Below, piece after piece: positions 1 to 64,000 of a DNA stretch of 64,000 nt; position 1 is the stretch's first letter; each line of letters begins with the position of its first letter. Origin of the DNA: Filobasidium wieringae (taxonomy: Eukaryota > Basidiomycota > Tremellomycetes > Filobasidiales > Filobasidiaceae); contig BCIV01000024.1 of assembly GCA_001600055.1 (NCBI GenBank), positions 1 to 64,000 of the forward strand. The letters are read 5' to 3'. Below the pieces are notes generated by a model, which was not told the DNA's origin, made no database searches, and saw only the letters and a list, made by a program, of their open reading frames with translations. The position numbers were made by a program, and so were the translations under genes.

Positions 1-586
1 AGTCGGATCTTATGAGTTCCTGCTCAAGAGACTCTCACTTCTACTGCTTAGAGCTCGTTTCAGGCACTTTGAAGCGTGAGGAAACAGGAGGAAGTGGTGT
101 ACAAGGTGCACGACTCGTTTGGATAGCTAGGAATCGAATACACCTTGTAACTAGACACTCTCTACTGTACTACACCACGTTCTAACCCCTAACCCTAGCA
201 AACCGGCGTCTACCAGGAAAGACTTGGTGTTTGACCTTGTGCCCCCAGAGAAGCAGAAGGACGTCCCTAGCAAAGAAGCGAGCTCCTCAAAGGCTACCTT
301 GGAATATGCTTCTAAATGTATGTGATTGATAGGAATCTAGGCGTTTGAATGGCGTTCTGAACGGCTAGACGCATGTGCGTCTAGGTTTGGACACGTCTAA
401 AGCTAGCCGTCTAAGTTGATGTCTAAGTTTAGTTCCAGGGAAAAAATCTGAAGGCGTCTGGACGGCGTTCAGTTAAACTTTTAGACGGTTGCCAACTCTA
501 GCTGTAATTTGACTTTACACCGAGGTAATTGAAACCCCTCACTGTCTATACAAAACACCTGATACTCGTCCATCGCTATATACAAC
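1..586. other. Intergenic left edge with telomere-like and CGTCTA-rich sequence
   Basis: No gene is supported here. Positions 183-198 read TAACCCCTAACCCTAG, two telomere-like units, too short to be a chromosome end. Positions about 345-495 are rich in CGTCTA/TAGACG and GGCGTTC words, resembling the repeat words found near the ends of the large insertion further right. The last 100 bases are probably the promoter of the dehydrogenase gene that starts at 587. Confidence 0.5.
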
Positions 587-1640
587 ATGAACAAACCTAT
601 CGCAGTCATACTTGGAGCAGGACCAGGCGCAGGTGCAGGCATAGCGTGAGTCTATAGGCCATGCCGGATTTCCTAACTTGATCTGATCACCTGGCCCGTT
701 TCAAAGTCGAGCTTTCGCTCCAACCCACCGAATCGCTCTTCTTTCCCGCTCTCAATCTACTCTTGATCAAACTGCCTCCACTCTACAGCCTTTGGCAGAA
801 TACAAGACTTTCACTGCCGACACGTCCGCCATATCATCGCTCCATACCGCCTGGGATGAGATACACAAAGCCTGGCCAGACAGCCCCGTACAAGTCGCAA
901 TCTTCAACGCTCCTACCGCTTTCAAACCTGGCAAATTCTTAGACAAGACTGAAGATGATTTGAAGAATACGTTGCACGGAGGGGTGTATGTGAACTCTCG
1001 CTTCTACAGTTTGAATTGAGGTTCTGATCGGCACGAGTACGACAGAGTGGGAGCGTTCGCATTTGCTCAGCTATTCTTGAAAGAGGCCAAGAGCGGAACT
1101 TTGATCTTTACCGGGGCTACTATGGGAATAAGAGGTTCTGCCAACTTCTCGAGTGAGTCTTTGTTAACCCTTGTGATCACTGCGTTCAGATATCGCGGTC
1201 CTCATCTTCTGCTTTTGATATGACAGCCATGGCGCCTGACAAGTTCGCAACCCGAGCGCTCTCACAGGTTAGCAACCCAAGTCTCTCGTGATCTTCCTCC
1301 TCAAAACCTTCTAAGGTATCGGCTCCAATTTCCAGAGCCTAGCCCGTGAATTTGGACCACAGAATATCCATGTGGCCAACGTGATAATCGATGGACTGAT
1401 CGACACCGAGCATGTCTCTCAATTCGCTGGACAGGCGGAAAAGGGCACCCGGTTGAATCCGGATGACATTGGCAAGGCGTACCTTTACTTACATGAGCAG
1501 CAGAAGAGCGCTTGGACGCAGGAGATGGACTTGAGGTGAGTTAGTGGGCTTGAGTGAGATGGGGTGGGAGTGGATGCGATCGAAATGAAAATTGACGAGG
1601 TCTTCTCCCTCATTGCAGGCCTTCTTGCGAGAAATTTTAA
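587..1640 (+). CDS. Short-chain dehydrogenase/reductase (SDR)
   Basis: Predicted NAD(P)-dependent oxidoreductase of unknown substrate. The ATG at 587 opens MNKPIAVILGAGPGAGAGIA, a glycine-rich Rossmann nucleotide-binding motif. Introns are seen at 646-706 and 986-1045 (GTATGT...CGACAG), from 1153, after the CAG near 1269, and before the last exon at 1619. The spliced frame stays open through IFTGATMGIRGSANFS (usual SDR strand 5), then MAPDKFATRALSQSLAREFG, and ends DLRPSCEKF at TAA 1638-1640. The usual catalytic Tyr-x3-Lys is not obvious: the expected place reads S-A-N-F-S...A-P-D-K, so it belongs to the atypical SDRs in which this Tyr is replaced. Length about 240 residues is normal for the family. 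No signal peptide is seen. Confidence 0.8.
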
Positions 1641-2811
1641 GTTCGGTCCGGAATGTCGTTGCGATACAACGTTGTACGCTGAGAGCCGTATAAATCGTCA
1701 GTATGTTGGAACTACAAGTTTCGAAATGCCGGGATCGTGGACTGGTGAACGCAAAGCCTCGGCTATATGTCTCATTGATCTCTCAACAACGCTGACAGCA
1801 TCGGACAATATTGTTACACTCTCTTAAAGGTTAGCGCAAGCCATGCAGGCTACAGAACTCAGAGGCGCCATAGCCATAGACTCGTTATCGGACGAAAGAC
1901 GGCAGATGAACGGTCCGACCCAACGCGCTCACAGGTCTGGTACCCGGCTTCCTTGACCGATCTTTGTGATAGTCTGTGGCACTGAGCAGGTCAGGAATAC
2001 GTTACAGCACAATCATATACAACATGGTCAATTTACTTGAGCTGGGCTGTGCGAGTCACCTGATTATAGCAGAACACTCGGCAGACTGTGCAGCCGCAAG
2101 AAGTGCATCGTAAGTCGTTCGGCAGAACAGCAGCGCTTGTACCCAATCAGAAGGCTAGCATGGCGATGTATGTATCAGTAACAGTGTTATTGGAGTCTTC
2201 GCTCTTAGGAGGACTGCTAGCTTGATCGTTACCTCTGATTTTATGGGATATTTGATCTGGCATCGGCGATGTTACAACACAACCCCGCAGAGCCCTCTAG
2301 CTGCTTGACGAGATGGTTTGTATGATCAAAACAATGCTCGATGTTGAAGCGATAGCTTAGGTGCCGGCAACGGTTCCCGAATGTTTTATCCATCATTCAA
2401 CTGCTTGGGACCGATAGCTTGCTCGAATCTCGTTGCGACTTGAATATGCCCTGGCCCATGTCAACTCTGACTTCGATGGACATCGGGGCCCGGCAGCGGG
2501 CATCTTGCGAGATCGACAGATTTAGGTACGCGATTTGGTCAGGTGACGGGGAATCACTCCTCGGACGCTTTACGATCGCACGAGGTGCTGTTCTGATCGT
2601 CCTGGCTCACATGGCTCGGCTTTGCTACAACTTGCTATCTGCACATCAATCAGCTTTAAGTCTGTTATGCTTCATCCATATACCCTGAGCCCGATTCATG
2701 GACGACACCGCTGCTTAGTGATGCTGAATAGTATCGCATCGTGGTCACGGTTACCGATCTGACAAAGCTCCTTGTACCTACAAATTCAACCACTCACGAT
2801 CTCCCACCGAC
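1641..2811. other. Intergenic, no gene recognised
   Basis: About 1.2 kb with only short open frames that have no recognisable motif and no convincing splice pattern. It contains the 3' region of the dehydrogenase gene and, at its right end, the presumed promoter of the Zn2Cys6 factor. Confidence 0.5.
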
Positions 2812-5800
2812 ATGCCAAGTCCACAGAGACAATCGAGCGACTCGCAAACCAATGCACCGAACCAAAAGATCAAATCACAACAGTCCTGCGATATATGCAG
2901 GACACGAAAGATCAAATGCGTAGCCGAGGACGTGGGGGAAGGTTCCTCTGGATCACGGAAGAAACGGGTGTGTAAACATTGCATTGGTGCAGAGCTACAG
3001 TGTACATACGACTATGTACCCAAGAAACGGGGACCTCCTAGTTCGTAAGTCGACATGAAGTCGTTATTGTTACTGCTCTGACCTTCAACGCTTCGATTCG
3101 ACATTCCCTTTACATCAGATACATCAAACGATTGAGAGAAGCCAGGGCTGAGCATACCGAAACCGATGGAGATATGGGGAATGAAGACAACACTGCGACG
3201 AAAAAACGAACTCGAGAGGACGGCAAATCGCACGACGTTTCGAACGAAAAAAGACGTCGATTGGATTCTTTGCTCCACAAAGATGCCTTGGACAGAGCGC
3301 AAGATGACAAGGCTGACGGGAAAGATGATTCCAACATGGAGTGTTCAAGAAATCCGCAGTCGATAAGGATCTGTACCGATCTACCGAAAGCCAACGGAAT
3401 TCTTTTGCAGGACGGATCCCATCGTGATCTCGATTCGCACCTGTCACCGTGGAAAGAAGACCTGGCGAAGACCGAAAGCAGTTATGACAAGCAGTACCAG
3501 CGATTCGAAGGGGACGATCAATATCTTCCAGCCGCCTTCAGTATGTCTCCTGCTCTGCGTGACCGATGGAACCTCGACTACGTCGATTCTCCTGTCCGGA
3601 ATACCGCTGCCCTTGTCGACGTCATGTCCCAAGTGAATCCTTTCAACACCGGTCCACCTCGACAATTCACAACATCCGCTCACGAGGCATATCCTGAACC
3701 CGACGCGGCAAGAAATGAATTCTCACTTCCCGTATATAAGCTGCGGTCAAAGACCCTGGGAGAAGTGAGCAAACGCCGTGCTTCAGTGGTATTACCGACG
3801 TACACATCTTCCCCTGAGAACCTCCTTGCACCGTCATGGCCAAATCTCTCCAGCCTCCTCAATCCTGATCCGACGAGCCATACAGCTAAATCTCCCACGT
3901 TTGTCCAGCCCATTAGCCCCCTTGATGCCGTTCTACCTCGGCCATTGCTACACCTCGTCATCGGACTCTTCAAAGACTTTGTATACCCTTTAACACCCTG
4001 CGTCCATATGCCGACTTTACTCCAAGATCTAGCTCAGAGGCGGGAAATGCAGCCGGGGCAAGAGGAATGGACGGCCATGGTGTTGGCCACTGTCATGGCA
4101 ACTGTTGTGCAAGTCCCTCGGGCTTTCATCCCGCTTTCTCGCTCAGAAGTGTCGATCCTTGCAGAGAGATGTTATGCAGAAACAAGAAAGTGGAGTCAAC
4201 TTGGATATGGTTCGAATATCACGGTCAATGCAGGTAGGTCATTGATATTCCTGTGTCACCTGTAGTCGCTTTTCGCTGATGCTCAGGTCTTAGTCATCGT
4301 AAATTACTTTCGAACGTGAGTCTGTTCCGTTCTCATTGTTTGTGGTGGACGCGCTTTCAGACTGTACTCGATATAGAATCTACAACTTCGTCCGCGACAG
4401 AAGCGTCGAGTCCTGCCACGCATCCTTATGTGAGGCCCAAGCTCTAGCGACCGTTTTGAGATTGCATGAAGAGGAGGTAAGCTGGAACGGGTTCGAACTT
4501 ACTGTATCGGGGATTAACGAAATCATTCGTTTTATTCGTTTTACTGCTAGAGCTACACGTGCCTGAGTACGGATCGTTTGATGCCGAGGCTTTCGTATAC
4601 ATAACGCTAATCGTCATCGCAAACTAGATCCCATCGAAAGAGAAATGCGTCGGCGGACGTTCTTCTTGCTCTTTTGCAGTGACAAGTCAGAGGCTGTACT
4701 GCTGGGCCGGCCTATCAAGATGCGTGAAGAGGATTGCTATAATTTGCGTCTGCCTGAGGAACTGTGAGCTCGTGTACGCTAACGATCCGAATAGCGCGGC
4801 GCTGATCATTCTTTGGCAGGGACGATGAATATATCACGGAGGCCAAATATCTGCATCAGCCACCGGGAGTGACAAGTTTGACCACTGGACTGAATGCCTC
4901 GATACGCATACATACCTGTATGTTGCGAATCTCCTACTTCCCGAGGAGTCAGGCTGATGGACTCGCTTTGAAAAATCATAGTAATGGGTCGGACCTTAGC
5001 CAAATGGCGCGACGACAAGAGAATACAGATGACAGAGAGTCAGATTGAAAGACGAATGGACGAGGTCGAACGACTACTACAAGAAGTGATGGGCGTAATG
5101 AAAGGATGTCCAGTAGACCTGGAGTTGAGTGGCGGAAGCGACTTTACCATCGGACAGTAAGGCTGCAACACGATTTCGAGATAGTCCCGGCTGAATATAT
5201 CAACATTCGCCTTTAGGAACTTCTCGACCGATGCGGAACAAGTGTTGCATGCACTCTTCTATGATTCCAAAGCCAGCAGAGAATACGCACGTGACGCTTA
5301 CTTGGTGCAGACCGGGAATATTTACGTCGTCCAGGTAGAGAACGGTCTCAATCGATAACGGTGGCTTGCAACAAAACTGATACTGGGATTTCCGCAGCAA
5401 TTGGCGCGCTTTGTGCTCTTACAATACCAAAGCGAGCTGCTCGCAATGAAAAAGGTATTCCTTAGACAGCCATCGGGTCTGCCGGGAGCTTCTCGCTATA
5501 GATGGACTCGAGCCGGCGGCATGGCAATTGGTGGTCTAGGGTCTGGGAGTCTGGAGTCTGGCTACACCGTCACTACGTCACAACCTAGTGCTTCGAGGGT
5601 TATGGCAGCCACGAGAGAATCACTATTCAATGATCTCCTAGCGGTACTGCACAAGTGAGCATGCGACTTTGAGATTACATCTTTTGGGGCTATTCTTAAG
5701 ATGTCTCGTCTGCTTCCTTTCCTAGCGTACCTATCCAATGCATAGCCGTCAACGGACCAAGTCTAGTGAATGCTGTCCGATATATGGCCGCGGCTCTTCT

Positions 5801-5984
5801 AGATAAAGTCATTGGTAACCCGACCATCGGTGACGAATCAACTGTCAATTCACCTACGGAGGAAAAGGAGGGCGTTCTGCGAGCTAGAGATTGTCTCAAT
5901 GAGTTTCTCAACGTTCTCAACGAGATAGAGAAGCATTACTCGTGGGGGGACATAACAGGATCGGAAGCAACTCAAGACGCCTAA
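2812..5984 (+). CDS. Zn2Cys6 fungal transcription factor
   Basis: Nuclear DNA-binding regulator. The first exon holds a binuclear zinc cluster, C-x2-C-x6-C-x17-C-x2-C-x6-C, at residues 26-64 (CDIC, then CKHC). An intron starts at 3045, and a basic, acidic-patched linker follows. From about 3930 the 'fungal-specific TF' middle region is readable: VIVNYFRT, IYNFVRDRSVES, LCEAQALATVLRLHEEE, then D-P-I-E-R-E-M-R-R-R-T-F-F near 4630, the hallmark of this regulatory domain. At least eight introns are needed; one uses donor GTGAGT after position 4315 and acceptor near 4376. The last exon ends at TAA 5984. The sugar transporter and beta-mannosidase lie just downstream, so it may control them; that link is inferred from position only. 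The exon structure between 5450 and 5690 is uncertain. Confidence 0.85.
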
Positions 5985-6828
5985 AACGACAAGCCCCTTC
6001 GGATGAGTCCGCCCCACCAATAGGGTATGCCAGAGGGAACGACACGAAATGTACGGGAAATAAACTTTGTATAGCCGATCAACGAGATATCCAAAAGATT
6101 TATGGATCGAACAAACCACTGTCCCGGATCGAAACTTACGCTACAAGTGTTTTGCATGGCGGGACATTGCAAGGGGCGGATCGCGGAGCTGAAACGAGCC
6201 TTCACCGTGAGATGTTACTGGAGTATGTGATATCACCTCCGCTATAGGCCAAGAACAACCCGGAGAGCAACGAGATATGATGCTATACGACATCGCCCTA
6301 CATCCGGACTTGATTGTTGACTGGGGCTAGAGGTAACATATTAGAGCGTAACGGAAGCGAATAAGACCAGCCCAATCCTCGTTGTGGTTGGGTCATACGA
6401 TTAATCGAACGATCAGCATTGGAACCTCAAATTCGATAGCTGCCGACCTAAACAGGGGGGAAAGTGATCGCGATTCTCCGTTGAGTATTTAAGGCCTTAC
6501 CTAAGGACTGTATCACTCAAGAATCCAAGAATCCAATACCCTTGACGCTGTGCTAGTTCTTGACATACATCGGGATGCCTTTCAACGGAGCTGAGTCTGC
6601 TGAACGGATGTTTGCGATCTGTCTCGATCATAACGTGAACAGCTCCGATACTCGTCAGGACAACATGCGGTGATCGCGTGAGTTAGATACTGCTGAGAAG
6701 AGTGTAGTCAACGGGTAGTGCTCGCGCAGCTCTGATCATCACGTCGCGATGCGATATTAATATACATGTACTTCTCTAAAGGTAGACAAAAAGGCTGTAA
6801 TGACACGGTCATCCTATACCTCCGTGAC
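5985..6828. other. Intergenic between convergent genes
   Basis: Region between the stop codons of the transcription factor (plus) and the sugar transporter (minus). Only short open frames without recognisable content were seen. It should hold both 3' untranslated regions. Confidence 0.5.
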
Positions 6829-9326
6829 CTATAATTCCGAAACAACGTGTCCATCCGCGACAACGACTTTATCGGCTTTGAGAGACGCTCTGACGGGGTT
6901 TGGCTGCTCATAAACCCATTCAAGTTGCTCCAAAGTTCGACCTTGAGATTCAACTCCGAACAGGAACCAAGCAGCGGTCTCGACACAATCCCACCCGACA
7001 AAGATGTAGATGTATTTGTATCCGATGTTTCCCAATGCGATGGGTCCAGCGAATTGGTTGATGAATCCCATGGCTATTCGAGGGGAAATCATGAGTTCAC
7101 GAGCAAGTCGGACAAGAACCTCGATCGATTGCTTACCGCTGACCAGTACACCCGACAATGCAAGACCCTTCGCCCGCTGGGTGGTCTCCAGGGCTTCGGC
7201 AGGAATGACACCCTGAAGAGGTGTATAGGTGAAACTGAATACGATGTTGAACAGATAGTATCTGGTGGAATTGCCTGAGATCAGAGGATATTGTCTAATC
7301 AGATTGGCGCGCCGACTCACGCCGCGAGCGCTCCTTGACCGAGTTGCGTATCAGTCTCGTCTTTCGCCAAAGCAGCCGAGAGTCCTGCGTTGATGGCCAA
7401 AAACACGGCACAAGCTATCNCAGTCAAGATTTGTATGTCAGTGGAAGCGCATTAGAGGAGACGGAGAAACAACGCTCACCAAATGTTCCTGGAATCAAGA
7501 CCTTTCGACGAGGCATCCTATCGGTGAAACAAGCAGCAGTCACTGCGCCAATGGCGGAACAGACAGAGTTTGCCAAATTCAAAGCCAGTTGAATGGAAAC
7601 CTTGGTGTAACCCAAGTTCTTGTAGATGACGGTCTGCGTTGCGATATCGTATCGATAAACTGGTTCGTTCTGACTACTATTCCATCATACTCACGTTGAA
7701 GAATCCTATAGCGGCAATCAAGGTTAGCGATCGATATGAGGAATGACGGTAACACAGTGAGCCGTGCTTACCTAGACCATTTCCACTGAACTGTCCAAAG
7801 ATGGAGATCATCAAAACCTGCGCCATCCTCCATCGTCCACCATGGCTCAAGAAGAGTGGTCGGTCTACCGAGACGTTGTCTTGAGCTTTCAGCCAAGCGC
7901 AATGAATAAGCTTTGTGATACTCACAGTCCCACCATACTTTGTCGATACCATCCTGTCGGATTCCATCGGTCATTTCTTCCATCTCCAGTGCGACCATTG
8001 CGGATTGAGGGTTATTGTTTCCGTCTAGAAACGCACAGCTCGTCTTAGCTCGCGTGATGTAAGAGAATTGATTCATCGCGCTGCAATACTGACGATATTT
8101 AACCAAGAACGCCCGAGCCTCTTCGGTTCTTCCCTGGCTCATCAACCACCTAGGAGAATCGGGGATGAAGAAGACGAGGATCATGACGAGAACGGCGGCG
8201 AAACATTGGAAGATCAATGGCAACTGCCAAGCGAGATTGCTCTGGATGTAGTTGGTACCGAAAACGATTGCGCTAGCGGGAACACTTCCTCCAAAGTAAC
8301 CTATCGACAAGAAGTATAATGTCAAGGTATGGTTCGCAAGAGACATGTGACATCGTGATCACTTACCACAGTTGTAGATCCCGGTCATTCGACCTCTCAT
8401 ATGAGGGGGCGCGACTTCGATACAATAAGCAGGCGCGGAAACGGTACAGATCTGTACTCCCGCTCCTAGGATGAACCTAGCGACGACCAGCTACAAAAAG
8501 TGTTCACGATCTCGTCAGCGTGTGGCACTCGTCTCTATCGGATGCATGGAATTAAACATACCTGGGCGATGGTTTTGGAAGTAGTGGCAATCACCGACCC
8601 GACGATGATGACGAAAGCTCCGATAAACATTCCCTTCCTTCGACCCAACCTATCGGATATGATAGCAGCGAAAGGCGCAGCGACCATCGATCCTCTATGA
8701 GTGAGACATGAGATGATCAGAGAGATGCGGCGGTCTAGCGGCGTAAGAGTGATGATCGTACACGGTATACAGAGAGAAGATGATCGAGACTTTGGTGCCG
8801 GTGTCCCCAGAGTGAAACACGTTTTGGAATTGTGTCATCTGATAGGAAGCACGTTAGACGGTTGAGCTTTGTCGTCAACGACGGAAAAACTTGGAACTTA
8901 CAGCAATCAAGGCGGTCATCAACGACCCATCGTAACCGTTCGCGATCGCGCATAAGAACGTGGTGAAACACATCACTAAATTTTAAGCGAGTCTAATCAG
9001 TCGCGCGTTCATATCTCATGTCGATCATGTGTTGTTGTTATTGTTGTTGTTGTACTGACGGTATAGGTGCATTGATTCTCGACTCCATTTCGGTAAGGGC
9101 GCTTCGTTGGCTAGTACTTTGGCCAAAGCAGCCTGTAGATGCGCGTCAATTACGAGCGTCAGGATCGATTGGAAAGGCCATATCTTACGTTGGCGACTTC
9201 TTTGACCTGGCCATCACCTCGGTAGGTTTCCTTTGGGCTTGTATGATCGTCGACCAAGAGCTCTGGAGCAGCTCTGGTCGATTCGACGTGCTCGTCTTCG
9301 TATTGTTTGTTGTAGTCCTTCTCCAT
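6829..9326 (-). CDS. MFS sugar transporter, lactose permease-like
   Basis: Plasma-membrane sugar porter of the major facilitator superfamily. The start (complement of CAT at 9324-9326) opens MEKDYNKQYEDEHVEST, a hydrophilic tail. A later exon has CFTTFLCAIANGYDGSLMTA, typical of helix 1 in fungal lactose/hexose permeases. Further exons read QICTVSAPAYCIEVAPPHMRG (PxxxRG loop after helix 4), then FFIPDSPRWLMSQGR, the PESPRWL-type signature before the central loop. The C-terminal half ends with GYKYIYIFVGWDCVE and VESQGRTLEQLEWVY, matching the usual PETKGRTLEE end. Many short introns interrupt it. One undetermined base lies at 7420. The divergent beta-mannosidase gene suggests it imports mannosides or their products; the substrate cannot be read from sequence. 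Confidence 0.88.
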
Positions 9327-10014
9327 CTTGTATGTGTAGGTGAAAAGTGAGTTGCTGTGGTGGTATGGAGGTCAAGATACAAGAGTGATGGCGAGTACTA
9401 TATATCCATATGCAGAGCAAAGGTTTCATCTAGGTTCGACGTAGACCCGAGCTAAAAGTAGATTCCCGATCATCCCCGCTCGATAACCAACGAATTCATT
9501 GTTCTAGCTCGTGCTCGCCGGGGAAACTCAAGCCACCGATCAGCTGAGACGCGGAGAAATCGCTCGCTTGGAGGCTGATTCCCACCGGCTAGAAGGGCGC
9601 CCCGCGGTGCAACAACGAGTTGCCCCATACGTTTCCATGCGGTCGCAGTCGCAAGAACACATATGCGAACGAGTACAGTTCTGATTTAGGTGGCCTTTGT
9701 CGCCCGCTACATCCGGGCCGAGTTAATGACCATTACGTTGTCCAGGCGCCTGATTATGCTCGTGAGGGGATGGGTTGTCTATCGGGTGCGATGTTTGTAG
9801 CAGTTGTAAGTATTGGTTAGGGGTTCTCACCCCGACTCGTTTCCCCGCCACGAGTCTATTTCTCCGTCTATCGTTTCCCAACCACGAGTCTATTTCTCCG
9901 TGTGAGATCCCATATAAGCCTCGATTCGCTGGGAATAGCATCCTCCACGTACCTTGCCCACCACAATGAACCTCCCTCTCCTCTTCTCTCTTACTACTAC
10001 ATCTGATCCTCATC
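9327..10014. promoter_or_regulatory. Shared divergent promoter of transporter and beta-mannosidase
   Basis: The 688 bases between the two start codons must serve both genes. A tandem duplication is visible: CCACGAGTCTATTTCTCCGT occurs at 9848-9867 and again at 9882-9901, each preceded by TCGTTTCCC. The words CACCCCGACTCGTTTCCC occur near 9829 and again inside the coding start near 10063. Duplicated words between divergent genes are candidate binding sites for a shared activator, possibly the Zn2Cys6 factor upstream. CGG half-sites were not resolved. Confidence 0.5.
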
Positions 10015-13000
10015 ATGGAGACCCAAACCTACCTCTCAGACAACTGGTCCTACACCCAGCTCACCCCGACTCGTTTCCCTACCGGCTCGAAGCTTGGCAC
10101 TGACAAGCAAGAGGAGAAAGCCTGGCACAAGACGAGCAAGTTTCCAACCAGTATTCACGTCGAGCTTGAGAAACGAGGAGAGATCCCTGATCATCGTAAA
10201 GGATTGAACGAATGGGATATCCAGGTAAGCCATTCGATTAACACAGCGCAGGTCTCATGGGATTGATCGCAATCTGCTCTACCCGTCTTCTAGTGGGTCG
10301 GAGAATCCGACTGGCGATTCAAGACCTCGTTCGAATTGACCGAGGAACAGCTGAAGCAAGATCATGTCGACCTGGTCTTCGAAGGATTAGACACTTTCTG
10401 TCATGTCGAAGTCGTAAGCCTACCCGTCCTCAATCTCTCGTAGTAACGACCTCCTGATCACAGTCTCTCTTGCACGCAGGACGACAAAGAGATCCTCTAC
10501 GCGACAAACATGTTCCAGACCTACCGACTCCCTCTGAAATCCCTCTCCTCCGGTCCTCACTCCCTAGTCCTGACCTTCCCTTCTTCTTGGTTCGAAGCCA
10601 AACGAATCGAAGCGGAAGAGCAAGAACGAAACCTCCCCGAAAATGTCGATCCCAAGACGGGGGAGAAGAAGGATCTGACCTTCTGGAACGGAGTTTCCGC
10701 TAGGCTTTATGTCAGGAAAGCTCAGTACGGTTGGGGGTGGGATTGGGGTCCCGTCGTGATGACCGTTGGACCTTGGAGTGCGTTCACGCAGTATGACTTG
10801 ATCGGGATCGTTATGCTGATCATGTTCCGTCAATAGAACCCGTTTTCATCCATGCTTACAACGCCAAGATCACTGAACAACGAGTCGATACGATCCTCAC
10901 CGATTCCCTCGACAAGGCCACTCTCAAATCGACCATCTCCCTATCCGACGCCATCTCCGGAACTCAACTCAACGTTTCTCTCTTGGACAAATCGGGAAAG
11001 ACCATCAAATCTCAGGACGTCGAGGTTGCGGGGAAGAAGACGGTCGAGGTGGAATGGCAGTTCGACGTCGGTAAAGATGTCGAACTCTGGTGGCCCGTCG
11101 GACACGGGAAACAGCCTTTGTACGAAGTCATCGCGGAGATCAAGCACAAGGTGAGCTAGCAATCGCTTATCATCCATAAAACCTGATCTGACTCACAGCA
11201 AATTGCTTAGGACGGAACTAGTATAGCTACTCGAAAGGACAGGATTGGATTCAGGACCATCAAGCTCATTCAAGAAGCTCTTACTGATGCTCCAGGATCC
11301 AGTTTCTTGTTCGAGGTCAACGGACGAAGGGTGTTCTGTGGAGGTTCGTCATAAAATTCAGCGACCCTCGGATCGAGCTCAAGATTCCTTACTGACCGAT
11401 ATCTTGTTACCTTCTCAGGTTCAAACTGGATCCCAGCAGACAATTACCTAACCGAAGTGACCCCCGAGCTCTACCGAGCCTGGCTTCAACTCATGGTCGA
11501 CGGGAACCAGAACATGGTCCGAGTCTGGGGAGGTGGAATCTACGAATACGATTACTTTTACGATATCTGTGATGAACTCGGATTACTCGTCTGGCAGGAT
11601 TTCATGTTCGGTTGCGGACAGTACCCTGCCAATGACAAGTTTTTGGAATCGGTTCAGGTCGAGGCTGAGCAGGCTGTCAAGCAGCTTAGAAACCATGCTA
11701 GTTTGGCCATCTTTGTGAGTAGGCTCGAATTTCCTGATTTGTTTACATGTCTCATGGTTCCCCCTCGATGTTCTAGGCTGGTAACAACGAGGACTACCAG
11801 TTGATCGAATCGATCGGGATCGCCGTCGACTACAGCGACACGACGTCCGATTTCACAAAGACCAACTTCCCTGCGTAAGGCTCAATCAACTACACGTATC
11901 GATGCTATGCAGCCTCTGACTTCCCGATAATACAGTCGTCATATCTACGAAAAGCTGCTACCCAGTGTAGTCGAGTCTTTGTGCGAGACCTACTACCACC
12001 CATCGAGTCCTTTCGGTGGACAGACTAGCGGGGACAAGACCGTCGGTGATATCCATCAATGGAGTACGTATCTTCCCTATCAGATGGAGCACGGTACACA
12101 TTGTCTGACATGCCATTTCTTAGACGTTTGGCACGGAACTCAAGAACCTTGGGCAAACTGGGATATCCTTGCTGGACGGTTCGTTTCCGAGTTCGGAATG
12201 GAGGGATACCCCGATATCCGAACGGTCGATCACTGGCTTGACGGAAACGTGAAGGAACGTTTCCCTCAATCGAGAACCAACTGTTCCCACAACAAAGCTG
12301 TGAGTCTTGCTTATTGGTCGATTCGAAAAATGATGTTGATGATGTTCGAAACGCCTCAGGACGGATTCGAACGACGGTAAGCATGACAGCTTACTAAGCC
12401 CATCGCAAGGGCTGACTTTTTTTAAACATAGATTGGAGCTGTACCTGATGGAGAACTTCCGTCACGCATTCGACATGGAGAGTTACGTCTACTACACCCA
12501 AGTCATGCAAGCCGAGACATTGGCTGCGGCTTACCGGTACGTTTAGTCTCCAAGACAACCAGATGATATGAGCTTAAGGAGACGGGGTGTTCAGGCTTTG
12601 GCGACGAAACTGGAAGGGTAAAGGAAAGGAGCTTACATCGGGAGCGCTTGTCTGGCAGAGTGAGTACCTCTTCGTAGGTTCGATACGATTCTAATGCTGA
12701 CTCTGATTCTGTTTACAGTCAACGTGAGCATCGGAATCGACTGAATCGACTGAATCATGAAGCGGACATGCGACTGAACCACTTTGCATTGACAGGATTG
12801 TTGGCCTACGACCAGTTGGGCAATCGTTGACTACTTCTTGAGGCCAAAGCCCGCCTTCTTTGCGATCGCACGAGAGCTTCGACCATTCACGGTCGGAATG
12901 GCCCGCAAAGACGTCAAGACCCTGGATCACCCTAGTTCGACGGCTTTCTTCAAGATTGAACAGAAGGTTTGTTGCTATTAAATACTATCTGACGTCCATG

Positions 13001-13683
13001 CCGCTGAGATGTTACGCCGGGACATAGCTTGAGATCTGGGGTAACAACTCTTCATTTGAGGAGAAGAAGGCCACCTTGGAAGTCGTATCCTTCGATCTCG
13101 ACGCTGGTCAGGTCGTCGACTCGCGCTCGACCGAAGTCACCCTTGCACCAAACGCTTCAACCGAATTCTGGAGTGGAAATGTGGCAGGACAGCCGACGAG
13201 GACTACTGACGCGCAGCTACCCAAAATCATTGTTGTTGGCGCTAGACTGATCGATCAAGATGGTACGGTCTTGGCCAGATACGGTGAGTTACGACGGACT
13301 ATCAAAGGCTAATCAAGATGAGCTGACACCATTGCCGTTTACAGCCAACTGGCCGGAACCTTGGAAGTACATTCAGTTCCCCGATGCAGGTCTGAGGATC
13401 GACACCGCCGAAGACGGCGAGACTCTCACCTTGTCTTGTTCAAGGCCTATCAAGGGTGTAATCCTCGATGTAGAGGATCGTAGCACCGATGCCACCGATG
13501 GAGAGGTGAAATGGTCGGATCAGGCAATTGACCTGATGCCCGGAGATGATCAGAAGGTCGTTGCTAAGGGTTTGAAGGCAAGAAAAGTCAAAGCGAGGGT
13601 GAGTAACGGTCCAGCAGGCAGAAAGGAGCGGGAATTTGACGCGATTTTCTCCTATTTAGTTCTTGGGCGACGGCTCTGCTTAG
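10015..13683 (+). CDS. Beta-mannosidase, glycoside hydrolase family 2
   Basis: Hydrolyses terminal non-reducing beta-D-mannose residues. The ATG at 10015 opens METQTYLSDNWSYTQL with no signal peptide, so the enzyme should act inside the cell. Order of domains: N-terminal beta-sandwich (WDIQ...WVGESDWRFKTSFEL, VFEGLDTFCHVEV, YGWGWDWGPVVMTVGPW), Ig-like domain, then TIM barrel with NQNMVRVWGGGIYEYDYFYD and LGLLVWQDFMFGCGQYP. The acid/base Glu is in AGNNED (exon starting near 11777), and the nucleophile Glu is in FVSEFGMEGYP near 12190. Both are intact. The last small exon reads F-L-G-D-G-S-A then TAG at 13681-13683. Over ten short introns are present. Its length fits cytosolic fungal GH2 mannosidases (MndB type). 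The divergent neighbour is a sugar transporter. Confidence 0.92.
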
Positions 13684-14095
13684 AACAGAAAGAAAGAATC
13701 AACATGCCAAATTTGGCTGATCCAACACGTTTCCTTTGGGGATTAAAGATACCTTGTAAAACGAATTGTCTTCTGTACATAAATATCCACATATGGTCCG
13801 AACGCCTCGATTTGCGTCGGCCCGACGATCGGCAAAACCTGTAGCACGATGTTCTTTTCGCACTACAAAGGGTTCGAATCCCAGTACCCTCACTCAAGGG
13901 CCCCCTAACGCGCCCGCTCTCCGAATGCGAGATCTTTAGCTCCGTCCCTCAAGTCTATCTTCGTGATTGCAAGACAAGGGCTGCTAGTTGGAGGGATCAT
14001 GCAAAGAGGTGAAACTCGGAGTCGTCTCCCTTGACCGCAGAAACGTAACACGATTTAACTATTGGGAGTAACAGACACCTTGGTCAGCATCAACC
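13684..14095. other. Intergenic, no gene
   Basis: Downstream region of the beta-mannosidase gene. A T-arm-like word, GGGTTCGAATCCC, occurs near 13870-13884, but no matching acceptor or D-arm is found upstream. Otherwise featureless up to the tRNA-Gly gene. Confidence 0.5.
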
Positions 14096-14166
14096 ACAAT
14101 AGTGGTGTAGTGGTAACATTAGCCGTTGCCATCGGCTAGCACTCGGTTCGATTCCGGGCTATTGTA
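14096..14166 (+). tRNA. tRNA-Gly (anticodon GCC)
   Basis: A complete 71-nt cloverleaf can be folded by eye. The acceptor stem ACAATAG (14096-14102) pairs perfectly with CTATTGT (14159-14165), with discriminator A at 14166. The D-arm contains GTGTAGTGGTAACA, typical of tRNA-Gly. The anticodon stem AGCCG/CGGCT encloses loop TTGCCAT, giving anticodon GCC. The T-arm is CTCGG-TTCGATT-CCGGG with one G-U pair. The length and D-loop match eukaryotic tRNA-Gly. The A1-U72 first pair is odd, since eukaryotic elongator tRNAs usually start with G. A TTTTT-like run follows at 14168. Confidence 0.9.
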
Positions 14167-14567
14167 TTGTTTTTGCGCCGATACAACCGCCTCGCAAAGG
14201 TATTCAATACTGGAGACCTACGCTTTTGTATAGGGGTCGTTAAATCTCATTTGTTCCTCAGGTATATGTACAAACGGTATCACTATATGATCACAAGTAT
14301 CAGATGAACAAGACGTATCATGTGGGGAGCGCTTTTAGTATGTGCGCAGAATAGCCAATACCGCCGATCCGAAATCGCTAATCAAACAGCAGTTGTCGCA
14401 AATCGCATATTCTTCATTATTATCAATGTGCAGTCGACTGCGAGGTGTTCCTTCGGTCCTCGGGTGAGCGGTTGTGCAGACCGTCGTTAACTGGGACATT
14501 TATGACATTGACTTGAGAGCGCTACAACTGAAAAGAGAACGTTACAAATTGGGCTGAGATCTATCCG
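14167..14567. other. Intergenic, no gene
   Basis: Contains a T-rich run just after the tRNA that can serve as Pol III terminator (GTTTTTG near 14168), then sequence without recognisable features up to the acyl-CoA oxidase stop codon. Confidence 0.45.
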
Positions 14568-17500
14568 TCATCCGACTGTAATTTGACCAGCGTCTCCCCC
14601 TGCCCCACTTCCACCCCCTCCCGGTATGCCCTTCCCGCCCATCCCTTTAGTGGCAACTTGGACCTTCTCTTTCGGCTTTGAACTACTATGAGACAGCTTG
14701 ATTTCCTCCAGTTCGTCTGCTAGACCCATCGCATCTTCGGGATCTTTCTCATCGTCTGGCTCAACGGTACGGCTCAAGAGTGGCGCGATGAGGCGTGCGA
14801 AGTAGGGATGCTCCTTGACAGGAGGATTAGATGCTCGGACCTGTACGAAGGGAACTGTCAGTAAACCTGTATTCTTCGAGCCCACCTGTACGAACCTGAT
14901 TGAAGTATGCTTCGTAAATCTGGCCGTCATACCGTCCCAGGGGACTGTTGACCAGGTGGTCACTGAACGAGAAGGAGTCGACTAGGGGAACTGTTCGATG
15001 CAATACCGTAAGCTAGCCGTCAGATTGAGCTTCACCTCACAGTGAGAAACATACTAGCGATCTTCCTCATCTGCAAGCAAAGCGTGTCGACTTCCTCCTG
15101 AACGCTGTCCATCTGCTTAGCGTTGAAATACCCGTCTATAAATACCACTGGCTCAGTCTCTCTTGCGTTCTTGAGTCGAAAAGTCCGATAACTTACATTT
15201 TAGGAACCATGCACCCTGTTCTTCGATCTGCCAAAGCCCGTACAGTCTTGCACAAAGCTCGAGAACCGCCTTCTCAGGGCCAGGCTTTCGGCTTTCGGTG
15301 GCTTGTTTAATCATGCGGAAGATCTGATTGCAAATGCATGAGCGGGTGAAATAGATTATCGAGGGGCGGTCTCACTTACGTAGCCGACGGTATGTAGTTT
15401 GGCGGCGATGAATCGGCTCTGACTGCATCTCTCCATAGCTTCGTCTTTGCTCAAACCCTTGCCTAAGTGATTGTTGTAATCTTCTGCTGCCTTCTTGACC
15501 ACATTGGCGGCCACACATGCCCATCCCTTGTCGATATCGCTCAGATCCAGCGACGAATTGCTCTTTGCAGTCAAGGTGGCGGGAGAAGACAAGTAGCTGA
15601 CACCAGGTGGCAAAGGTTTGCCCCTCGTTGCCGCCTCCCAAGAGGAAACTAGCGAACGACCGGCTTGCAAGGACAAGATGGTGTTATCGCCTTCCCAAGT
15701 GCACTGGACGGCAAAGTCTTGATACATTCCCGGTAGAGCTGAGTAACTAGGAAGGCCAGTTATAACGTAGATTAGCAACCGAGTATCCTTGCTGAATGAT
15801 TTCGCTACGTACGCTGAATATCCGTGTCCACCACAGCTCTGTCGGCACTTGTCGATTGTCTCTAAGCACGCCCAAGTGCAAAAGGCCTTCAGACCTGCCG
15901 AAGTCGCATGTGTTTCCTTGAGCTTCTCCAAAGTCTCATTCATATTGGGCTATCAGAACGCAAAATGAGCGTGGAGTTCTTCGTCTAGCACACAATACAA
16001 AAACTCACGTCGGAAGGCTCGAGCGTTGCCAAAGCCTGGGTCATTTCCTGTATCCATGAGTCCTTTGTGAGCTACTTCTAGACAGGATACTACCCTCTTG
16101 ACTTACCTCGTACATGTTAGTCAAGATCAGACTGGTGAAACCGATAGCAATAGCTTGAGCCATCAAAGGCTAGATTAAGCGCATACAGATGAGCATACTG
16201 GAACTCGCCCCGACTAATCAGATTTCTACATACCATCAAACGCCTCTGATGGATCGGATAATCGATCAGTTGCGTCTCCACCTTGTTCTTTCCTGATGCG
16301 AATTGGCGTCGCACCACAGCGTATCGAACGGCGATTGTGAGGGCCTTTGTGAAAAGCGTCAGGCATATTCGACAATCAACGAGATAATAGCTCACCCTTT
16401 TCGCGGTATTGCTCGAATCCGCAACCATCCCCACCCTACCGCTTAGTAAAGCACCGTACGTCAATTGCGCCAAGGGCTAGAGCAGAACGTTCCTGTCAGC
16501 AAACACGTGCTGGTAGAGAACAGCATCCAGCGACGTACAGGATCGGAAACCTCTCCGTCCCTCGAGACTTGAGTATGTTTCATCAACATGTGTGCTCGAG
16601 GCACTCTAACGTTTGTGAACTGGGGTTGAACCCGTCAGTAATCAAGGTGATTGTATCTTTTCAAATCTATGTGATGCTTACCTGGATGTAACCATTATCA
16701 ATACCATCACGTCCCATCTTTTTCCCGATATCTCCTATCATTACACCTGGTTTCAATTGGAAAGTCCTATAGCATCGAGTCGCTCAGTAATCGTAAGACA
16801 CTCGATATATCAGTGCGTCACCGTACTCACTTTGTGTCTCTCAACTGAACGATAAACGTCTTGACCCCATGTTTCTTCCCCTTGACGATTAGCTGAGCAA
16901 AGACGGCGCAATGCGTGGCGGTTGATGCAGCACCTGAACTCGGTCGACGTCAGTATATAATGGGAATGGACTCGGCCCTGGAAATGCCTCACCTCCTATC
17001 CACCATTTCGTAGCCCCTAAATGAGGAGTGTGAATGACAAACTCGTCCGTTCGTTCATCAAGCGTAGCGGTAGTCTCAAGTCCTGCAACGTTGGAACCAT
17101 GTGCTAGCTCTAAGGGAGAGCTTGATCAGTCGACAGAAATCTGTCAGCCTAGAAGGTGAGCAAGATTCTCACCTGTCATTCCGAAACACCCAATCACACC
17201 GTTCAACCCGATAGCTCCTTTCTCGATCCAGTAATCTAAGAATGTGACCTTCCATCAACAAATGAGTCTCAAACCTATCGACGTCAGTCCGACCTACTCA
17301 TCTGACCCGCAGTGGCTCCCCCTCGAAGAGCCCCAATGAACAACCCAAAGTGCACCCCGAATCTGGTCCAGAAAGCAGGGTCCGCCGTGCTGACGAGCTG
17401 TACCACACCCTGTATCAGTATCCCAATTCCAATCTGACAGATCACAAGACCAGGAACATACCTGCATCCTGAGGTTGAATTCCGATAAAGGTTCGTTGAT

Positions 17501-18038
17501 GACATAATGAACCATACTGCTGAACTTCTCCATCGTCCTCTCTCTGATCTGAGCCGTGGTTAAATCTGGAAGGTCGGCGTTACGGAAAGCTGGATCTCTC
17601 GAGATCTATATAGTGGAACGTCGGTGAGCGGAGGGAAAGGACCCCTTGCGATGGTGGAATGGGAAAAGGCATACCTCGACCATGAACTTTTCCTTGAGAT
17701 CCAAGGCTTTCTTGCTTCCGTGCATAGCGATACTGAGCTGTTCGTGTCCGTTCGTTAGATCGTTAGAACAACTCTACAAACCCGGCATGATGATGTGCAC
17801 AACGCATACCTCTCGAACATTGAAAGGGGGATTAGCTCGTTCCTGATGGTACACAAGACAGGCTAGTCAGTATACCTCGATGTTTGGCATGACGATGTAT
17901 ACTTACCTTGGCCATGGTTCCGCCCTAGGCAAGAGTTCAGTACAAATGGTTATCAGTTCATACCGCTTTCAATTGATGGAGACAAAGCACTATACGTACC
18001 GTTGTAGGGCTCGGTAACTGTCCTGTCAAATTAGACAT
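14568..18038 (-). CDS. Peroxisomal acyl-CoA oxidase
   Basis: Catalyses the first step of peroxisomal beta-oxidation, oxidising acyl-CoA to trans-2-enoyl-CoA with release of H2O2. The start (complement of 18036-18038) gives [13 protein letters not shown], then [18 protein letters not shown] across a GTACGT intron. Diagnostic motifs are CGGHGYSAY (near 15830) and [14 protein letters not shown] (near 15700); the Glu in WEGDN aligns with the catalytic base of this family. The C-terminal helical domain includes [19 protein letters not shown]. The protein ends [17 protein letters not shown], a glycine-rich tail with no SKL-type PTS1. Fungal acyl-CoA oxidases often enter peroxisomes without PTS1, so this does not argue against the location. 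At least 15 short introns interrupt it. Confidence 0.92.
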
Positions 18039-18361
18039 GATGGATTGTCGTACTGACTGTCGTTGCAAATTTCTCCCAGAAGTGCTTCGACCAGTACAGA
18101 ATGACCAGATCTTATGGAAACATTCAATTCAAGGTCGAAGTGATTATAAAGTCGAAACGTTCTCGATCTTCCGAAGAAGCTCCCGGTTACCGGCTAGTTG
18201 CATGACGATAACCGTAAACACGATAGCGCATAGACGTGCTTCATATCGCATAACTCATCTTTCCATCTTTGGATCCTCTACATAGTAATTTCATTCGACC
18301 AATTCGACTCTCGCAAACAACCAATTCCATCTATTATACGTGAACCCACTGACGCAACCGA
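18039..18361. other. Intergenic, tandem genes
   Basis: Short gap between the RhoGAP stop codon and the acyl-CoA oxidase start, both on the minus strand. It presumably carries the oxidase promoter. No motif was recognised. Confidence 0.4.
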
Positions 18362-20940
18362 TCAAACCTCGTGTGCTCCCTCCCTCTCGGTTCCCAGCAT
18401 CTTCACCGCCCTCTCGGCCTTTTTCCTGATCTCCTCCTCCTCCTCCTTGTTCCGGTTCCTCTTGGTAGGAGCCGTCCGTCTTCTGAAAAGCCCACTGGGT
18501 GCAGGTCCAGGTAAAGGTGGGTTATCATGGACGATGACCGCAGGTGGTTTATCGTTCGAGACCACGCGCGATCTCGATCCTCTTCTCGTCGAGATGGCCT
18601 TGATCAATCCCCCACCACCAGGACCCGATCTCGGTGAGCCGGTGACGTTCTGGAATTGAGGGTTCGTGTATTCCTGAACGACGGGGACCGTCCTACTGCT
18701 TTTCCTGTCCATCACCGTCTTACTCCTCGCCACCCCGAGACCCATCCCGACGCCCAGCTGTCTCTGTTGGGACTGTAGCCTCCTCGTCTCCTCGCTCTTG
18801 ACGTAATACCCACCCTCGGGGGCCTCATCGTCCGAATCCGAAGGCACCATGAGGTCCGTATCCGCTCTAATGGGAGCGGGAGGTCGAGGTACGACGGGTT
18901 GTTCCACCTTTTTCGGTTCCTCGACGATCGTCTCCACCGGCTCAGCATGTCCCACAACAACCCCCGACCCTGCTATACCGACATCATCCGTGCCCACCCT
19001 CTCCAACCCGGTCGTGAAGCTTTCATTCTTACTGGCGGTCAGAGCGAGTTGATGGCTCATAGGAGAAGTAGTAGCCGAAGTGGGTGAGAGAGAGGGAGAA
19101 GTGACGATAGGTTCCATCCCCAGCTCTGCCGGTTTATTCGGTGTGAGCGTACGTTGAAGATCCACCCCCTGCAGAGCAGGATCAGGTCCTGTGTTCCTCG
19201 GATCATCCGGTTCCTACCCCCATTTCAAAGATCAACTCGAATCAACCTTCCCGTTCGCAAAGACACAGACGACGACCCGAGGACTCACGAGTTGCATCCC
19301 TAGCAGGAAATGATCCTGATGTTCAATCAAGAATTCCAAAACCTTTTGACTCTGGGTATGTTCGGCGGGAGCCATTTCGTGCACGGTATGAGAGATGATC
19401 CCGGGTTGGAAGATCATTGCCAGATCTATCCGCCGTAACAACATTCAGCCAACTCGTCCATCTTTGGTCATGAGAGACACGCTTTCTCGACTCACTAGGA
19501 GCAGTCATCAAATTAACGTCCGAAGCTCTGGCGAAAACGCTAAGCAGATCGAGCACGTAGAGTAAGAGGTATTGGTTAGGTTTAGGCATGGAGAGGATGA
19601 GGTGTTGATAAGTCTTGATCGCTTCCGAAAGGGCCGATTCGGTCTTGGCTGTATCGTCCCCGAAAGATCAGTCTGTGCGTTTCGTGAACCGACCGAATAT
19701 TGAATAGAAAACTAACCAAGGTTATTCCGGAACTAAGCTCAGCAAAAGTAATTAGCACTCCTCCTGATCTCGAATACAATTTCGACGGAACTCACATCGT
19801 GGTAGAGCTCGTAAGGGATAATAGGTTCCGGCATCTGAGTCAAGTACCGTCTCAAGATGGTAGCGACATCATGAGTAGTATAACTCGTCTTTTTCCAATC
19901 CAAATTCTTCCCATACTGTTCGCATCCATGGTACAGTACACAGATCAATTGAAAGGAACAGGAGACGACATGGTGATTGAGTGAAAGCGAGACTTACCTT
20001 GGGAGGACTATCGAACACCCCCTGTAATTCCTTCATCCTCTTGGCGCTCCCCGACACTCTGAAAGTCCCCGGGACCTCGGTAGCCGTGGCTTTGAGGTGT
20101 AATCCACATTTAGCTACTACGACGGGGACGTACCTGTTATCGTGCATGATAACCAATCAACGCTTCAGATCAGTCCCCTCCACGCAATGAGGAAAGCTCG
20201 AATGGGAGAACGACGTACCCCCAGACATAAAGACTCCCATCCCCCCTAGCCGTACTGATCTGTACACTAGCATATTCCAAACTCTTCTGAAGCGGTACCG
20301 CAAACACCCCGCCAGTCTTCTCTCCTTGTCCTTGATGTTCCTGGACAAGTTGTTTCCCCTGGCCGGTCTGCGAGGAAGAGACGTTGGCTGATGGTCCTCC
20401 TCCCGAGGAGAAAGATTTCCACCAGGTCTTCAGGGAATGGGTCGTGGTGGCTTTCGAGTCCTTGTCTTCGGAAGAAGTGGAGGGGAAGTTGTGGTGGATT
20501 ACGGATTGGCGTGGTTGAAGGGGAGGTTTAGTTGGGTCCGTGGTCGTGCTGGTGATCGTGGTGGTCGCGGGAAGAGGGGTCTGTTTAGAGCTCGTCCGAG
20601 CCAACGAAGTGGCAGGTTTACTACTGGTTGAAGACCTAGAAACAGTCCGCCCAAGTGCATCCGGTACCTCGAGGGAAGACCCGGTCGTCCCCTGAACCCC
20701 CTCTTGCATCCCCAAATCAGATTCCTCGGCGGTAGTCACGGCCGTCCTGAAGCTCTCCGCTCTCTCGAATCTCTTCGGTTCGATGAGCATGGTAGAGAAC
20801 CCGGTGGTCACGACGATATCGTTATCGTGGACGGAGTCGACAGGACCGAGGATGACCACTTCTTCTGCTCTCGTGTGTGGCTCTGAGGTTGCTCTGTCGG
20901 AGCGGGAGGAGACGGAGGGGGTGTTGATTGAAGAGGACAT
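18362..20940 (-). CDS. RhoGAP protein, SAC7/BAG7-like
   Basis: GTPase-activating protein that switches off Rho-family GTPases, in yeast relatives acting on Rho1 in cell-wall and actin control. The N-terminal exon (start 20940) is a long Ser/Thr-rich disordered region. It is followed by GVFAVPLQKSLEYASVQIS, the typical entry into SAC7-type RhoGAP domains. The Arg finger is present in GTFRVSGSAKRMKELQ (near 20060). Further domain pieces are YTTHDVATILRRYLTQMPEP, PNQYLLLYVLDLLSVFA and NLAMIFQPGIISHTVHEM. After the domain comes LEFLIEHQDHFLLGMQL and a disordered, proline-rich and basic tail ending EREGAHEV at 18362. About five introns split the GAP domain. Confidence 0.9.
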
Positions 20941-21938
20941 GTTGTCTTTCGCTGTTGAGTGTCTGTCTATGTTGTCGATGAGAGTTGCTTGATCGAAGGA
21001 CGTTTGAACGCGATCGAGGTTGATTGATTATCAGGAATGACCACTTTGAGCGAAGAACGTCGAGCAGTATCACTCGGTTCGCTGGTCGCCGGTCGTTATT
21101 CTTCCTGCCTTGGTATCACTCCGCTCTCTATACTAGCAGGTGATAGGTGACAGGGAAACGGCCAGTAACGACCCAAGTAGATGGGGTCCACCAGCTAGAC
21201 AAGCCCAGCTCGAGTCAGTAGTCGGAGGAAGAGCCGTGTACGGTGCACCGAGAGCATCCAAGCCAAGCAACGCGAGTGACGTCAGAATAGTAAGCGGCAG
21301 CAACTGCAGTTCGACCGACAGAGGATTGACTGCTGCAGACACATCACCGGCCAGTCTTACTCCAATGAAATGAGCCAAGGGTCTTGAGAGATTTTAGATT
21401 TCTGTCCAACGATGGTAGTCCACTCAACTCATCGATCATCCTTGCAAGCAACGAAGACACGAAAGATTCACAAGGAAACACGACGCAATCGCACGATGTC
21501 GGACAAGATTGATAGTTCAGGTTGAAAGCCGATCGTACAAAGTGAACAACTCGGACTGGAGATCATAGTCATCCCTTGGAGATAGTACCTCCAGGATTCA
21601 ACCATACGCATGGCCGCCTTCGGACGACGGACGGTTGACGATAGAATTGACCTGAATCGGTATCGTAAGCTTCCATATCTAATAACGTTGAATATGATTC
21701 TCGATGCTTGAGGCTTAGCGTCGTTCTATCAATCAAGACTCGTTGACCTATCATTGCATTGATTCCGCTACAAACTCGACATGACCCTGAAGCATCTTGC
21801 GGAAACGTCGTATCGAGAACCATCATTGAGGTCTAGATAACTCGAGTGCAGCTCAAGTCAACGCTACAACATATACACAAACGAAGGGGATAGACCCCTC
21901 TTTGCGCTGAAATTCATGAAAAGCAATTGGCTCCTAGC
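20941..21938. other. Intergenic, no gene recognised
   Basis: Promoter side of the RhoGAP gene and about 1 kb without recognisable coding content. A minus-strand open frame at 21569-21826 has no recognisable motif and is not called. Confidence 0.4.
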
Positions 21939-22420
21939 TTACCCCCATGGCACTTGCTCAGTGATCAATTCTGGAATCGCGTTTTCCGCCTGTTCGATCT
22001 GTTTCATTGCCTCGGCCAGCTCTTTGGCACGGCGACGAGAAAAGATGACTACACCATTCGCATCTCCCACAACAATGTCTCGAGAACAAATATGGGCGGT
22101 CCCGATCGATACGGGTTGATCAACGATTCCGACCTGAACCCGATCTCCCCGTCCATATGAATCGTGCACGAGTGGATGAAGGATATCCATTTTTCAGCGC
22201 TTGAGACTCTGACATACTCCGCTAACGATTGTACCCCCTATCCCTCTTATCCCAGCTTGAGTCATGATATCGCTCCATACGATATCATCCGTCCGTCCAG
22301 CGTTTTCGATCACAACAATATCCCCGGGAGAAATATCATCGATGAGATCCCCTACGCTCAATGTGGGGTCGCTGGCATGTACTCATCGCACGGTGAAGGC
22401 AAGTCCGATGGTAGGTCTGG
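21939..22420 (-). pseudogene. RraA-like aldolase relic (HMG/CHA aldolase family)
   Basis: Read on the minus strand, this stretch follows the RraA-like fold: PTIGLAFTVR, then DLIDDISPGDIVVIENAG, WSDIMTQAG-IRGIGGTIVSGV, GDRVQVGIVDQPVSIG, SRDIVVGDANGVVIF and a C-terminal helix with RRRAKELAEAMKQIEQAE. Relatives cleave 4-hydroxy-4-methyl-2-oxoglutarate-type acids. Two in-frame TGA codons interrupt it, one directly after FTVR and one after QSLKR, and no intron removes both cleanly. The family's G-x20-R-D substrate motif lies where the second stop falls, and its R-D pair is not readable. The N-terminal start is not found. It is most likely a decayed gene; a gene with unusual short introns is less likely. 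Confidence 0.6.
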
Positions 22421-23729
22421 TATATTCGGTAGGGGATCTTTCGACTCAAGCGAAACCTCACGCACGCGAATAATCTCCCTCCTGCTCCCGCGATATTTGA
22501 AAATCGCCCGTGCGATCGAGACGGCACTGTAACAGCCTATTCACCGCCATGTCCATGATACTTGAAATGCGAATAGCAGTTCCTTGCCTTGTTCCACCAG
22601 ACCCATTTCCTTGTCCCGCCACATGTCTCGTCTGCGATGCATAAATCCACCAATGAAGTGTGTGCGAATGATTAGCTAGATGTCTTCAAACCAAAACGAG
22701 TTCGCGTTACCGAAATAAAGTAGATCGAGGTCGAGTCCCGTCCTATCTTCACATCGATAGTCAACGCGCTCTGTTGTCCAGCCCGCAAAGCGGCATGATC
22801 CACATACTTAGTTATCTTCGGTCGATCCATAGGCCCCATAGGCACTGAAATCGCTCTTCCTGTAGTTTCTAGTTGACAAAGTTCGCTCGCTACTATCAAC
22901 AAGAAATATATCGAATTTTGACCATTTCGAGCGCAATAACCGCGAGTCACAACGATATGTCGATCTCCAATCAAGCGCATGAATATCAGTCGACAGACTT
23001 GCTCATATGAATGGGCAATACTCAGCTGACCCAGCTGATCGACAGTCGACCCGGTGTGCTCCTTCTAGCTTTCCCCATTTCGGATCTCACTTCCGTTTGA
23101 TCTCTGAGGAAACCTCGTCGGATGTTCATTCATTGCAACAGCCGGCAAACGAGCCGAGACATCCTTTCTTCCCTCTCGCTTCCTCGGGTCCTGAGACGAG
23201 CGTCCCGCAGGGTACCAAGTGATCGGCGGGCGCTCTCAGCCATGTGAGGATCTCAAACCATTCGAACGGTCCGAAATCCCATGAATTGCCTCGATTGCGT
23301 GTCTTGAGACACGCGGTATGAACGCGCGACGATCAACCAATGCACTCAAAGGATCGTCAGTGCCCTAGCGCGCGTGACCTACATAGCGGTATGATCGTCG
23401 TTCTTTCCATTTAGAAGCAATTAGTCGATCAAATCTTTTGGTAGTTCGTGCTTTGCGTGATTGCGCTGGTGGATCACATCACTCCAATCCATCACCTAAA
23501 GGCGCAAAGGAACACAGCAAAGCATAGATCAGCTGCCCAGTTGATCAGCTGACCTAGCTATCAAGGCTACCAAATGTGTTGGAAGACGGAGTATATATAT
23601 GGACCATTGATCTGCTGGTCCGGATGGGAGCTGAAAATCCACCGCACCATCACTCCTAACCTTAACAACTGCAGTGAACTAACTAAAAACATCGATCAAG
23701 CTTCCTCTCCTACGTGAACCTACATCAGT
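22421..23729. other. Mostly non-coding, one unrecognised minus-strand frame
   Basis: A minus-strand open frame at 22672-22980 (MRLIGDRHIVVTRGYCARNG onward, 102 residues) looks protein-like, with low complexity absent, but I do not recognise it. It may be an exon of another decayed gene together with the RraA relic. From 23,200 on, only the promoter of the patatin-like gene is expected, with a TATATATAT run near 23,593. Confidence 0.35.
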
Positions 23730-25950
23730 ATGACCGACCATCAACGCGATGTTGAGTTCGCCAACGCCTGGATCCACATGGACCAGCCGTGCCCAACCAT
23801 CAAAGCCGAGTCCGACAATGTCGAAACCGCGATCTGGTTCAAGTCTGAGCCTCTCGATCGTACTTTCATCAATCGCGTTGCACAAATCCAGCTCTGTACC
23901 GATTCCTTCTCACAGAACTTCGTCGGCGATCCGTCTCAGGGCTCTTGGTCTTGGTTCGATCTCGTCTTACTTCCGGACTCGACTTCAGAGATTCCGAAAC
24001 AGACAAAGGATGGGAGCGACATGATTTGGAAGAGTCATTCCAACCAATTGGGTCAATCGCACGCCGAAAAGACTCGTCATTTCGGTAATATCTTCGACCG
24101 ACGCTCAGAGTTGCTCGCCTGCCTTGAGCCGGGCGATGTCATTGCGATCCGCGTTTGTGCTCGATTCCGCGGTTGGGAGAACCATGCTCACAAGGGATAC
24201 GTTACCGCCAGAGTTTTGGACTATGGTGAGTCGCCTCTCCAGTCCTCACTTGCAGTAACATACACTGATCTATACGTATATTCCCGCCTGGAATTGTTGC
24301 AGATCTGATCCTCGACAATCACTGGACCTTGGCATCTGAACAGATCCCGGAGCTCTCGGAATCGAGTATTACCGACGGCTCTTACACTTTCAGTTCTTCC
24401 ACCGGCAGCATCGTGGATTCCATCGATGATACCCTTCACTCCAAGATCTGGTTCAAGACCCCTGCTTTGAGCTCCGATGCTATCAACAAACTCGAGAGTC
24501 TTCAACTTTTTACCCGTTCTCGGTTCCAGAGATGGGATAATCGCAAGAACGTACCTCAGGAAGACAGCTTCAGTTGGTTCGACATCGTCATTCTTGAGAA
24601 GGCTGATGATACGGAGCCTAAGAAACTTCACGGAGTGAGCATGGTTTGGCTCAGTCACGCGAACGATGAGAACGATTTCGGTCCCGACCCGAGGGCCGGT
24701 CAACTTTTCGATGAGAATGAAGCGAACCATGAGAAACAGCCTAGGGCAAGCGAGATCAAGCAGATCAAAGGAGCGCTGGAGTTGAGTCACGAGAGATCCA
24801 GCGACGTCGTGCAGGGGCACTGACAAAGGAATTTGATATACAGGAAGGCAACCTTATCGCTGTCCGCATTTGCGCTCAGTATCCTGGATGGCAAAATTGG
24901 GCTGATTCCGGACGTCTTGTGCTTAGGGTCTCAAACGAGAGTGCGTTACTGCTCATCCTTGCCACAGCCCTTGCAATACTGACCCTATTGATAATGAGCT
25001 GCTATCAGGTCCGGTACAGCAAGATCTAGTCGTTCCTAACCTCGACTCTGCCGTAGCTAAAGCTGAAGAACTTCAGCAAAGCATTTACGAATACTATGAC
25101 AGCGTTGCAGCTACTTCAAAGGGACATTTCATTGCCCAATCTACTTCGGTCAATCTACTGGTCGACGAGATTCGGGCGGACAAGGTCGTTCAAGTCACAA
25201 AGATCGAAGCTGAAGCTCCACCTGCTTACGATACCAATAGGAAGCCTCTTCGACTTTTGTCTCTAGGTCTGTGTAGCTGAATTCTAATCATACGAGTAAT
25301 CATGCTGATAGTTATATTCCGGTGGGATAGATGGCGGTGGTGTGAGGGGAGTCTCCGAGCTCAGCATCTTGAAGCAAATCATGCAGAAGCTACCGAAGAT
25401 CGATAACCGGGATCCTCATCCTCATGAAGTATTCGATCTCATCGCTGGGACCAGCACCGGAGGGTAAGTCTGCCAATCTATCGTACAACCTGCTTGCGTC
25501 TGATGTCTACTTTCAGGTTGATCGCCATCATGCTAGGCCGTCTCAAGATGTCTATTGATGAATGCGAGGAAGCGTACAAGACTATCTCGAAAGATATCTT
25601 CGGCAAGAAGAGCGGCTGGTTCATCAAGTCCTCTGAAGCCGCATTCGCTGCCGGTTCATTTGTATATGATTCTGAGCCGCTTGTGAAAGCAGTCAAAGAC
25701 ATAGTAGCCAGGCGTTTACCAGGAATTGGAGCGGATGCGTTGCTTCAAGATACCAGCAATACTGCCGATACCGACGAGTGTAAAGCGTGAGTACTATCCG
25801 AATGAATTCTGTTGTTCATCGGGTTGACGACCTCCCGATGACTGGACGGCTATTCCTCTGATCCAAGAGCTCACCGATATGTGGCTTAAGAGACAGCCCG
25901 ATGCTATTGAAGCCTGCGCTCACGCTTTGAAAGGATTCGAGAGAAAATGA
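23730..25950 (+). pseudogene. Patatin-like phospholipase with duplicated N-terminal domain, internally deleted
   Basis: The first two exons encode two copies of a roughly 150-residue domain: copy one has IWFKSEPL, GSWSWFDLVLLPD, MIWKSHSNQ and GDVIAIRVCARFRGW; copy two has IWFKTPAL, DSFSWFDIVILEK, MVWLSHAND and GNLIAVRICAQYPGW. A patatin domain follows, with oxyanion motif DGGGVRG (near 25333) and nucleophile elbow GTSTGG (near 25450-25463). After DTDECKA (25789) the rest of the domain, including the catalytic DGG/DGA Asp, is missing. An exon-like end, LIQELTDMWLKRQPDAIEACA...FERK, stops at 25948-25950 but cannot be spliced in frame. I infer an internal deletion of several hundred bases. Patatin domains with such N-terminal repeats are known in basidiomycetes; some fungal patatins act as effectors of NLR-type recognition. 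Confidence 0.7.
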
Positions 25951-27183
25951 ATCCAGCCGACCGCTCAGTATCCTCTCGAACGATCGTCATAGTTGAACGT
26001 GGATACGTTTTTGCAATGATACGGAGATCTTTAGTTGCGCCGTTCTCGAGACTTTCCCTTCGTTTAGATCGGGATAGCCTTAAGGATGACGATGTTGGAC
26101 AATAATGGATCCTTATGAACACACACATTCTGGCTTGCGTCACTTCGTGTCCCGTTCGGTTACCGGTCGGGCGATGGGCAAAATTGAGTATAGTAACTAC
26201 CTGGTGGAATCGCATTCGTTTTCAAAACTACCTTCATCTGTCACAAACCGTTCTGAGATATGATATGTCACACGGATCGACCAAGGTCAATCTCTACATT
26301 GTATCAGGCAGCACACTTGATCAATTTAAGCAAACTACTCTATAGTTGCTAAGGTAACAGTCCGAACCGGCGGTCCTATCAAGGTATCCAGATGATAGAT
26401 ACGTACATAGCATATTTTACCAAATCGATATAGGTATGAGGAGGTAGTACGACGGAATCAATACTAGTCGAGATACCCCTATCTATTCCCAGATATATAA
26501 GACGCGCGCTTGTCGCGCGATCACGTGAAATAACGTTCGCGGAATAATTCTACGTATGATACGGATCTCGGAGGGCGGGGGGACTAGACGTACTTCAAGC
26601 TTCAAGATAGTGGGAACGATGTTACAGGTTGATCGACTTGACCAAGGGCGATCGCTCGAGAGGCAGTGAGCGCTAATAGTATGCTACGAGTATTACAGTT
26701 AAAGGATAGTGGACGTTTCTTTGCAATCCGAACAAAATATCCAGCCAAAATCGTACTTGAGATGTAATGCGGTATCCCACACTTACATCTCAGTAGGAAT
26801 GAACGAACGGGTAGAATACGAACGGCATTGATAACAGGCGCTCCGCTCATCCAGATTTACTATTGAAGCTGATTGCATGTATCATGAGCACAATCACCGG
26901 ATTACTGTACTGAACGAGTCAAACTGGCTTGGGAGTAAACCATAGCAGTCCCTGTTCGAGCTCTACCTCGTTTTCGCAACAGACGAAAGCGCAAGCACAA
27001 TACATTTGCCGCTCCAAGAGGAGGATGAGAAGAGATGCGAGTTCTGCGATAGACCGGCGTCAACACCACAAGGCTCCGTTCAAGCGGGAGATGTGTATGA
27101 TTGGGAAAGGAGAGTCAGGATGTGATGCAGGGTTTTAACCATATAAGCATCTCGCACGAAGCTTCAACATGAAGCATCGCTTA
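25951..27183. other. Intergenic, no gene
   Basis: About 1.2 kb of sequence without supported coding content. A small inverted GC-rich word, GACGCGCGCTTGTCGCGCG, lies near 26502-26520. The region ends at the truncated tRNA-Lys gene. Confidence 0.45.
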
Positions 27184-27221
27184 GCCCGATGAGCTCCGTT
27201 GGTAGAGCAGTCGACTCTTAA
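27184..27221 (+). tRNA. tRNA-Lys (CUU), 5' half, interrupted in the anticodon loop
   Basis: Positions 27184-27190 give acceptor strand GCCCGAT, followed by a D-arm GCTC...GTTGGTA...GAGC (27193-27208), anticodon-stem strand GTCGA (27210-27214) and loop C-TCTTAA with anticodon CTT at 27217-27219. The tRNA-like sequence stops after TCTTAA: the following bases TACATT do not pair back and no T-arm follows. The missing half is found at 56772-56812, where the 3' acceptor strand ATTGGGC pairs with GCCCGAT over all seven positions (one G-U). Confidence 0.8.
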
Positions 27222-27280
27222 TACATTAGTGTTTGATTGGTCGCATCAATATCTGAAATGGACTCGAGCCTTGGACGCCA

Positions 27281-27365
27281 ACTGGCGTCTAGACGCGCTA
27301 GACGTGTGCCAGCCCCACGACTACTACTGGCGTCTGGACGTGTGCCAGCCCCATGACTACTACTG
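27281..27365. repeat. Left subterminal tandem repeat
   Basis: Two imperfect copies in tandem, both starting ACTGGCGTCT and sharing GACGTGTGCCAGCCCCA followed by GACTACTACT; the first copy has an extra CTAGACGCG segment. It lies about 60-145 bases inside the proposed left end. The CGTCTAGACG words match those in arrays near 53.6 kb and 56.3 kb. Confidence 0.6.
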
Positions 27366-27699
27366 TACATCGTGAAACAACTCTATAGTATGCGCGTCGA
27401 CTCCGATGTAGATCACGTGGACATCCCCGCGCGGAAAACTGACGCGACCTCATCGCGCCAAAAACCCTCTATCTAGACATACCATTTCCATACAGGTAGA
27501 TATCTGATATTTCCATGATTAACATACAGGTCGATATAGTTAGACATTTTAGACATCACCAGATCACCACCTGCCACTCGTCAATTTACCATTCCACCCA
27601 AGCCGGAGGTCTCATAGTACAGACTCTAGACGTGAGTTCCGAAAGTCTAGCCGTCCAGATTCTCGCGCCGTCGGCTTTCTAGAATTTCTAGCCAATCAT

Positions 27700-27733
27700 G
27701 TAATTGTTGAACAAAATCTCGTTCAACAATTAC
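27700..27733. repeat. Perfect 13-bp hairpin
   Basis: GTAATTGTTGAAC (27700-27712), an 8-base loop, then GTTCAACAATTAC (27721-27733). A second pair, CCAATCA at 27692-27698 and TGATTGG at 27748-27754, widens the symmetry. It sits 200 bases before the dioxygenase gene. The role is unknown; a regulatory site or the relic of a small inverted-repeat element are both possible. Confidence 0.6.
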
Positions 27734-28571
27734 CGCGTCGCGCTTTCTGATTGGTCGGGCCGTCACGTCTAGCACAACCTCCTCCAGCTCTTCCTCTGTC
27801 AATTCGAGAGACCAATCACCCCCCAAAGACCGCTTTCACCCGCCTCTTACTTGAGCGACTGATCAACCCCAGCAAATACCAACTTCCCTCGCCGACCTAT
27901 CACCTCCTATGGGCCGTCAACGACCTATTCGCCCTCGTATGCACGCCGGTCTATCCATGCTGAACAGCAATGACCCGAACATACGCCCTTGTTCCCACCT
28001 GAATTCTGGCGCATCCATATCGATTGGCAATAATCTTAACGCTGGTGCTGGTCCATCAACGGCTCAACCGCCCAATGTATTACTCCCCGATCTCACTGAT
28101 CCCACAGCAACGACACAGTTCACCCAAAACATACATCGCTATGGCTATGATGATATACATGCCTTATTGCGAGAAGCTGTTATGTCATACACACAACGTT
28201 CGGAGTACACCATCACCCTATTCATGTTGCTGAAACAAAATCGCTTGCTCGATGTGGAAGATTTGCGCAAACAACACCCCACCCTTCTGGATATAATCGA
28301 GGGACTCGAAAAAGATTACAACAGGAATCATGCATACCGTTGTTATGTCGGGATCACAATTGCCTGGGGCGTGAACTGGCCGTCCAAGTTTGGCATCTCC
28401 ATCCGGAACGACATTCCCAAACACAGAACATTCCTTCGTGCTGTATTCCATACGTCTAAACTCGTACCAAATCTGGAAGAAGCGGTCGACTTGGTCAAGG
28501 ATACCCACCGGCACCGCGTAGGTCTAGGAAGTCAGGCCCAAAGGCTCTGTACACGATCGACTTCAACAAGG

Positions 28572-28970
28572 TGTCACGGGGTGCACGTTCAACTTTAGTC
28601 AATTACGGTTCGGTACGTTTTCGGTCGGTTCAGGTCGGTTCGAAAATCGTCCGTAAGGATTCTCTCGCAGTTCGTTCGTTCGGTTCTAAGTCAAACTAGC
28701 ACGCTAATGTAATGACCTTGCTCAACTAGCCGTAGCTAACCAATTATTATCGGTAAATTGATATTTTATATCGTCGCTTGAGTTCCCACTCAAGCCGTCT
28801 CATAACCTATCTCGACATTCCTCGTTCAAATACTCTACGGCCCCCTACGGTACGAACCGGGCCCGTGNGCTTCAGTACCNTAGCGCGCCTGGGATNGGCG
28901 CTAGCCACTCAACGAATACGGCATGCGCTTTCTCCAGGTGCCGAGTACTCTCTATTGTCCTCCTGTGACA
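28572..28970 (-). repeat. 3' LTR of chromovirus 1
   Basis: 399 bp, starting TGTCACGGGG and ending CTGTGACA as written on the plus strand. It matches the other LTR at every readable base; the three undetermined bases here (28868, 28880, 28896) are C, A and T in the partner. Confidence 0.95.
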
Positions 28971-29209
28971 TTATGTCCCCCTCACGATGCTAATCGTCCC
29001 GATTAGCAAGATTCCCCTCCTTCTCCTTCCGTCCTTCCCGTTTGGTCGATTTCAAACGCGTTTCGGGTCCGAGGAGGTCCAAGCGCGCGTTCGTCCCGCG
29101 TTTCATCGTCTCCAAAGGCCCTTTGGATATGTTGTTGATCGTTTAGACCTTCCTTTCCTTTGTTCCTGGCTATGTCCTTCTCCAAGTAGCGATTCTTTGT
29201 GTTTGTTGT

Positions 29210-29288
29210 TGTACCCGCCATCTTTTGTTCTAGAAAGGTAATTATACTCCTGTACCCGCCATCTTTTGTTCTAGAAAGGTACTTATAC
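29210..29288. repeat. Duplicated 38-bp word upstream of the passenger gene
   Basis: TGTACCCGCCATCTTTTGTT plus CTAGAAAGGTA occurs at 29210 onward and again at 29251 onward, a 41-base period with about one mismatch. It lies 100-175 bases before the passenger ATG and may be part of its promoter. Confidence 0.6.
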
Positions 29289-29384
29289 CCTCCATCCGTA
29301 CTACTTCGTTCATCATCGTACTTCATCGTTTCTTTCCCCATCTTTCCCAACCTTAACGTATTCAACCTCCTTTCTTGCTTAACG

Positions 29385-30969
29385 ATGGCTCCTATCTGTA
29401 ACCACCCTAGACGTTCCCGTAAGTCCCATTTCCTCTCCTTTCCGTCTGTAATGGGTCGCTCATTCACTCCATAGAGCAAAACAGGCCGGAAAGCCCCCCC
29501 ACTCCCCTTTCCTCCGCTCTTTCGGATGCAGGGGATTCTCCCCTTCGCCCTTCTAACACTTCTGCCAACCCTTTCACCCCTCCTCACACCGAGCTAGCAA
29601 CTCGTTCAGAACTCCCTCAAACTCCTCTACGCCCTCTTGGCCGTCACGCGGGCAATCCGTTCGACCAGGAAGCGTTCGTTGTCAATCCTGGCCTCAATTT
29701 TATCCATCGTAACTTTGGGAACGTTCGAGCGGGAGAGGGTTTCGTCAACTGGCAAAATAATGCTGGTAGAGGTCGTCCAGAATTGGTAAGAGAGGATCCG
29801 GTTGCTCAGGGTCTGGGACGGGGCGCTCAACCTGACAGCGGGAGAGCGGAACTCCCTGAGTTCTTGAGAAGGGTCCCTGCCTATCGTTTGGGTTCTGAAC
29901 CCGACTCCGATATCTCCATGGGTCCACGAGATGGAGTTGTGGCATTTAATGGTACGTCTTGCTTCCTGTCCTCTCTTTCTCGCTTCTGATCGCTTCGTCT
30001 CATCAGCCCAACAGACTCGTAGGGCCGGTCGGGCCATGCGGAGGGACGCTAGGCATCGGGATGCCTTGATCGCTCGTAAATAGACTGTTCCCTTTTTCCT
30101 TTTCTCTTCTCATCTCTTCGTATCTCAGTCCAGAACGTTCCCGCGGCTGGTCCTGGTAAGTTTTAGTCTGCCGTAATCTTCCGTATCTTCCCGTACTCAT
30201 TCGTACTTCTCCGTAGCGGACTACCTCGAGCATTTCCCTGGCGCCTCTGGAGTTGCCCGCCGGGTCGCACAACCGGACATAGTTTACTATGCCAAGGGAA
30301 ACGTTCTCGGGCGTCCGGTGACCCCTGGAGTTGGTGCCAACATTGGCAAATTCGTACGTACATCTTCCTTTTCTTTTCCTTCGTCCACCGTTAACTTCTC
30401 CGTTTCCTTTCAGGTCCAGACGGGGAATAAGCAGGCGCGCCTGCATTTCACCATTGCCGCGGCCAAGGATCCCGGCTGCACTCTCTGTAGCAAGGAGCGA
30501 CAAAAGGGGAATACGATGGTCTTCGATCGATGTAAGGCCGTTAACAAGACTAATCACCCTCGGGGTACCCAGTCTTGTACGGAATGCCTCACTCGAGGAT
30601 CATCCACCTGCTCGTTGTTGAAGGAGTCGAGCATCGCCGCCGAGGTGTCCCGACAGACGACCGTAAGTACCCCTCCATACCAAAAAGTATTTTCCCGTAC
30701 TCATCCGTAATTCCTAGTTGGAGACCGCCGCCGCCCTCCAAGCCGTTGCGGAGATGAGCCCGAAAAAGAGTCCGGCGGGTAAGATCGCTGGCCGTGCTTC
30801 TCGGTCGACTCGTCGTTCGCTCGGCGAGAAAGGTCGCGACGACAAGGGGGACGCCTCTTCTGACGACTGGGATTCTTCTGACTCCGGGGTAGCTGAGCGT
30901 CCCCTAAAGCGTGTTCGTCGAGGGTCGCCCCCTCCTTCCCCTCCACCCGGTGCTGGCGCCGTCGTGTGA
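29385..30969 (+). CDS. Antisense seven-exon passenger gene of chromovirus 1, six-cysteine protein
   Basis: Exons by eye: 29385-29418, 29475-29951, 30007-30075, 30129-30155, 30217-30353, 30414-30662, 30718-30969. All six introns have GT-AG ends, the first four in phase 1 and the last two in phase 0; the exons sum to 1,245 bases, an unbroken 414-residue frame from MAPICNHPRRS to TGA 30967-30969. Exon 6 encodes a cysteine cluster C-x2-C-x14-C-x14-C-x2-C-x7-C (CTLCSKERQKG onward to TCSLL), like a Zn2Cys6 cluster with long loops. The C-terminus is basic and acidic (KRVRRGSPPPS). I do not recognise the family; a DNA- or RNA-binding protein is a guess. It runs opposite to gag-pol and converges with pol, 273 bases apart. 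Open splicing across seven exons argues for a selected gene. Confidence 0.75.
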
Positions 30970-31242
30970 TTCTTCTTTCCTCTCTCTTGTTTTGTATTGT
31001 TGTAACTACGGTCTTCTCCTACGCTCGTGTTTAAATACCGTATTGATTTTGCTTTGTCGTTGTCTCCTTCTTTCTTGTGTTGCGTCCTTCCTCTTCCCGT
31101 TCGCATTCGTACGGTTCCGTGAAGATCCGTAATTCTCCTTACCTTTCGACTGTTCTATCTCCTCCTTTGGCTTTTCATGGCTTCGTTCTTACCAGTACCG
31201 CTCAGTTGGATACTGAGTTTCTTGGATTACGCGCTGATCCTT

Positions 31243-34200
31243 TCAGTCCCTTGTCTTCTTGAGCGATGGTTCAAAGACCATCCTGGTCTTGATAGCCGGA
31301 GGCCGAGATAGAGGTCTAGGCCTTGTAGGGTTCAAAAGGTGATACTCTTCGATGCTTTCTTCTGCATCGATGTCCCCTTCCTTGATCCACTGAACCGCTT
31401 CGATTCCTTCATATCCTTTCCATAATACCTTGTATTCGAAAACCCCTTTTCTGCTCCTGCTAATCACGATCCTTTCGATCTCGTACTCGTCCTCTTCTTC
31501 TCCGCCTGGCACCGGGCCTGGCTCTATTGTCTGGGAAGGGATGACGCTTTCGTTGAACGGTTCGAGCTGAGTAATGTGGAAAACTGGATGCCTTTTTATG
31601 GTCGGGGGTAATTCTACCCGATATGTGAGCTCCCCTACCTTTTTGAGTACTTTCCACGGTCCCAATAACTTGTTCGCGAGCTTTGCTGTTTTCCTGTAAT
31701 CCCTCACAAAGTTTGCGTCCACGAGAACTCGATCCCCTACGGATACGACCCGTTCCGTACCTTGTCGTGCGTTGTAGTAGCTCGCCGTTCTCTCTCTTGC
31801 GACCTCGATCCACAGTTCCATTTCACGCCATAGTTCCTCCATGTACGATACGTTCCCCGCCGCTGCAATGGATAACACCCCTTCCCTTTCCGTATCTAGG
31901 TCGAAACGTGGATGATACCCCCTTGTCGCGAAGAAGGGCGTCAACTTTGTAGCGCTATGGACCGAGTTATTGTAAGTGAACTCTGCAAACGGCAGCAACT
32001 CGGCCCAATTGTCTTGTTCCCAGGCACAATATGTTCATAGGTACCCTTCCAGACTTTGATTTATCCTCTCGGTCTGCCCATCAGTCTGAGGGTGGTATGG
32101 GGTACTCATCCGAGTCTCGACCTTCAGTAACCGCAAGGTTTCCTTCCAAAATTTACTAACGAACAGCTTGCCTCTATCGCTTGTAATGGCGTCTGGTAAC
32201 CCCTTCTTACTGAATATATCCCTCCACATGACTTTCGCAAACTCCGTCGCCGTCATTGTTCCTTTTGTGGGAATAAAGCACGCTTCCTTGCTAAATCGGT
32301 CCGCCACCACGAGGATGGCATCGTATTCTCCCGAAAAGGGGAGTTGTTCTACGAAATCCATCAATATTTCACTCCAAGGCTTGGATCCGATCGGCAAACT
32401 TTTCAACATTCCGTATGGCTTGTGCCTCTTACTCTTTGTCCTCTGACACGTAGCACAGCCCGCCACATATTCCTCGCAAAACTTGATCATACCTGGCCAT
32501 GTATAATCCCTACTGACCAATTCGATCGTCTTGTCTCTGCCTGGATGGCCCGCCAATAGGCTGTCGTGCCTGGCTTCTAGGACCCTCCTCCAGGCCCCCC
32601 TCCAATCTGGGACCAGCAATCTCCCCTCGTCTCTCAAACCCCTTGTCTCGCTCCACGACAGTGCGGATCCGTCCGCAACCGTAAGATTTCGTTCCGGCCA
32701 GTTACTGAAGTAGACTTGGAAGCCCTTGTCCTCCCTGTATCCGTCCAAAACGTCTTCAAGGAAAGGTCTGTCCACCCCGTCCCCCTCAACTTCGTCCAAT
32801 AGGTCCTCCAACGCTCCCCGACATCCACGTGACTCCTTCTCCTCCACTTCCTCTTGGAATAATTCCTTTGGCAGAAGCGCTGTGAAATTGCCCGGGTTGA
32901 ACTCGTTCTCCTTCGTCGTCCCTCGGCCCGGATGGTAGTCCGGTCGCCTCGTCAAGGTATCCGGTTTCGTACCGCGCTTTCCCGACCGGTACCGTACGCC
33001 AAAGTTGAAATCCGCAAGTTCTTCTGCCCATCGAGCTTGTCTTCGGTTCAATTGCTTCTTCGTCTGGAAGTATTCTAGGTTCCTGTGATCCGTAATGACT
33101 TCTATTTTGTGACGGTTCCCGACCAAGCTCGGCTTCCAATGCTTGAACGATTCCACAATAGCTAGCAGTTCCTTGTCGTGAACCGTATAATTGATCTCGG
33201 CATCCTTCAATTTCCTTGAGAAGAAACCCACCGGTCGGTAGATACTCTCTCCGTTCGGTTCTGGGAACCTTTGGCTGGCTACCGCTGCTATGGCGTAATC
33301 GCTAGCGTCCGTCTCGATCGTACAGATCAACTCCTCGTCGAATTGCCTCAACACTGGCGCTGACGTAAAAGCGCTCTTTAGTTCATTAAAGGCCTCGTGC
33401 TCTTTCGTCCCCCACTTCCATTCGGTTGACGTTCGTGATAGTCTCGACAGCGGACTAGCTACCCCTGAGAAGTTAAAAATGAAACGTCGATAGAAGTTAG
33501 CAAATCCTAGGAAACATTGTACTTCCTTCACGCATGTCGGAGAAGGCCACGCCCGGACGGATGCCAGCTTATCTTCATTCATCTCTACCGTCCCCTCTTG
33601 TACGGTGAACCCTAAAAACCCGATCTTGTTTCTCAAGAACTTGCACTTGCTCGGTTTGAGATATAACTGGGCCGTACGAATCCGTGCGAGAAAGGCCCTT
33701 ATCGTTTCTACATGCTCTTCTTGGGTATTACTGTTGACTAAAATATCATCGATATAAACAATAACTCCCTTGTCGACCAAATCGTGAAAAACCTCGTTCA
33801 TAAACCTTTGGAAGGTCGCTCCCGCATTGGACATCCCTTCTCGCATGACCTTGGATTGGAAGTTACCATATCTTGTCATGATTGTAGTCCACTTTTCATC
33901 TCCCTCTCTCATTCGTAAGAGTTGATAACTTGTTGGCATATCGAATTTGCTGAAGTATTTTGCCTTCCGTAACCTTTCCAATAACGTACTGATACGTGGT
34001 AGTGGGTAGGCGTCCTTCACCGTATGTCTATTTAATTCCCGGTAGTCGGTAACCATTCGGAAGTCGTCCTTTCCTTTCTTTGGTACTAAGAAAACGGGGC
34101 TTCCGAAACTATGATTTGATGGTTCGATGTGTCCCTTTCGTAAACTTTCGTCAATCCAATTTTTTAGCCATCGATCTTGTTCGTATGACAAAGGGTACAC

Positions 34201-35076
34201 CCTCCCTTTCCTAAGTGGTTCGGTAATGTTCAGATTCACTTGGTGGTCGTGGTCCCTCCTGTGCGGAGGAAGAGTCTCGTAATGGACACGCTTGAATAGA
34301 TCGAGGGAATCATGGAACTCGCTAGGTACAAGGGATTCCAATTCTTCCGTTTCCAACTCGTCCTCCTCCTCCTCTTCGGCGCGCCGGAGAGCCTCCAGAT
34401 ACGGGTCCGCACTGCCCGGTACGGACACGTCCTGAACCGTTCCCTTCTTTCCTTGAAGTTTGCTTGACCATCTTTTGACCGGTCTAAAAGCTTTCCTCAA
34501 GTCGCCAGGACCGATCACTCCAGGTCGCTTCCTTTGACCTTCCTGAGATTTGTATTCCAGGGTCATGTCGTTATAATCCAAGGAAATTCCGTGAGTTACG
34601 AAGAAATCCAGACCTAGAACGACATCATCCTCCAAGTCCATCACGGCCAACTCCACTTCCATGGGAGCGCTATTTCCCAATTTGATGGTAGTGAGGACAT
34701 AGTCCGTGATCAGGGCCTTTGAGTACGTTCCGTCGATCATTTTGAGTCGCCGTTTCTTCTCGTACCTTTCCGTACGGAACAGTCCGAGAAGGCCGCTCTT
34801 CCTATTGATTCCACTCTGGGACGTCCCATTATCAAGGATCAGCTTATGTTCCTTAAGTTGGCTCCCGATCTTCCCCTCGACAAAGTTGGCTCCGGACTTC
34901 AACGTGAACATGTTCACCCTTCCTTCCGAGATCCCTTTTCCCTCGATATTCAATGCGCGATCCGGTATCGGGTTTACCGGACCGCTCAGTCTTTTTCCTG
35001 CTCCTCCCCGGAGCTGACTTCCTCTACCCCGGCTGCCTTGCCCTGGAAGATAGTTTTCTGTTCCCTTTCCTTTCAT
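31243..35076 (-). pseudogene. pol: Chromovirus 1 pol polyprotein, one in-frame stop
   Basis: Protease, reverse transcriptase, RNase H, integrase and chromodomain in Ty3/gypsy order. The frame starts at an ATG (complement of 35074-35076) that overlaps the gag stop. Protease has LILDNGTSQSG, with DNG in place of the usual DSG/DTG. RT has KKGKDDFRMVTDYRELN and the active site VYIDDILVNS. RNase H begins TIETDASDYAIAAV. The integrase zinc finger is H-x-G-H-P-G-R-D-K with C-x2-C in CATCQRTK, and the core has LMDFVEQLP, TSDRG and HPQTDGQTERINQ. The chromodomain reads YEIERIVISRSRKG...YKVLWKGY. One TGA at 32035-32037 interrupts integrase after LEGYL, where relatives have Arg; CGA to TGA is the simplest cause. 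The stop after FEPSLKKTRD is at 31243. Confidence 0.9.
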
Positions 35077-36257
35077 TCTTTCCTGACTGGGCAGTCCCGG
35101 CCTATGTGACCAACCTGGTGACATTCGTAGCACTTGCCTAGCCTCCTATAATCGGAAGTGTCCTTCGCCTCGGGGTTTGTACCAGAAGCCTTCGTTGCTT
35201 CTGTTTTAAACGTGGTAATGCTCGTACTAATGTTCCTTTCTACGGGACCGTACGATTTCGTACTATCCCGTGCGGTCAGGTTGTTCCGATTGAAAACCAG
35301 TTGTCTTCGTGCACCTTCTCGTACGTTGTCGAAACGAATGACCCACTGTTTCCAACGATCGAACGTACTGGGTGCTCCCATGTGGTGCTTGACCGCAATA
35401 AACAAGTCAGGTTTCAACCCATTCTCGGCGAAGTTGATCAATGCTTGGTTATCGTATCCGATGTATGGAGCGTAGATTGAGAACTTAGACAAATAGTCGG
35501 AAGCCCTTCCGGTCTGTTTCAGCTTGTCTAGTTGACTCCTGGCTTCGTCTCCCTCATCCTCGACTGGCCACTGTTCCTTCATTGCTCGTGCGAAAAGGTT
35601 GAAGTCGTAAAAGAAGGCAGGTTTCGCTCCTTTTGGGAGTTCTAAATAAGGTCGCGACCATAAGGACGCCTCCCCCTTGAGCCGGGATATAGCGAATAAA
35701 ACCTTAAATTGGTCCAATTTGAACCGCCTAGGCTGTAGCTTGTAGAAAAGCCTACAAGCTGTCAGGAACTCGTCGATCTTCTTACTATCACCTGTGAAAG
35801 CGTCCGAACCGGACGCTTTCATATCCCTCTCATTCATATCGTCGTCCTCCTCCGCCCTCATCGGTGCGGAACCGTACGGGTCCGTAACTGGGATTGCGAA
35901 CGGGTCGTTGGCCCCGTACATGGTCCGGGGAATGGTTGGTTCACAACTTCCCACTCTGTCCCTTATCGGCAAGGCACTGCCTAACCCGTCTTGTCTTCCG
36001 CTAGCTTCCAGTAACTTGTGGAGTCGAGCGATCTCGCTCCTCAACCTTAGGACCTCCAGTTCTTTCCTAAGATCTTCTCGTTCGTCCGAAGTTTCCGTTC
36101 TGGTAATAGGCGTCTCAGAATGTCCCGCCTGTAGTTTGACCGCTCCTGCGGTCCCGTGTTCTTGGTCGTTCATTTCGGTATCCGGGGATGACAGCGAGTC
36201 GTCCCCCTGGTCCTCTCGTTCGTTCATGGGCGGTTGGGTTCGCGTCCTGGGGCCCAT
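35073..36257 (-). CDS. gag: Chromovirus 1 gag
   Basis: Capsid/nucleocapsid protein. The first in-frame ATG within the internal region (complement of 36255-36257) gives MGPRTRTQPPMNERED. The capsid-like part includes FKVLFAISRLKGEASLWSRP and WPVEDEGDEARSQLDKL, typical of Ty3-type gag. The end carries a CCHC knuckle, C-Y-E-C-H-Q-V-G-H-I-G-R-D-C, followed by PVRKE and TGA. The open frame extends upstream into the LTR, but that start would be outside the expected transcript body. Confidence 0.9.
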   Translation of the reverse strand: MGPRTRTQPPMNEREDQGDDSLSSPDTEMNDQEHGTAGAVKLQAGHSETPITRTETSDEREDLRKELEVLRLRSEIARLHKLLEASGRQDGLGSALPIRDRVGSCEPTIPRTMYGANDPFAIPVTDPYGSAPMRAEEDDDMNERDMKASGSDAFTGDSKKIDEFLTACRLFYKLQPRRFKLDQFKVLFAISRLKGEASLWSRPYLELPKGAKPAFFYDFNLFARAMKEQWPVEDEGDEARSQLDKLKQTGRASDYLSKFSIYAPYIGYDNQALINFAENGLKPDLFIAVKHHMGAPSTFDRWKQWVIRFDNVREGARRQLVFNRNNLTARDSTKSYGPVERNISTSITTFKTEATKASGTNPEAKDTSDYRRLGKCYECHQVGHIGRDCPVRKE

Positions 36258-36277
36258 TTTTAAAAGCGACGATATAC

Positions 36278-36676
36278 TGTCACGGGGTGCACGTTCAACT
36301 TTAGTCAATTACGGTTCGGTACGTTTTCGGTCGGTTCAGGTCGGTTCGAAAATCGTCCGTAAGGATTCTCTCGCAGTTCGTTCGTTCGGTTCTAAGTCAA
36401 ACTAGCACGCTAATGTAATGACCTTGCTCAACTAGCCGTAGCTAACCAATTATTATCGGTAAATTGATATTTTATATCGTCGCTTGAGTTCCCACTCAAG
36501 CCGTCTCATAACCTATCTCGACATTCCTCGTTCAAATACTCTACGGCCCCCTACGGTACGAACCGGGCCCGTGCGCTTCAGTACCATAGCGCGCCTGGGA
36601 TTGGCGCTAGCCACTCAACGAATACGGCATGCGCTTTCTCCAGGTGCCGAGTACTCTCTATTGTCCTCCTGTGACA
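36278..36676 (-). repeat. 5' LTR of chromovirus 1
   Basis: 399 bp, same ends as the partner LTR and no clear difference from it outside that copy's undetermined bases. Element transcription would start here and run leftward. The near-identity implies a recent insertion. Confidence 0.95.
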
Positions 36677-38015
36677 CAAGGTCAATGCAGACATTGTGGC
36701 ATCGTACGAGGTCGTGACCCCGACCACATCTAACCGTAAGAGAAAAAGGGCCGAGGCGTCCAACGAGTTGTCCAACGACGAGCCGTCCAATGACGAGGCG
36801 TCCAACGACGAGTCGTCCAATAACGAGGCGTCCAACGACCAGCCGTCCCACGACGAGGCGTCCAACGAGAACAGGTCCGAGTGCGAGACGGCTAACGGGA
36901 CTTTCAACGAGACAGATGTCGACGACTTGTGGCCCCTTTGTGACGACAAGGGGTCCATTGTCCAGACTACCGATGATGGGACGATCATTACCATCCCGCT
37001 CTCCTTACTGGAGATCCAGGCGGCTCGGGCGCCAACCACCCAATCGTCAGATCCCTGCGCCAGTACCTGCGTCAAGACGCAAGCATGTACCTGCGATTCT
37101 TGGAGGCGCAAGCTGGCCTCTTGGGACACGGCTGTGCAGTCACTGGATACCATTCGTGGCAATGTCCTGATCGTATCGAGTGACGGAGAGATCTTGGCAC
37201 AGAAGTTGTCAGGGGCCCTGAGCAATGCCGACAACCTCCACGAACGGTTTCAACAACTCCGTAGCACCTGGGTCAACAAGAGGGTGAACAAGGCGGGTAA
37301 CGTGGTATCAAACTCCTTGCCTCAACCCTACAGAGGCGATCGCCGCCATCATGACGCCGACGCAATGGCGCACAGGTATGGCAAAGACAAGTGCGGTGTC
37401 TTCCACTTTGCCTGGTGGGTACCCCGCGGCCAAAAGAGGAAGGGTCCTGTCATGTCCCAGGACTTTGGCCAAGGTTACCGAAGAGAAGCGGTGATGAACT
37501 TTCTCCACAGTACAGACACGTTTCAACGAGTCGCTGCCGAGATCCTCCAATCGGAACAACCAGAATTATGGCAGAGGTATGCCGAAGTTATGAGGCTTGC
37601 GCGTTCAAAGCACTGGTCTCTATCCGCTCTAGGACCTGACGCTCTCTTTTTCGGCATGGCCCTTGTGCACAACCTTCGAGTACTGCCTCACAGAGACAGC
37701 GGGGACGATCCATTAGGATTCGTTGCAATGACCCCTCTTGGAAAGTTCACCGGGGGCGACCTGGTAGTAGGCTATGAAGGGGGACAAATGCATCGTCTGG
37801 AGTATCAGCCAGGGGATGTGATCCTGTTCCAATCGGCGATCATCCAGCATGCCATTGGATCCTTTCAAGGTGACCGCACGGCACTCGTGCTGTTCTCCCA
37901 CAAGGACGTGCTGGAATCAGACTGGGAGCCCTGGATCCCTGAGACAGTCGAGTGTGCCGAAGAGGATGTAGGGGATGATCGTCTCCGTTACTATTTCAAA
38001 TACCGCGGAGAATGA

Positions 38016-38584
38016 TGTGTGAATGTGTGAGTAATTGCAAGCAGCGCGAACCACGATTTATCGCGCGTGTCTGATGTGTGAAAGAAGGTTTATACTGACG
38101 ACAAGCCATCCGTTCAGATTCATTCTGTCCGGGCGGATCCCTGGGTAATTATCTCCTGGTCAAACGTTCATAACCTGTAATCTTTGGCCAGTGACGGCTG
38201 CCAATGATATACCAATACATATCCTGATTCACCACCGCATTCCTCACGACGGAGACGTGGGTTGTTAGTTCTCTTCAACGGTTGTGTAAGAATCACGACT
38301 ATCGCGACTGGGACACGACTATCATTCTTGTTCATATCGTAAACTCGCGACTAATCGTAAACTCGCGACTATAACAGGGACTGGGACACGACTATCATCC
38401 TTGTTCATATCGTGCGATTAGGATCATTGCACGTCTCACAAACTCGCCACCAGCGTATCACTGTACGTATTCCGAATGAAAACTACGTGGAGAACCAACA
38501 AATGAAAACCACGGGAGAACCAAAAATCACGGGAGGACCAAAAACCAGGGGAGAACCAACACGGACGGCCGGGCCGAAAGGAGT
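38016..38584. repeat. Intergenic with tandem repeats
   Basis: Between the stop codons of the dioxygenase (plus) and hAT-like gene (minus). A 35-base word beginning GACTGGGACACGACTATCAT is at 38306-38340 and again at 38379-38413 with one mismatch; CGTAAACTCGCGACTA is doubled in between (38338-38353, 38356-38371). Positions 38490-38565 hold four related 17-19 base units around ACGGGAGAACCAA. Confidence 0.6.
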
Positions 38585-41500
38585 CTACGAGGTAGAAGGC
38601 TCGTTCTCATCTGCGACGACCGAGAGCCGACCTTGATGAGCCATCGAGTCGGCCTCAATGTCTAGACGAACCCCCTCGAATCGCTGGCACAGATCATCAG
38701 GTGGATGTTGGTGCTTGTACCAATCTCCGACCAACATCTGCTGCCTGGTAGTCCTCCCAAGATCTAGTCGCGGTGTATGAGGGACACCGGGGCAACTGTA
38801 TGCACGTTCTATCTCCACAGACATGGCTGTGTAGTCCGCTCAGCACCCTGGTTCCGGTGTCCAGGCTGTCAGACTCACCGGGGCTTCCTAAGACGTCCAA
38901 GGCCATCCTCTGAAGACCCTTGTGGTCAGATTCACCCGCCCAGAACACTAGGACATTACCTGAGTAGTTGGGATGTTGACCTTCAATGAACTTATCGAAC
39001 GGGTCCCTCTCAACGCCCAACGATGAGGCACCATCATCCTCCATTCCCAACACGCTACTGGCAGCATGCTTTCTATGCTTCTAGAAAGAGGAGCCTTTAA
39101 TGTGCGGTGGCTAGACATTGGAACGCGCCGAACATACCTTTCCACGATGAGTCTTCATCGGCTCACCCCTTGTAATTTTGGGGAGATCTGCCTGGAAGCG
39201 CCACTTGTACCTGTTGACCCAGATTGCCCTGGCCATGGCTTTGACCTTGTTGATTGAATCGATGGACCAACCCTGAGCTGTGAGGTATCTCACGCAAAAG
39301 TTGGGATGTAGCACTGGACTTGGAGATGTGTTCAGCCTGCTGAAGGTGTAGACGTCTGACCCATGACTTACAAAGCGCCATGAGATACATGGAACTCCCC
39401 TCGGAGTTGGCATAGTACTGGTCCAGCACTTCAAGGCCGCGCTTCAGGCCCAACACCATTGCCTTGGACGCTCTCTCGGTTACGCCTTCCTGCATCCTGC
39501 GCCGGAGAGTGTCCATGATGACGACCATGGTGCACATGGGTGTAAAGTGCTTGTCCTCGTCCGGCGGGCTGACGTGGTCTGACTCGATGGATGGACGTGC
39601 AGAGAGTTTGTCAACTGCAGCGCCAAACAACTACGAGTGTAAGGGGCTTTAGCAATGGTTGAAAGAGCTACTGTACACGACAGGCTTACTCGAAGCATCC
39701 ACGTCAGTTCTTGCAACCCCATGCCGAGGCGACCGATGGTCTCAGCGTCATTGCCCTCCATAGTTGACAACAACTGGCCGCTGTTTAGAGCCATTAGAAC
39801 GACCCCAAGATTTCAGACGACTTCTAGACTTACACAGCCGGCCAAGCCTGATGAATGTCGGTGAGACAGTCAAATGTGGAATCCCAACCGGTCATGTTGT
39901 CGACGGAGATGTTGTACCAATCCTCGGAACCCGATTCCTCGGAACCCGGGGTTCTGTCCTCCCTACACTTCAAGACGATTTCATCCCAACGCTGCCTTAA
40001 CTGGGGATCGTCCCTCAGCCTTTTAGCCAATTTGCGGCACTGTTAAAGTTTCAGTCGTGTTAGACCGCATACGAGGATATCAGTTGAGTGCCGTCCACTG
40101 ACTATGATCAGAACACCCGCAAGGTCCCTCTGTGATAGACCCAATTGGTCGTTGCCAGCTGCAGGACCAGGGGGAGAAATCGCAGGATTACTCAGCGCAT
40201 CGAGAATGTGCTGAGTGGGAGATGTCGTCAGGAGAATCTCTCCAGACGAGGCCTTGGCATCGTCAAAGTCCTCTACGTGGACTATGTTGTTCCCTGTGTC
40301 CAATTCCTCACGACCAGAGACATCTGCAAGAACTGTCGAGACCTTGACTTGGTCAGAGCGAGTCCAATTGAAGCCAGTCGAGCCTTCGTAAACAGCCTAG
40401 GGAGAGACGGTTACATGCGGAAATACACCACCACAGGACAAAAACTCACCCCGACGACCAAATTGAGCACTTGCGTGAAACAAGTCCCTCGACCTTCACG
40501 ACTGTCCAACTTTGGGTAATGTGGGTAATCCAACAAGACCAACGCCTCCATCATGCCTGGTGTAACAACAGGACGATTTGGGATGACCGACATGACAATG
40601 TCCTGGATCCCCCACATGGTGAAACAACCGTTCAGGGCGAAGGCCATGTCTGCCACGGAGAAGATTTCTACAGTGCTGGTGCAAGGGATGGTGGATGTGT
40701 TAGATCCTGACGACTAGGTGCCGTGTTTAGGCTCACGAGATGATTTCCAACATGGCACGCTTCAGTTGAATGTCGCAGGTGCCATCATCATTTCGAACCG
40801 CATGTGTCCAATGGGCGACTATGTCAAAGGAGCCAGCCATGTTGCTGCGGGTCCAGTCACATAAAGAGATGTGAACCGCCGAGCCCGAGACGACTATGGA
40901 TTGTCTGATTGATCCACACAGAATGTCGTAAGCGGTGTCAACATCCTGCTCCAACTGCCATCTCGACGGTAAAACCGTTGATGGGTCCGGTACGTAGGCC
41001 CTCAACATGTCGGTGAACTGGTGCAGAGATCAGACTAGGGACAATCATCCAGACGTATCTGACTCACTCCAGATTGATTCACCACATTCATCGAGAGCCC
41101 GTTGAGTGCCACCCATTTCACGACTGCGAGACGAGCCGCAGCCGGGTTGAATTCAGGCAGCTCTTGGTGCCTTGGATAATCGTCTTCCATGGGGATGTCC
41201 CCAAGGTCGTCGCCCTCACCGCCTTGCATATGCTCGTCTCCAAGGTCGTCATCTTCCCCGCCTTGCATGTGCTCGTCTCCAAGGCCGTCGTCTGGATTGT
41301 CAGTGCCAAGGGGACCGTGGTCGTCCTGCAAACTCGAACCTGGAATGGGAATGCTACTCCCAGCCTGATAGCCAATCCATTCCGGATGCTTCGGCAAGCA
41401 TGTCGAGACGTGTGAGTCGATCGTGGAGCCAGAACCAGATTCCGTGTCTTTCTTGAGTTTGGTCCAGTTGTTGCACATTCTATTTGACAGGCCGGGTGAG

Positions 41501-42328
41501 ATGGTCTGATCGTTCTGACGACACGACCTAGACTCGACTGACTTGCAAGACCACGACCACCACACAACTCCTTTCCTCTTGGGCTTTTCCTTTTGTATCT
41601 GTTCGTCGGTCGCTAGAAGTGGACGATGGAAATACTTGTTGTTCGAGTTGGCCAGACCTCCATCATACCAATCGTTGCACCAGGTATCGAGGTACCTCTC
41701 ATGATCCTCCCGAGGTGCGCTGTGGTGAGGCCTCTTGAGATCTACTTGCAAGGATCAGGATCAGCGTGGACAGATGGTGACAGACGTGGTCAGACTCACG
41801 CGGTTTGTTGCTTGATGTCTTTGCCCCATCCCCGTCTGATTCCTCGTCGTTGTGTGATTGCTCTTTCTCGGAAGAGGAATCCACGACGGAATCCTCTTTG
41901 CTGTCGGTTGGGACGTCTGAGTGTTCCTCAACCGCGTCCGAGGGTACCGGACCGATTCGCTTTTTGGGCGTGGGCTTCTGCGGGGTGGTCTTGGGAGTCC
42001 CCTTCTTGGGGTCAAGGAGCTTCGATTTCTTGGGGGTGGCGGCTGAGGGAAAGGGGGATGTTCAATGGTATGATGGAGGAGATTGAGTGGGACATGTACT
42101 CACGATCATCCTCGTGCCTGGACTTGGAGGTATCTTGCTCATCTCCTTGAGCGCTGGTACTGGCTCGTTTACGCTTCGATGATGGAGAGACAACTCTGTG
42201 TAGCAGATAAACAAATACATCGTCAGCCTTGTTGCACACACATGCTTCTTGGTTCAGACTCGCTGGCTGGATTTTGTTTGGCCTGAAACGTCAGACCCCT
42301 TGGCAGATGATTGGCCCATCGGAGGCAT
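38585..42328 (-). CDS. BED-type hAT transposase-like gene, probably catalytically altered
   Basis: Multi-exon gene with hAT organisation. N-terminal part has a BED-like finger (VVWWSWSCKSV...C...H-V-S-T-C, near 41400-41580), then AAARLAVVKWVALNGLSMNVV and MLRAYVPDPSTVLPSRW. The first catalytic Asp is in SLCDWTRSNMAG (near 40850). Where hATs have T-x-D-N-A the sequence reads SVIPNRPVV, so the second catalytic Asp is missing; C-x-A-H-x-L-N-L-V is CFTQVLNLVV, and TRWNST is TGWDST. The C-terminal dimerisation domain is present: VLDQYYANSE, DPFDKFIEG, MALDVLGSP-AMSVEIERAYS (joined by a 52-base GTGAGT intron). It ends at TAG 38585. No premature stop was noted in the exons read. The first exon junction (42328, MPPMGQSSAKG) is uncertain. 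It may be a domesticated or dead transposase carried as cargo. Confidence 0.7.
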
Positions 42329-42698
42329 GGTGAACGTTGTCAAGATGCAAGATGGCTTGAGACTAGAGGTGGATACCAGTGATCTAGATACAAAAAGAGC
42401 GGGAGGTAGATAGATACGTGAGGGTAACAAACATCCGTCGTCGACGGGTTTGATCACTTGTCAGGCCTGAGCCTCCGGGTCGGAAGCGTGTCACTTGGGT
42501 GATACTCGGTAACACGCGGAGGCATCCTGCGACTATGCACCCATGACACCAGTGAACCTGCAAATTGGTAGTGGTCCGATGCAACATCCTACCAACCCAC
42601 ACACCGATAAAATGTCTCAGTGAGCGTGGCCGACAATAATCGTCTTGAAAGCTATTCACGTGACGCCAACAGTGTTTAACCGGCAGGGCATGGGACGT
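42329..42698. other. Intergenic, ends at retrotransposon 2
   Basis: Upstream region of the hAT-like gene. No coding content is supported. It ends with the target duplication GACGT at 42694-42698. Confidence 0.5.
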
Positions 42699-42810
42699 TG
42701 CACGCGCTCGCGTACACATCATCAGTCAGACTTCATCCCTTCACTTGTACACATCTGTAGTTTAGATCATCATCATCTGTGTTCTCTCATCTCCTGCTGC
42801 ATTCCTGTTT
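42699..42810 (+). repeat. 5' LTR of retrotransposon 2
   Basis: 112 bp from TGCACGCGCTCGCG to CATTCCTGTTT; repeated at 48391-48502. Very short for a Ty3/gypsy LTR. Confidence 0.9.
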
Positions 42811-42946
42811 GTGGTGAAGACGATGAGGTGTTGAGCAACACAGTTGGTAAGAAATCCCGCTTCCTGGAAACGAAACGAACTACGTACGACGAACACGACG
42901 CTTACAACGCTACGCTTTCCGCTTTGGGTAATAGTGAAAATTTTTG

Positions 42947-44350
42947 ATGGTCAAGACCCGATCTCAAAGTCGAATACCTGTCTTATCCAATCGACCCAGA
43001 ACACCTCCCTTACTACTTAGCAGTCGAGGAAACCGGACGCCGGTCGAACCAAGACTCACACCAAGAAGGAATAACAGGGTCCGATCACCCAGTCCAATCG
43101 AAGAAGTCCCTCTACCCGATCCTCCCCTACCACTTAACCCTCCTCACATCAGAAAAATGGCTACCGCCAACGTCAAAATCCCTCCGTGCGGGGGGGACAA
43201 CTTCACAAGCTGGCTGAAGGGTTTTAGGATGAGTATGCTAATGATGGATTTTGAAGATCGAGACGACAAACAGGCCAAATTCTTTGCGGTCTGTCTCATC
43301 GAGGGATCGGTCGCCGCTCAATGGTTCGATAGTCAGACGGAGGAGGTCAAGGCTAGTTGGAGATTGCTGGTTGAGGCCTCGAAGGCCAGGTTCGGAGATA
43401 CAGAAGACGACCGACATGCTGCTTTCCGGGACTTAGTCGGGATGAAGCTATCGGACAAAGACGTTGGCCAGACAAACTCGGATGGGCTGCCAAAGCAGGT
43501 CGTCTGGGCAAGGAAGGTTGCGGTATTAGCTACGAAAGCGGGGAGGGATGAGAACAACAACAATGCGTACTTGGTGTACAACAACGTCGGTCCGCACTTA
43601 CAAACTATTCTCTCAAACACGAACTGCACCCGGTCTATAGCAGCTATCACGAATAAAGTCGAGACGCTGACGCCCGTGGAACAAGAGAGCCTCTCAAACG
43701 CAGTCAGGCGGGAGGCAGAGGCCAATACCCTATCGCTACGACTACAACACTTAGAACGTCAACTCTCGCAGACCCGACAGCCCCTATCTCAATCCAACAA
43801 CCAAAACTTGAACGTACCTTCTTACAACCGCAGCCAAAGTGCAGGAGTGGAGAACGTCAACATCGAGCTAGGTCCGTTTCCCAACACGGCCAAAGGTCTG
43901 GGGGACTACAAGAACGCCGTCAACGCTTTCTATGGACGATACGGACCAACGGCAACCTCAAGTCTAAGCCGACCCTTCCCTCTCTCTCCAGGAACGGTTC
44001 CGGCTGGGAACAACGAATGCTTCAACTGTGGAAAGGCGGATCACCTAAGGGTAAACTGTCCAGCGAGGGTGGCCCTCCCCATCAACGAGCAAAGGTTCAG
44101 GGGCATGTCCATGCAGAAAAAACGGAATGAACCGAACTTCGGACCTGCTACAGGGTCCAACACCGCGACACCGATACGTAGCATGTCGACTTCAGGGTGG
44201 AACGAGGGGCCCGACCATTTCGCCCACCTGAACTACCTACCGCCCTTGACCCCAGACCAATCTCCCGAGTACCTCAGTTCTGACGGCCGATTCCAGCACC
44301 TGCCCGACCTCGGTTCGGAAGCGGGAAACGAGGAAGACCTCGACCTCTAG
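42947..44350 (+). CDS. gag: Retrotransposon 2 gag
   Basis: Start ATG 42947 (MVKTRSQSRIPVL). A capsid-like region includes GGDNFTSWLKGFRM and CLIEGSVAAQWFD, then a coiled-coil-like stretch (LRLQHLERQLSQTRQPL). Near 44018-44060 is a CCHC knuckle, C-F-N-C-G-K-A-D-H-L-R-V-N-C. It stops at TAG 44348-44350, inside the overlap with pol. Confidence 0.9.
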   Translation: MVKTRSQSRIPVLSNRPRTPPLLLSSRGNRTPVEPRLTPRRNNRVRSPSPIEEVPLPDPPLPLNPPHIRKMATANVKIPPCGGDNFTSWLKGFRMSMLMMDFEDRDDKQAKFFAVCLIEGSVAAQWFDSQTEEVKASWRLLVEASKARFGDTEDDRHAAFRDLVGMKLSDKDVGQTNSDGLPKQVVWARKVAVLATKAGRDENNNNAYLVYNNVGPHLQTILSNTNCTRSIAAITNKVETLTPVEQESLSNAVRREAEANTLSLRLQHLERQLSQTRQPLSQSNNQNLNVPSYNRSQSAGVENVNIELGPFPNTAKGLGDYKNAVNAFYGRYGPTATSSLSRPFPLSPGTVPAGNNECFNCGKADHLRVNCPARVALPINEQRFRGMSMQKKRNEPNFGPATGSNTATPIRSMSTSGWNEGPDHFAHLNYLPPLTPDQSPEYLSSDGRFQHLPDLGSEAGNEEDLDL

Positions 44351-47300
44351 CGGGGGGTTGGGGTCGGACGCCATCACCGCAGAGATGGAGGAGGTGGGGG
44401 GAGAGCAAAATAGGGGAGGGAGGTATGCAGAGGGAGAATAGTTCAGCTGATACGTTACGGAGTATAAGTCCTGTAAGACTTGGCGGTCCCAGGCCATCGC
44501 GAGTTACAGAAAACGACATTGCGATGTTTGCTAGCCAGGGGAGTAGAGATACTCCCCACCCGGTACCCCCGGTAAGTCAACCCGACTTGCCAACGGAACC
44601 GATCATTACTGTCCAAACCCCCGTCATCAGCCTATGGGAGATATCCCCGACACCGAAACCGAAGGACCGACCATTCACCCTGAGCACCCAGCTCGGAGGA
44701 CAGGTCGAAGTTCAAGGAACGATGGACAGCGGTGCATGCGTCAATGCCATGGATCTCTCACTCTGGGAGAGCCACCAAGACGTCTTTGGACCCTTGGATG
44801 CAGCGGACTTCAACATCTCCGTTGCAGACGGTTGAACAATAGTCTGCAAAGGTTCGATCACGATTACGGTCGGTCTACCGCACAGCCTAGGCGAATTCAA
44901 GGCCCTCGTCCGGTTCCAAGTCATAGCAACAACCGACGACTGGGACATTCTACTGGGGAAGCCATGGCTCCGGCAAATCAAGGCCATCGTAAACTACAAC
45001 ACCGAGACAATGACCTTGGAAGGGGACAAAACCGAGAGGAGCTGGGGCAACATTAGTAAAGCTTACGAAGTGGACGATACCGGATTAGTTAGGTCGCTGC
45101 ATGTCTCAACGGATTCAACGGAGTACAAGGCTCAACCGGATATATTCGAGGCCAAGGCTTTCAATACCTCCCGCACGGAGTACATCGCAAGCAGGGTCAC
45201 GGTAGGGAACGACCTTGATCAAACAGAGAAGGCTGCGGTAATTGCCTTGATAGCTGAGTTCCAGGACGTATTCGCCCTCAACATGGCTGACATCCAACCG
45301 TGCCCGCACACCACGCATACACTAGAGATCGACAGGGACGTCACCCTGATGCGTAGGTCCTACGGAAGGCCGCTCACGCTGCCGGAGTTAGAAGCCGCCA
45401 CCACCCAAGTCGAGCTACTGATCAAAGCAGGAATCATCGAAGCCACAAGGCCAGAGGACGTGAAGTGCTGCTCCCCGACGGTCATGGCGATCAAGAAGGC
45501 AAAGCCAGGAAAGTTAGATATGGAAGCGTTGATAGCGCTGGCGAAGACGGCTATAGAAGAGGATCGGAAAGATAGGCTGGGTGAAAGCCTCAGAATGGAA
45601 AATGATACCGTCCGTGCGGTCCCTGAGTCACCCATCTCAGGTGGTGCTAGGGATGGGGGGGGCAACCCTCCCATTCAATATCGTGTACGTCGGCCTGAGG
45701 GTTCGGACGAGAGCAGAGCCGGTGCTGCCACTCCTTTTGCCCCCACAGCTAAAACGAAGTACAGGCTATGCCACAACTTCGGTCAACTAAACAGAGCCAC
45801 TCAAGTGCCGCCCTATCCCGCAGGTGACTTGGATAGTAAAATATTGAAGCACTGCGGGAAGCGCTGGGTCTGTCAGTTCGACGCATTAGGAGCTTTTTAC
45901 TGGATACCAGTAGCAGAGGAAGCTAAACCTTACCTGTGTTTTCACCTACCGGGTCTGGGATACTTCCGATATGCACGATTGCCAATGGGACCAACAGGAT
46001 CCCCGGGTACATACCAAATGGCTGTCCGACGCACCCACGGGGAACTACTAGACCCCGGGCCAGTATCCGACTGGATGGACGACCTATTCACTAGCGGCAA
46101 CGAATTTGGAACCATCTTGCAGGTGGTTAGAAAGACCTTCGAAAACTGCCGGAGAGACCGAATGATGCTATCGCCAGACAAATGCTTCCTATTCGTCTCA
46201 GAAGCCTGTCTAGGAGGAACAATGGTCTCAAAGAGGGGGGCTTCCCCAAGTCCAGATAAAGTAGCCGCGCTTTTAAGGTGGCCGACCCCCAAAACAGCAA
46301 AAGACGTACTAGCCTTCGTGAATACAGCCGCAGTCTTCCGTTGCGCAATCCCAAGATTCGCGGTAATCGCCAAACCCCTATACGACCTCACTCAAAACCT
46401 GGACATGAAGGGGGAGGTACGACAAAAAGGTGCAATCAAAAGAGCGTTGGAGGCTACCAACATCGAAGACAAATGGAAAAGAGAGCAGAAGTCGGCGTTC
46501 CTGAAACTGAAAACAATCCTCACGTCTTTTCCTGTCGTCATCGGACCAAGGTACGACGGATCCCCGTTCTATATTGCCACCGACGCCAGCATCAATGGGT
46601 TAGGGGCGCACCTATCGCAAGATAATGAAGAGGGCACCACATCATCAATCGCGTACGCATCCAGAGGGACAACACAAAGAGAGCGAAAGTATCACTTGTC
46701 GGAGCTGGAGCTCCTCGCGGTCAAATGGGCGTTGTGCAAGTTCGCCAAATTCATCTACGGGCAAAGGATCATCTTATCCACCGACTGCCAAGCAGTAAAA
46801 GACATGCTCTGCAACGAAAACCTCTCTGGGTCTAGGGCGGCCTGGAAGGAAGCGATTAGTGGAGCTCGCATCATCGAGTTGAGACACACTCCAGGCCATA
46901 GCAACGCTGTGACCGACGGACTATCGAGGAATCCGGTTCAACCGGAGACGGACGACAAGGGGACCGGGGTAGAATGGGAAAGCGAAAAAGGGCTAACGAA
47001 CTCACTCTACGACCACGCGGCCGTCCGACGGATGAACGCGGAGGTTAAAGATGGTCTAATAAGACGCTTCGAAGGAGACCCCCTGCAAAACATAGCCAAA
47101 TGGGTCTGCCAACACGGGGTCGAGGATATCCCTGAGGAGGACTTAGCGGATGTTCAAAGCAAGGCTGCCATCTACTCAACGATCAACGGAAACCTTCAAA
47201 TGAGGGTGACGGGGATCGGTCTGGTCATCGTAGCACCGCAGCGAGAGGGTCCGAGGATCGCTAGAGAGGAGCACCAGAAGACGCATCTAGGAAGGGACCT

Positions 47301-48303
47301 CGTGCTGCTAAGCCTGAGAAGGAGGTGGTACTGGAACGGCATGCGCAAAGACGTCACAAACGCCATCGAAAACTGCCCGAGATGCTGCCAATTCGGCACA
47401 AGGTTACAACGCCTACTACTGAAGCCTATTACACGATTCTCACCGTTCGAGATGATAGCCATGGACTATCTGTTCATGCCTGCAGGAGCGGGGGGCCACA
47501 ACCTCATCCTGGTGATCATCGACGTATTCACAAGGTATATCTTCGCTCGCTCGTACAAAGGAGCCCCAACATCCGAAAAATCAATCAAAGCGCTGGAAGA
47601 ATTCGAGACAACCTTCGTAACGCCTCGGTGCCTGATGGTAGACAACCAATTCGATACCAAGGACATCAGGGCGTGGTGCAATACTAGGGGGACCGCAATG
47701 GAAGTCTGCGCGCCGTACGACCACGTAGGACTGGCGGAGAACGCCAACCACCTGGTGCTGGAGAGACTACGGCGACTATGCAACCTTGACATCCAACACA
47801 TGCCGCGCCTAACACAACCAACGGTACCAAAGAGTTGGGTTGGAGAGTTGCCAAACAGCGTGTCAATCCTAAACAGTAGATCGCTGAAGTACTTAGGCGG
47901 GTTCTCACCAAAGGACCTCCTGTTCGGGCCGATCCCAAGCGCCATCAGCAAGGACCGGATTGACGCAACAGCTAGGATCCTGATCTTACTGGGTACAAGA
48001 GCAGACGCCGGTGCGGCTTTCGAGGAGGAGCAAATGAAGCGACGCCGAGAATCAAAGGTATGGGTGGGATACGAACCAGAAATCGGGGACTTAGTACTGG
48101 TATACAACCCGGTGGACGATCGAACATACCAAACCGGAGCGAAGCTCAAGGCCAAATGGCAGGGACCATTCAAGGTAGTCGAGAGGAGAAGGTATGCGGT
48201 GAAGGTGGAGACGTTGGACGGGCAGCCGAGGGAGGGATGGATAGGTGGACATCGGGTGAAAGAGTGGAAGGTCGGAAGGTTTGGAGATGAGTTGAGGGAC
48301 TGA
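44284..48303 (+). pseudogene. pol: Retrotransposon 2 pol polyprotein, one in-frame stop
   Basis: Open in the -1 frame relative to gag from 44284, overlapping gag by 67 bases, so it is probably made by frameshifting. Protease motif is GTMDSGACVNAMD (near 44720). One TGA at 44833-44835 follows SVADG, inside protease; the frame then continues unbroken. RT contains CHNFGQLNRATQ, LPMGPTGSPGTYQ and SDWMDDLFTSGN, so the usual (Y/F)xDD is W-M-D-D. RNase H starts IATDASINGLGAHLS. Integrase has H-x4-H (HQKTHLGRD), C-x2-C (CPRCCQF), MDYLFMP, MVDNQFDT and LAENANHLVLERL. The end has the WQGPFKV module and no chromodomain. It stops at TGA 48301-48303. Confidence 0.88.
44323..44366 (+). promoter_or_regulatory. 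Predicted -1 ribosomal frameshift signal between gag and pol
   Basis: GGGAAAC lies at 44323-44329, read in the gag frame as gcG GGA AAC, exactly the X-XXY-YYZ arrangement of a canonical -1 slippery site. After an 11-base spacer, CGACCTC (44341-44347) can pair with GGGGTCG (44360-44366) around a 12-base loop, with an alternative six-pair stem starting six bases after the heptamer. The pol frame is -1 relative to gag and is open here, while gag stops at 44350. Confidence 0.75.
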
Positions 48304-48390
48304 AAACGTCCGTTCGGAGCTGACAACATCGACAAATAGCCCGAATTTTTTTTTAGATCATAGTTTAGAACATCGAAGAGGGGATGGGAG

Positions 48391-48502
48391 TGCGCGCGCT
48401 CGCGTACACATCATCAGTCAGACTTCATCCCTTCACTTGTACACATCTGTAGTTTAGATCATCATCATCTGTGTTCTCTCATCTCCTGCTGCATTCCTGT
48501 TT
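48391..48502 (+). repeat. 3' LTR of retrotransposon 2
   Basis: 112 bp, partner of 42699-42810, preceded by a purine tract and followed by the GACGT duplication. Confidence 0.9.
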
Positions 48503-48567
48503 GACGTAGATCACTACTTGCTATTTGATACATATTGATACGTATAATGTTGAGTAGCATTCTATTC

Positions 48568-49635
48568 TCAGGGAATACGCGCCGCTTCCATAAGCTCTTT
48601 GAGCTTGTCGAACCCGCCTCCGTCTTCCTTCCACGCCAAAATCACAATATGTCGGCTATCGGCTGTCTATTTGGTGGTAGTGGGTATCAGCTGTTGTGTG
48701 GCCAGGGTGAAAGCGAAGAAAGACGACTGTCTCACCTTGGAGTCTAGTTCGGCGCAAATCTGCTCCACTTTGGTAGTGGCCATCTTCATCTGAACCCAAT
48801 CTCCAGGGTTGTTCTGCACAACCTAGGTAGCAGCCGTAGTAGCAGTGTCCCCTGATCCTTCAAAGCCAAACAACGCTGAGGAACACTCACTATCAACGCA
48901 GCGGCCGCCAGATCCCTTTCAGCTTTCGCCTGATCCGCCAAAGCTGACTGGTTGTTTTCCATGTAACTGTATATAATAGTTTTCAGGCACCTTCTATAAC
49001 AAGGTCAAGTATAGTCACTTACGTCAAAGTACGAGTCCCCAATACGGTTTCAGACTTCATAGCCTTGACAAGAGAATCCGTCTGCTTCATGCGTGCAGTT
49101 TCGAGAACACGGCCAATTTCCTGGGAGGAGGAGGAGGAAAGTCAGTTCGGTATATAGGGGCTCTGAGGACAGGCAGTTACGGTACTTACTGCATTCGTCC
49201 AGCGGCCTGATAAGTATCGCTGATGGTGTCCAGTCAGGATGAGCTTCACATCCTCCTGCATGGTTTCGATGTTGACCGCATCAACATCCGCATCCTTTTT
49301 CTTGCCCTTCTTCGTCTTCGGAGGTGCCTTGTCCGGCACGACATCCAAGTCAGAGTCAGACGTCTCCGATTGAACCACCTTGCGTTTCGACTTCCCAGTG
49401 CCACGGGCATTCGCCTGACAGGCAGCCCTGGAAATTGTCTTGTTCGCGGCGGCCTTGAGAAGTTTCTGTTTGGATGGGAAAACATTATATCATTGTGCTT
49501 CAAACATCGGACACGAATGCTGTGACTTACCTGCTTCTTCAGTAAAGCGACGGCATCTCCGTCCTCCACAAACGTCGTATCTTCGTCATCAACTTCAATG
49601 GCATCCTTCCTCTTCGTTCCTCTAGGCCCGGTCAT
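48568..49635 (-). CDS. Unrecognised coiled-coil protein divergent from the recombinase
   Basis: Start is the complement of CAT at 49633-49635 (MTGPRGTKRKDAIEVDDED). Spliced exons then read KLLKAAANKTISRAACQANA, a basic Lys-rich patch (PKTKKGKKKD), QEDVKLILTGHHQRYLSGRW, EIGRVLETARMKQTDSLVKA, ENNQSALADQAKAERDLAAA, NPGDWVQMKMATTKVEQICA and finally ILAWKEDGGGFDKLKELMEA-ARIP with TGA at 48568-48570. About five short GT-AG introns are needed. The protein has about 250 residues, is highly charged and helical, likely nuclear because of the Lys-rich segments. I do not recognise a family. It is head-to-head with the recombinase gene, 255 bases apart, so the two may be co-expressed; an accessory role in movement is conceivable but only inferred. 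Confidence 0.65.
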
Positions 49636-49890
49636 TACGCTGTTATGATATCTAGGAAGGGAGGGAGAGAGGGGTGCTGAGTAGCAAGTGTCCAGGAATA
49701 TGGACTGGCCTTTCGATCAGAGCTCACTTACATCTCTTACGAGGAGGGCTACCGTGTGGGGCTGGGGTTGAACTTAACAGATGGTAAACGTAATGAATAT
49801 GGAAGATCGAAATGTGATCGATGTGACATATATAAGGTATGAACGACCTTATATACGGACGTAGTCGTCTAGTCGTCCAGTCAGCTAAGC
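49636..49890. promoter_or_regulatory. Shared divergent promoter of the recombinase and its neighbour
   Basis: 255 bases between two divergent starts. It contains the words GTAGTCGTCTAGTCGTCCAG near 49861-49880, again rich in CGTCTA, matching the repeats near the ends of the proposed element. Confidence 0.45.
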
Positions 49891-52800
49891 ATGCCGGAAG
49901 CAACCTTTGAAGCGTGGTGTCGAAAGGAAGCGCCACGGACGTGAAACTGCGCTAACGGATCTATCTCAGGGTAAAACTTGTCGCGTCTGCAAGAGCCAGA
50001 GGGGCGTGTCCTTCAATTCAGGTGTATCTGCTATATTACATCCTCGCAGTGAGCCCATAACTACTGACCCTCGACATCGAGATCATCGACATGTCGCAAT
50101 CAGACCCCCCCAATCCTCCCAAGAGGAACCCACGGGGTTCGACTTTGACCAGGGTGAAGACGTCGTGATGACTTTCATCATTCCTGAAGCATCAAAAAGG
50201 AAAAGGACCTCATTCAAGGACGTTTCTGATAGGCTTGCTAGATCTGACCTGTCAGTGGAAGAGGTCCTTGCTGAGATGGTCCTGCACTGTCTCATCCTGT
50301 GGCCAGTCGCAGATTCCCGAGAAGGTCGGCTGAATGTGTAAGCGACCGGTATCGAGACGTCAAGTGATCGAACGTTGTATTGAAACGTACTTCTGTTTGT
50401 CTAGAGTTTTGACCGACTGGATCGAATTTGTGGACAACTTCCAGCCACAAAGGGTTGGGAAGGTCCTCGTGAACGACGAAGGTGCGTCCGTCGTGTTATG
50501 TTTTATGAACTAGAGGCAGACATGCTAAATCAATTGCCTTTCGTAGGGTTGATCGATAGCGTACACAAGTTCATCCAGGCTCGTCTGTTGAAATCTGAGC
50601 AACCTGCTACTGAGCGAGAGAAAGCCGAATACATCCAAAACAAAAGGGCGTACACTGAAGAGAAAGTCACTGAAAAGAAAACCACTGACAAGGAGGCAGA
50701 GATGGAGGATGTCAACCTTGACCAGTTTGAGGCGGATGAGATCTCGACAGTGTTTATGGCTTATGGGACACTCGAAACTTTACGTTGGGACATTATTTGT
50801 GTGTTGAAGCACTCAGCAGTCCCTCGATTGGACATTCAACAGATGAAGGACCTCACTAGTCGGACAAGGACACAAATTTCCAATTTGTGTAAACAACATC
50901 ACCTTCGTCGAAACACAATGAAAAACCTGGTCTTCTCAATTCCTGAAATGCGTAAGCTTCCGGAATCGAACATGGACGAACCACTTTCGTGAGTCCCACG
51001 CTTGTGATTCCAAAGCATATTAATACAAGACTCATCTTATTATAAACCGTAGTTACGATCAAGCTATCCAGGACAATCTCCAGGCGTTGATCTATATGAC
51101 CACCATGGCTCGTCCTGGCTCATTGCTTTGCGACAAATTCTACCCAGAAAACTATCTCTGTTGGCGTCACGTTCGAGTGTTCCAACGATTCGACGAGGCG
51201 GGCAAGTTGCTGGGCTTTGATGCTCGAATCAAACTCGTTCACTTGAAAGGTCACCAGACCACCTCTACGCTCGAACTTGAGTTCTCCATCCGTACTGTAT
51301 CCCAAGCCAAGAGCTTGATATTTGATGTGCCATCCTGGTTGATCGCACACGCTGTCCGTAACGGTATACTCAAATATAGCCACGTGTTTTCGGAGACCGA
51401 TAAACATCCGGAAATCAAGATCGACAGCAAGTTCCAGCATCTTCCCGTCTTCTTTGGGAGAACCCGTTCGAAGTTGGTTTTAACCAAGCCATTGACCTAT
51501 GAAACGAGTAGGGTAAGGTTTCGCAAGAACGCCATCAATGCAGGTGAGCCATGGCTGGGGTAGATCATCCTGTTCAAGGACATCTACCTGACTCCCGGCA
51601 CACTGTTCTGTAAAGGTCTATGCGTCGCAGGCCAGAGAGTGACATCTTATGGGATAAGAAAAGGAACTGCAACCCGCATGGCCAATGTCAAAGACCTGGG
51701 TTACGATCGAGTTCGCCGCCTAATGGGACATCAGACAAACACCAGCACATTGGAACAGTGCTACGATTCTTCATTGATCAGTTGGGATATCTCTCATGGA
51801 GCGCTCGACGATGGAGTGAGCATGGGTGTAGATCTGTACGACCATCCTTACCAAATGGCCGATATTCGAAGAGGCAAGGTGATGACGCTGAAGGACGTGA
51901 TCAAGATGGATCCAGAAATGTGCGTCTGGGCCAAACACATCGAGATCCTCCGAATTTGCCTTCGTACCGGTGATAACGTTTATAACCAACTGAACGCTTA
52001 TCGTACGAAGCATCTCGCTCAAAGCGACATCCCACTTGAAATTGCCCGGCTATTGAAGCTCGTCAAGTACCGCACTCGCACGTTGAAAGAGATGACATTC
52101 TGTGAAGCTGGGGAATTAGAAGCTGCGCTAGACCACTTCCAAGTTTTGAAGAACTACGAGGACAATGTGCACACCGATTCTCCTCTTCCTGAAAAGCTTC
52201 GTTTGAGGTTTGAACATATCGAGCGTCAAATCATCATGAGAAACGACCTCGATCTCCCCGATGTTCCGATCGCTTTGGAGGTCGAATGTGAGGAGTTTCT
52301 CGACGATGAGGACGAGAGTGAAGTGATGCCTACAGGAGCTCGATCATTGGACGTTGCAGATCCGGATGATTTGGACGTTGCAGATCCGGATGATTTGGAC
52401 GAAGACGATGAGGATGCCGAGAATGCCGAGAATGGAAATGATGTCGAGAATTGGCAACCACTTACGGAACCGACTGGACCGTCTGATGATGTCATTCCGG
52501 CTGGAAATGACATCGCTCACACAAGCTCTGAACCTGTTCATGCGATGGCGTTCTCTTTGCGCTCATCAACTCACAGCGCAGCTCAAAAGGCCGGCCTCAG
52601 AGCCATTGAGCAACTAGCTTCCTTCAAGATCGCTAATGTGAAGCGTCTTTGTCGAATCAAAGAAGGGATTAGTGTAGTCCTGGATGGTGATGGGGATCGA
52701 GATCATTCTGTGCAGGGTGTTCGGATGTCAACTTGTGACCTCTGTGTAAAGGAAGGTTTGGCAGATACTCAAGTGCCAACGGTGATGATGTACAGGCACC

Positions 52801-53245
52801 AGAAGGAAACATCCTTCCATTCCCCTCAAATGCGATTTCATCGATTTGTGAGTTTCAGAAAGGATACCAGCTCCCTGTAGTGTCGCTCATTGTGTTATCC
52901 TGCTGCCAGTGTGATCCTGATGGCACATTCACTTGCACTATTTGCAACAAGATTCATAGACGATACGGTGACTTGGAGAAACATGTTCGGCAGAAACATA
53001 AGGACCAAATTCCGCAGCAGCATGCTCTGGTCGTCAAGGTGCTTGATGGTTATTCACCAACAGATCAGGAAAAACGAGACGCTGGTTGGGAAAATGATAG
53101 ATATGTCGGCAAGAACGACGACCTCAACCCACCTATGAAGTCTGTCACTTCCCTTGACTCCAACCAGGTCAAGGCGATTCGCATGGCGTACTTGGCCCTC
53201 GAGGAGGAAGAACAGATGAAAGACTGGGGCGTTTCCGGACTGTGA
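49891..53245 (+). CDS. DUF3435-like tyrosine recombinase with C-terminal C2H2 finger
   Basis: Candidate mobility enzyme ('captain'). The 5' end is unresolved: ATG 49891 (MPEATFEAW) is the upstream limit; clear coding starts near 50130 (GFDFDQGEDVVMTF). Following exons read VLTDWIEFVDNFQPQRVG and KFIQARLLKSEQPA, then the catalytic region: Arg I in MARPGSLL (codon 51111), Lys in HLKGH, Arg II in SYGIRKGTATRMAN (codon 51656, a Y-x2-R variant of H-x-x-R), LMGHQTN (His 51729) and Tyr in LEQCYDSS (codon 51762). This R...R...H...Y series and its wording fit DUF3435/Crypton-type recombinases. Downstream is an acidic repeat (LDVADPDD twice) and, after an intron at about 52846-52909, a C2H2 finger: C-T-I-C-x12-H-V-R-Q-K-H. 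It ends DWGVSGL at 53245. No in-frame stop breaks the long exons. Confidence 0.78.
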
Positions 53246-53895
53246 TTTGATATGAACCTTAGCAAATTGACGATAATTCTAATGGATACGCTGAAGGTCG
53301 TCGGCAGTTTAGATGTACTTCGCGGCCACAATCAGGCAGACATACGTTTTGTAATCATGACATCTACTTTACGAGTCGAGAAAGTGGGAGTAGCAGGTGT
53401 TTAGTACGTTTGATACGTCTAGTTGCCTAGTTGTTAGTTGTTTGTAGTTAGTAGTCCTACTACTACTGTGCTAACATGTGCCACTAGTACTATTACTAGT
53501 ACGCCCAAAATGACATGTAGATGAGATGTTTAACACCCGTCTAGCACCTATCTACTCCGCGTCTGGTCGTATTAGACGCGCGTCTAGTCGCGACTAGTCG
53601 AACGTCTAATACGACCAGACGCGCCAGACGCGCGTCTATCAGAAAATATCACGATCATGATCATTTGGAAAGGCCAGGGTCGTACAAAATGCTTATGGAC
53701 TGATTTGGCTCAGAAGCCGTTTCCTGTAAAACTTGTACGTATTAAGTTCACTGATGTTGACAACTTGCGGCCTGTGTCTTCGATCTACCACCTGGTGCAG
53801 CTAGGAAACATATCAGTCGTTAAGAAATATCAATTTTGCTACATCGTCCAGTTCTTCAATTCCTCTTATCGTGTGCAATCCACGTCGAGCGAGCA
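53246..53895. other. Intergenic between convergent genes, with palindrome
   Basis: Between the recombinase stop and the stop of the next minus-strand gene. The main feature is the inverted repeat at 53558-53623. Around 53440-53510 there are runs of ACTACTACT/AGTACTA words. No gene is supported. Confidence 0.5.
53558..53623. repeat. Perfect 21-bp inverted repeat around a palindromic core
   Basis: The arms are 53558-53578 and 53603-53623 and are exact reverse complements, beginning CGCGTCTGGTCGTATTAGAC and ending the mirror way. The 24-base spacer contains the perfect 14-base palindrome CTAGTCGCGACTAG (53584-53597). TACGACCAGACG from the right arm recurs near 56325. Confidence 0.8.
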
Positions 53896-55891
53896 CTAGA
53901 CAGGATTCTGTTTGACCTGCTCGTTTGATTGCTTCCTCTTTAGCGGTCCCTGACGACTGATCCTCCAGGGATGTTCTTGAAACCAGGCAGTCTCTTCCAC
54001 TTGTTCGGGGGTCAGCCATATTTGGGAAGGAACAATTCTCAGAGCGTAATCGGGGTGGGCTACGTTATCAATAGGCATGCGGTTATATTGTATATGAAGA
54101 ATCTAGCAGTACTCGGACACGCACCAGCAAGCCATTTCGGATCAAACATCCAGGTCTGGGGAACTTCGTTCAGCTTGCGTAGATCAGATACCGGGTAAGG
54201 GACGGATTTCGAAGGTATGTAGCCAGGAGGCGGCTGATCGATCACAGGTCCTCGCTGAGTGGCTGGGAGAGAATGGTCATTGAGATTCCAGATGGATTCG
54301 AAGATTGCAATGTACTGTGTGGTATAAACGGTTCAGAAACATCCTCTCGGCTCCCAAAGAGGGCTGTGATATACTTACCTCAGAGCTGTACACTTCAATC
54401 AGATCGGACCAGTACCAGCTGAGTTTAGTGACATCTCCGTTTCCCTCAGCTTTGACTAGAGACAGGGGAGGCATCCAATATATGCTGTCGAAGTTAGAGA
54501 AGTTCCCGCCGGCCCAACTCGAAAATGGACGGCGAGCTGATGCCCAATTAACCATCTTCAATACAATAGTTTTCAACAGCGTGAAAAAGCTTGCCAAATT
54601 GGGAGTAACTTACAGCTGTCAGTTTGGATCTCACTCTGCTATTCTCGTCGTTTGATGAACTTTTTTCCAACCGCCTGTCATACGCATGCAACGTTTCCTT
54701 TGAGGTCAACAGACGTTTCAATACGCCCGACGAATGACCCTCATGCTGTAGTCGATCTTCGAGTCCTGCGATTTCCGACACCAAGCTTTGTCTGTAGCAA
54801 ACCAACTATCTAAGCATTGCCTATATGCATCCGCGTCCCCAATCATCGACTGACCTCTCCCTTTTACCCCATTCGCGTATGGTCTTGTCTTGACGGCCTT
54901 GAGTCAGTTGTCGGAAGTAAGTGTGGATGCTACGGTCGTATAGGTTTTGAAAAGCCGCATACGTCGGTGTGACATCCGTGGTGGGGTATTCCGGCATGGC
55001 TTCGGTACTCGTCTTGATGACATCTAAGAGAATTTGGGTGTGCAATAGATTGGACGGGGAAGAGAATGGTTCGGCAAGATTCCACGTCATGTCCAACAGC
55101 GAGCTGGCTGAGCGCACATGTTTGCTGATGTATTTCTGTACCGACTCAGTACCCTCCAGGCCAGAGATCGATGGTGTCGTGATGGAGGTATGATTGCTGC
55201 TGCCGGTGCCAGGTTGATGGATAAGATTGTTCAGCCTTGACTCCCATTGGACCATCCTGTTGTCATATTGGGATACCAAGGTTGTGAGGCGTGATATTTC
55301 GTCTTGCATGCCCTGAAGCTGTACCGCAGTGGTTTTACAAGGTGTACATGACTCCTGGAAGTGGCAAGCGTTTCGATATATCGGTGCGGAAGGGACTGAT
55401 AGAGCTGGAAAAGGCTCAATTGAGACGCGGGCTGGATTTTCGTGTTGCTGTGTATCTGCACAGCGAGTCGCAGAGAGGTGGCGAGACGCAGAAGGACAAG
55501 GTTGAGAGCCGCCCGGTTTCGAGACAGGGCGAGGGATGGTTGCGACGGTCGTCTCTGCGGTCCGGACAGAAACGACGTCTTGTGGCTGCAAGGACACATG
55601 AGGTAATCGAGGCCGGGTGGTCGGGGTTGATTTTTCAGCAGGTCGATTGAAAGGGACGGGTCCAGGCATGCCTGGCGCACATTGCGGCTCAAGAATACTC
55701 GCACGATGCGGTGCTGATGCTCGTTGTGAGATACCAGGGTACAGGACGCCGGACCTAGGACCGGGAGGATCACGGACGGGATTGGTATGACACGGTAGGG
55801 ACAGGGGGGACTGAATGCGGTGACTAGCCTGTGCAGACACTGTTCCCCTGGTCCCGGGAAGCCTGTTGTCCGATTGAGGATTGGGAGGCAT
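53896..55891 (-). CDS. Unrecognised five-exon protein at the right end of the element
   Basis: ATG is the complement of 55889-55891 (MPPNPQSDNRLPGTRG). Exon 1 is long, proline- and serine-rich, then has an H-x5-C-x2-C group (CHFQESCTPC) followed by a coiled coil (VQLQGMQDEISRLTTLVSQ). Splices, all GT-AG, join QSLVSEIAGLEDRLQHEGH, MVNWASARRPFSSWAGGNF, YIAIFESIWNLNDH...WMFDPKWLAGA and HPDYALRIVPSQIWLTPEQV...QNPV, stop TAG at 53896-53898. The frame is open throughout. The middle resembles no family I know. The acid/coiled-coil layout suggests a DNA-associated or regulatory protein, a guess only. It lies between the recombinase and the proposed right end, so it is either cargo or a partner of the recombinase. 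Confidence 0.65.
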
Positions 55892-56042
55892 AGGTAGAGT
55901 GAAATCCAATATTATTTTGCGGGATGTCTGGGATCCTCCGTACACAGGGATCTCCAGCTAAGCTGGCAAAAGGAGTGATTGGCGATAGGATTCGGTCGAT
56001 GAGCTCTTTGATTGGTTGGCGGTGCGTTTGAGAGAGAGATTG

Positions 56043-56045
<3 letters not shown>

Positions 56046-56135
<90 letters not shown>
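56046..56135. repeat. (AGT)30 microsatellite
   Basis: About 30 uninterrupted AGT units, 155-245 bases upstream of the preceding minus-strand gene's start. Open frames across it in all directions are artefacts of the repeat. Confidence 0.97.
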
Positions 56136-56224
56136 CGTGTTGTAGCGATATCGATATCAATTACTGTGCGCATCAAGATCAGTGTCATTTCCACCCAGGA
56201 GGAGGCGATCTGATATCTCCACCT

Positions 56225-56400
56225 ACGCTTGTGGCGTCTACGGGCCATCCGCTGGCACGCGGATGCGGTGCGTCTGCTAGGCGTCTACACGTTAGTAGAT
56301 GGATCAGTCTCCCGCTCGTACGACCAGACGTAGACGCGCGTCTACCGCTCGTTCGATCAGATGTAGACGAGCATAGCGTCGTCGCTTTCTCACGCGTGAA
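56225..56400. repeat. Right subterminal CGTCTA/TAGACG-rich array
   Basis: Contains GGCGTCTACGGG, GCGTCTGCTAGGCGTCTACAC, TACGACCAGACGTAGACGCG and GATGTAGACGAGC. It shares words with the 53.56-kb palindrome and the array at 27.3 kb, and ends about 370 bases before the proposed right end. The last 70 bases of the element have a further repeat, ATTGCATAAA doubled with GACATTGC (about 56708-56745). Confidence 0.6.
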
Positions 56401-56771
56401 CTCTTCACGCCCTTCCCGTCTGAAACGTTTGGCACCCCAGGCTCATGCTCCTTGCGATGCGGGATCCAGTCCAGTCCATAAGTAGTGGCGCATGTGTTGT
56501 GCATAGAGAGGATGTTCCAATCACCTTTTGACCTTTGTGTGATCCAAGACCGGAAGGATGTCTCGTCACGGTGGTCGTCGAGTAATCACTGACTAACACA
56601 ATTGTTACAGTCGCCTGTGTAACGACGTCCAGTTCTTCTTCCTGGACCAACGATCAAACAGCGACCGAACAATCAGTCGGCGATCAGTCGGCGCGCGCGC
56701 GGGACATCGGACATTGCGTCGACATTGCATAAATATTGCATAAACATCGCGAATGGGGTACGAGACCATGG

Positions 56772-56812
56772 TCTTAAGTTACAGGTCATGGGTTCGAGCC
56801 CCATATTGGGCT
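56772..56812 (+). tRNA. tRNA-Lys (CUU), 3' half
   Basis: Starts with TCTTAA (56772-56777), the same anticodon-loop bases that end the 5' half at 27221. Then GTTAC (positions 39-43), variable loop AGGTC, T-arm ATGGG-TTCGAGC-CCCAT (56788-56804), acceptor strand ATTGGGC (56805-56811) and discriminator T; a TTTCCCTTTT Pol III terminator follows. No D-arm or 5' acceptor lies upstream. The acceptor strand pairs with GCCCGAT of the 5' half. GTTAC pairs only in part with GTCGA of the 5' half, so the bases beside the core have changed or belong to the insertion. Confidence 0.8.
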
Positions 56813-57397
56813 TTCCCTTTTGCTCTTCTTGGACCCCTGATAGCCCAGGTATGTTGTCCGAAGCAATACGATGGGTATCGAGTGTTCCCCAAGGGGTCTG
56901 GAATTTTTTTGTCGTGTTTTGCGCGGGTTCGCGCGTATGCGATTTCAGTCCAGATGCTCATGATTCGCTTCCGGGTAACGCGTGGTTCCCCTCCGGCCGT
57001 TGCATCGTCATCGACCCGAGAGCGACCAAAGATAGCTAGAGCGGACGATTCGACGTAGAACAGGTGAACTGTCAACATCTATACACGAACAATACGAGCT
57101 CAGACTTCCACTGAGGACATACGCCTTTGCCTATACAGAACATCTCTACCCAATCAAGCACTGGGAAAAAGAACGGGCACAACACGTCAATCAGCCATCT
57201 TATTACGACTCTTTGCCCTGCCTCTTTCGTCATCTCCAACTATACACGACTCGATATCATATCTGAATCAAACGACCGAGACTAGGGAATTCAGGGGCCT
57301 ATAGGAGAGGATCTGAGAAGCCTATCGATAGACTCTGCTGAGAACGGAAAAGAACGTCCAATCCAAGCGACCTAACGCGAACACACAAACGAACATC
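56813..57397. other. Intergenic, promoter side of the ANTH gene
   Basis: Begins with the Pol III terminator of the tRNA-Lys 3' half. Overlapping open frames at 56725-57078 have no recognisable content. The last 200 bases are A-rich leader typical of the 5' untranslated region of the following gene. Confidence 0.5.
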
Positions 57398-60300
57398 ATG
57401 TCATTCGATAAGACCGTCAAGAACGCATGTAAGCCGAAAAAGGATCCTCCCAAGGGCAAGGTGAGTCGAGTTTTTCGTACTTAGGTGGGGTTCGAGGACT
57501 CGTCAGTCTGGTGGGCAGGGCAGTGGATGAAGAATCGGAAGAGTTTGACTGCCGTGAAGTGCAGGTCGTAATCGGCCAGCCATCCTACAGAATGGTTGAA
57601 TTGAACCGATCACCTTCAACAGCGGATGATTCACGAATGCAACCTTTTCTGGAACGCCCTTCACTGACATTATACATCTATTACAGTACCTCGACCCCCT
57701 GATCGCCGCGACGCACACGACCGATGGGGCCATGGTTGATATCTGTCGAGCTCTTGGCGCCAGGTTGCGAGAACCTAACAACATCGTGAGTCGGCTACAA
57801 CCGCCATTCATTCAAGCATGGAATGCTCATTCATCCAACCTTGTCACGACAGATCGTATTCAAAGCCCTGCTGGTGTTGCACTCGATGATCAGGCAAGGA
57901 GCGACGGACAACGTCTTGGGCTTCTTATCTGGAAATGACGTTTTGAGAATGAGAGGAAACGTCGCAAACCAGAGCTGGGATGGTGAGTTTCCGCGTTTTC
58001 CCAATCATCCTCTGTGCTTTGTGAAACCGAATCTCGATTCGTGGACAGGTTATTCAGCTACTCAAAGCTTGAAAGCTTATGCGAATTATTTGGACTCGAG
58101 GATCCAGGGGTACAAGGGACTGAAGCATGATCCCGTTCGAGTTCAGAGCGAGAACAACCGGGCAAGCGCATATGATGGAGCTAGTGGTGAGTCGAAACGA
58201 CCAATCTCTCTGATATCGACCTGAATTGATGGCGGGAGCATGTCAACAGCAAAGGGCAGAAAACTGAACAGTCTTTCGGTCGATAAAGGGTTGTTGAGAG
58301 AGGTCAGGGAGGTCCAGAAGATGGTCGGCTGTTTGATTCAGTGTCGGGTAAGTGTATCAACTGGGACCTGGATATGCACGAGGCTGATCCGACCGGCTGG
58401 AAACAGTTTTTCGATGACGATCTTGAAGACCCATGCATTATCATGGCTTTCAGGCTGATCGTCAAGGATCTCTTGGTTTTGACTCAAGCCATCAACGAGG
58501 GGGTTGTCAACTTGTTAGGTAAGTAATCAATACTTTCACGAAACGATCCTTCATCTGACAGGCTTCTTTTCCCTTAGAGCACTACTTTGAGATGGCCAAG
58601 ACCGACGCTCATGAGGCGCTATCGATCTACAAAGCATTCGTCAAGCAGAATGACAAGGTTGTGGAGTACCTCAACACGGCGAAAGGTCTGTCGCGGGTGC
58701 TGGACGTGCCAATACCCAACCTCCGTCATGTAAGTCATCCGTTCTCTTCAAGCTAAGCTGCAATCTTGTCTGATTGAAATTCGTTTCTCCTTTCAAGGCA
58801 CCCAATTCTCTAGTCCGAGCGTTGGAGGAATACTTGAACGACCCTAATTTCGAGCAAAACAGATTGGAATACAGGCAAAACATGTCTGCGGCGGATGTTC
58901 CCACGACCACCAAAGCTCGTATGTCTTCCAGTTCCTCTACCACCAACCAATTTCTACCGCTTCTGACAACCTTTCCCGCGACAGCCTCGCCTGCTCCTGC
59001 TGCCACTGCCACCACCTCCAAAGCGAAAACTCCTGAACCTGCACCGGCTCCCCCTGCACCTGCCGCACAACAGCAGGTAAATCGATCGATACAGGACTTT
59101 TTCACCAGTATCGAAGAGGAGCAAAAGCAGAACCAAAGTGGAATGGGGAGCCAGAACAGGTGAATTTGACAAACTTGGTAGAGTCAGGGCTGCTACTGAC
59201 CGGTCTTAACTTTCCGCAGTTTCATGGGCGGAATGGGTCAAATGGGTCAGCCAGGTATGCCAGGCGGTTTCACTCCCCAGCAGCCTCAGGCGAACCCGTT
59301 CCGACAATCGATGTTCCCTCAAGCAACTGGGTTCGGCGGTATGCCTCCTCAAATGACCGGTTTCCCTTCTCAGCCGTTCCAAGCGAACCCCACGGGAATG
59401 ATGCCCCAGCAGACCGGATTCTTGCAACCTCAAGCCGCGCCACAGAATGCGTTCGTGCAACCACAACAGACTGGGTTCCCAGCGTCGCAGCCCGCTCCCT
59501 TCCAGCCTACCCAATCTGCTCCCTTTCAGACTCAACAAACAGGATTCCTGCAGCCTCAATCGACAGGCATGTTCCAACCTCAGCAGCAACCACCGTCTCA
59601 GCCCACTGGACCTTTCGCTCAACCAGCTCCCTTGCAACCGCAAGCGACCGGTTTCAACCCGTTCAGGCAGTCGATGCTCATGCCTCAAAGTACTGGGTTG
59701 CCATTCCGATCTCCCAACAGTAACGCTTTCCAGCCGTCTGATCGGTCCGCATCCGCTCCGTCACAACAGGCGAATGAGGTCAAACCTCTTACTGCTCAAC
59801 AGACCGGTACCAACAACCGGTTCGCTCTCCCATCCGATCGACAACCCAAAAAGGCCGCTCCTTCCGGTCCATCTTTGTTCGAGATGGCCATGCACAAGTC
59901 GATGGCGAACAATGCGCAATTCAATCAGCCGCAAACCACGGGCTCGCCCTTTGGTCAACAGAACGCGACTCCCGCACCTCTTGCTCCCCAACCTACTGGA
60001 TTTGCGGGTAGTTCGATAGTACCGTTTTCCAGTCGAATGGGCGGTTCTCCTCTTCCTGGTCAGTCGGGTGGGAACACGCCTGCTGCATTCCAAGAAGCGG
60101 ACAAGACGGGAGGTAACGGATACATGTCCGATCTCGCTTCTGCTTTCGCCACGACGAGTACCAACGATAAGCAGAGTCAGCCCGATCAGAGCGCCAACGC
60201 TGGGAGCAGCAATGTCAGTGGACTCTTCGGTAGCGGTCTTTTCAGTCAAGGGACCGGAACTACCAACACGTCGGGATCTCAGAACTTGTTCAGCCAGACG

Positions 60301-60738
60301 ACTGGTACCACCGCTACGTCATCTGCATTCCCTTCCACTCCCAGCAGCAACTTCCTTCAACCCCAGCCGACCGGGTTTGCAGGGAGTTCGGTCAAACCCT
60401 TCAAACCTAGCTCAAACTTTGGATCGACACTTGTGACTGATAACGGGGTCTCTCCTAACCCAACCGGATCGAGTGGATCTCCATTTGGGATGAGCATGGG
60501 TGGGAATCAAACCGGATCGGGTGGTATGCAACCCCAAGCTACGGGGTTCAATCCTTTTGGAACGGCTTCGATGATGAACGGTCAGACTCAGGGTGGGAAC
60601 AACGCACAGGGGAATAGCAACAATAACAGCAATAACAATGACCAGGACCTGATGTCCCTCTTCGGCGGACCTTCTCAGCCTCAACAACCTCAACAACAGC
60701 AGCAATCCAGTAATACCAACTGGATGAGCGCCTTCTGA
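57398..60738 (+). CDS. AP180/CALM-type clathrin adaptor with ANTH domain
   Basis: Endocytic adaptor that binds PtdIns(4,5)P2 at the plasma membrane and recruits clathrin and EH-domain proteins. ATG 57398 opens MSFDKTVKNACKPKKDPPKGK-YLDPLI; the Pro-Lys-Gly-Lys-Tyr fits the lipid-binding motif of ANTH domains. Further exons read FKALLVLHSMIRQGATDNVLG, YSATQSLKAYANYLDSRI, MVGCLIQCR and SIYKAFVKQNDKVVEYLNTA. After about residue 290 the protein is a long Gln-, Pro- and Gly-rich tail with repeated PQQTGF/PQATGF units and three NPF motifs (ANPFRQS, FNPFRQS, FNPFGTA), ligands of EH domains. It ends NTNWMSAF at 60738. Yeast relatives are YAP1801/YAP1802. About eight introns, all before 59220; the tail is one exon. 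Confidence 0.93.
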
Positions 60739-60990
60739 TCTTAACCTACCGCTCTCTGAGTCCTTTTCCCCGCTCGGCTTACTCCCAGCTACCTGTGGAC
60801 TGTTCGTTTTTGTGCTTCATGCCTCGTGCTTCATGATCGATCGAGGGTTGTATATATTGCTTGCATAGGAAAGGGAATCGTTATTATAATACTATCGAAC
60901 GGATCGTTCGGGCCGAGGTCCACATTGTTATACAATTATACATGGTGGAAGGATACAGAGATTATGGGCTGGGATAGGCCAGAGGAAAGA

Positions 60991-61508
60991 TTAACGAGGT
61001 GCATCGTTATAGTACGATCGACGGAGGTGTCGGAATTTCTTCAGGGAGATCAGAGCAAGTACCTCTGATAGCAGCGAAATATGCGACCTCCTAATTAGCC
61101 TCGAATCTTTTTCTGAAAGAGATCAGGGACTAACCTTTCTTCACATGTTCTCCTAGAGCCAAGTTCTTCTCGATCAACACTGGATCTGTCGTATTAGCAT
61201 TCTCTGTTCGAATTCCATCGAACGGTGAATCGATATCCTTCCCCTTTTGTACGGTATGATTGCTCACTCTCGAACGCTCCTCGTAATCGTTTCGTGAACC
61301 ATACCGGGTCAGGGCTATACACACGTCTTTGAGTCAGCATAAAGTAGGTAGGCTTAGTGTGGATTGGAAGCTTATTTACTAATCTCGACCCAATCGATGT
61401 AGCTGTTGATTCGTAACACATGACAAGTTAGCAACCGCGAGTGAGTAGCTATGAGGCGAGGCTTGCTTCTTTGTATAGCTTGATGGCTCTTAGTCGATGT
61501 GTTGACAT
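60991..61508 (-). CDS. LYR-motif protein resembling ETFRF1/LYRM5
   Basis: Small mitochondrial protein of the LYR family; the animal relative regulates electron-transfer flavoprotein. Start is the complement of CAT at 61506-61508. Spliced reading: MSTHRLRAIKLYKE-LHRLGRDYPDPVWFTKRLRG-AFEKNANTTDPVLIEKNLAL-GEHVKKEVLALISLKKFRHL-RRSYYNDAPR, stop TAA at 60991-60993. The L-Y-K at residues 11-13 is the LYR-type tripeptide, and the GE-x-V-x-KE and RRxYY end match LYRM5 closely. Four introns are needed; the first appears to have a GC donor (AAAGAA-GCAAGC), the rest GT-AG. The length of about 90 residues is normal for the family. It converges with the ANTH gene, 252 bases apart. Confidence 0.8.
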
Positions 61509-62170
61509 AGCTGTCAAAGTCTGCTTCTGAGTTGGGATCAGGGCGGTATGGCCAGAGGTGTAGGTGGTAAGTGGTAAGTGGTAAGTGGTAAGTGGTAAGT
61601 GTAATAGGTATAGGTTGCAGACGGTCACAGCCGGCGGGCGAGAAGCTGATGATGATGTCAGGCTTATCGCGACCGTCGACCTGAGCAAATCAACATCCAC
61701 TTCGACTCTTCCTATGACGACTCTTCCTGCCTTCTCCCATGTCATCGTCAAGCCAAAGAACTCTCATCCCTCTCAGCCGAACAAACCCGGACTTCCAGCA
61801 TCCCGCTATGCTCTTCCTTTGTTCCTTCCCGCACCTCGTCATCCATCGCAAGAACGACCCAACAATTCGTGCTGAGCGCGAACGAAGCTTCGAATACGGG
61901 GGTTGCGGGTCAGGATAAGGCGAACAGCAAGTCGGGGATCAATGGAAGAGGTTAATCTTGTCATTTATCATAGCAAGTACGTGATGTGAGCGTCTACCGA
62001 GAGTTAAACTGTTCGGGTTTGTACACGAGCGATATAACGCTACAAGACAAGAACCACTGTGACTACCGACATCTTTGCATCATTCCACCAATCATTATCG
62101 AGAAACTTCGGTTTGATTGATCTTCACTCGACAAACTCGGCATCATATACAATCATGATGTGTTGACCCC
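61509..62170. other. Intergenic with heptamer repeat
   Basis: Positions 61564-61601 carry five tandem copies of TAAGTGG. An open frame at 61710-61875 (MTTLPAFSHVIVKPKNSHPS) is proline-rich and unsupported. The region holds divergent promoters for the LYR gene and the next gene. Confidence 0.5.
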
Positions 62171-62980
62171 ATGTCCCTCTTCGGGTGCGACGACGACGAC
62201 GACGAGATGGCTAAGGGGCTCGGTAGTCGGGATGTCATCTTGGCCCTGAACGGAAACCTGGATACTCCAGGTCATCAAGCTTCTCCCGATTTCCATTCCG
62301 ATAAACGTTTACGGGGGTTCGTCACCCATTCTTCCAGAACTCGGGAGACGCAATGGCAGACCCAACCTCTGTCCGGTTCGAGCCGCTTCGATCTTGAGCA
62401 AGCTATCCGGACGTACGATACCTCCTTCACAACCTTCACTCACCTCTACCGTATTTTCGTCCTTCACCATTCCCAGCCCTCCACCTCATCATTCAAGGAC
62501 AAACCCTCCTTCGTCCCGGAATTAGAACACGTCTATACATCCTACACCGCAACGCTCCAATCTTTCCTCCACCTAGTCCTCTTGGAACAACAAGCATGGG
62601 ACCCAAAATCCGCTTGTCTGGGTGTGGAAGAAATCTTCACGGCATATTTGGATCTACTGACGAATGAATTCGGAGGGACAAGAGGGTGGGGGTTCGATCC
62701 TCATGCGGAAACCCCAAGCATGGAAGGATACTATGTTCGTCTTGAACAACGTTTTCTTCTCTCCCGAACCGATCCTCTGATCCAAATAAGCGACGAAATG
62801 GAGGAAGGATCAGATCCCGACGACCCCTATACCGAACACGTCTCAGTCGATAAACCTCGAGCAAGAGAAGGCACCCGAAAGAATATCCCCACAGGGAGGA
62901 CGAGGAAGAGACCTGTATTACGATCTAGGGGAAGCGGTTCCGATCCCTCTCGAGCGGGGGTCAGGAAAAGTCGTCAATGA
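62171..62980 (+). CDS. Hypothetical protein, single exon
   Basis: ATG 62171 gives MSLFGCDDDDDEMAKGL, and the frame is open for 269 residues to TGA 62978-62980. The start region has an Asp run; the middle (YDTSFTTFTHLYRIFVLHH, YTATLQSFLHLVLLEQQAWD, VEEIFTAYLDLLTNEFG) is helical and ordered, while the C-terminal 60 residues are basic and disordered (RTRKRPVLRSRGSG). There is no signal peptide or membrane segment. I do not recognise the family. The lack of introns is unusual compared with its neighbours. Confidence 0.65.
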   Translation: MSLFGCDDDDDEMAKGLGSRDVILALNGNLDTPGHQASPDFHSDKRLRGFVTHSSRTRETQWQTQPLSGSSRFDLEQAIRTYDTSFTTFTHLYRIFVLHHSQPSTSSFKDKPSFVPELEHVYTSYTATLQSFLHLVLLEQQAWDPKSACLGVEEIFTAYLDLLTNEFGGTRGWGFDPHAETPSMEGYYVRLEQRFLLSRTDPLIQISDEMEEGSDPDDPYTEHVSVDKPRAREGTRKNIPTGRTRKRPVLRSRGSGSDPSRAGVRKSRQ

Positions 62981-64000
62981 CTTTGTATTTATCGAGGAGT
63001 CTACGGATCTTGTAGTAGTTTCGAAATGGTTGTATTTCTCTTGTATGATGGCTATGATAACGAGTGTCGTTTTGATGCATCAGAGCTCAACTCAGCCGTG
63101 TAAGGTACTTGAGGACAATGTGGGTGGGCCACGCGCAGAGATTAAGAGCGGGACAGGCTTTTTAAACTGACCCCTACAGGGTTCGAAATCACTAGTAATG
63201 CTGAAACCCTTCATCTTTTCCTTTGTTGATAGTTATTTCCTCAAGAGCTTCATCTCAAAAAGATTCAGAACATCACATTACCAAGCCCAACACCCATCTT
63301 GACACTTTTGACACTCTCTGGGGTCAAGACGTTTGCATCACATACAGCGTGACATCAGCCGCAGAACCTTTATACCTTGAAGAACGGGTAGGGGTAAAAG
63401 AGCCACACAACAGGGAAGCTTCAGATAACGACGATTCACATACCTCAAACCGGAAGGGTTTCCGGTACGAACGCTGAGCATCGCTTGCAATGATGGAGGT
63501 ACCTGGGTAAAGGACAACGGGGAGGACGTTGAGCGGATGAAACACACTGGTTGGACCATAACGCACAGTCTTGTTTTGACGAGTCCCCTTTATCAGCTTG
63601 AAATGCAACTTTCTTAGGATGGGAGTGAGTGTCTAAATTCTCTTGCATTTCTCTAGCAATCTGGCTCTCATTGATGATGAGCTTGTGTTGATTGATCTCA
63701 GCAAGTATCTTTGTTACGGACGTTGTGTCGGTATGTGTCGTCATTGCGGTTGTAATGGGAGACGACAGAAGAACGAGGAGATTCAGTTGACATGGATTGT
63801 TTAGTTGGCTTAGCCGACTAGCCGACTGAACTCATTTGAACGTGTCGGTATTCTTCTAGCCATCGCTCTTTTTACATCTTCGACCGGCAACCTGACTGAC
63901 ATGCTGACTTTGCCAGGGACAAGCAACCGCGGCAAAAAAATCAATACTCGCGAGGGATCCGGCGGCCCCCAGGGCTCTTTTGTCCAGACATGGCTCAACC
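62981..64000. other. Intergenic right edge, no firm gene
   Basis: Only short frames are present. A minus-strand frame at 63445-63744 starts MTTHTDTTSVTKILAEINQH and could be the first exon of a small gene, but its later part looks non-coding and no splice pattern is convincing. Nothing else is supported. Confidence 0.4.

Follow-up and report, generated by a model that had tools for sequence, protein, structure and literature searches.

The window, by which we mean the whole stretch of 64,000 nucleotides under analysis (positions 1-64000 of contig C24 in an assembly of 19.76 Mb and 33 contigs), contains the two ends of a tRNA-Lys(CTT) gene, held apart by DNA that carries two Ty3/gypsy retrotransposons, a gene of the TET/JBP dioxygenase type and a gene that appears to encode a tyrosine recombinase (Table 1). 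A preliminary description had recognized same-strand halves of the tRNA gene at 27184-27221 and 56772-56812, and these are real, the 5' part starting at 27184 and the 3' part lying at 56782-56812. It had also taken them to belong to a single tRNA family, and indeed querying the genome with either half led to at least nine intact tRNA-Lys(CTT) genes (two on C1, five on C3, one on C4 and one on C13; the searches score best candidates only, so that the count is a lower bound). One class among them has 88 nt (GCCCGATG...GACTCTTA-ATACATTAGTGTTTA-ATCGGCAGGTC...GGGCT), and each of the nine has an intron after CTCTTA.

Table 1. Features of the interrupted tRNA-Lys locus (window coordinates)
Feature	Position	Strand	Remarks
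Upstream box	27166..27183	+	AAGCATCGCTTA in most; common to window locus and intact tRNA-Lys genes
tRNA-Lys piece 1	27184..27234	+	Gene nt 1-51, 5' exon and intron up to AGTGTTT; one mismatch
Direct repeat AGTGTTT, E1 left copy	27228..27234	+	7 bp
Insertion E1	27235..42670	.	15,436 bp; 7,326 bp without gypsy 1
E1 left end	27235..27261	+	24/27 bases in common with C13:306063-306089, same tRNA-Lys position
TET/JBP (PF12851) dioxygenase gene	27855..38015	+	Split by gypsy 1; model by eye
Ty3/gypsy retrotransposon 1 (chromodomain)	28572..36676	-	399-bp LTRs; target duplication CAAGG
Split gene, hAT-transposase-like by eye only	38588..42290	-	
Direct repeat AGTGTTT, E1 right copy	42671..42677	+	7 bp
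tRNA-Lys piece 2	42671..42694	+	Gene nt 45-68, AGTGTTTAACCGGCAGGGCATGGG; 22/24 identical
Direct repeat CAGGGCATGGG, E2 left copy	42684..42694	+	11 bp
Insertion E2	42695..56781	.	14,087 bp; 8,278 bp without gypsy 2
Ty3/gypsy retrotransposon 2, short LTRs	42699..48502	+	Target duplication GACGT, 42694-42698 and 48503-48507
Small ORF	49246..49716	-	Divergent from recombinase gene; weak DNA relative at C5:641382
Tyrosine-recombinase gene (putative)	50105..53245	+	Spliced by eye into six exons; 936 residues free of stops; start codon uncertain
Inverted repeat	53558..53623	.	33 bp (91%), with GACGC motifs, downstream of recombinase gene
378-aa ORF of unknown kind	54824..55957	-	
Direct repeat CAGGTCATGGG, E2 right copy	56782..56792	+	11 bp
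tRNA-Lys piece 3	56782..56812	+	Gene nt 58-88; 31/31 identical to canonical gene

Three Pieces That Tile a tRNA-Lys Gene

The gene had been described as split in its anticodon loop at a TCTTAA core. We reject this core as the site of insertion: the nine intact genes have their intron there, and in the left half, too, TCTTAA is followed by intron sequence, the match to the class being exact to 27234 and loose to 27240 (nt 52-57 read GATTGG where the class has AATCGG). The second TCTTAA, at 56772-56777, looks fortuitous, since the family has other sequence at that point. The partial pairing of the anticodon stem that had been remarked upon can indeed be seen, and has a simple cause: the bases GTTA lie outside the tRNA, whose sequence begins at the C of 56782. 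At its other end the gene is bounded as in the intact copies, with the conserved upstream box directly preceding 27184.

Comparison of the whole window with the nine intact genes confirmed a further piece, absent from the preliminary description, in the middle of the intervening DNA. This piece 2 departs from the gene at two positions; when shuffled cores were compared with the insert, 0 of 1000 matched with four or fewer mismatches and 3 of 1000 with five. A 20-mer taken from it, TTTAATCGGCAGGTCATGGG, has nine sites in the genome at up to three mismatches, namely eight intact tRNA-Lys genes and piece 2 itself, and the same pattern written backward, as a control, has one. The three pieces span nt 1-51 (loosely to 57), 45-68 and 58-88, and when each repeated portion is counted once they amount to 88 nt, the canonical length. 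Neither ARAGORN nor Rfam at gathering scores called a tRNA-Lys in the window, as expected of fragments, and Rfam found no tRNA in 26500-57500 even at E<=5, so the pieces are evidently too short for the model.

Where neighboring pieces overlap, they do so as direct repeats. The two copies of AGTGTTT are identical, and those of the 11-bp repeat agree at 10 of 11 positions (consensus CAGGKCATGGG). Because the two repeats differ and every base of the gene is accounted for, the most economical explanation of the locus is two adjacent insertions, E1 and E2, each of which would have left a short repeat behind. The GATTGG at nt 52-57 on the left could be decayed tRNA or element sequence; its presence at a second locus (see below) favors the latter.

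The Two Proposed Insertions and Their Genes

About 13.9 kb of the segment consists of two Ty3/gypsy retrotransposons, each flanked by matching 5-bp target duplications, which argues that the assembly is correct. The LTRs of gypsy 1 are identical at all 396 unambiguous sites of 399; one of them contains three Ns.

E1 carries a TET/JBP gene (PF12851; it scores 37.2 bits, the cut-off being 34.9), and by our gene model gypsy 1 appears to sit within one of its introns. Four further TET/JBP-like loci were seen in the genome (C10:329861, C8:665074, C5:437708 and C5:443851), the two on C5 falling below the Pfam cut-off. The split gene in the right part of E1 drew no support from Pfam, the PDB or the protein database for its resemblance to hAT transposases. 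The left and right ends of E1 are weakly alike, to a degree equaled by 1.5% of 5000 random pairs, or by 8% of random pairs when the corresponding end at the second locus is used, and we rejected the idea that E1 is a transposon with terminal inverted repeats since its ends are too weakly alike. The ends of E2 have no mutual likeness (39% of random pairs do as well). A single copy of E2 is known, and neither E1 nor E2 was found in full anywhere else in the genome, one of the searches being insensitive enough to have missed the C13 end described below.

Discounting gypsy 2, the recombinase gene of E2 begins about 1.6 kb from the left end and reads inward, with the small divergent ORF between. 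Its five introns are all of the GT-AG type and 62-72 nt long, and the G+C content by codon position is 0.57, 0.36 and 0.53. Short introns of this type, together with TET/JBP genes, point to a fungal genome, probably that of a basidiomycete. The product contains the motifs ARPGSL, LKGH, YGIR, MGH and CYDSS, which we take to be the R, K, YxxR, H and Y catalytic residues of tyrosine recombinases (an H/YxxR scheme); the set is kept in a relative at C4:897k. From these motifs the gene probably encodes a tyrosine recombinase. Near the C terminus is a C2H2-like finger, below the Pfam cut-off. No match to DUF3435, GCR1_C or phage integrase was obtained from Pfam at E<=1, where the protein gave just sub-threshold C2H2 fingers and unrelated weak matches. 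The preliminary description had linked it to the DUF3435 recombinases of Starships. This membership is not supported: PF11917 matched neither the spliced protein nor the pieces of its relatives at E<=1, and it also had no match in the genome, a result that is weak on its own as the control of that search was likewise silent. Among the best-word candidates of a protein collection (7992 for the 936-aa protein, 7998 for exon 5) there was no homologue at E<=0.01, and a PDB search with an alignment of three recombinases gave no match. The structure predicted for the catalytic region from the single sequence was uninformative (pLDDT 33) and lends no support from fold. Since no transposase is recognized in E2 besides gypsy 2, the recombinase is the sole candidate enzyme there. 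The inverted repeat downstream of the gene contains GACGC motifs, and AGACGC/GCGTCT is common around 27.3 and 56.3 kb as well; perhaps these are binding sites.

A Second Locus with the Left End of E1

At C13:305997-306089 we found a second tRNA-Lys 5' half, which carries GATTGGTCGCACCAATATCCGAGATGG at the position occupied by E1 in the window. The flanks upstream of the two 5' halves match in the conserved box only. The occurrence of the left end of E1 at the same tRNA-Lys site on C24 and C13 suggests that the element is site-specific, and elements of the E1 type probably choose that position, to judge from these two loci. Repeated use of one tRNA position was found for E1 only, and for its left end. 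We considered a SINE-like origin of the 5' halves and thought it unlikely, because the upstream box is present and, among the best candidates scored, only the two loci share the sequence that follows.

Beyond the shared end, the sequence on C13 resembles the right end of E2 (ATGGTGTACGAGAACA versus ATGGGGTACGAGACCA, 14 of 16), a likeness reached by 11 of 1000 shuffled sequences and by 5 of 2000 random 90-mers. If real, it would bring the left end of E1 and the right end of E2 together, favoring either a single element or an insertion into a short element that was there before. An intact tRNA-Lys gene starts 197 bp downstream of the start of the 5' half with the E1 end (C13:305997-306309).

Relatives of the Recombinase

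The genome holds relatives of the recombinase at C4:897k, C4:332k, C10:115k, C20:144k, C3:484k and C14:609k. The ORF at C4:897k ends 766 bp from an intact tRNA gene (Rfam, 40.9 bits), which we read as Asn (GTT) from intron-bearing relatives and which ARAGORN calls Leu or Ala. ARAGORN found no tRNA at C14 (40 kb covered), C10 (5.0 kb), C20 (4.2 kb) or C4:332k (4.0 kb), nor did Rfam in the stretches at C10, C20 and C4:332k. Leaving C3:484k aside, a tRNA gene thus stands beside one of five relatives, and four of five are free of tRNA in the stretch covered; with the window included, two of six recombinase loci have a tRNA or a piece of one nearby, which does not establish an enrichment.

A related tRNA 3'-half relic, together with its flank, occurs at C15:439408 and C4:892.9k (alignment score 64, null maximum 35). 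On C15 it lies directly behind an intact tRNA-Asn gene, and on C4 it is 6.7 kb away from the tRNA, past the recombinase gene. We considered C4:897k as a tRNA-Asn gene with its 3' half displaced by 6.7 kb. This was reduced to a lead, because the related relic on C15 stands behind a tRNA-Asn gene of its own and may therefore pre-date any insertion; C15 may be a paralogous empty site. The relative at C14:609174-610340 has a C2H2-like finger, but inspection by eye shows the second half of its catalytic set to be missing; it is perhaps a domesticated gene.

Discussion

The structure is genuine and out of the ordinary, and two insertions account for it better than one. We consider it probable that two neighboring insertions broke open a single tRNA-Lys(CTT) gene with an intron; of these, E2 would be a tyrosine-recombinase element and E1 an element with a preferred site and a TET/JBP gene. 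In the reaction of tyrosine recombinases, strands are exchanged within a short overlap that element and target have in common, and direct repeats result. E1 would have entered the intron, leaving the 7-bp AGTGTTT, and E2 the point where anticodon stem and variable loop meet, leaving the 11-bp CAGGKCATGGG. E2 most likely moved when strands were exchanged site-specifically between a core of its own and the corresponding tRNA bases, for which an overlap inside CAGGKCATGGG would fit; its recombinase gene is still open. The 7-bp repeat of E1 is compatible with a recombinase overlap and also with a 7-bp duplication made by a transposase, and E1 may owe its mobility to a recombinase, lost or related, or to a transposase of its own. 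Both Ty3/gypsy elements would have landed inside afterward. The sequence itself shows the three pieces, the repeats, the nested retroelements, the open recombinase gene and the left end of E1 at a second site; we infer that the repeats arose on insertion, and likewise the order of events and the pairing of enzymes with elements. The proposal of a recombinase-driven element in a tRNA gene survives in part: mobile DNA and an apparently intact recombinase gene are present, and the single 29.5-kb element gives way to three tRNA pieces and two types of repeat.

The two repeats might instead be target-site duplications made by ordinary transposases, the recombinase being a passenger or an old resident gene. 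E1, with its 7-bp repeat and TET/JBP gene, recalls the TET-carrying hAT elements of Puccinia (PMC12730594, as excerpted). A hAT-like gene is suspected in E1 by eye, a reading that lacks database support. Insertion at the same position of two tRNA-Lys genes, as seen in the window and on C13, would be unusual for hAT, and E2 has no recognized transposase except that of gypsy 2. We regard this origin of the repeats as rather unlikely. Quite unlikely, in our estimation, is a single 29.5-kb recombinase element that split the tRNA at nt 57/58 and whose own internal attachment-like sequence is the 24-bp piece. The left and right pieces would abut exactly at nt 57/58 if GATTGG were decayed tRNA, and C13 may join the left end of E1 to sequence like the right end of E2. 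However, GATTGG is common to C13 and hence looks like element sequence, a recombined attachment site should not survive intact in the middle of an element, and two distinct direct repeats follow naturally from two insertions only. That unrelated tRNA fragments were joined by misassembly or chance, as the three Ns in an LTR of gypsy 1 (an uncertain repeat) and the tRNA-Asn and tRNA-Lys relics elsewhere in the genome might lead one to suspect, is very improbable given that each retroelement is flanked left and right by the same target duplication and that three pieces tile one gene without a gap.

Returning to two insertions with a recombinase at work in E2, a parallel is found in bacteria and archaea, whose tRNA-targeting integrative elements have a tyrosine recombinase, insert in tRNA genes and pile up one behind another at a single gene; recombinase elements that insert at tRNA genes are a defining mark of genomic islands in prokaryotes. 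In contrast, the tRNA here is not restored, the host is eukaryotic and an intron lies at the site. The locus hints that fungal recombinase elements can aim at tRNA genes. It is possible, and we suggest it tentatively, that a fungal family of tyrosine-recombinase elements outside DUF3435 and GCR1_C inserts at specific sites within tRNA genes and is able to form tandem arrays at a single gene, like the islands at bacterial tRNA loci. If so, the family would allow a direct test of whether the same tRNA target was adopted convergently, and a fungal recombinase element aimed at tRNA could serve as a ready integration tool. Both the role of the recombinase at this locus and the novelty of the case are our inference. 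Eukaryotic tRNA genes are known targets of retrotransposons (PMC5006619, as excerpted); our search, which covered part of the literature, found no fungal recombinase element aimed at tRNA, and the available portions of PMC13373834 and PMC12810828 do not mention tRNA insertion.

With no match to DUF3435 or GCR1_C, membership of the recombinase in the Starships or CryptonF is unsupported. Cryptons were first found in Cryptococcus neoformans (excerpts of PMC3212892 and PMC7175516); like E2, the CryptonF elements consist of DNA that carries a tyrosine-recombinase gene, have short direct repeats and lack clear inverted repeats. They differ in target, that of E2 being a tRNA gene, in the terminal direct repeats (4 or 6 bp in CryptonF; 11 bp, 10/11, in E2), in the HxxR of CryptonF where E2 has YxxR, and in the GCR1_C domain of CryptonF, none being found in the E2 recombinase at E<=1, which has a sub-threshold C2H2 finger instead. 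Starships have direct repeats of 2-12 bp and some target 5S rRNA genes (PMC12153272, in the portion available; their structure is also treated in PMC12289983, likewise in part). E2 is Starship-like in its direct repeats and perhaps, gypsy 2 discounted, in having its recombinase gene near one end, with the small divergent ORF between gene and end; it is unlike a Starship in the lack of a DUF3435 signal, its small size (about 8 kb) and its little cargo. Nor were terminal inverted repeats seen in E2, its ends being no better than random pairs; such repeats occur in 18 of 20 Starships and are not strictly required (same portion of PMC12153272). Nor would a basidiomycete Starship have been new, as was once thought for this locus, as eight are reported in Tremella fuciformis (PMC13066641, as excerpted). 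Dada transposons insert in tRNA genes close to the anticodon and produce duplications of 6 or 7 bp (excerpts of PMC8869645), and TET-carrying hAT elements of Puccinia make 7-bp duplications (PMC12730594, whose main text has no term for Cryptons or tyrosine recombinases). The locus shares with Dada the insertion in the anticodon region and, in E1, the 7-bp repeat, and E1 shares with TET-carrying hAT7 elements the TET/JBP gene; no matching transposase was confirmed, and there are no clear inverted repeats.

Finally, we note two tRNA-Asn-like loci in the genome. At C3:831646-831986 a tRNA-Asn-like 5' half precedes an intact copy, their starts being 241 bp apart, in the arrangement seen on C13 for tRNA-Lys. 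In a tRNA-Asn-like gene at C6:976351-976440, 21 bp stand in place of the intron and of the 3' side of the anticodon stem, and this could be a scar.
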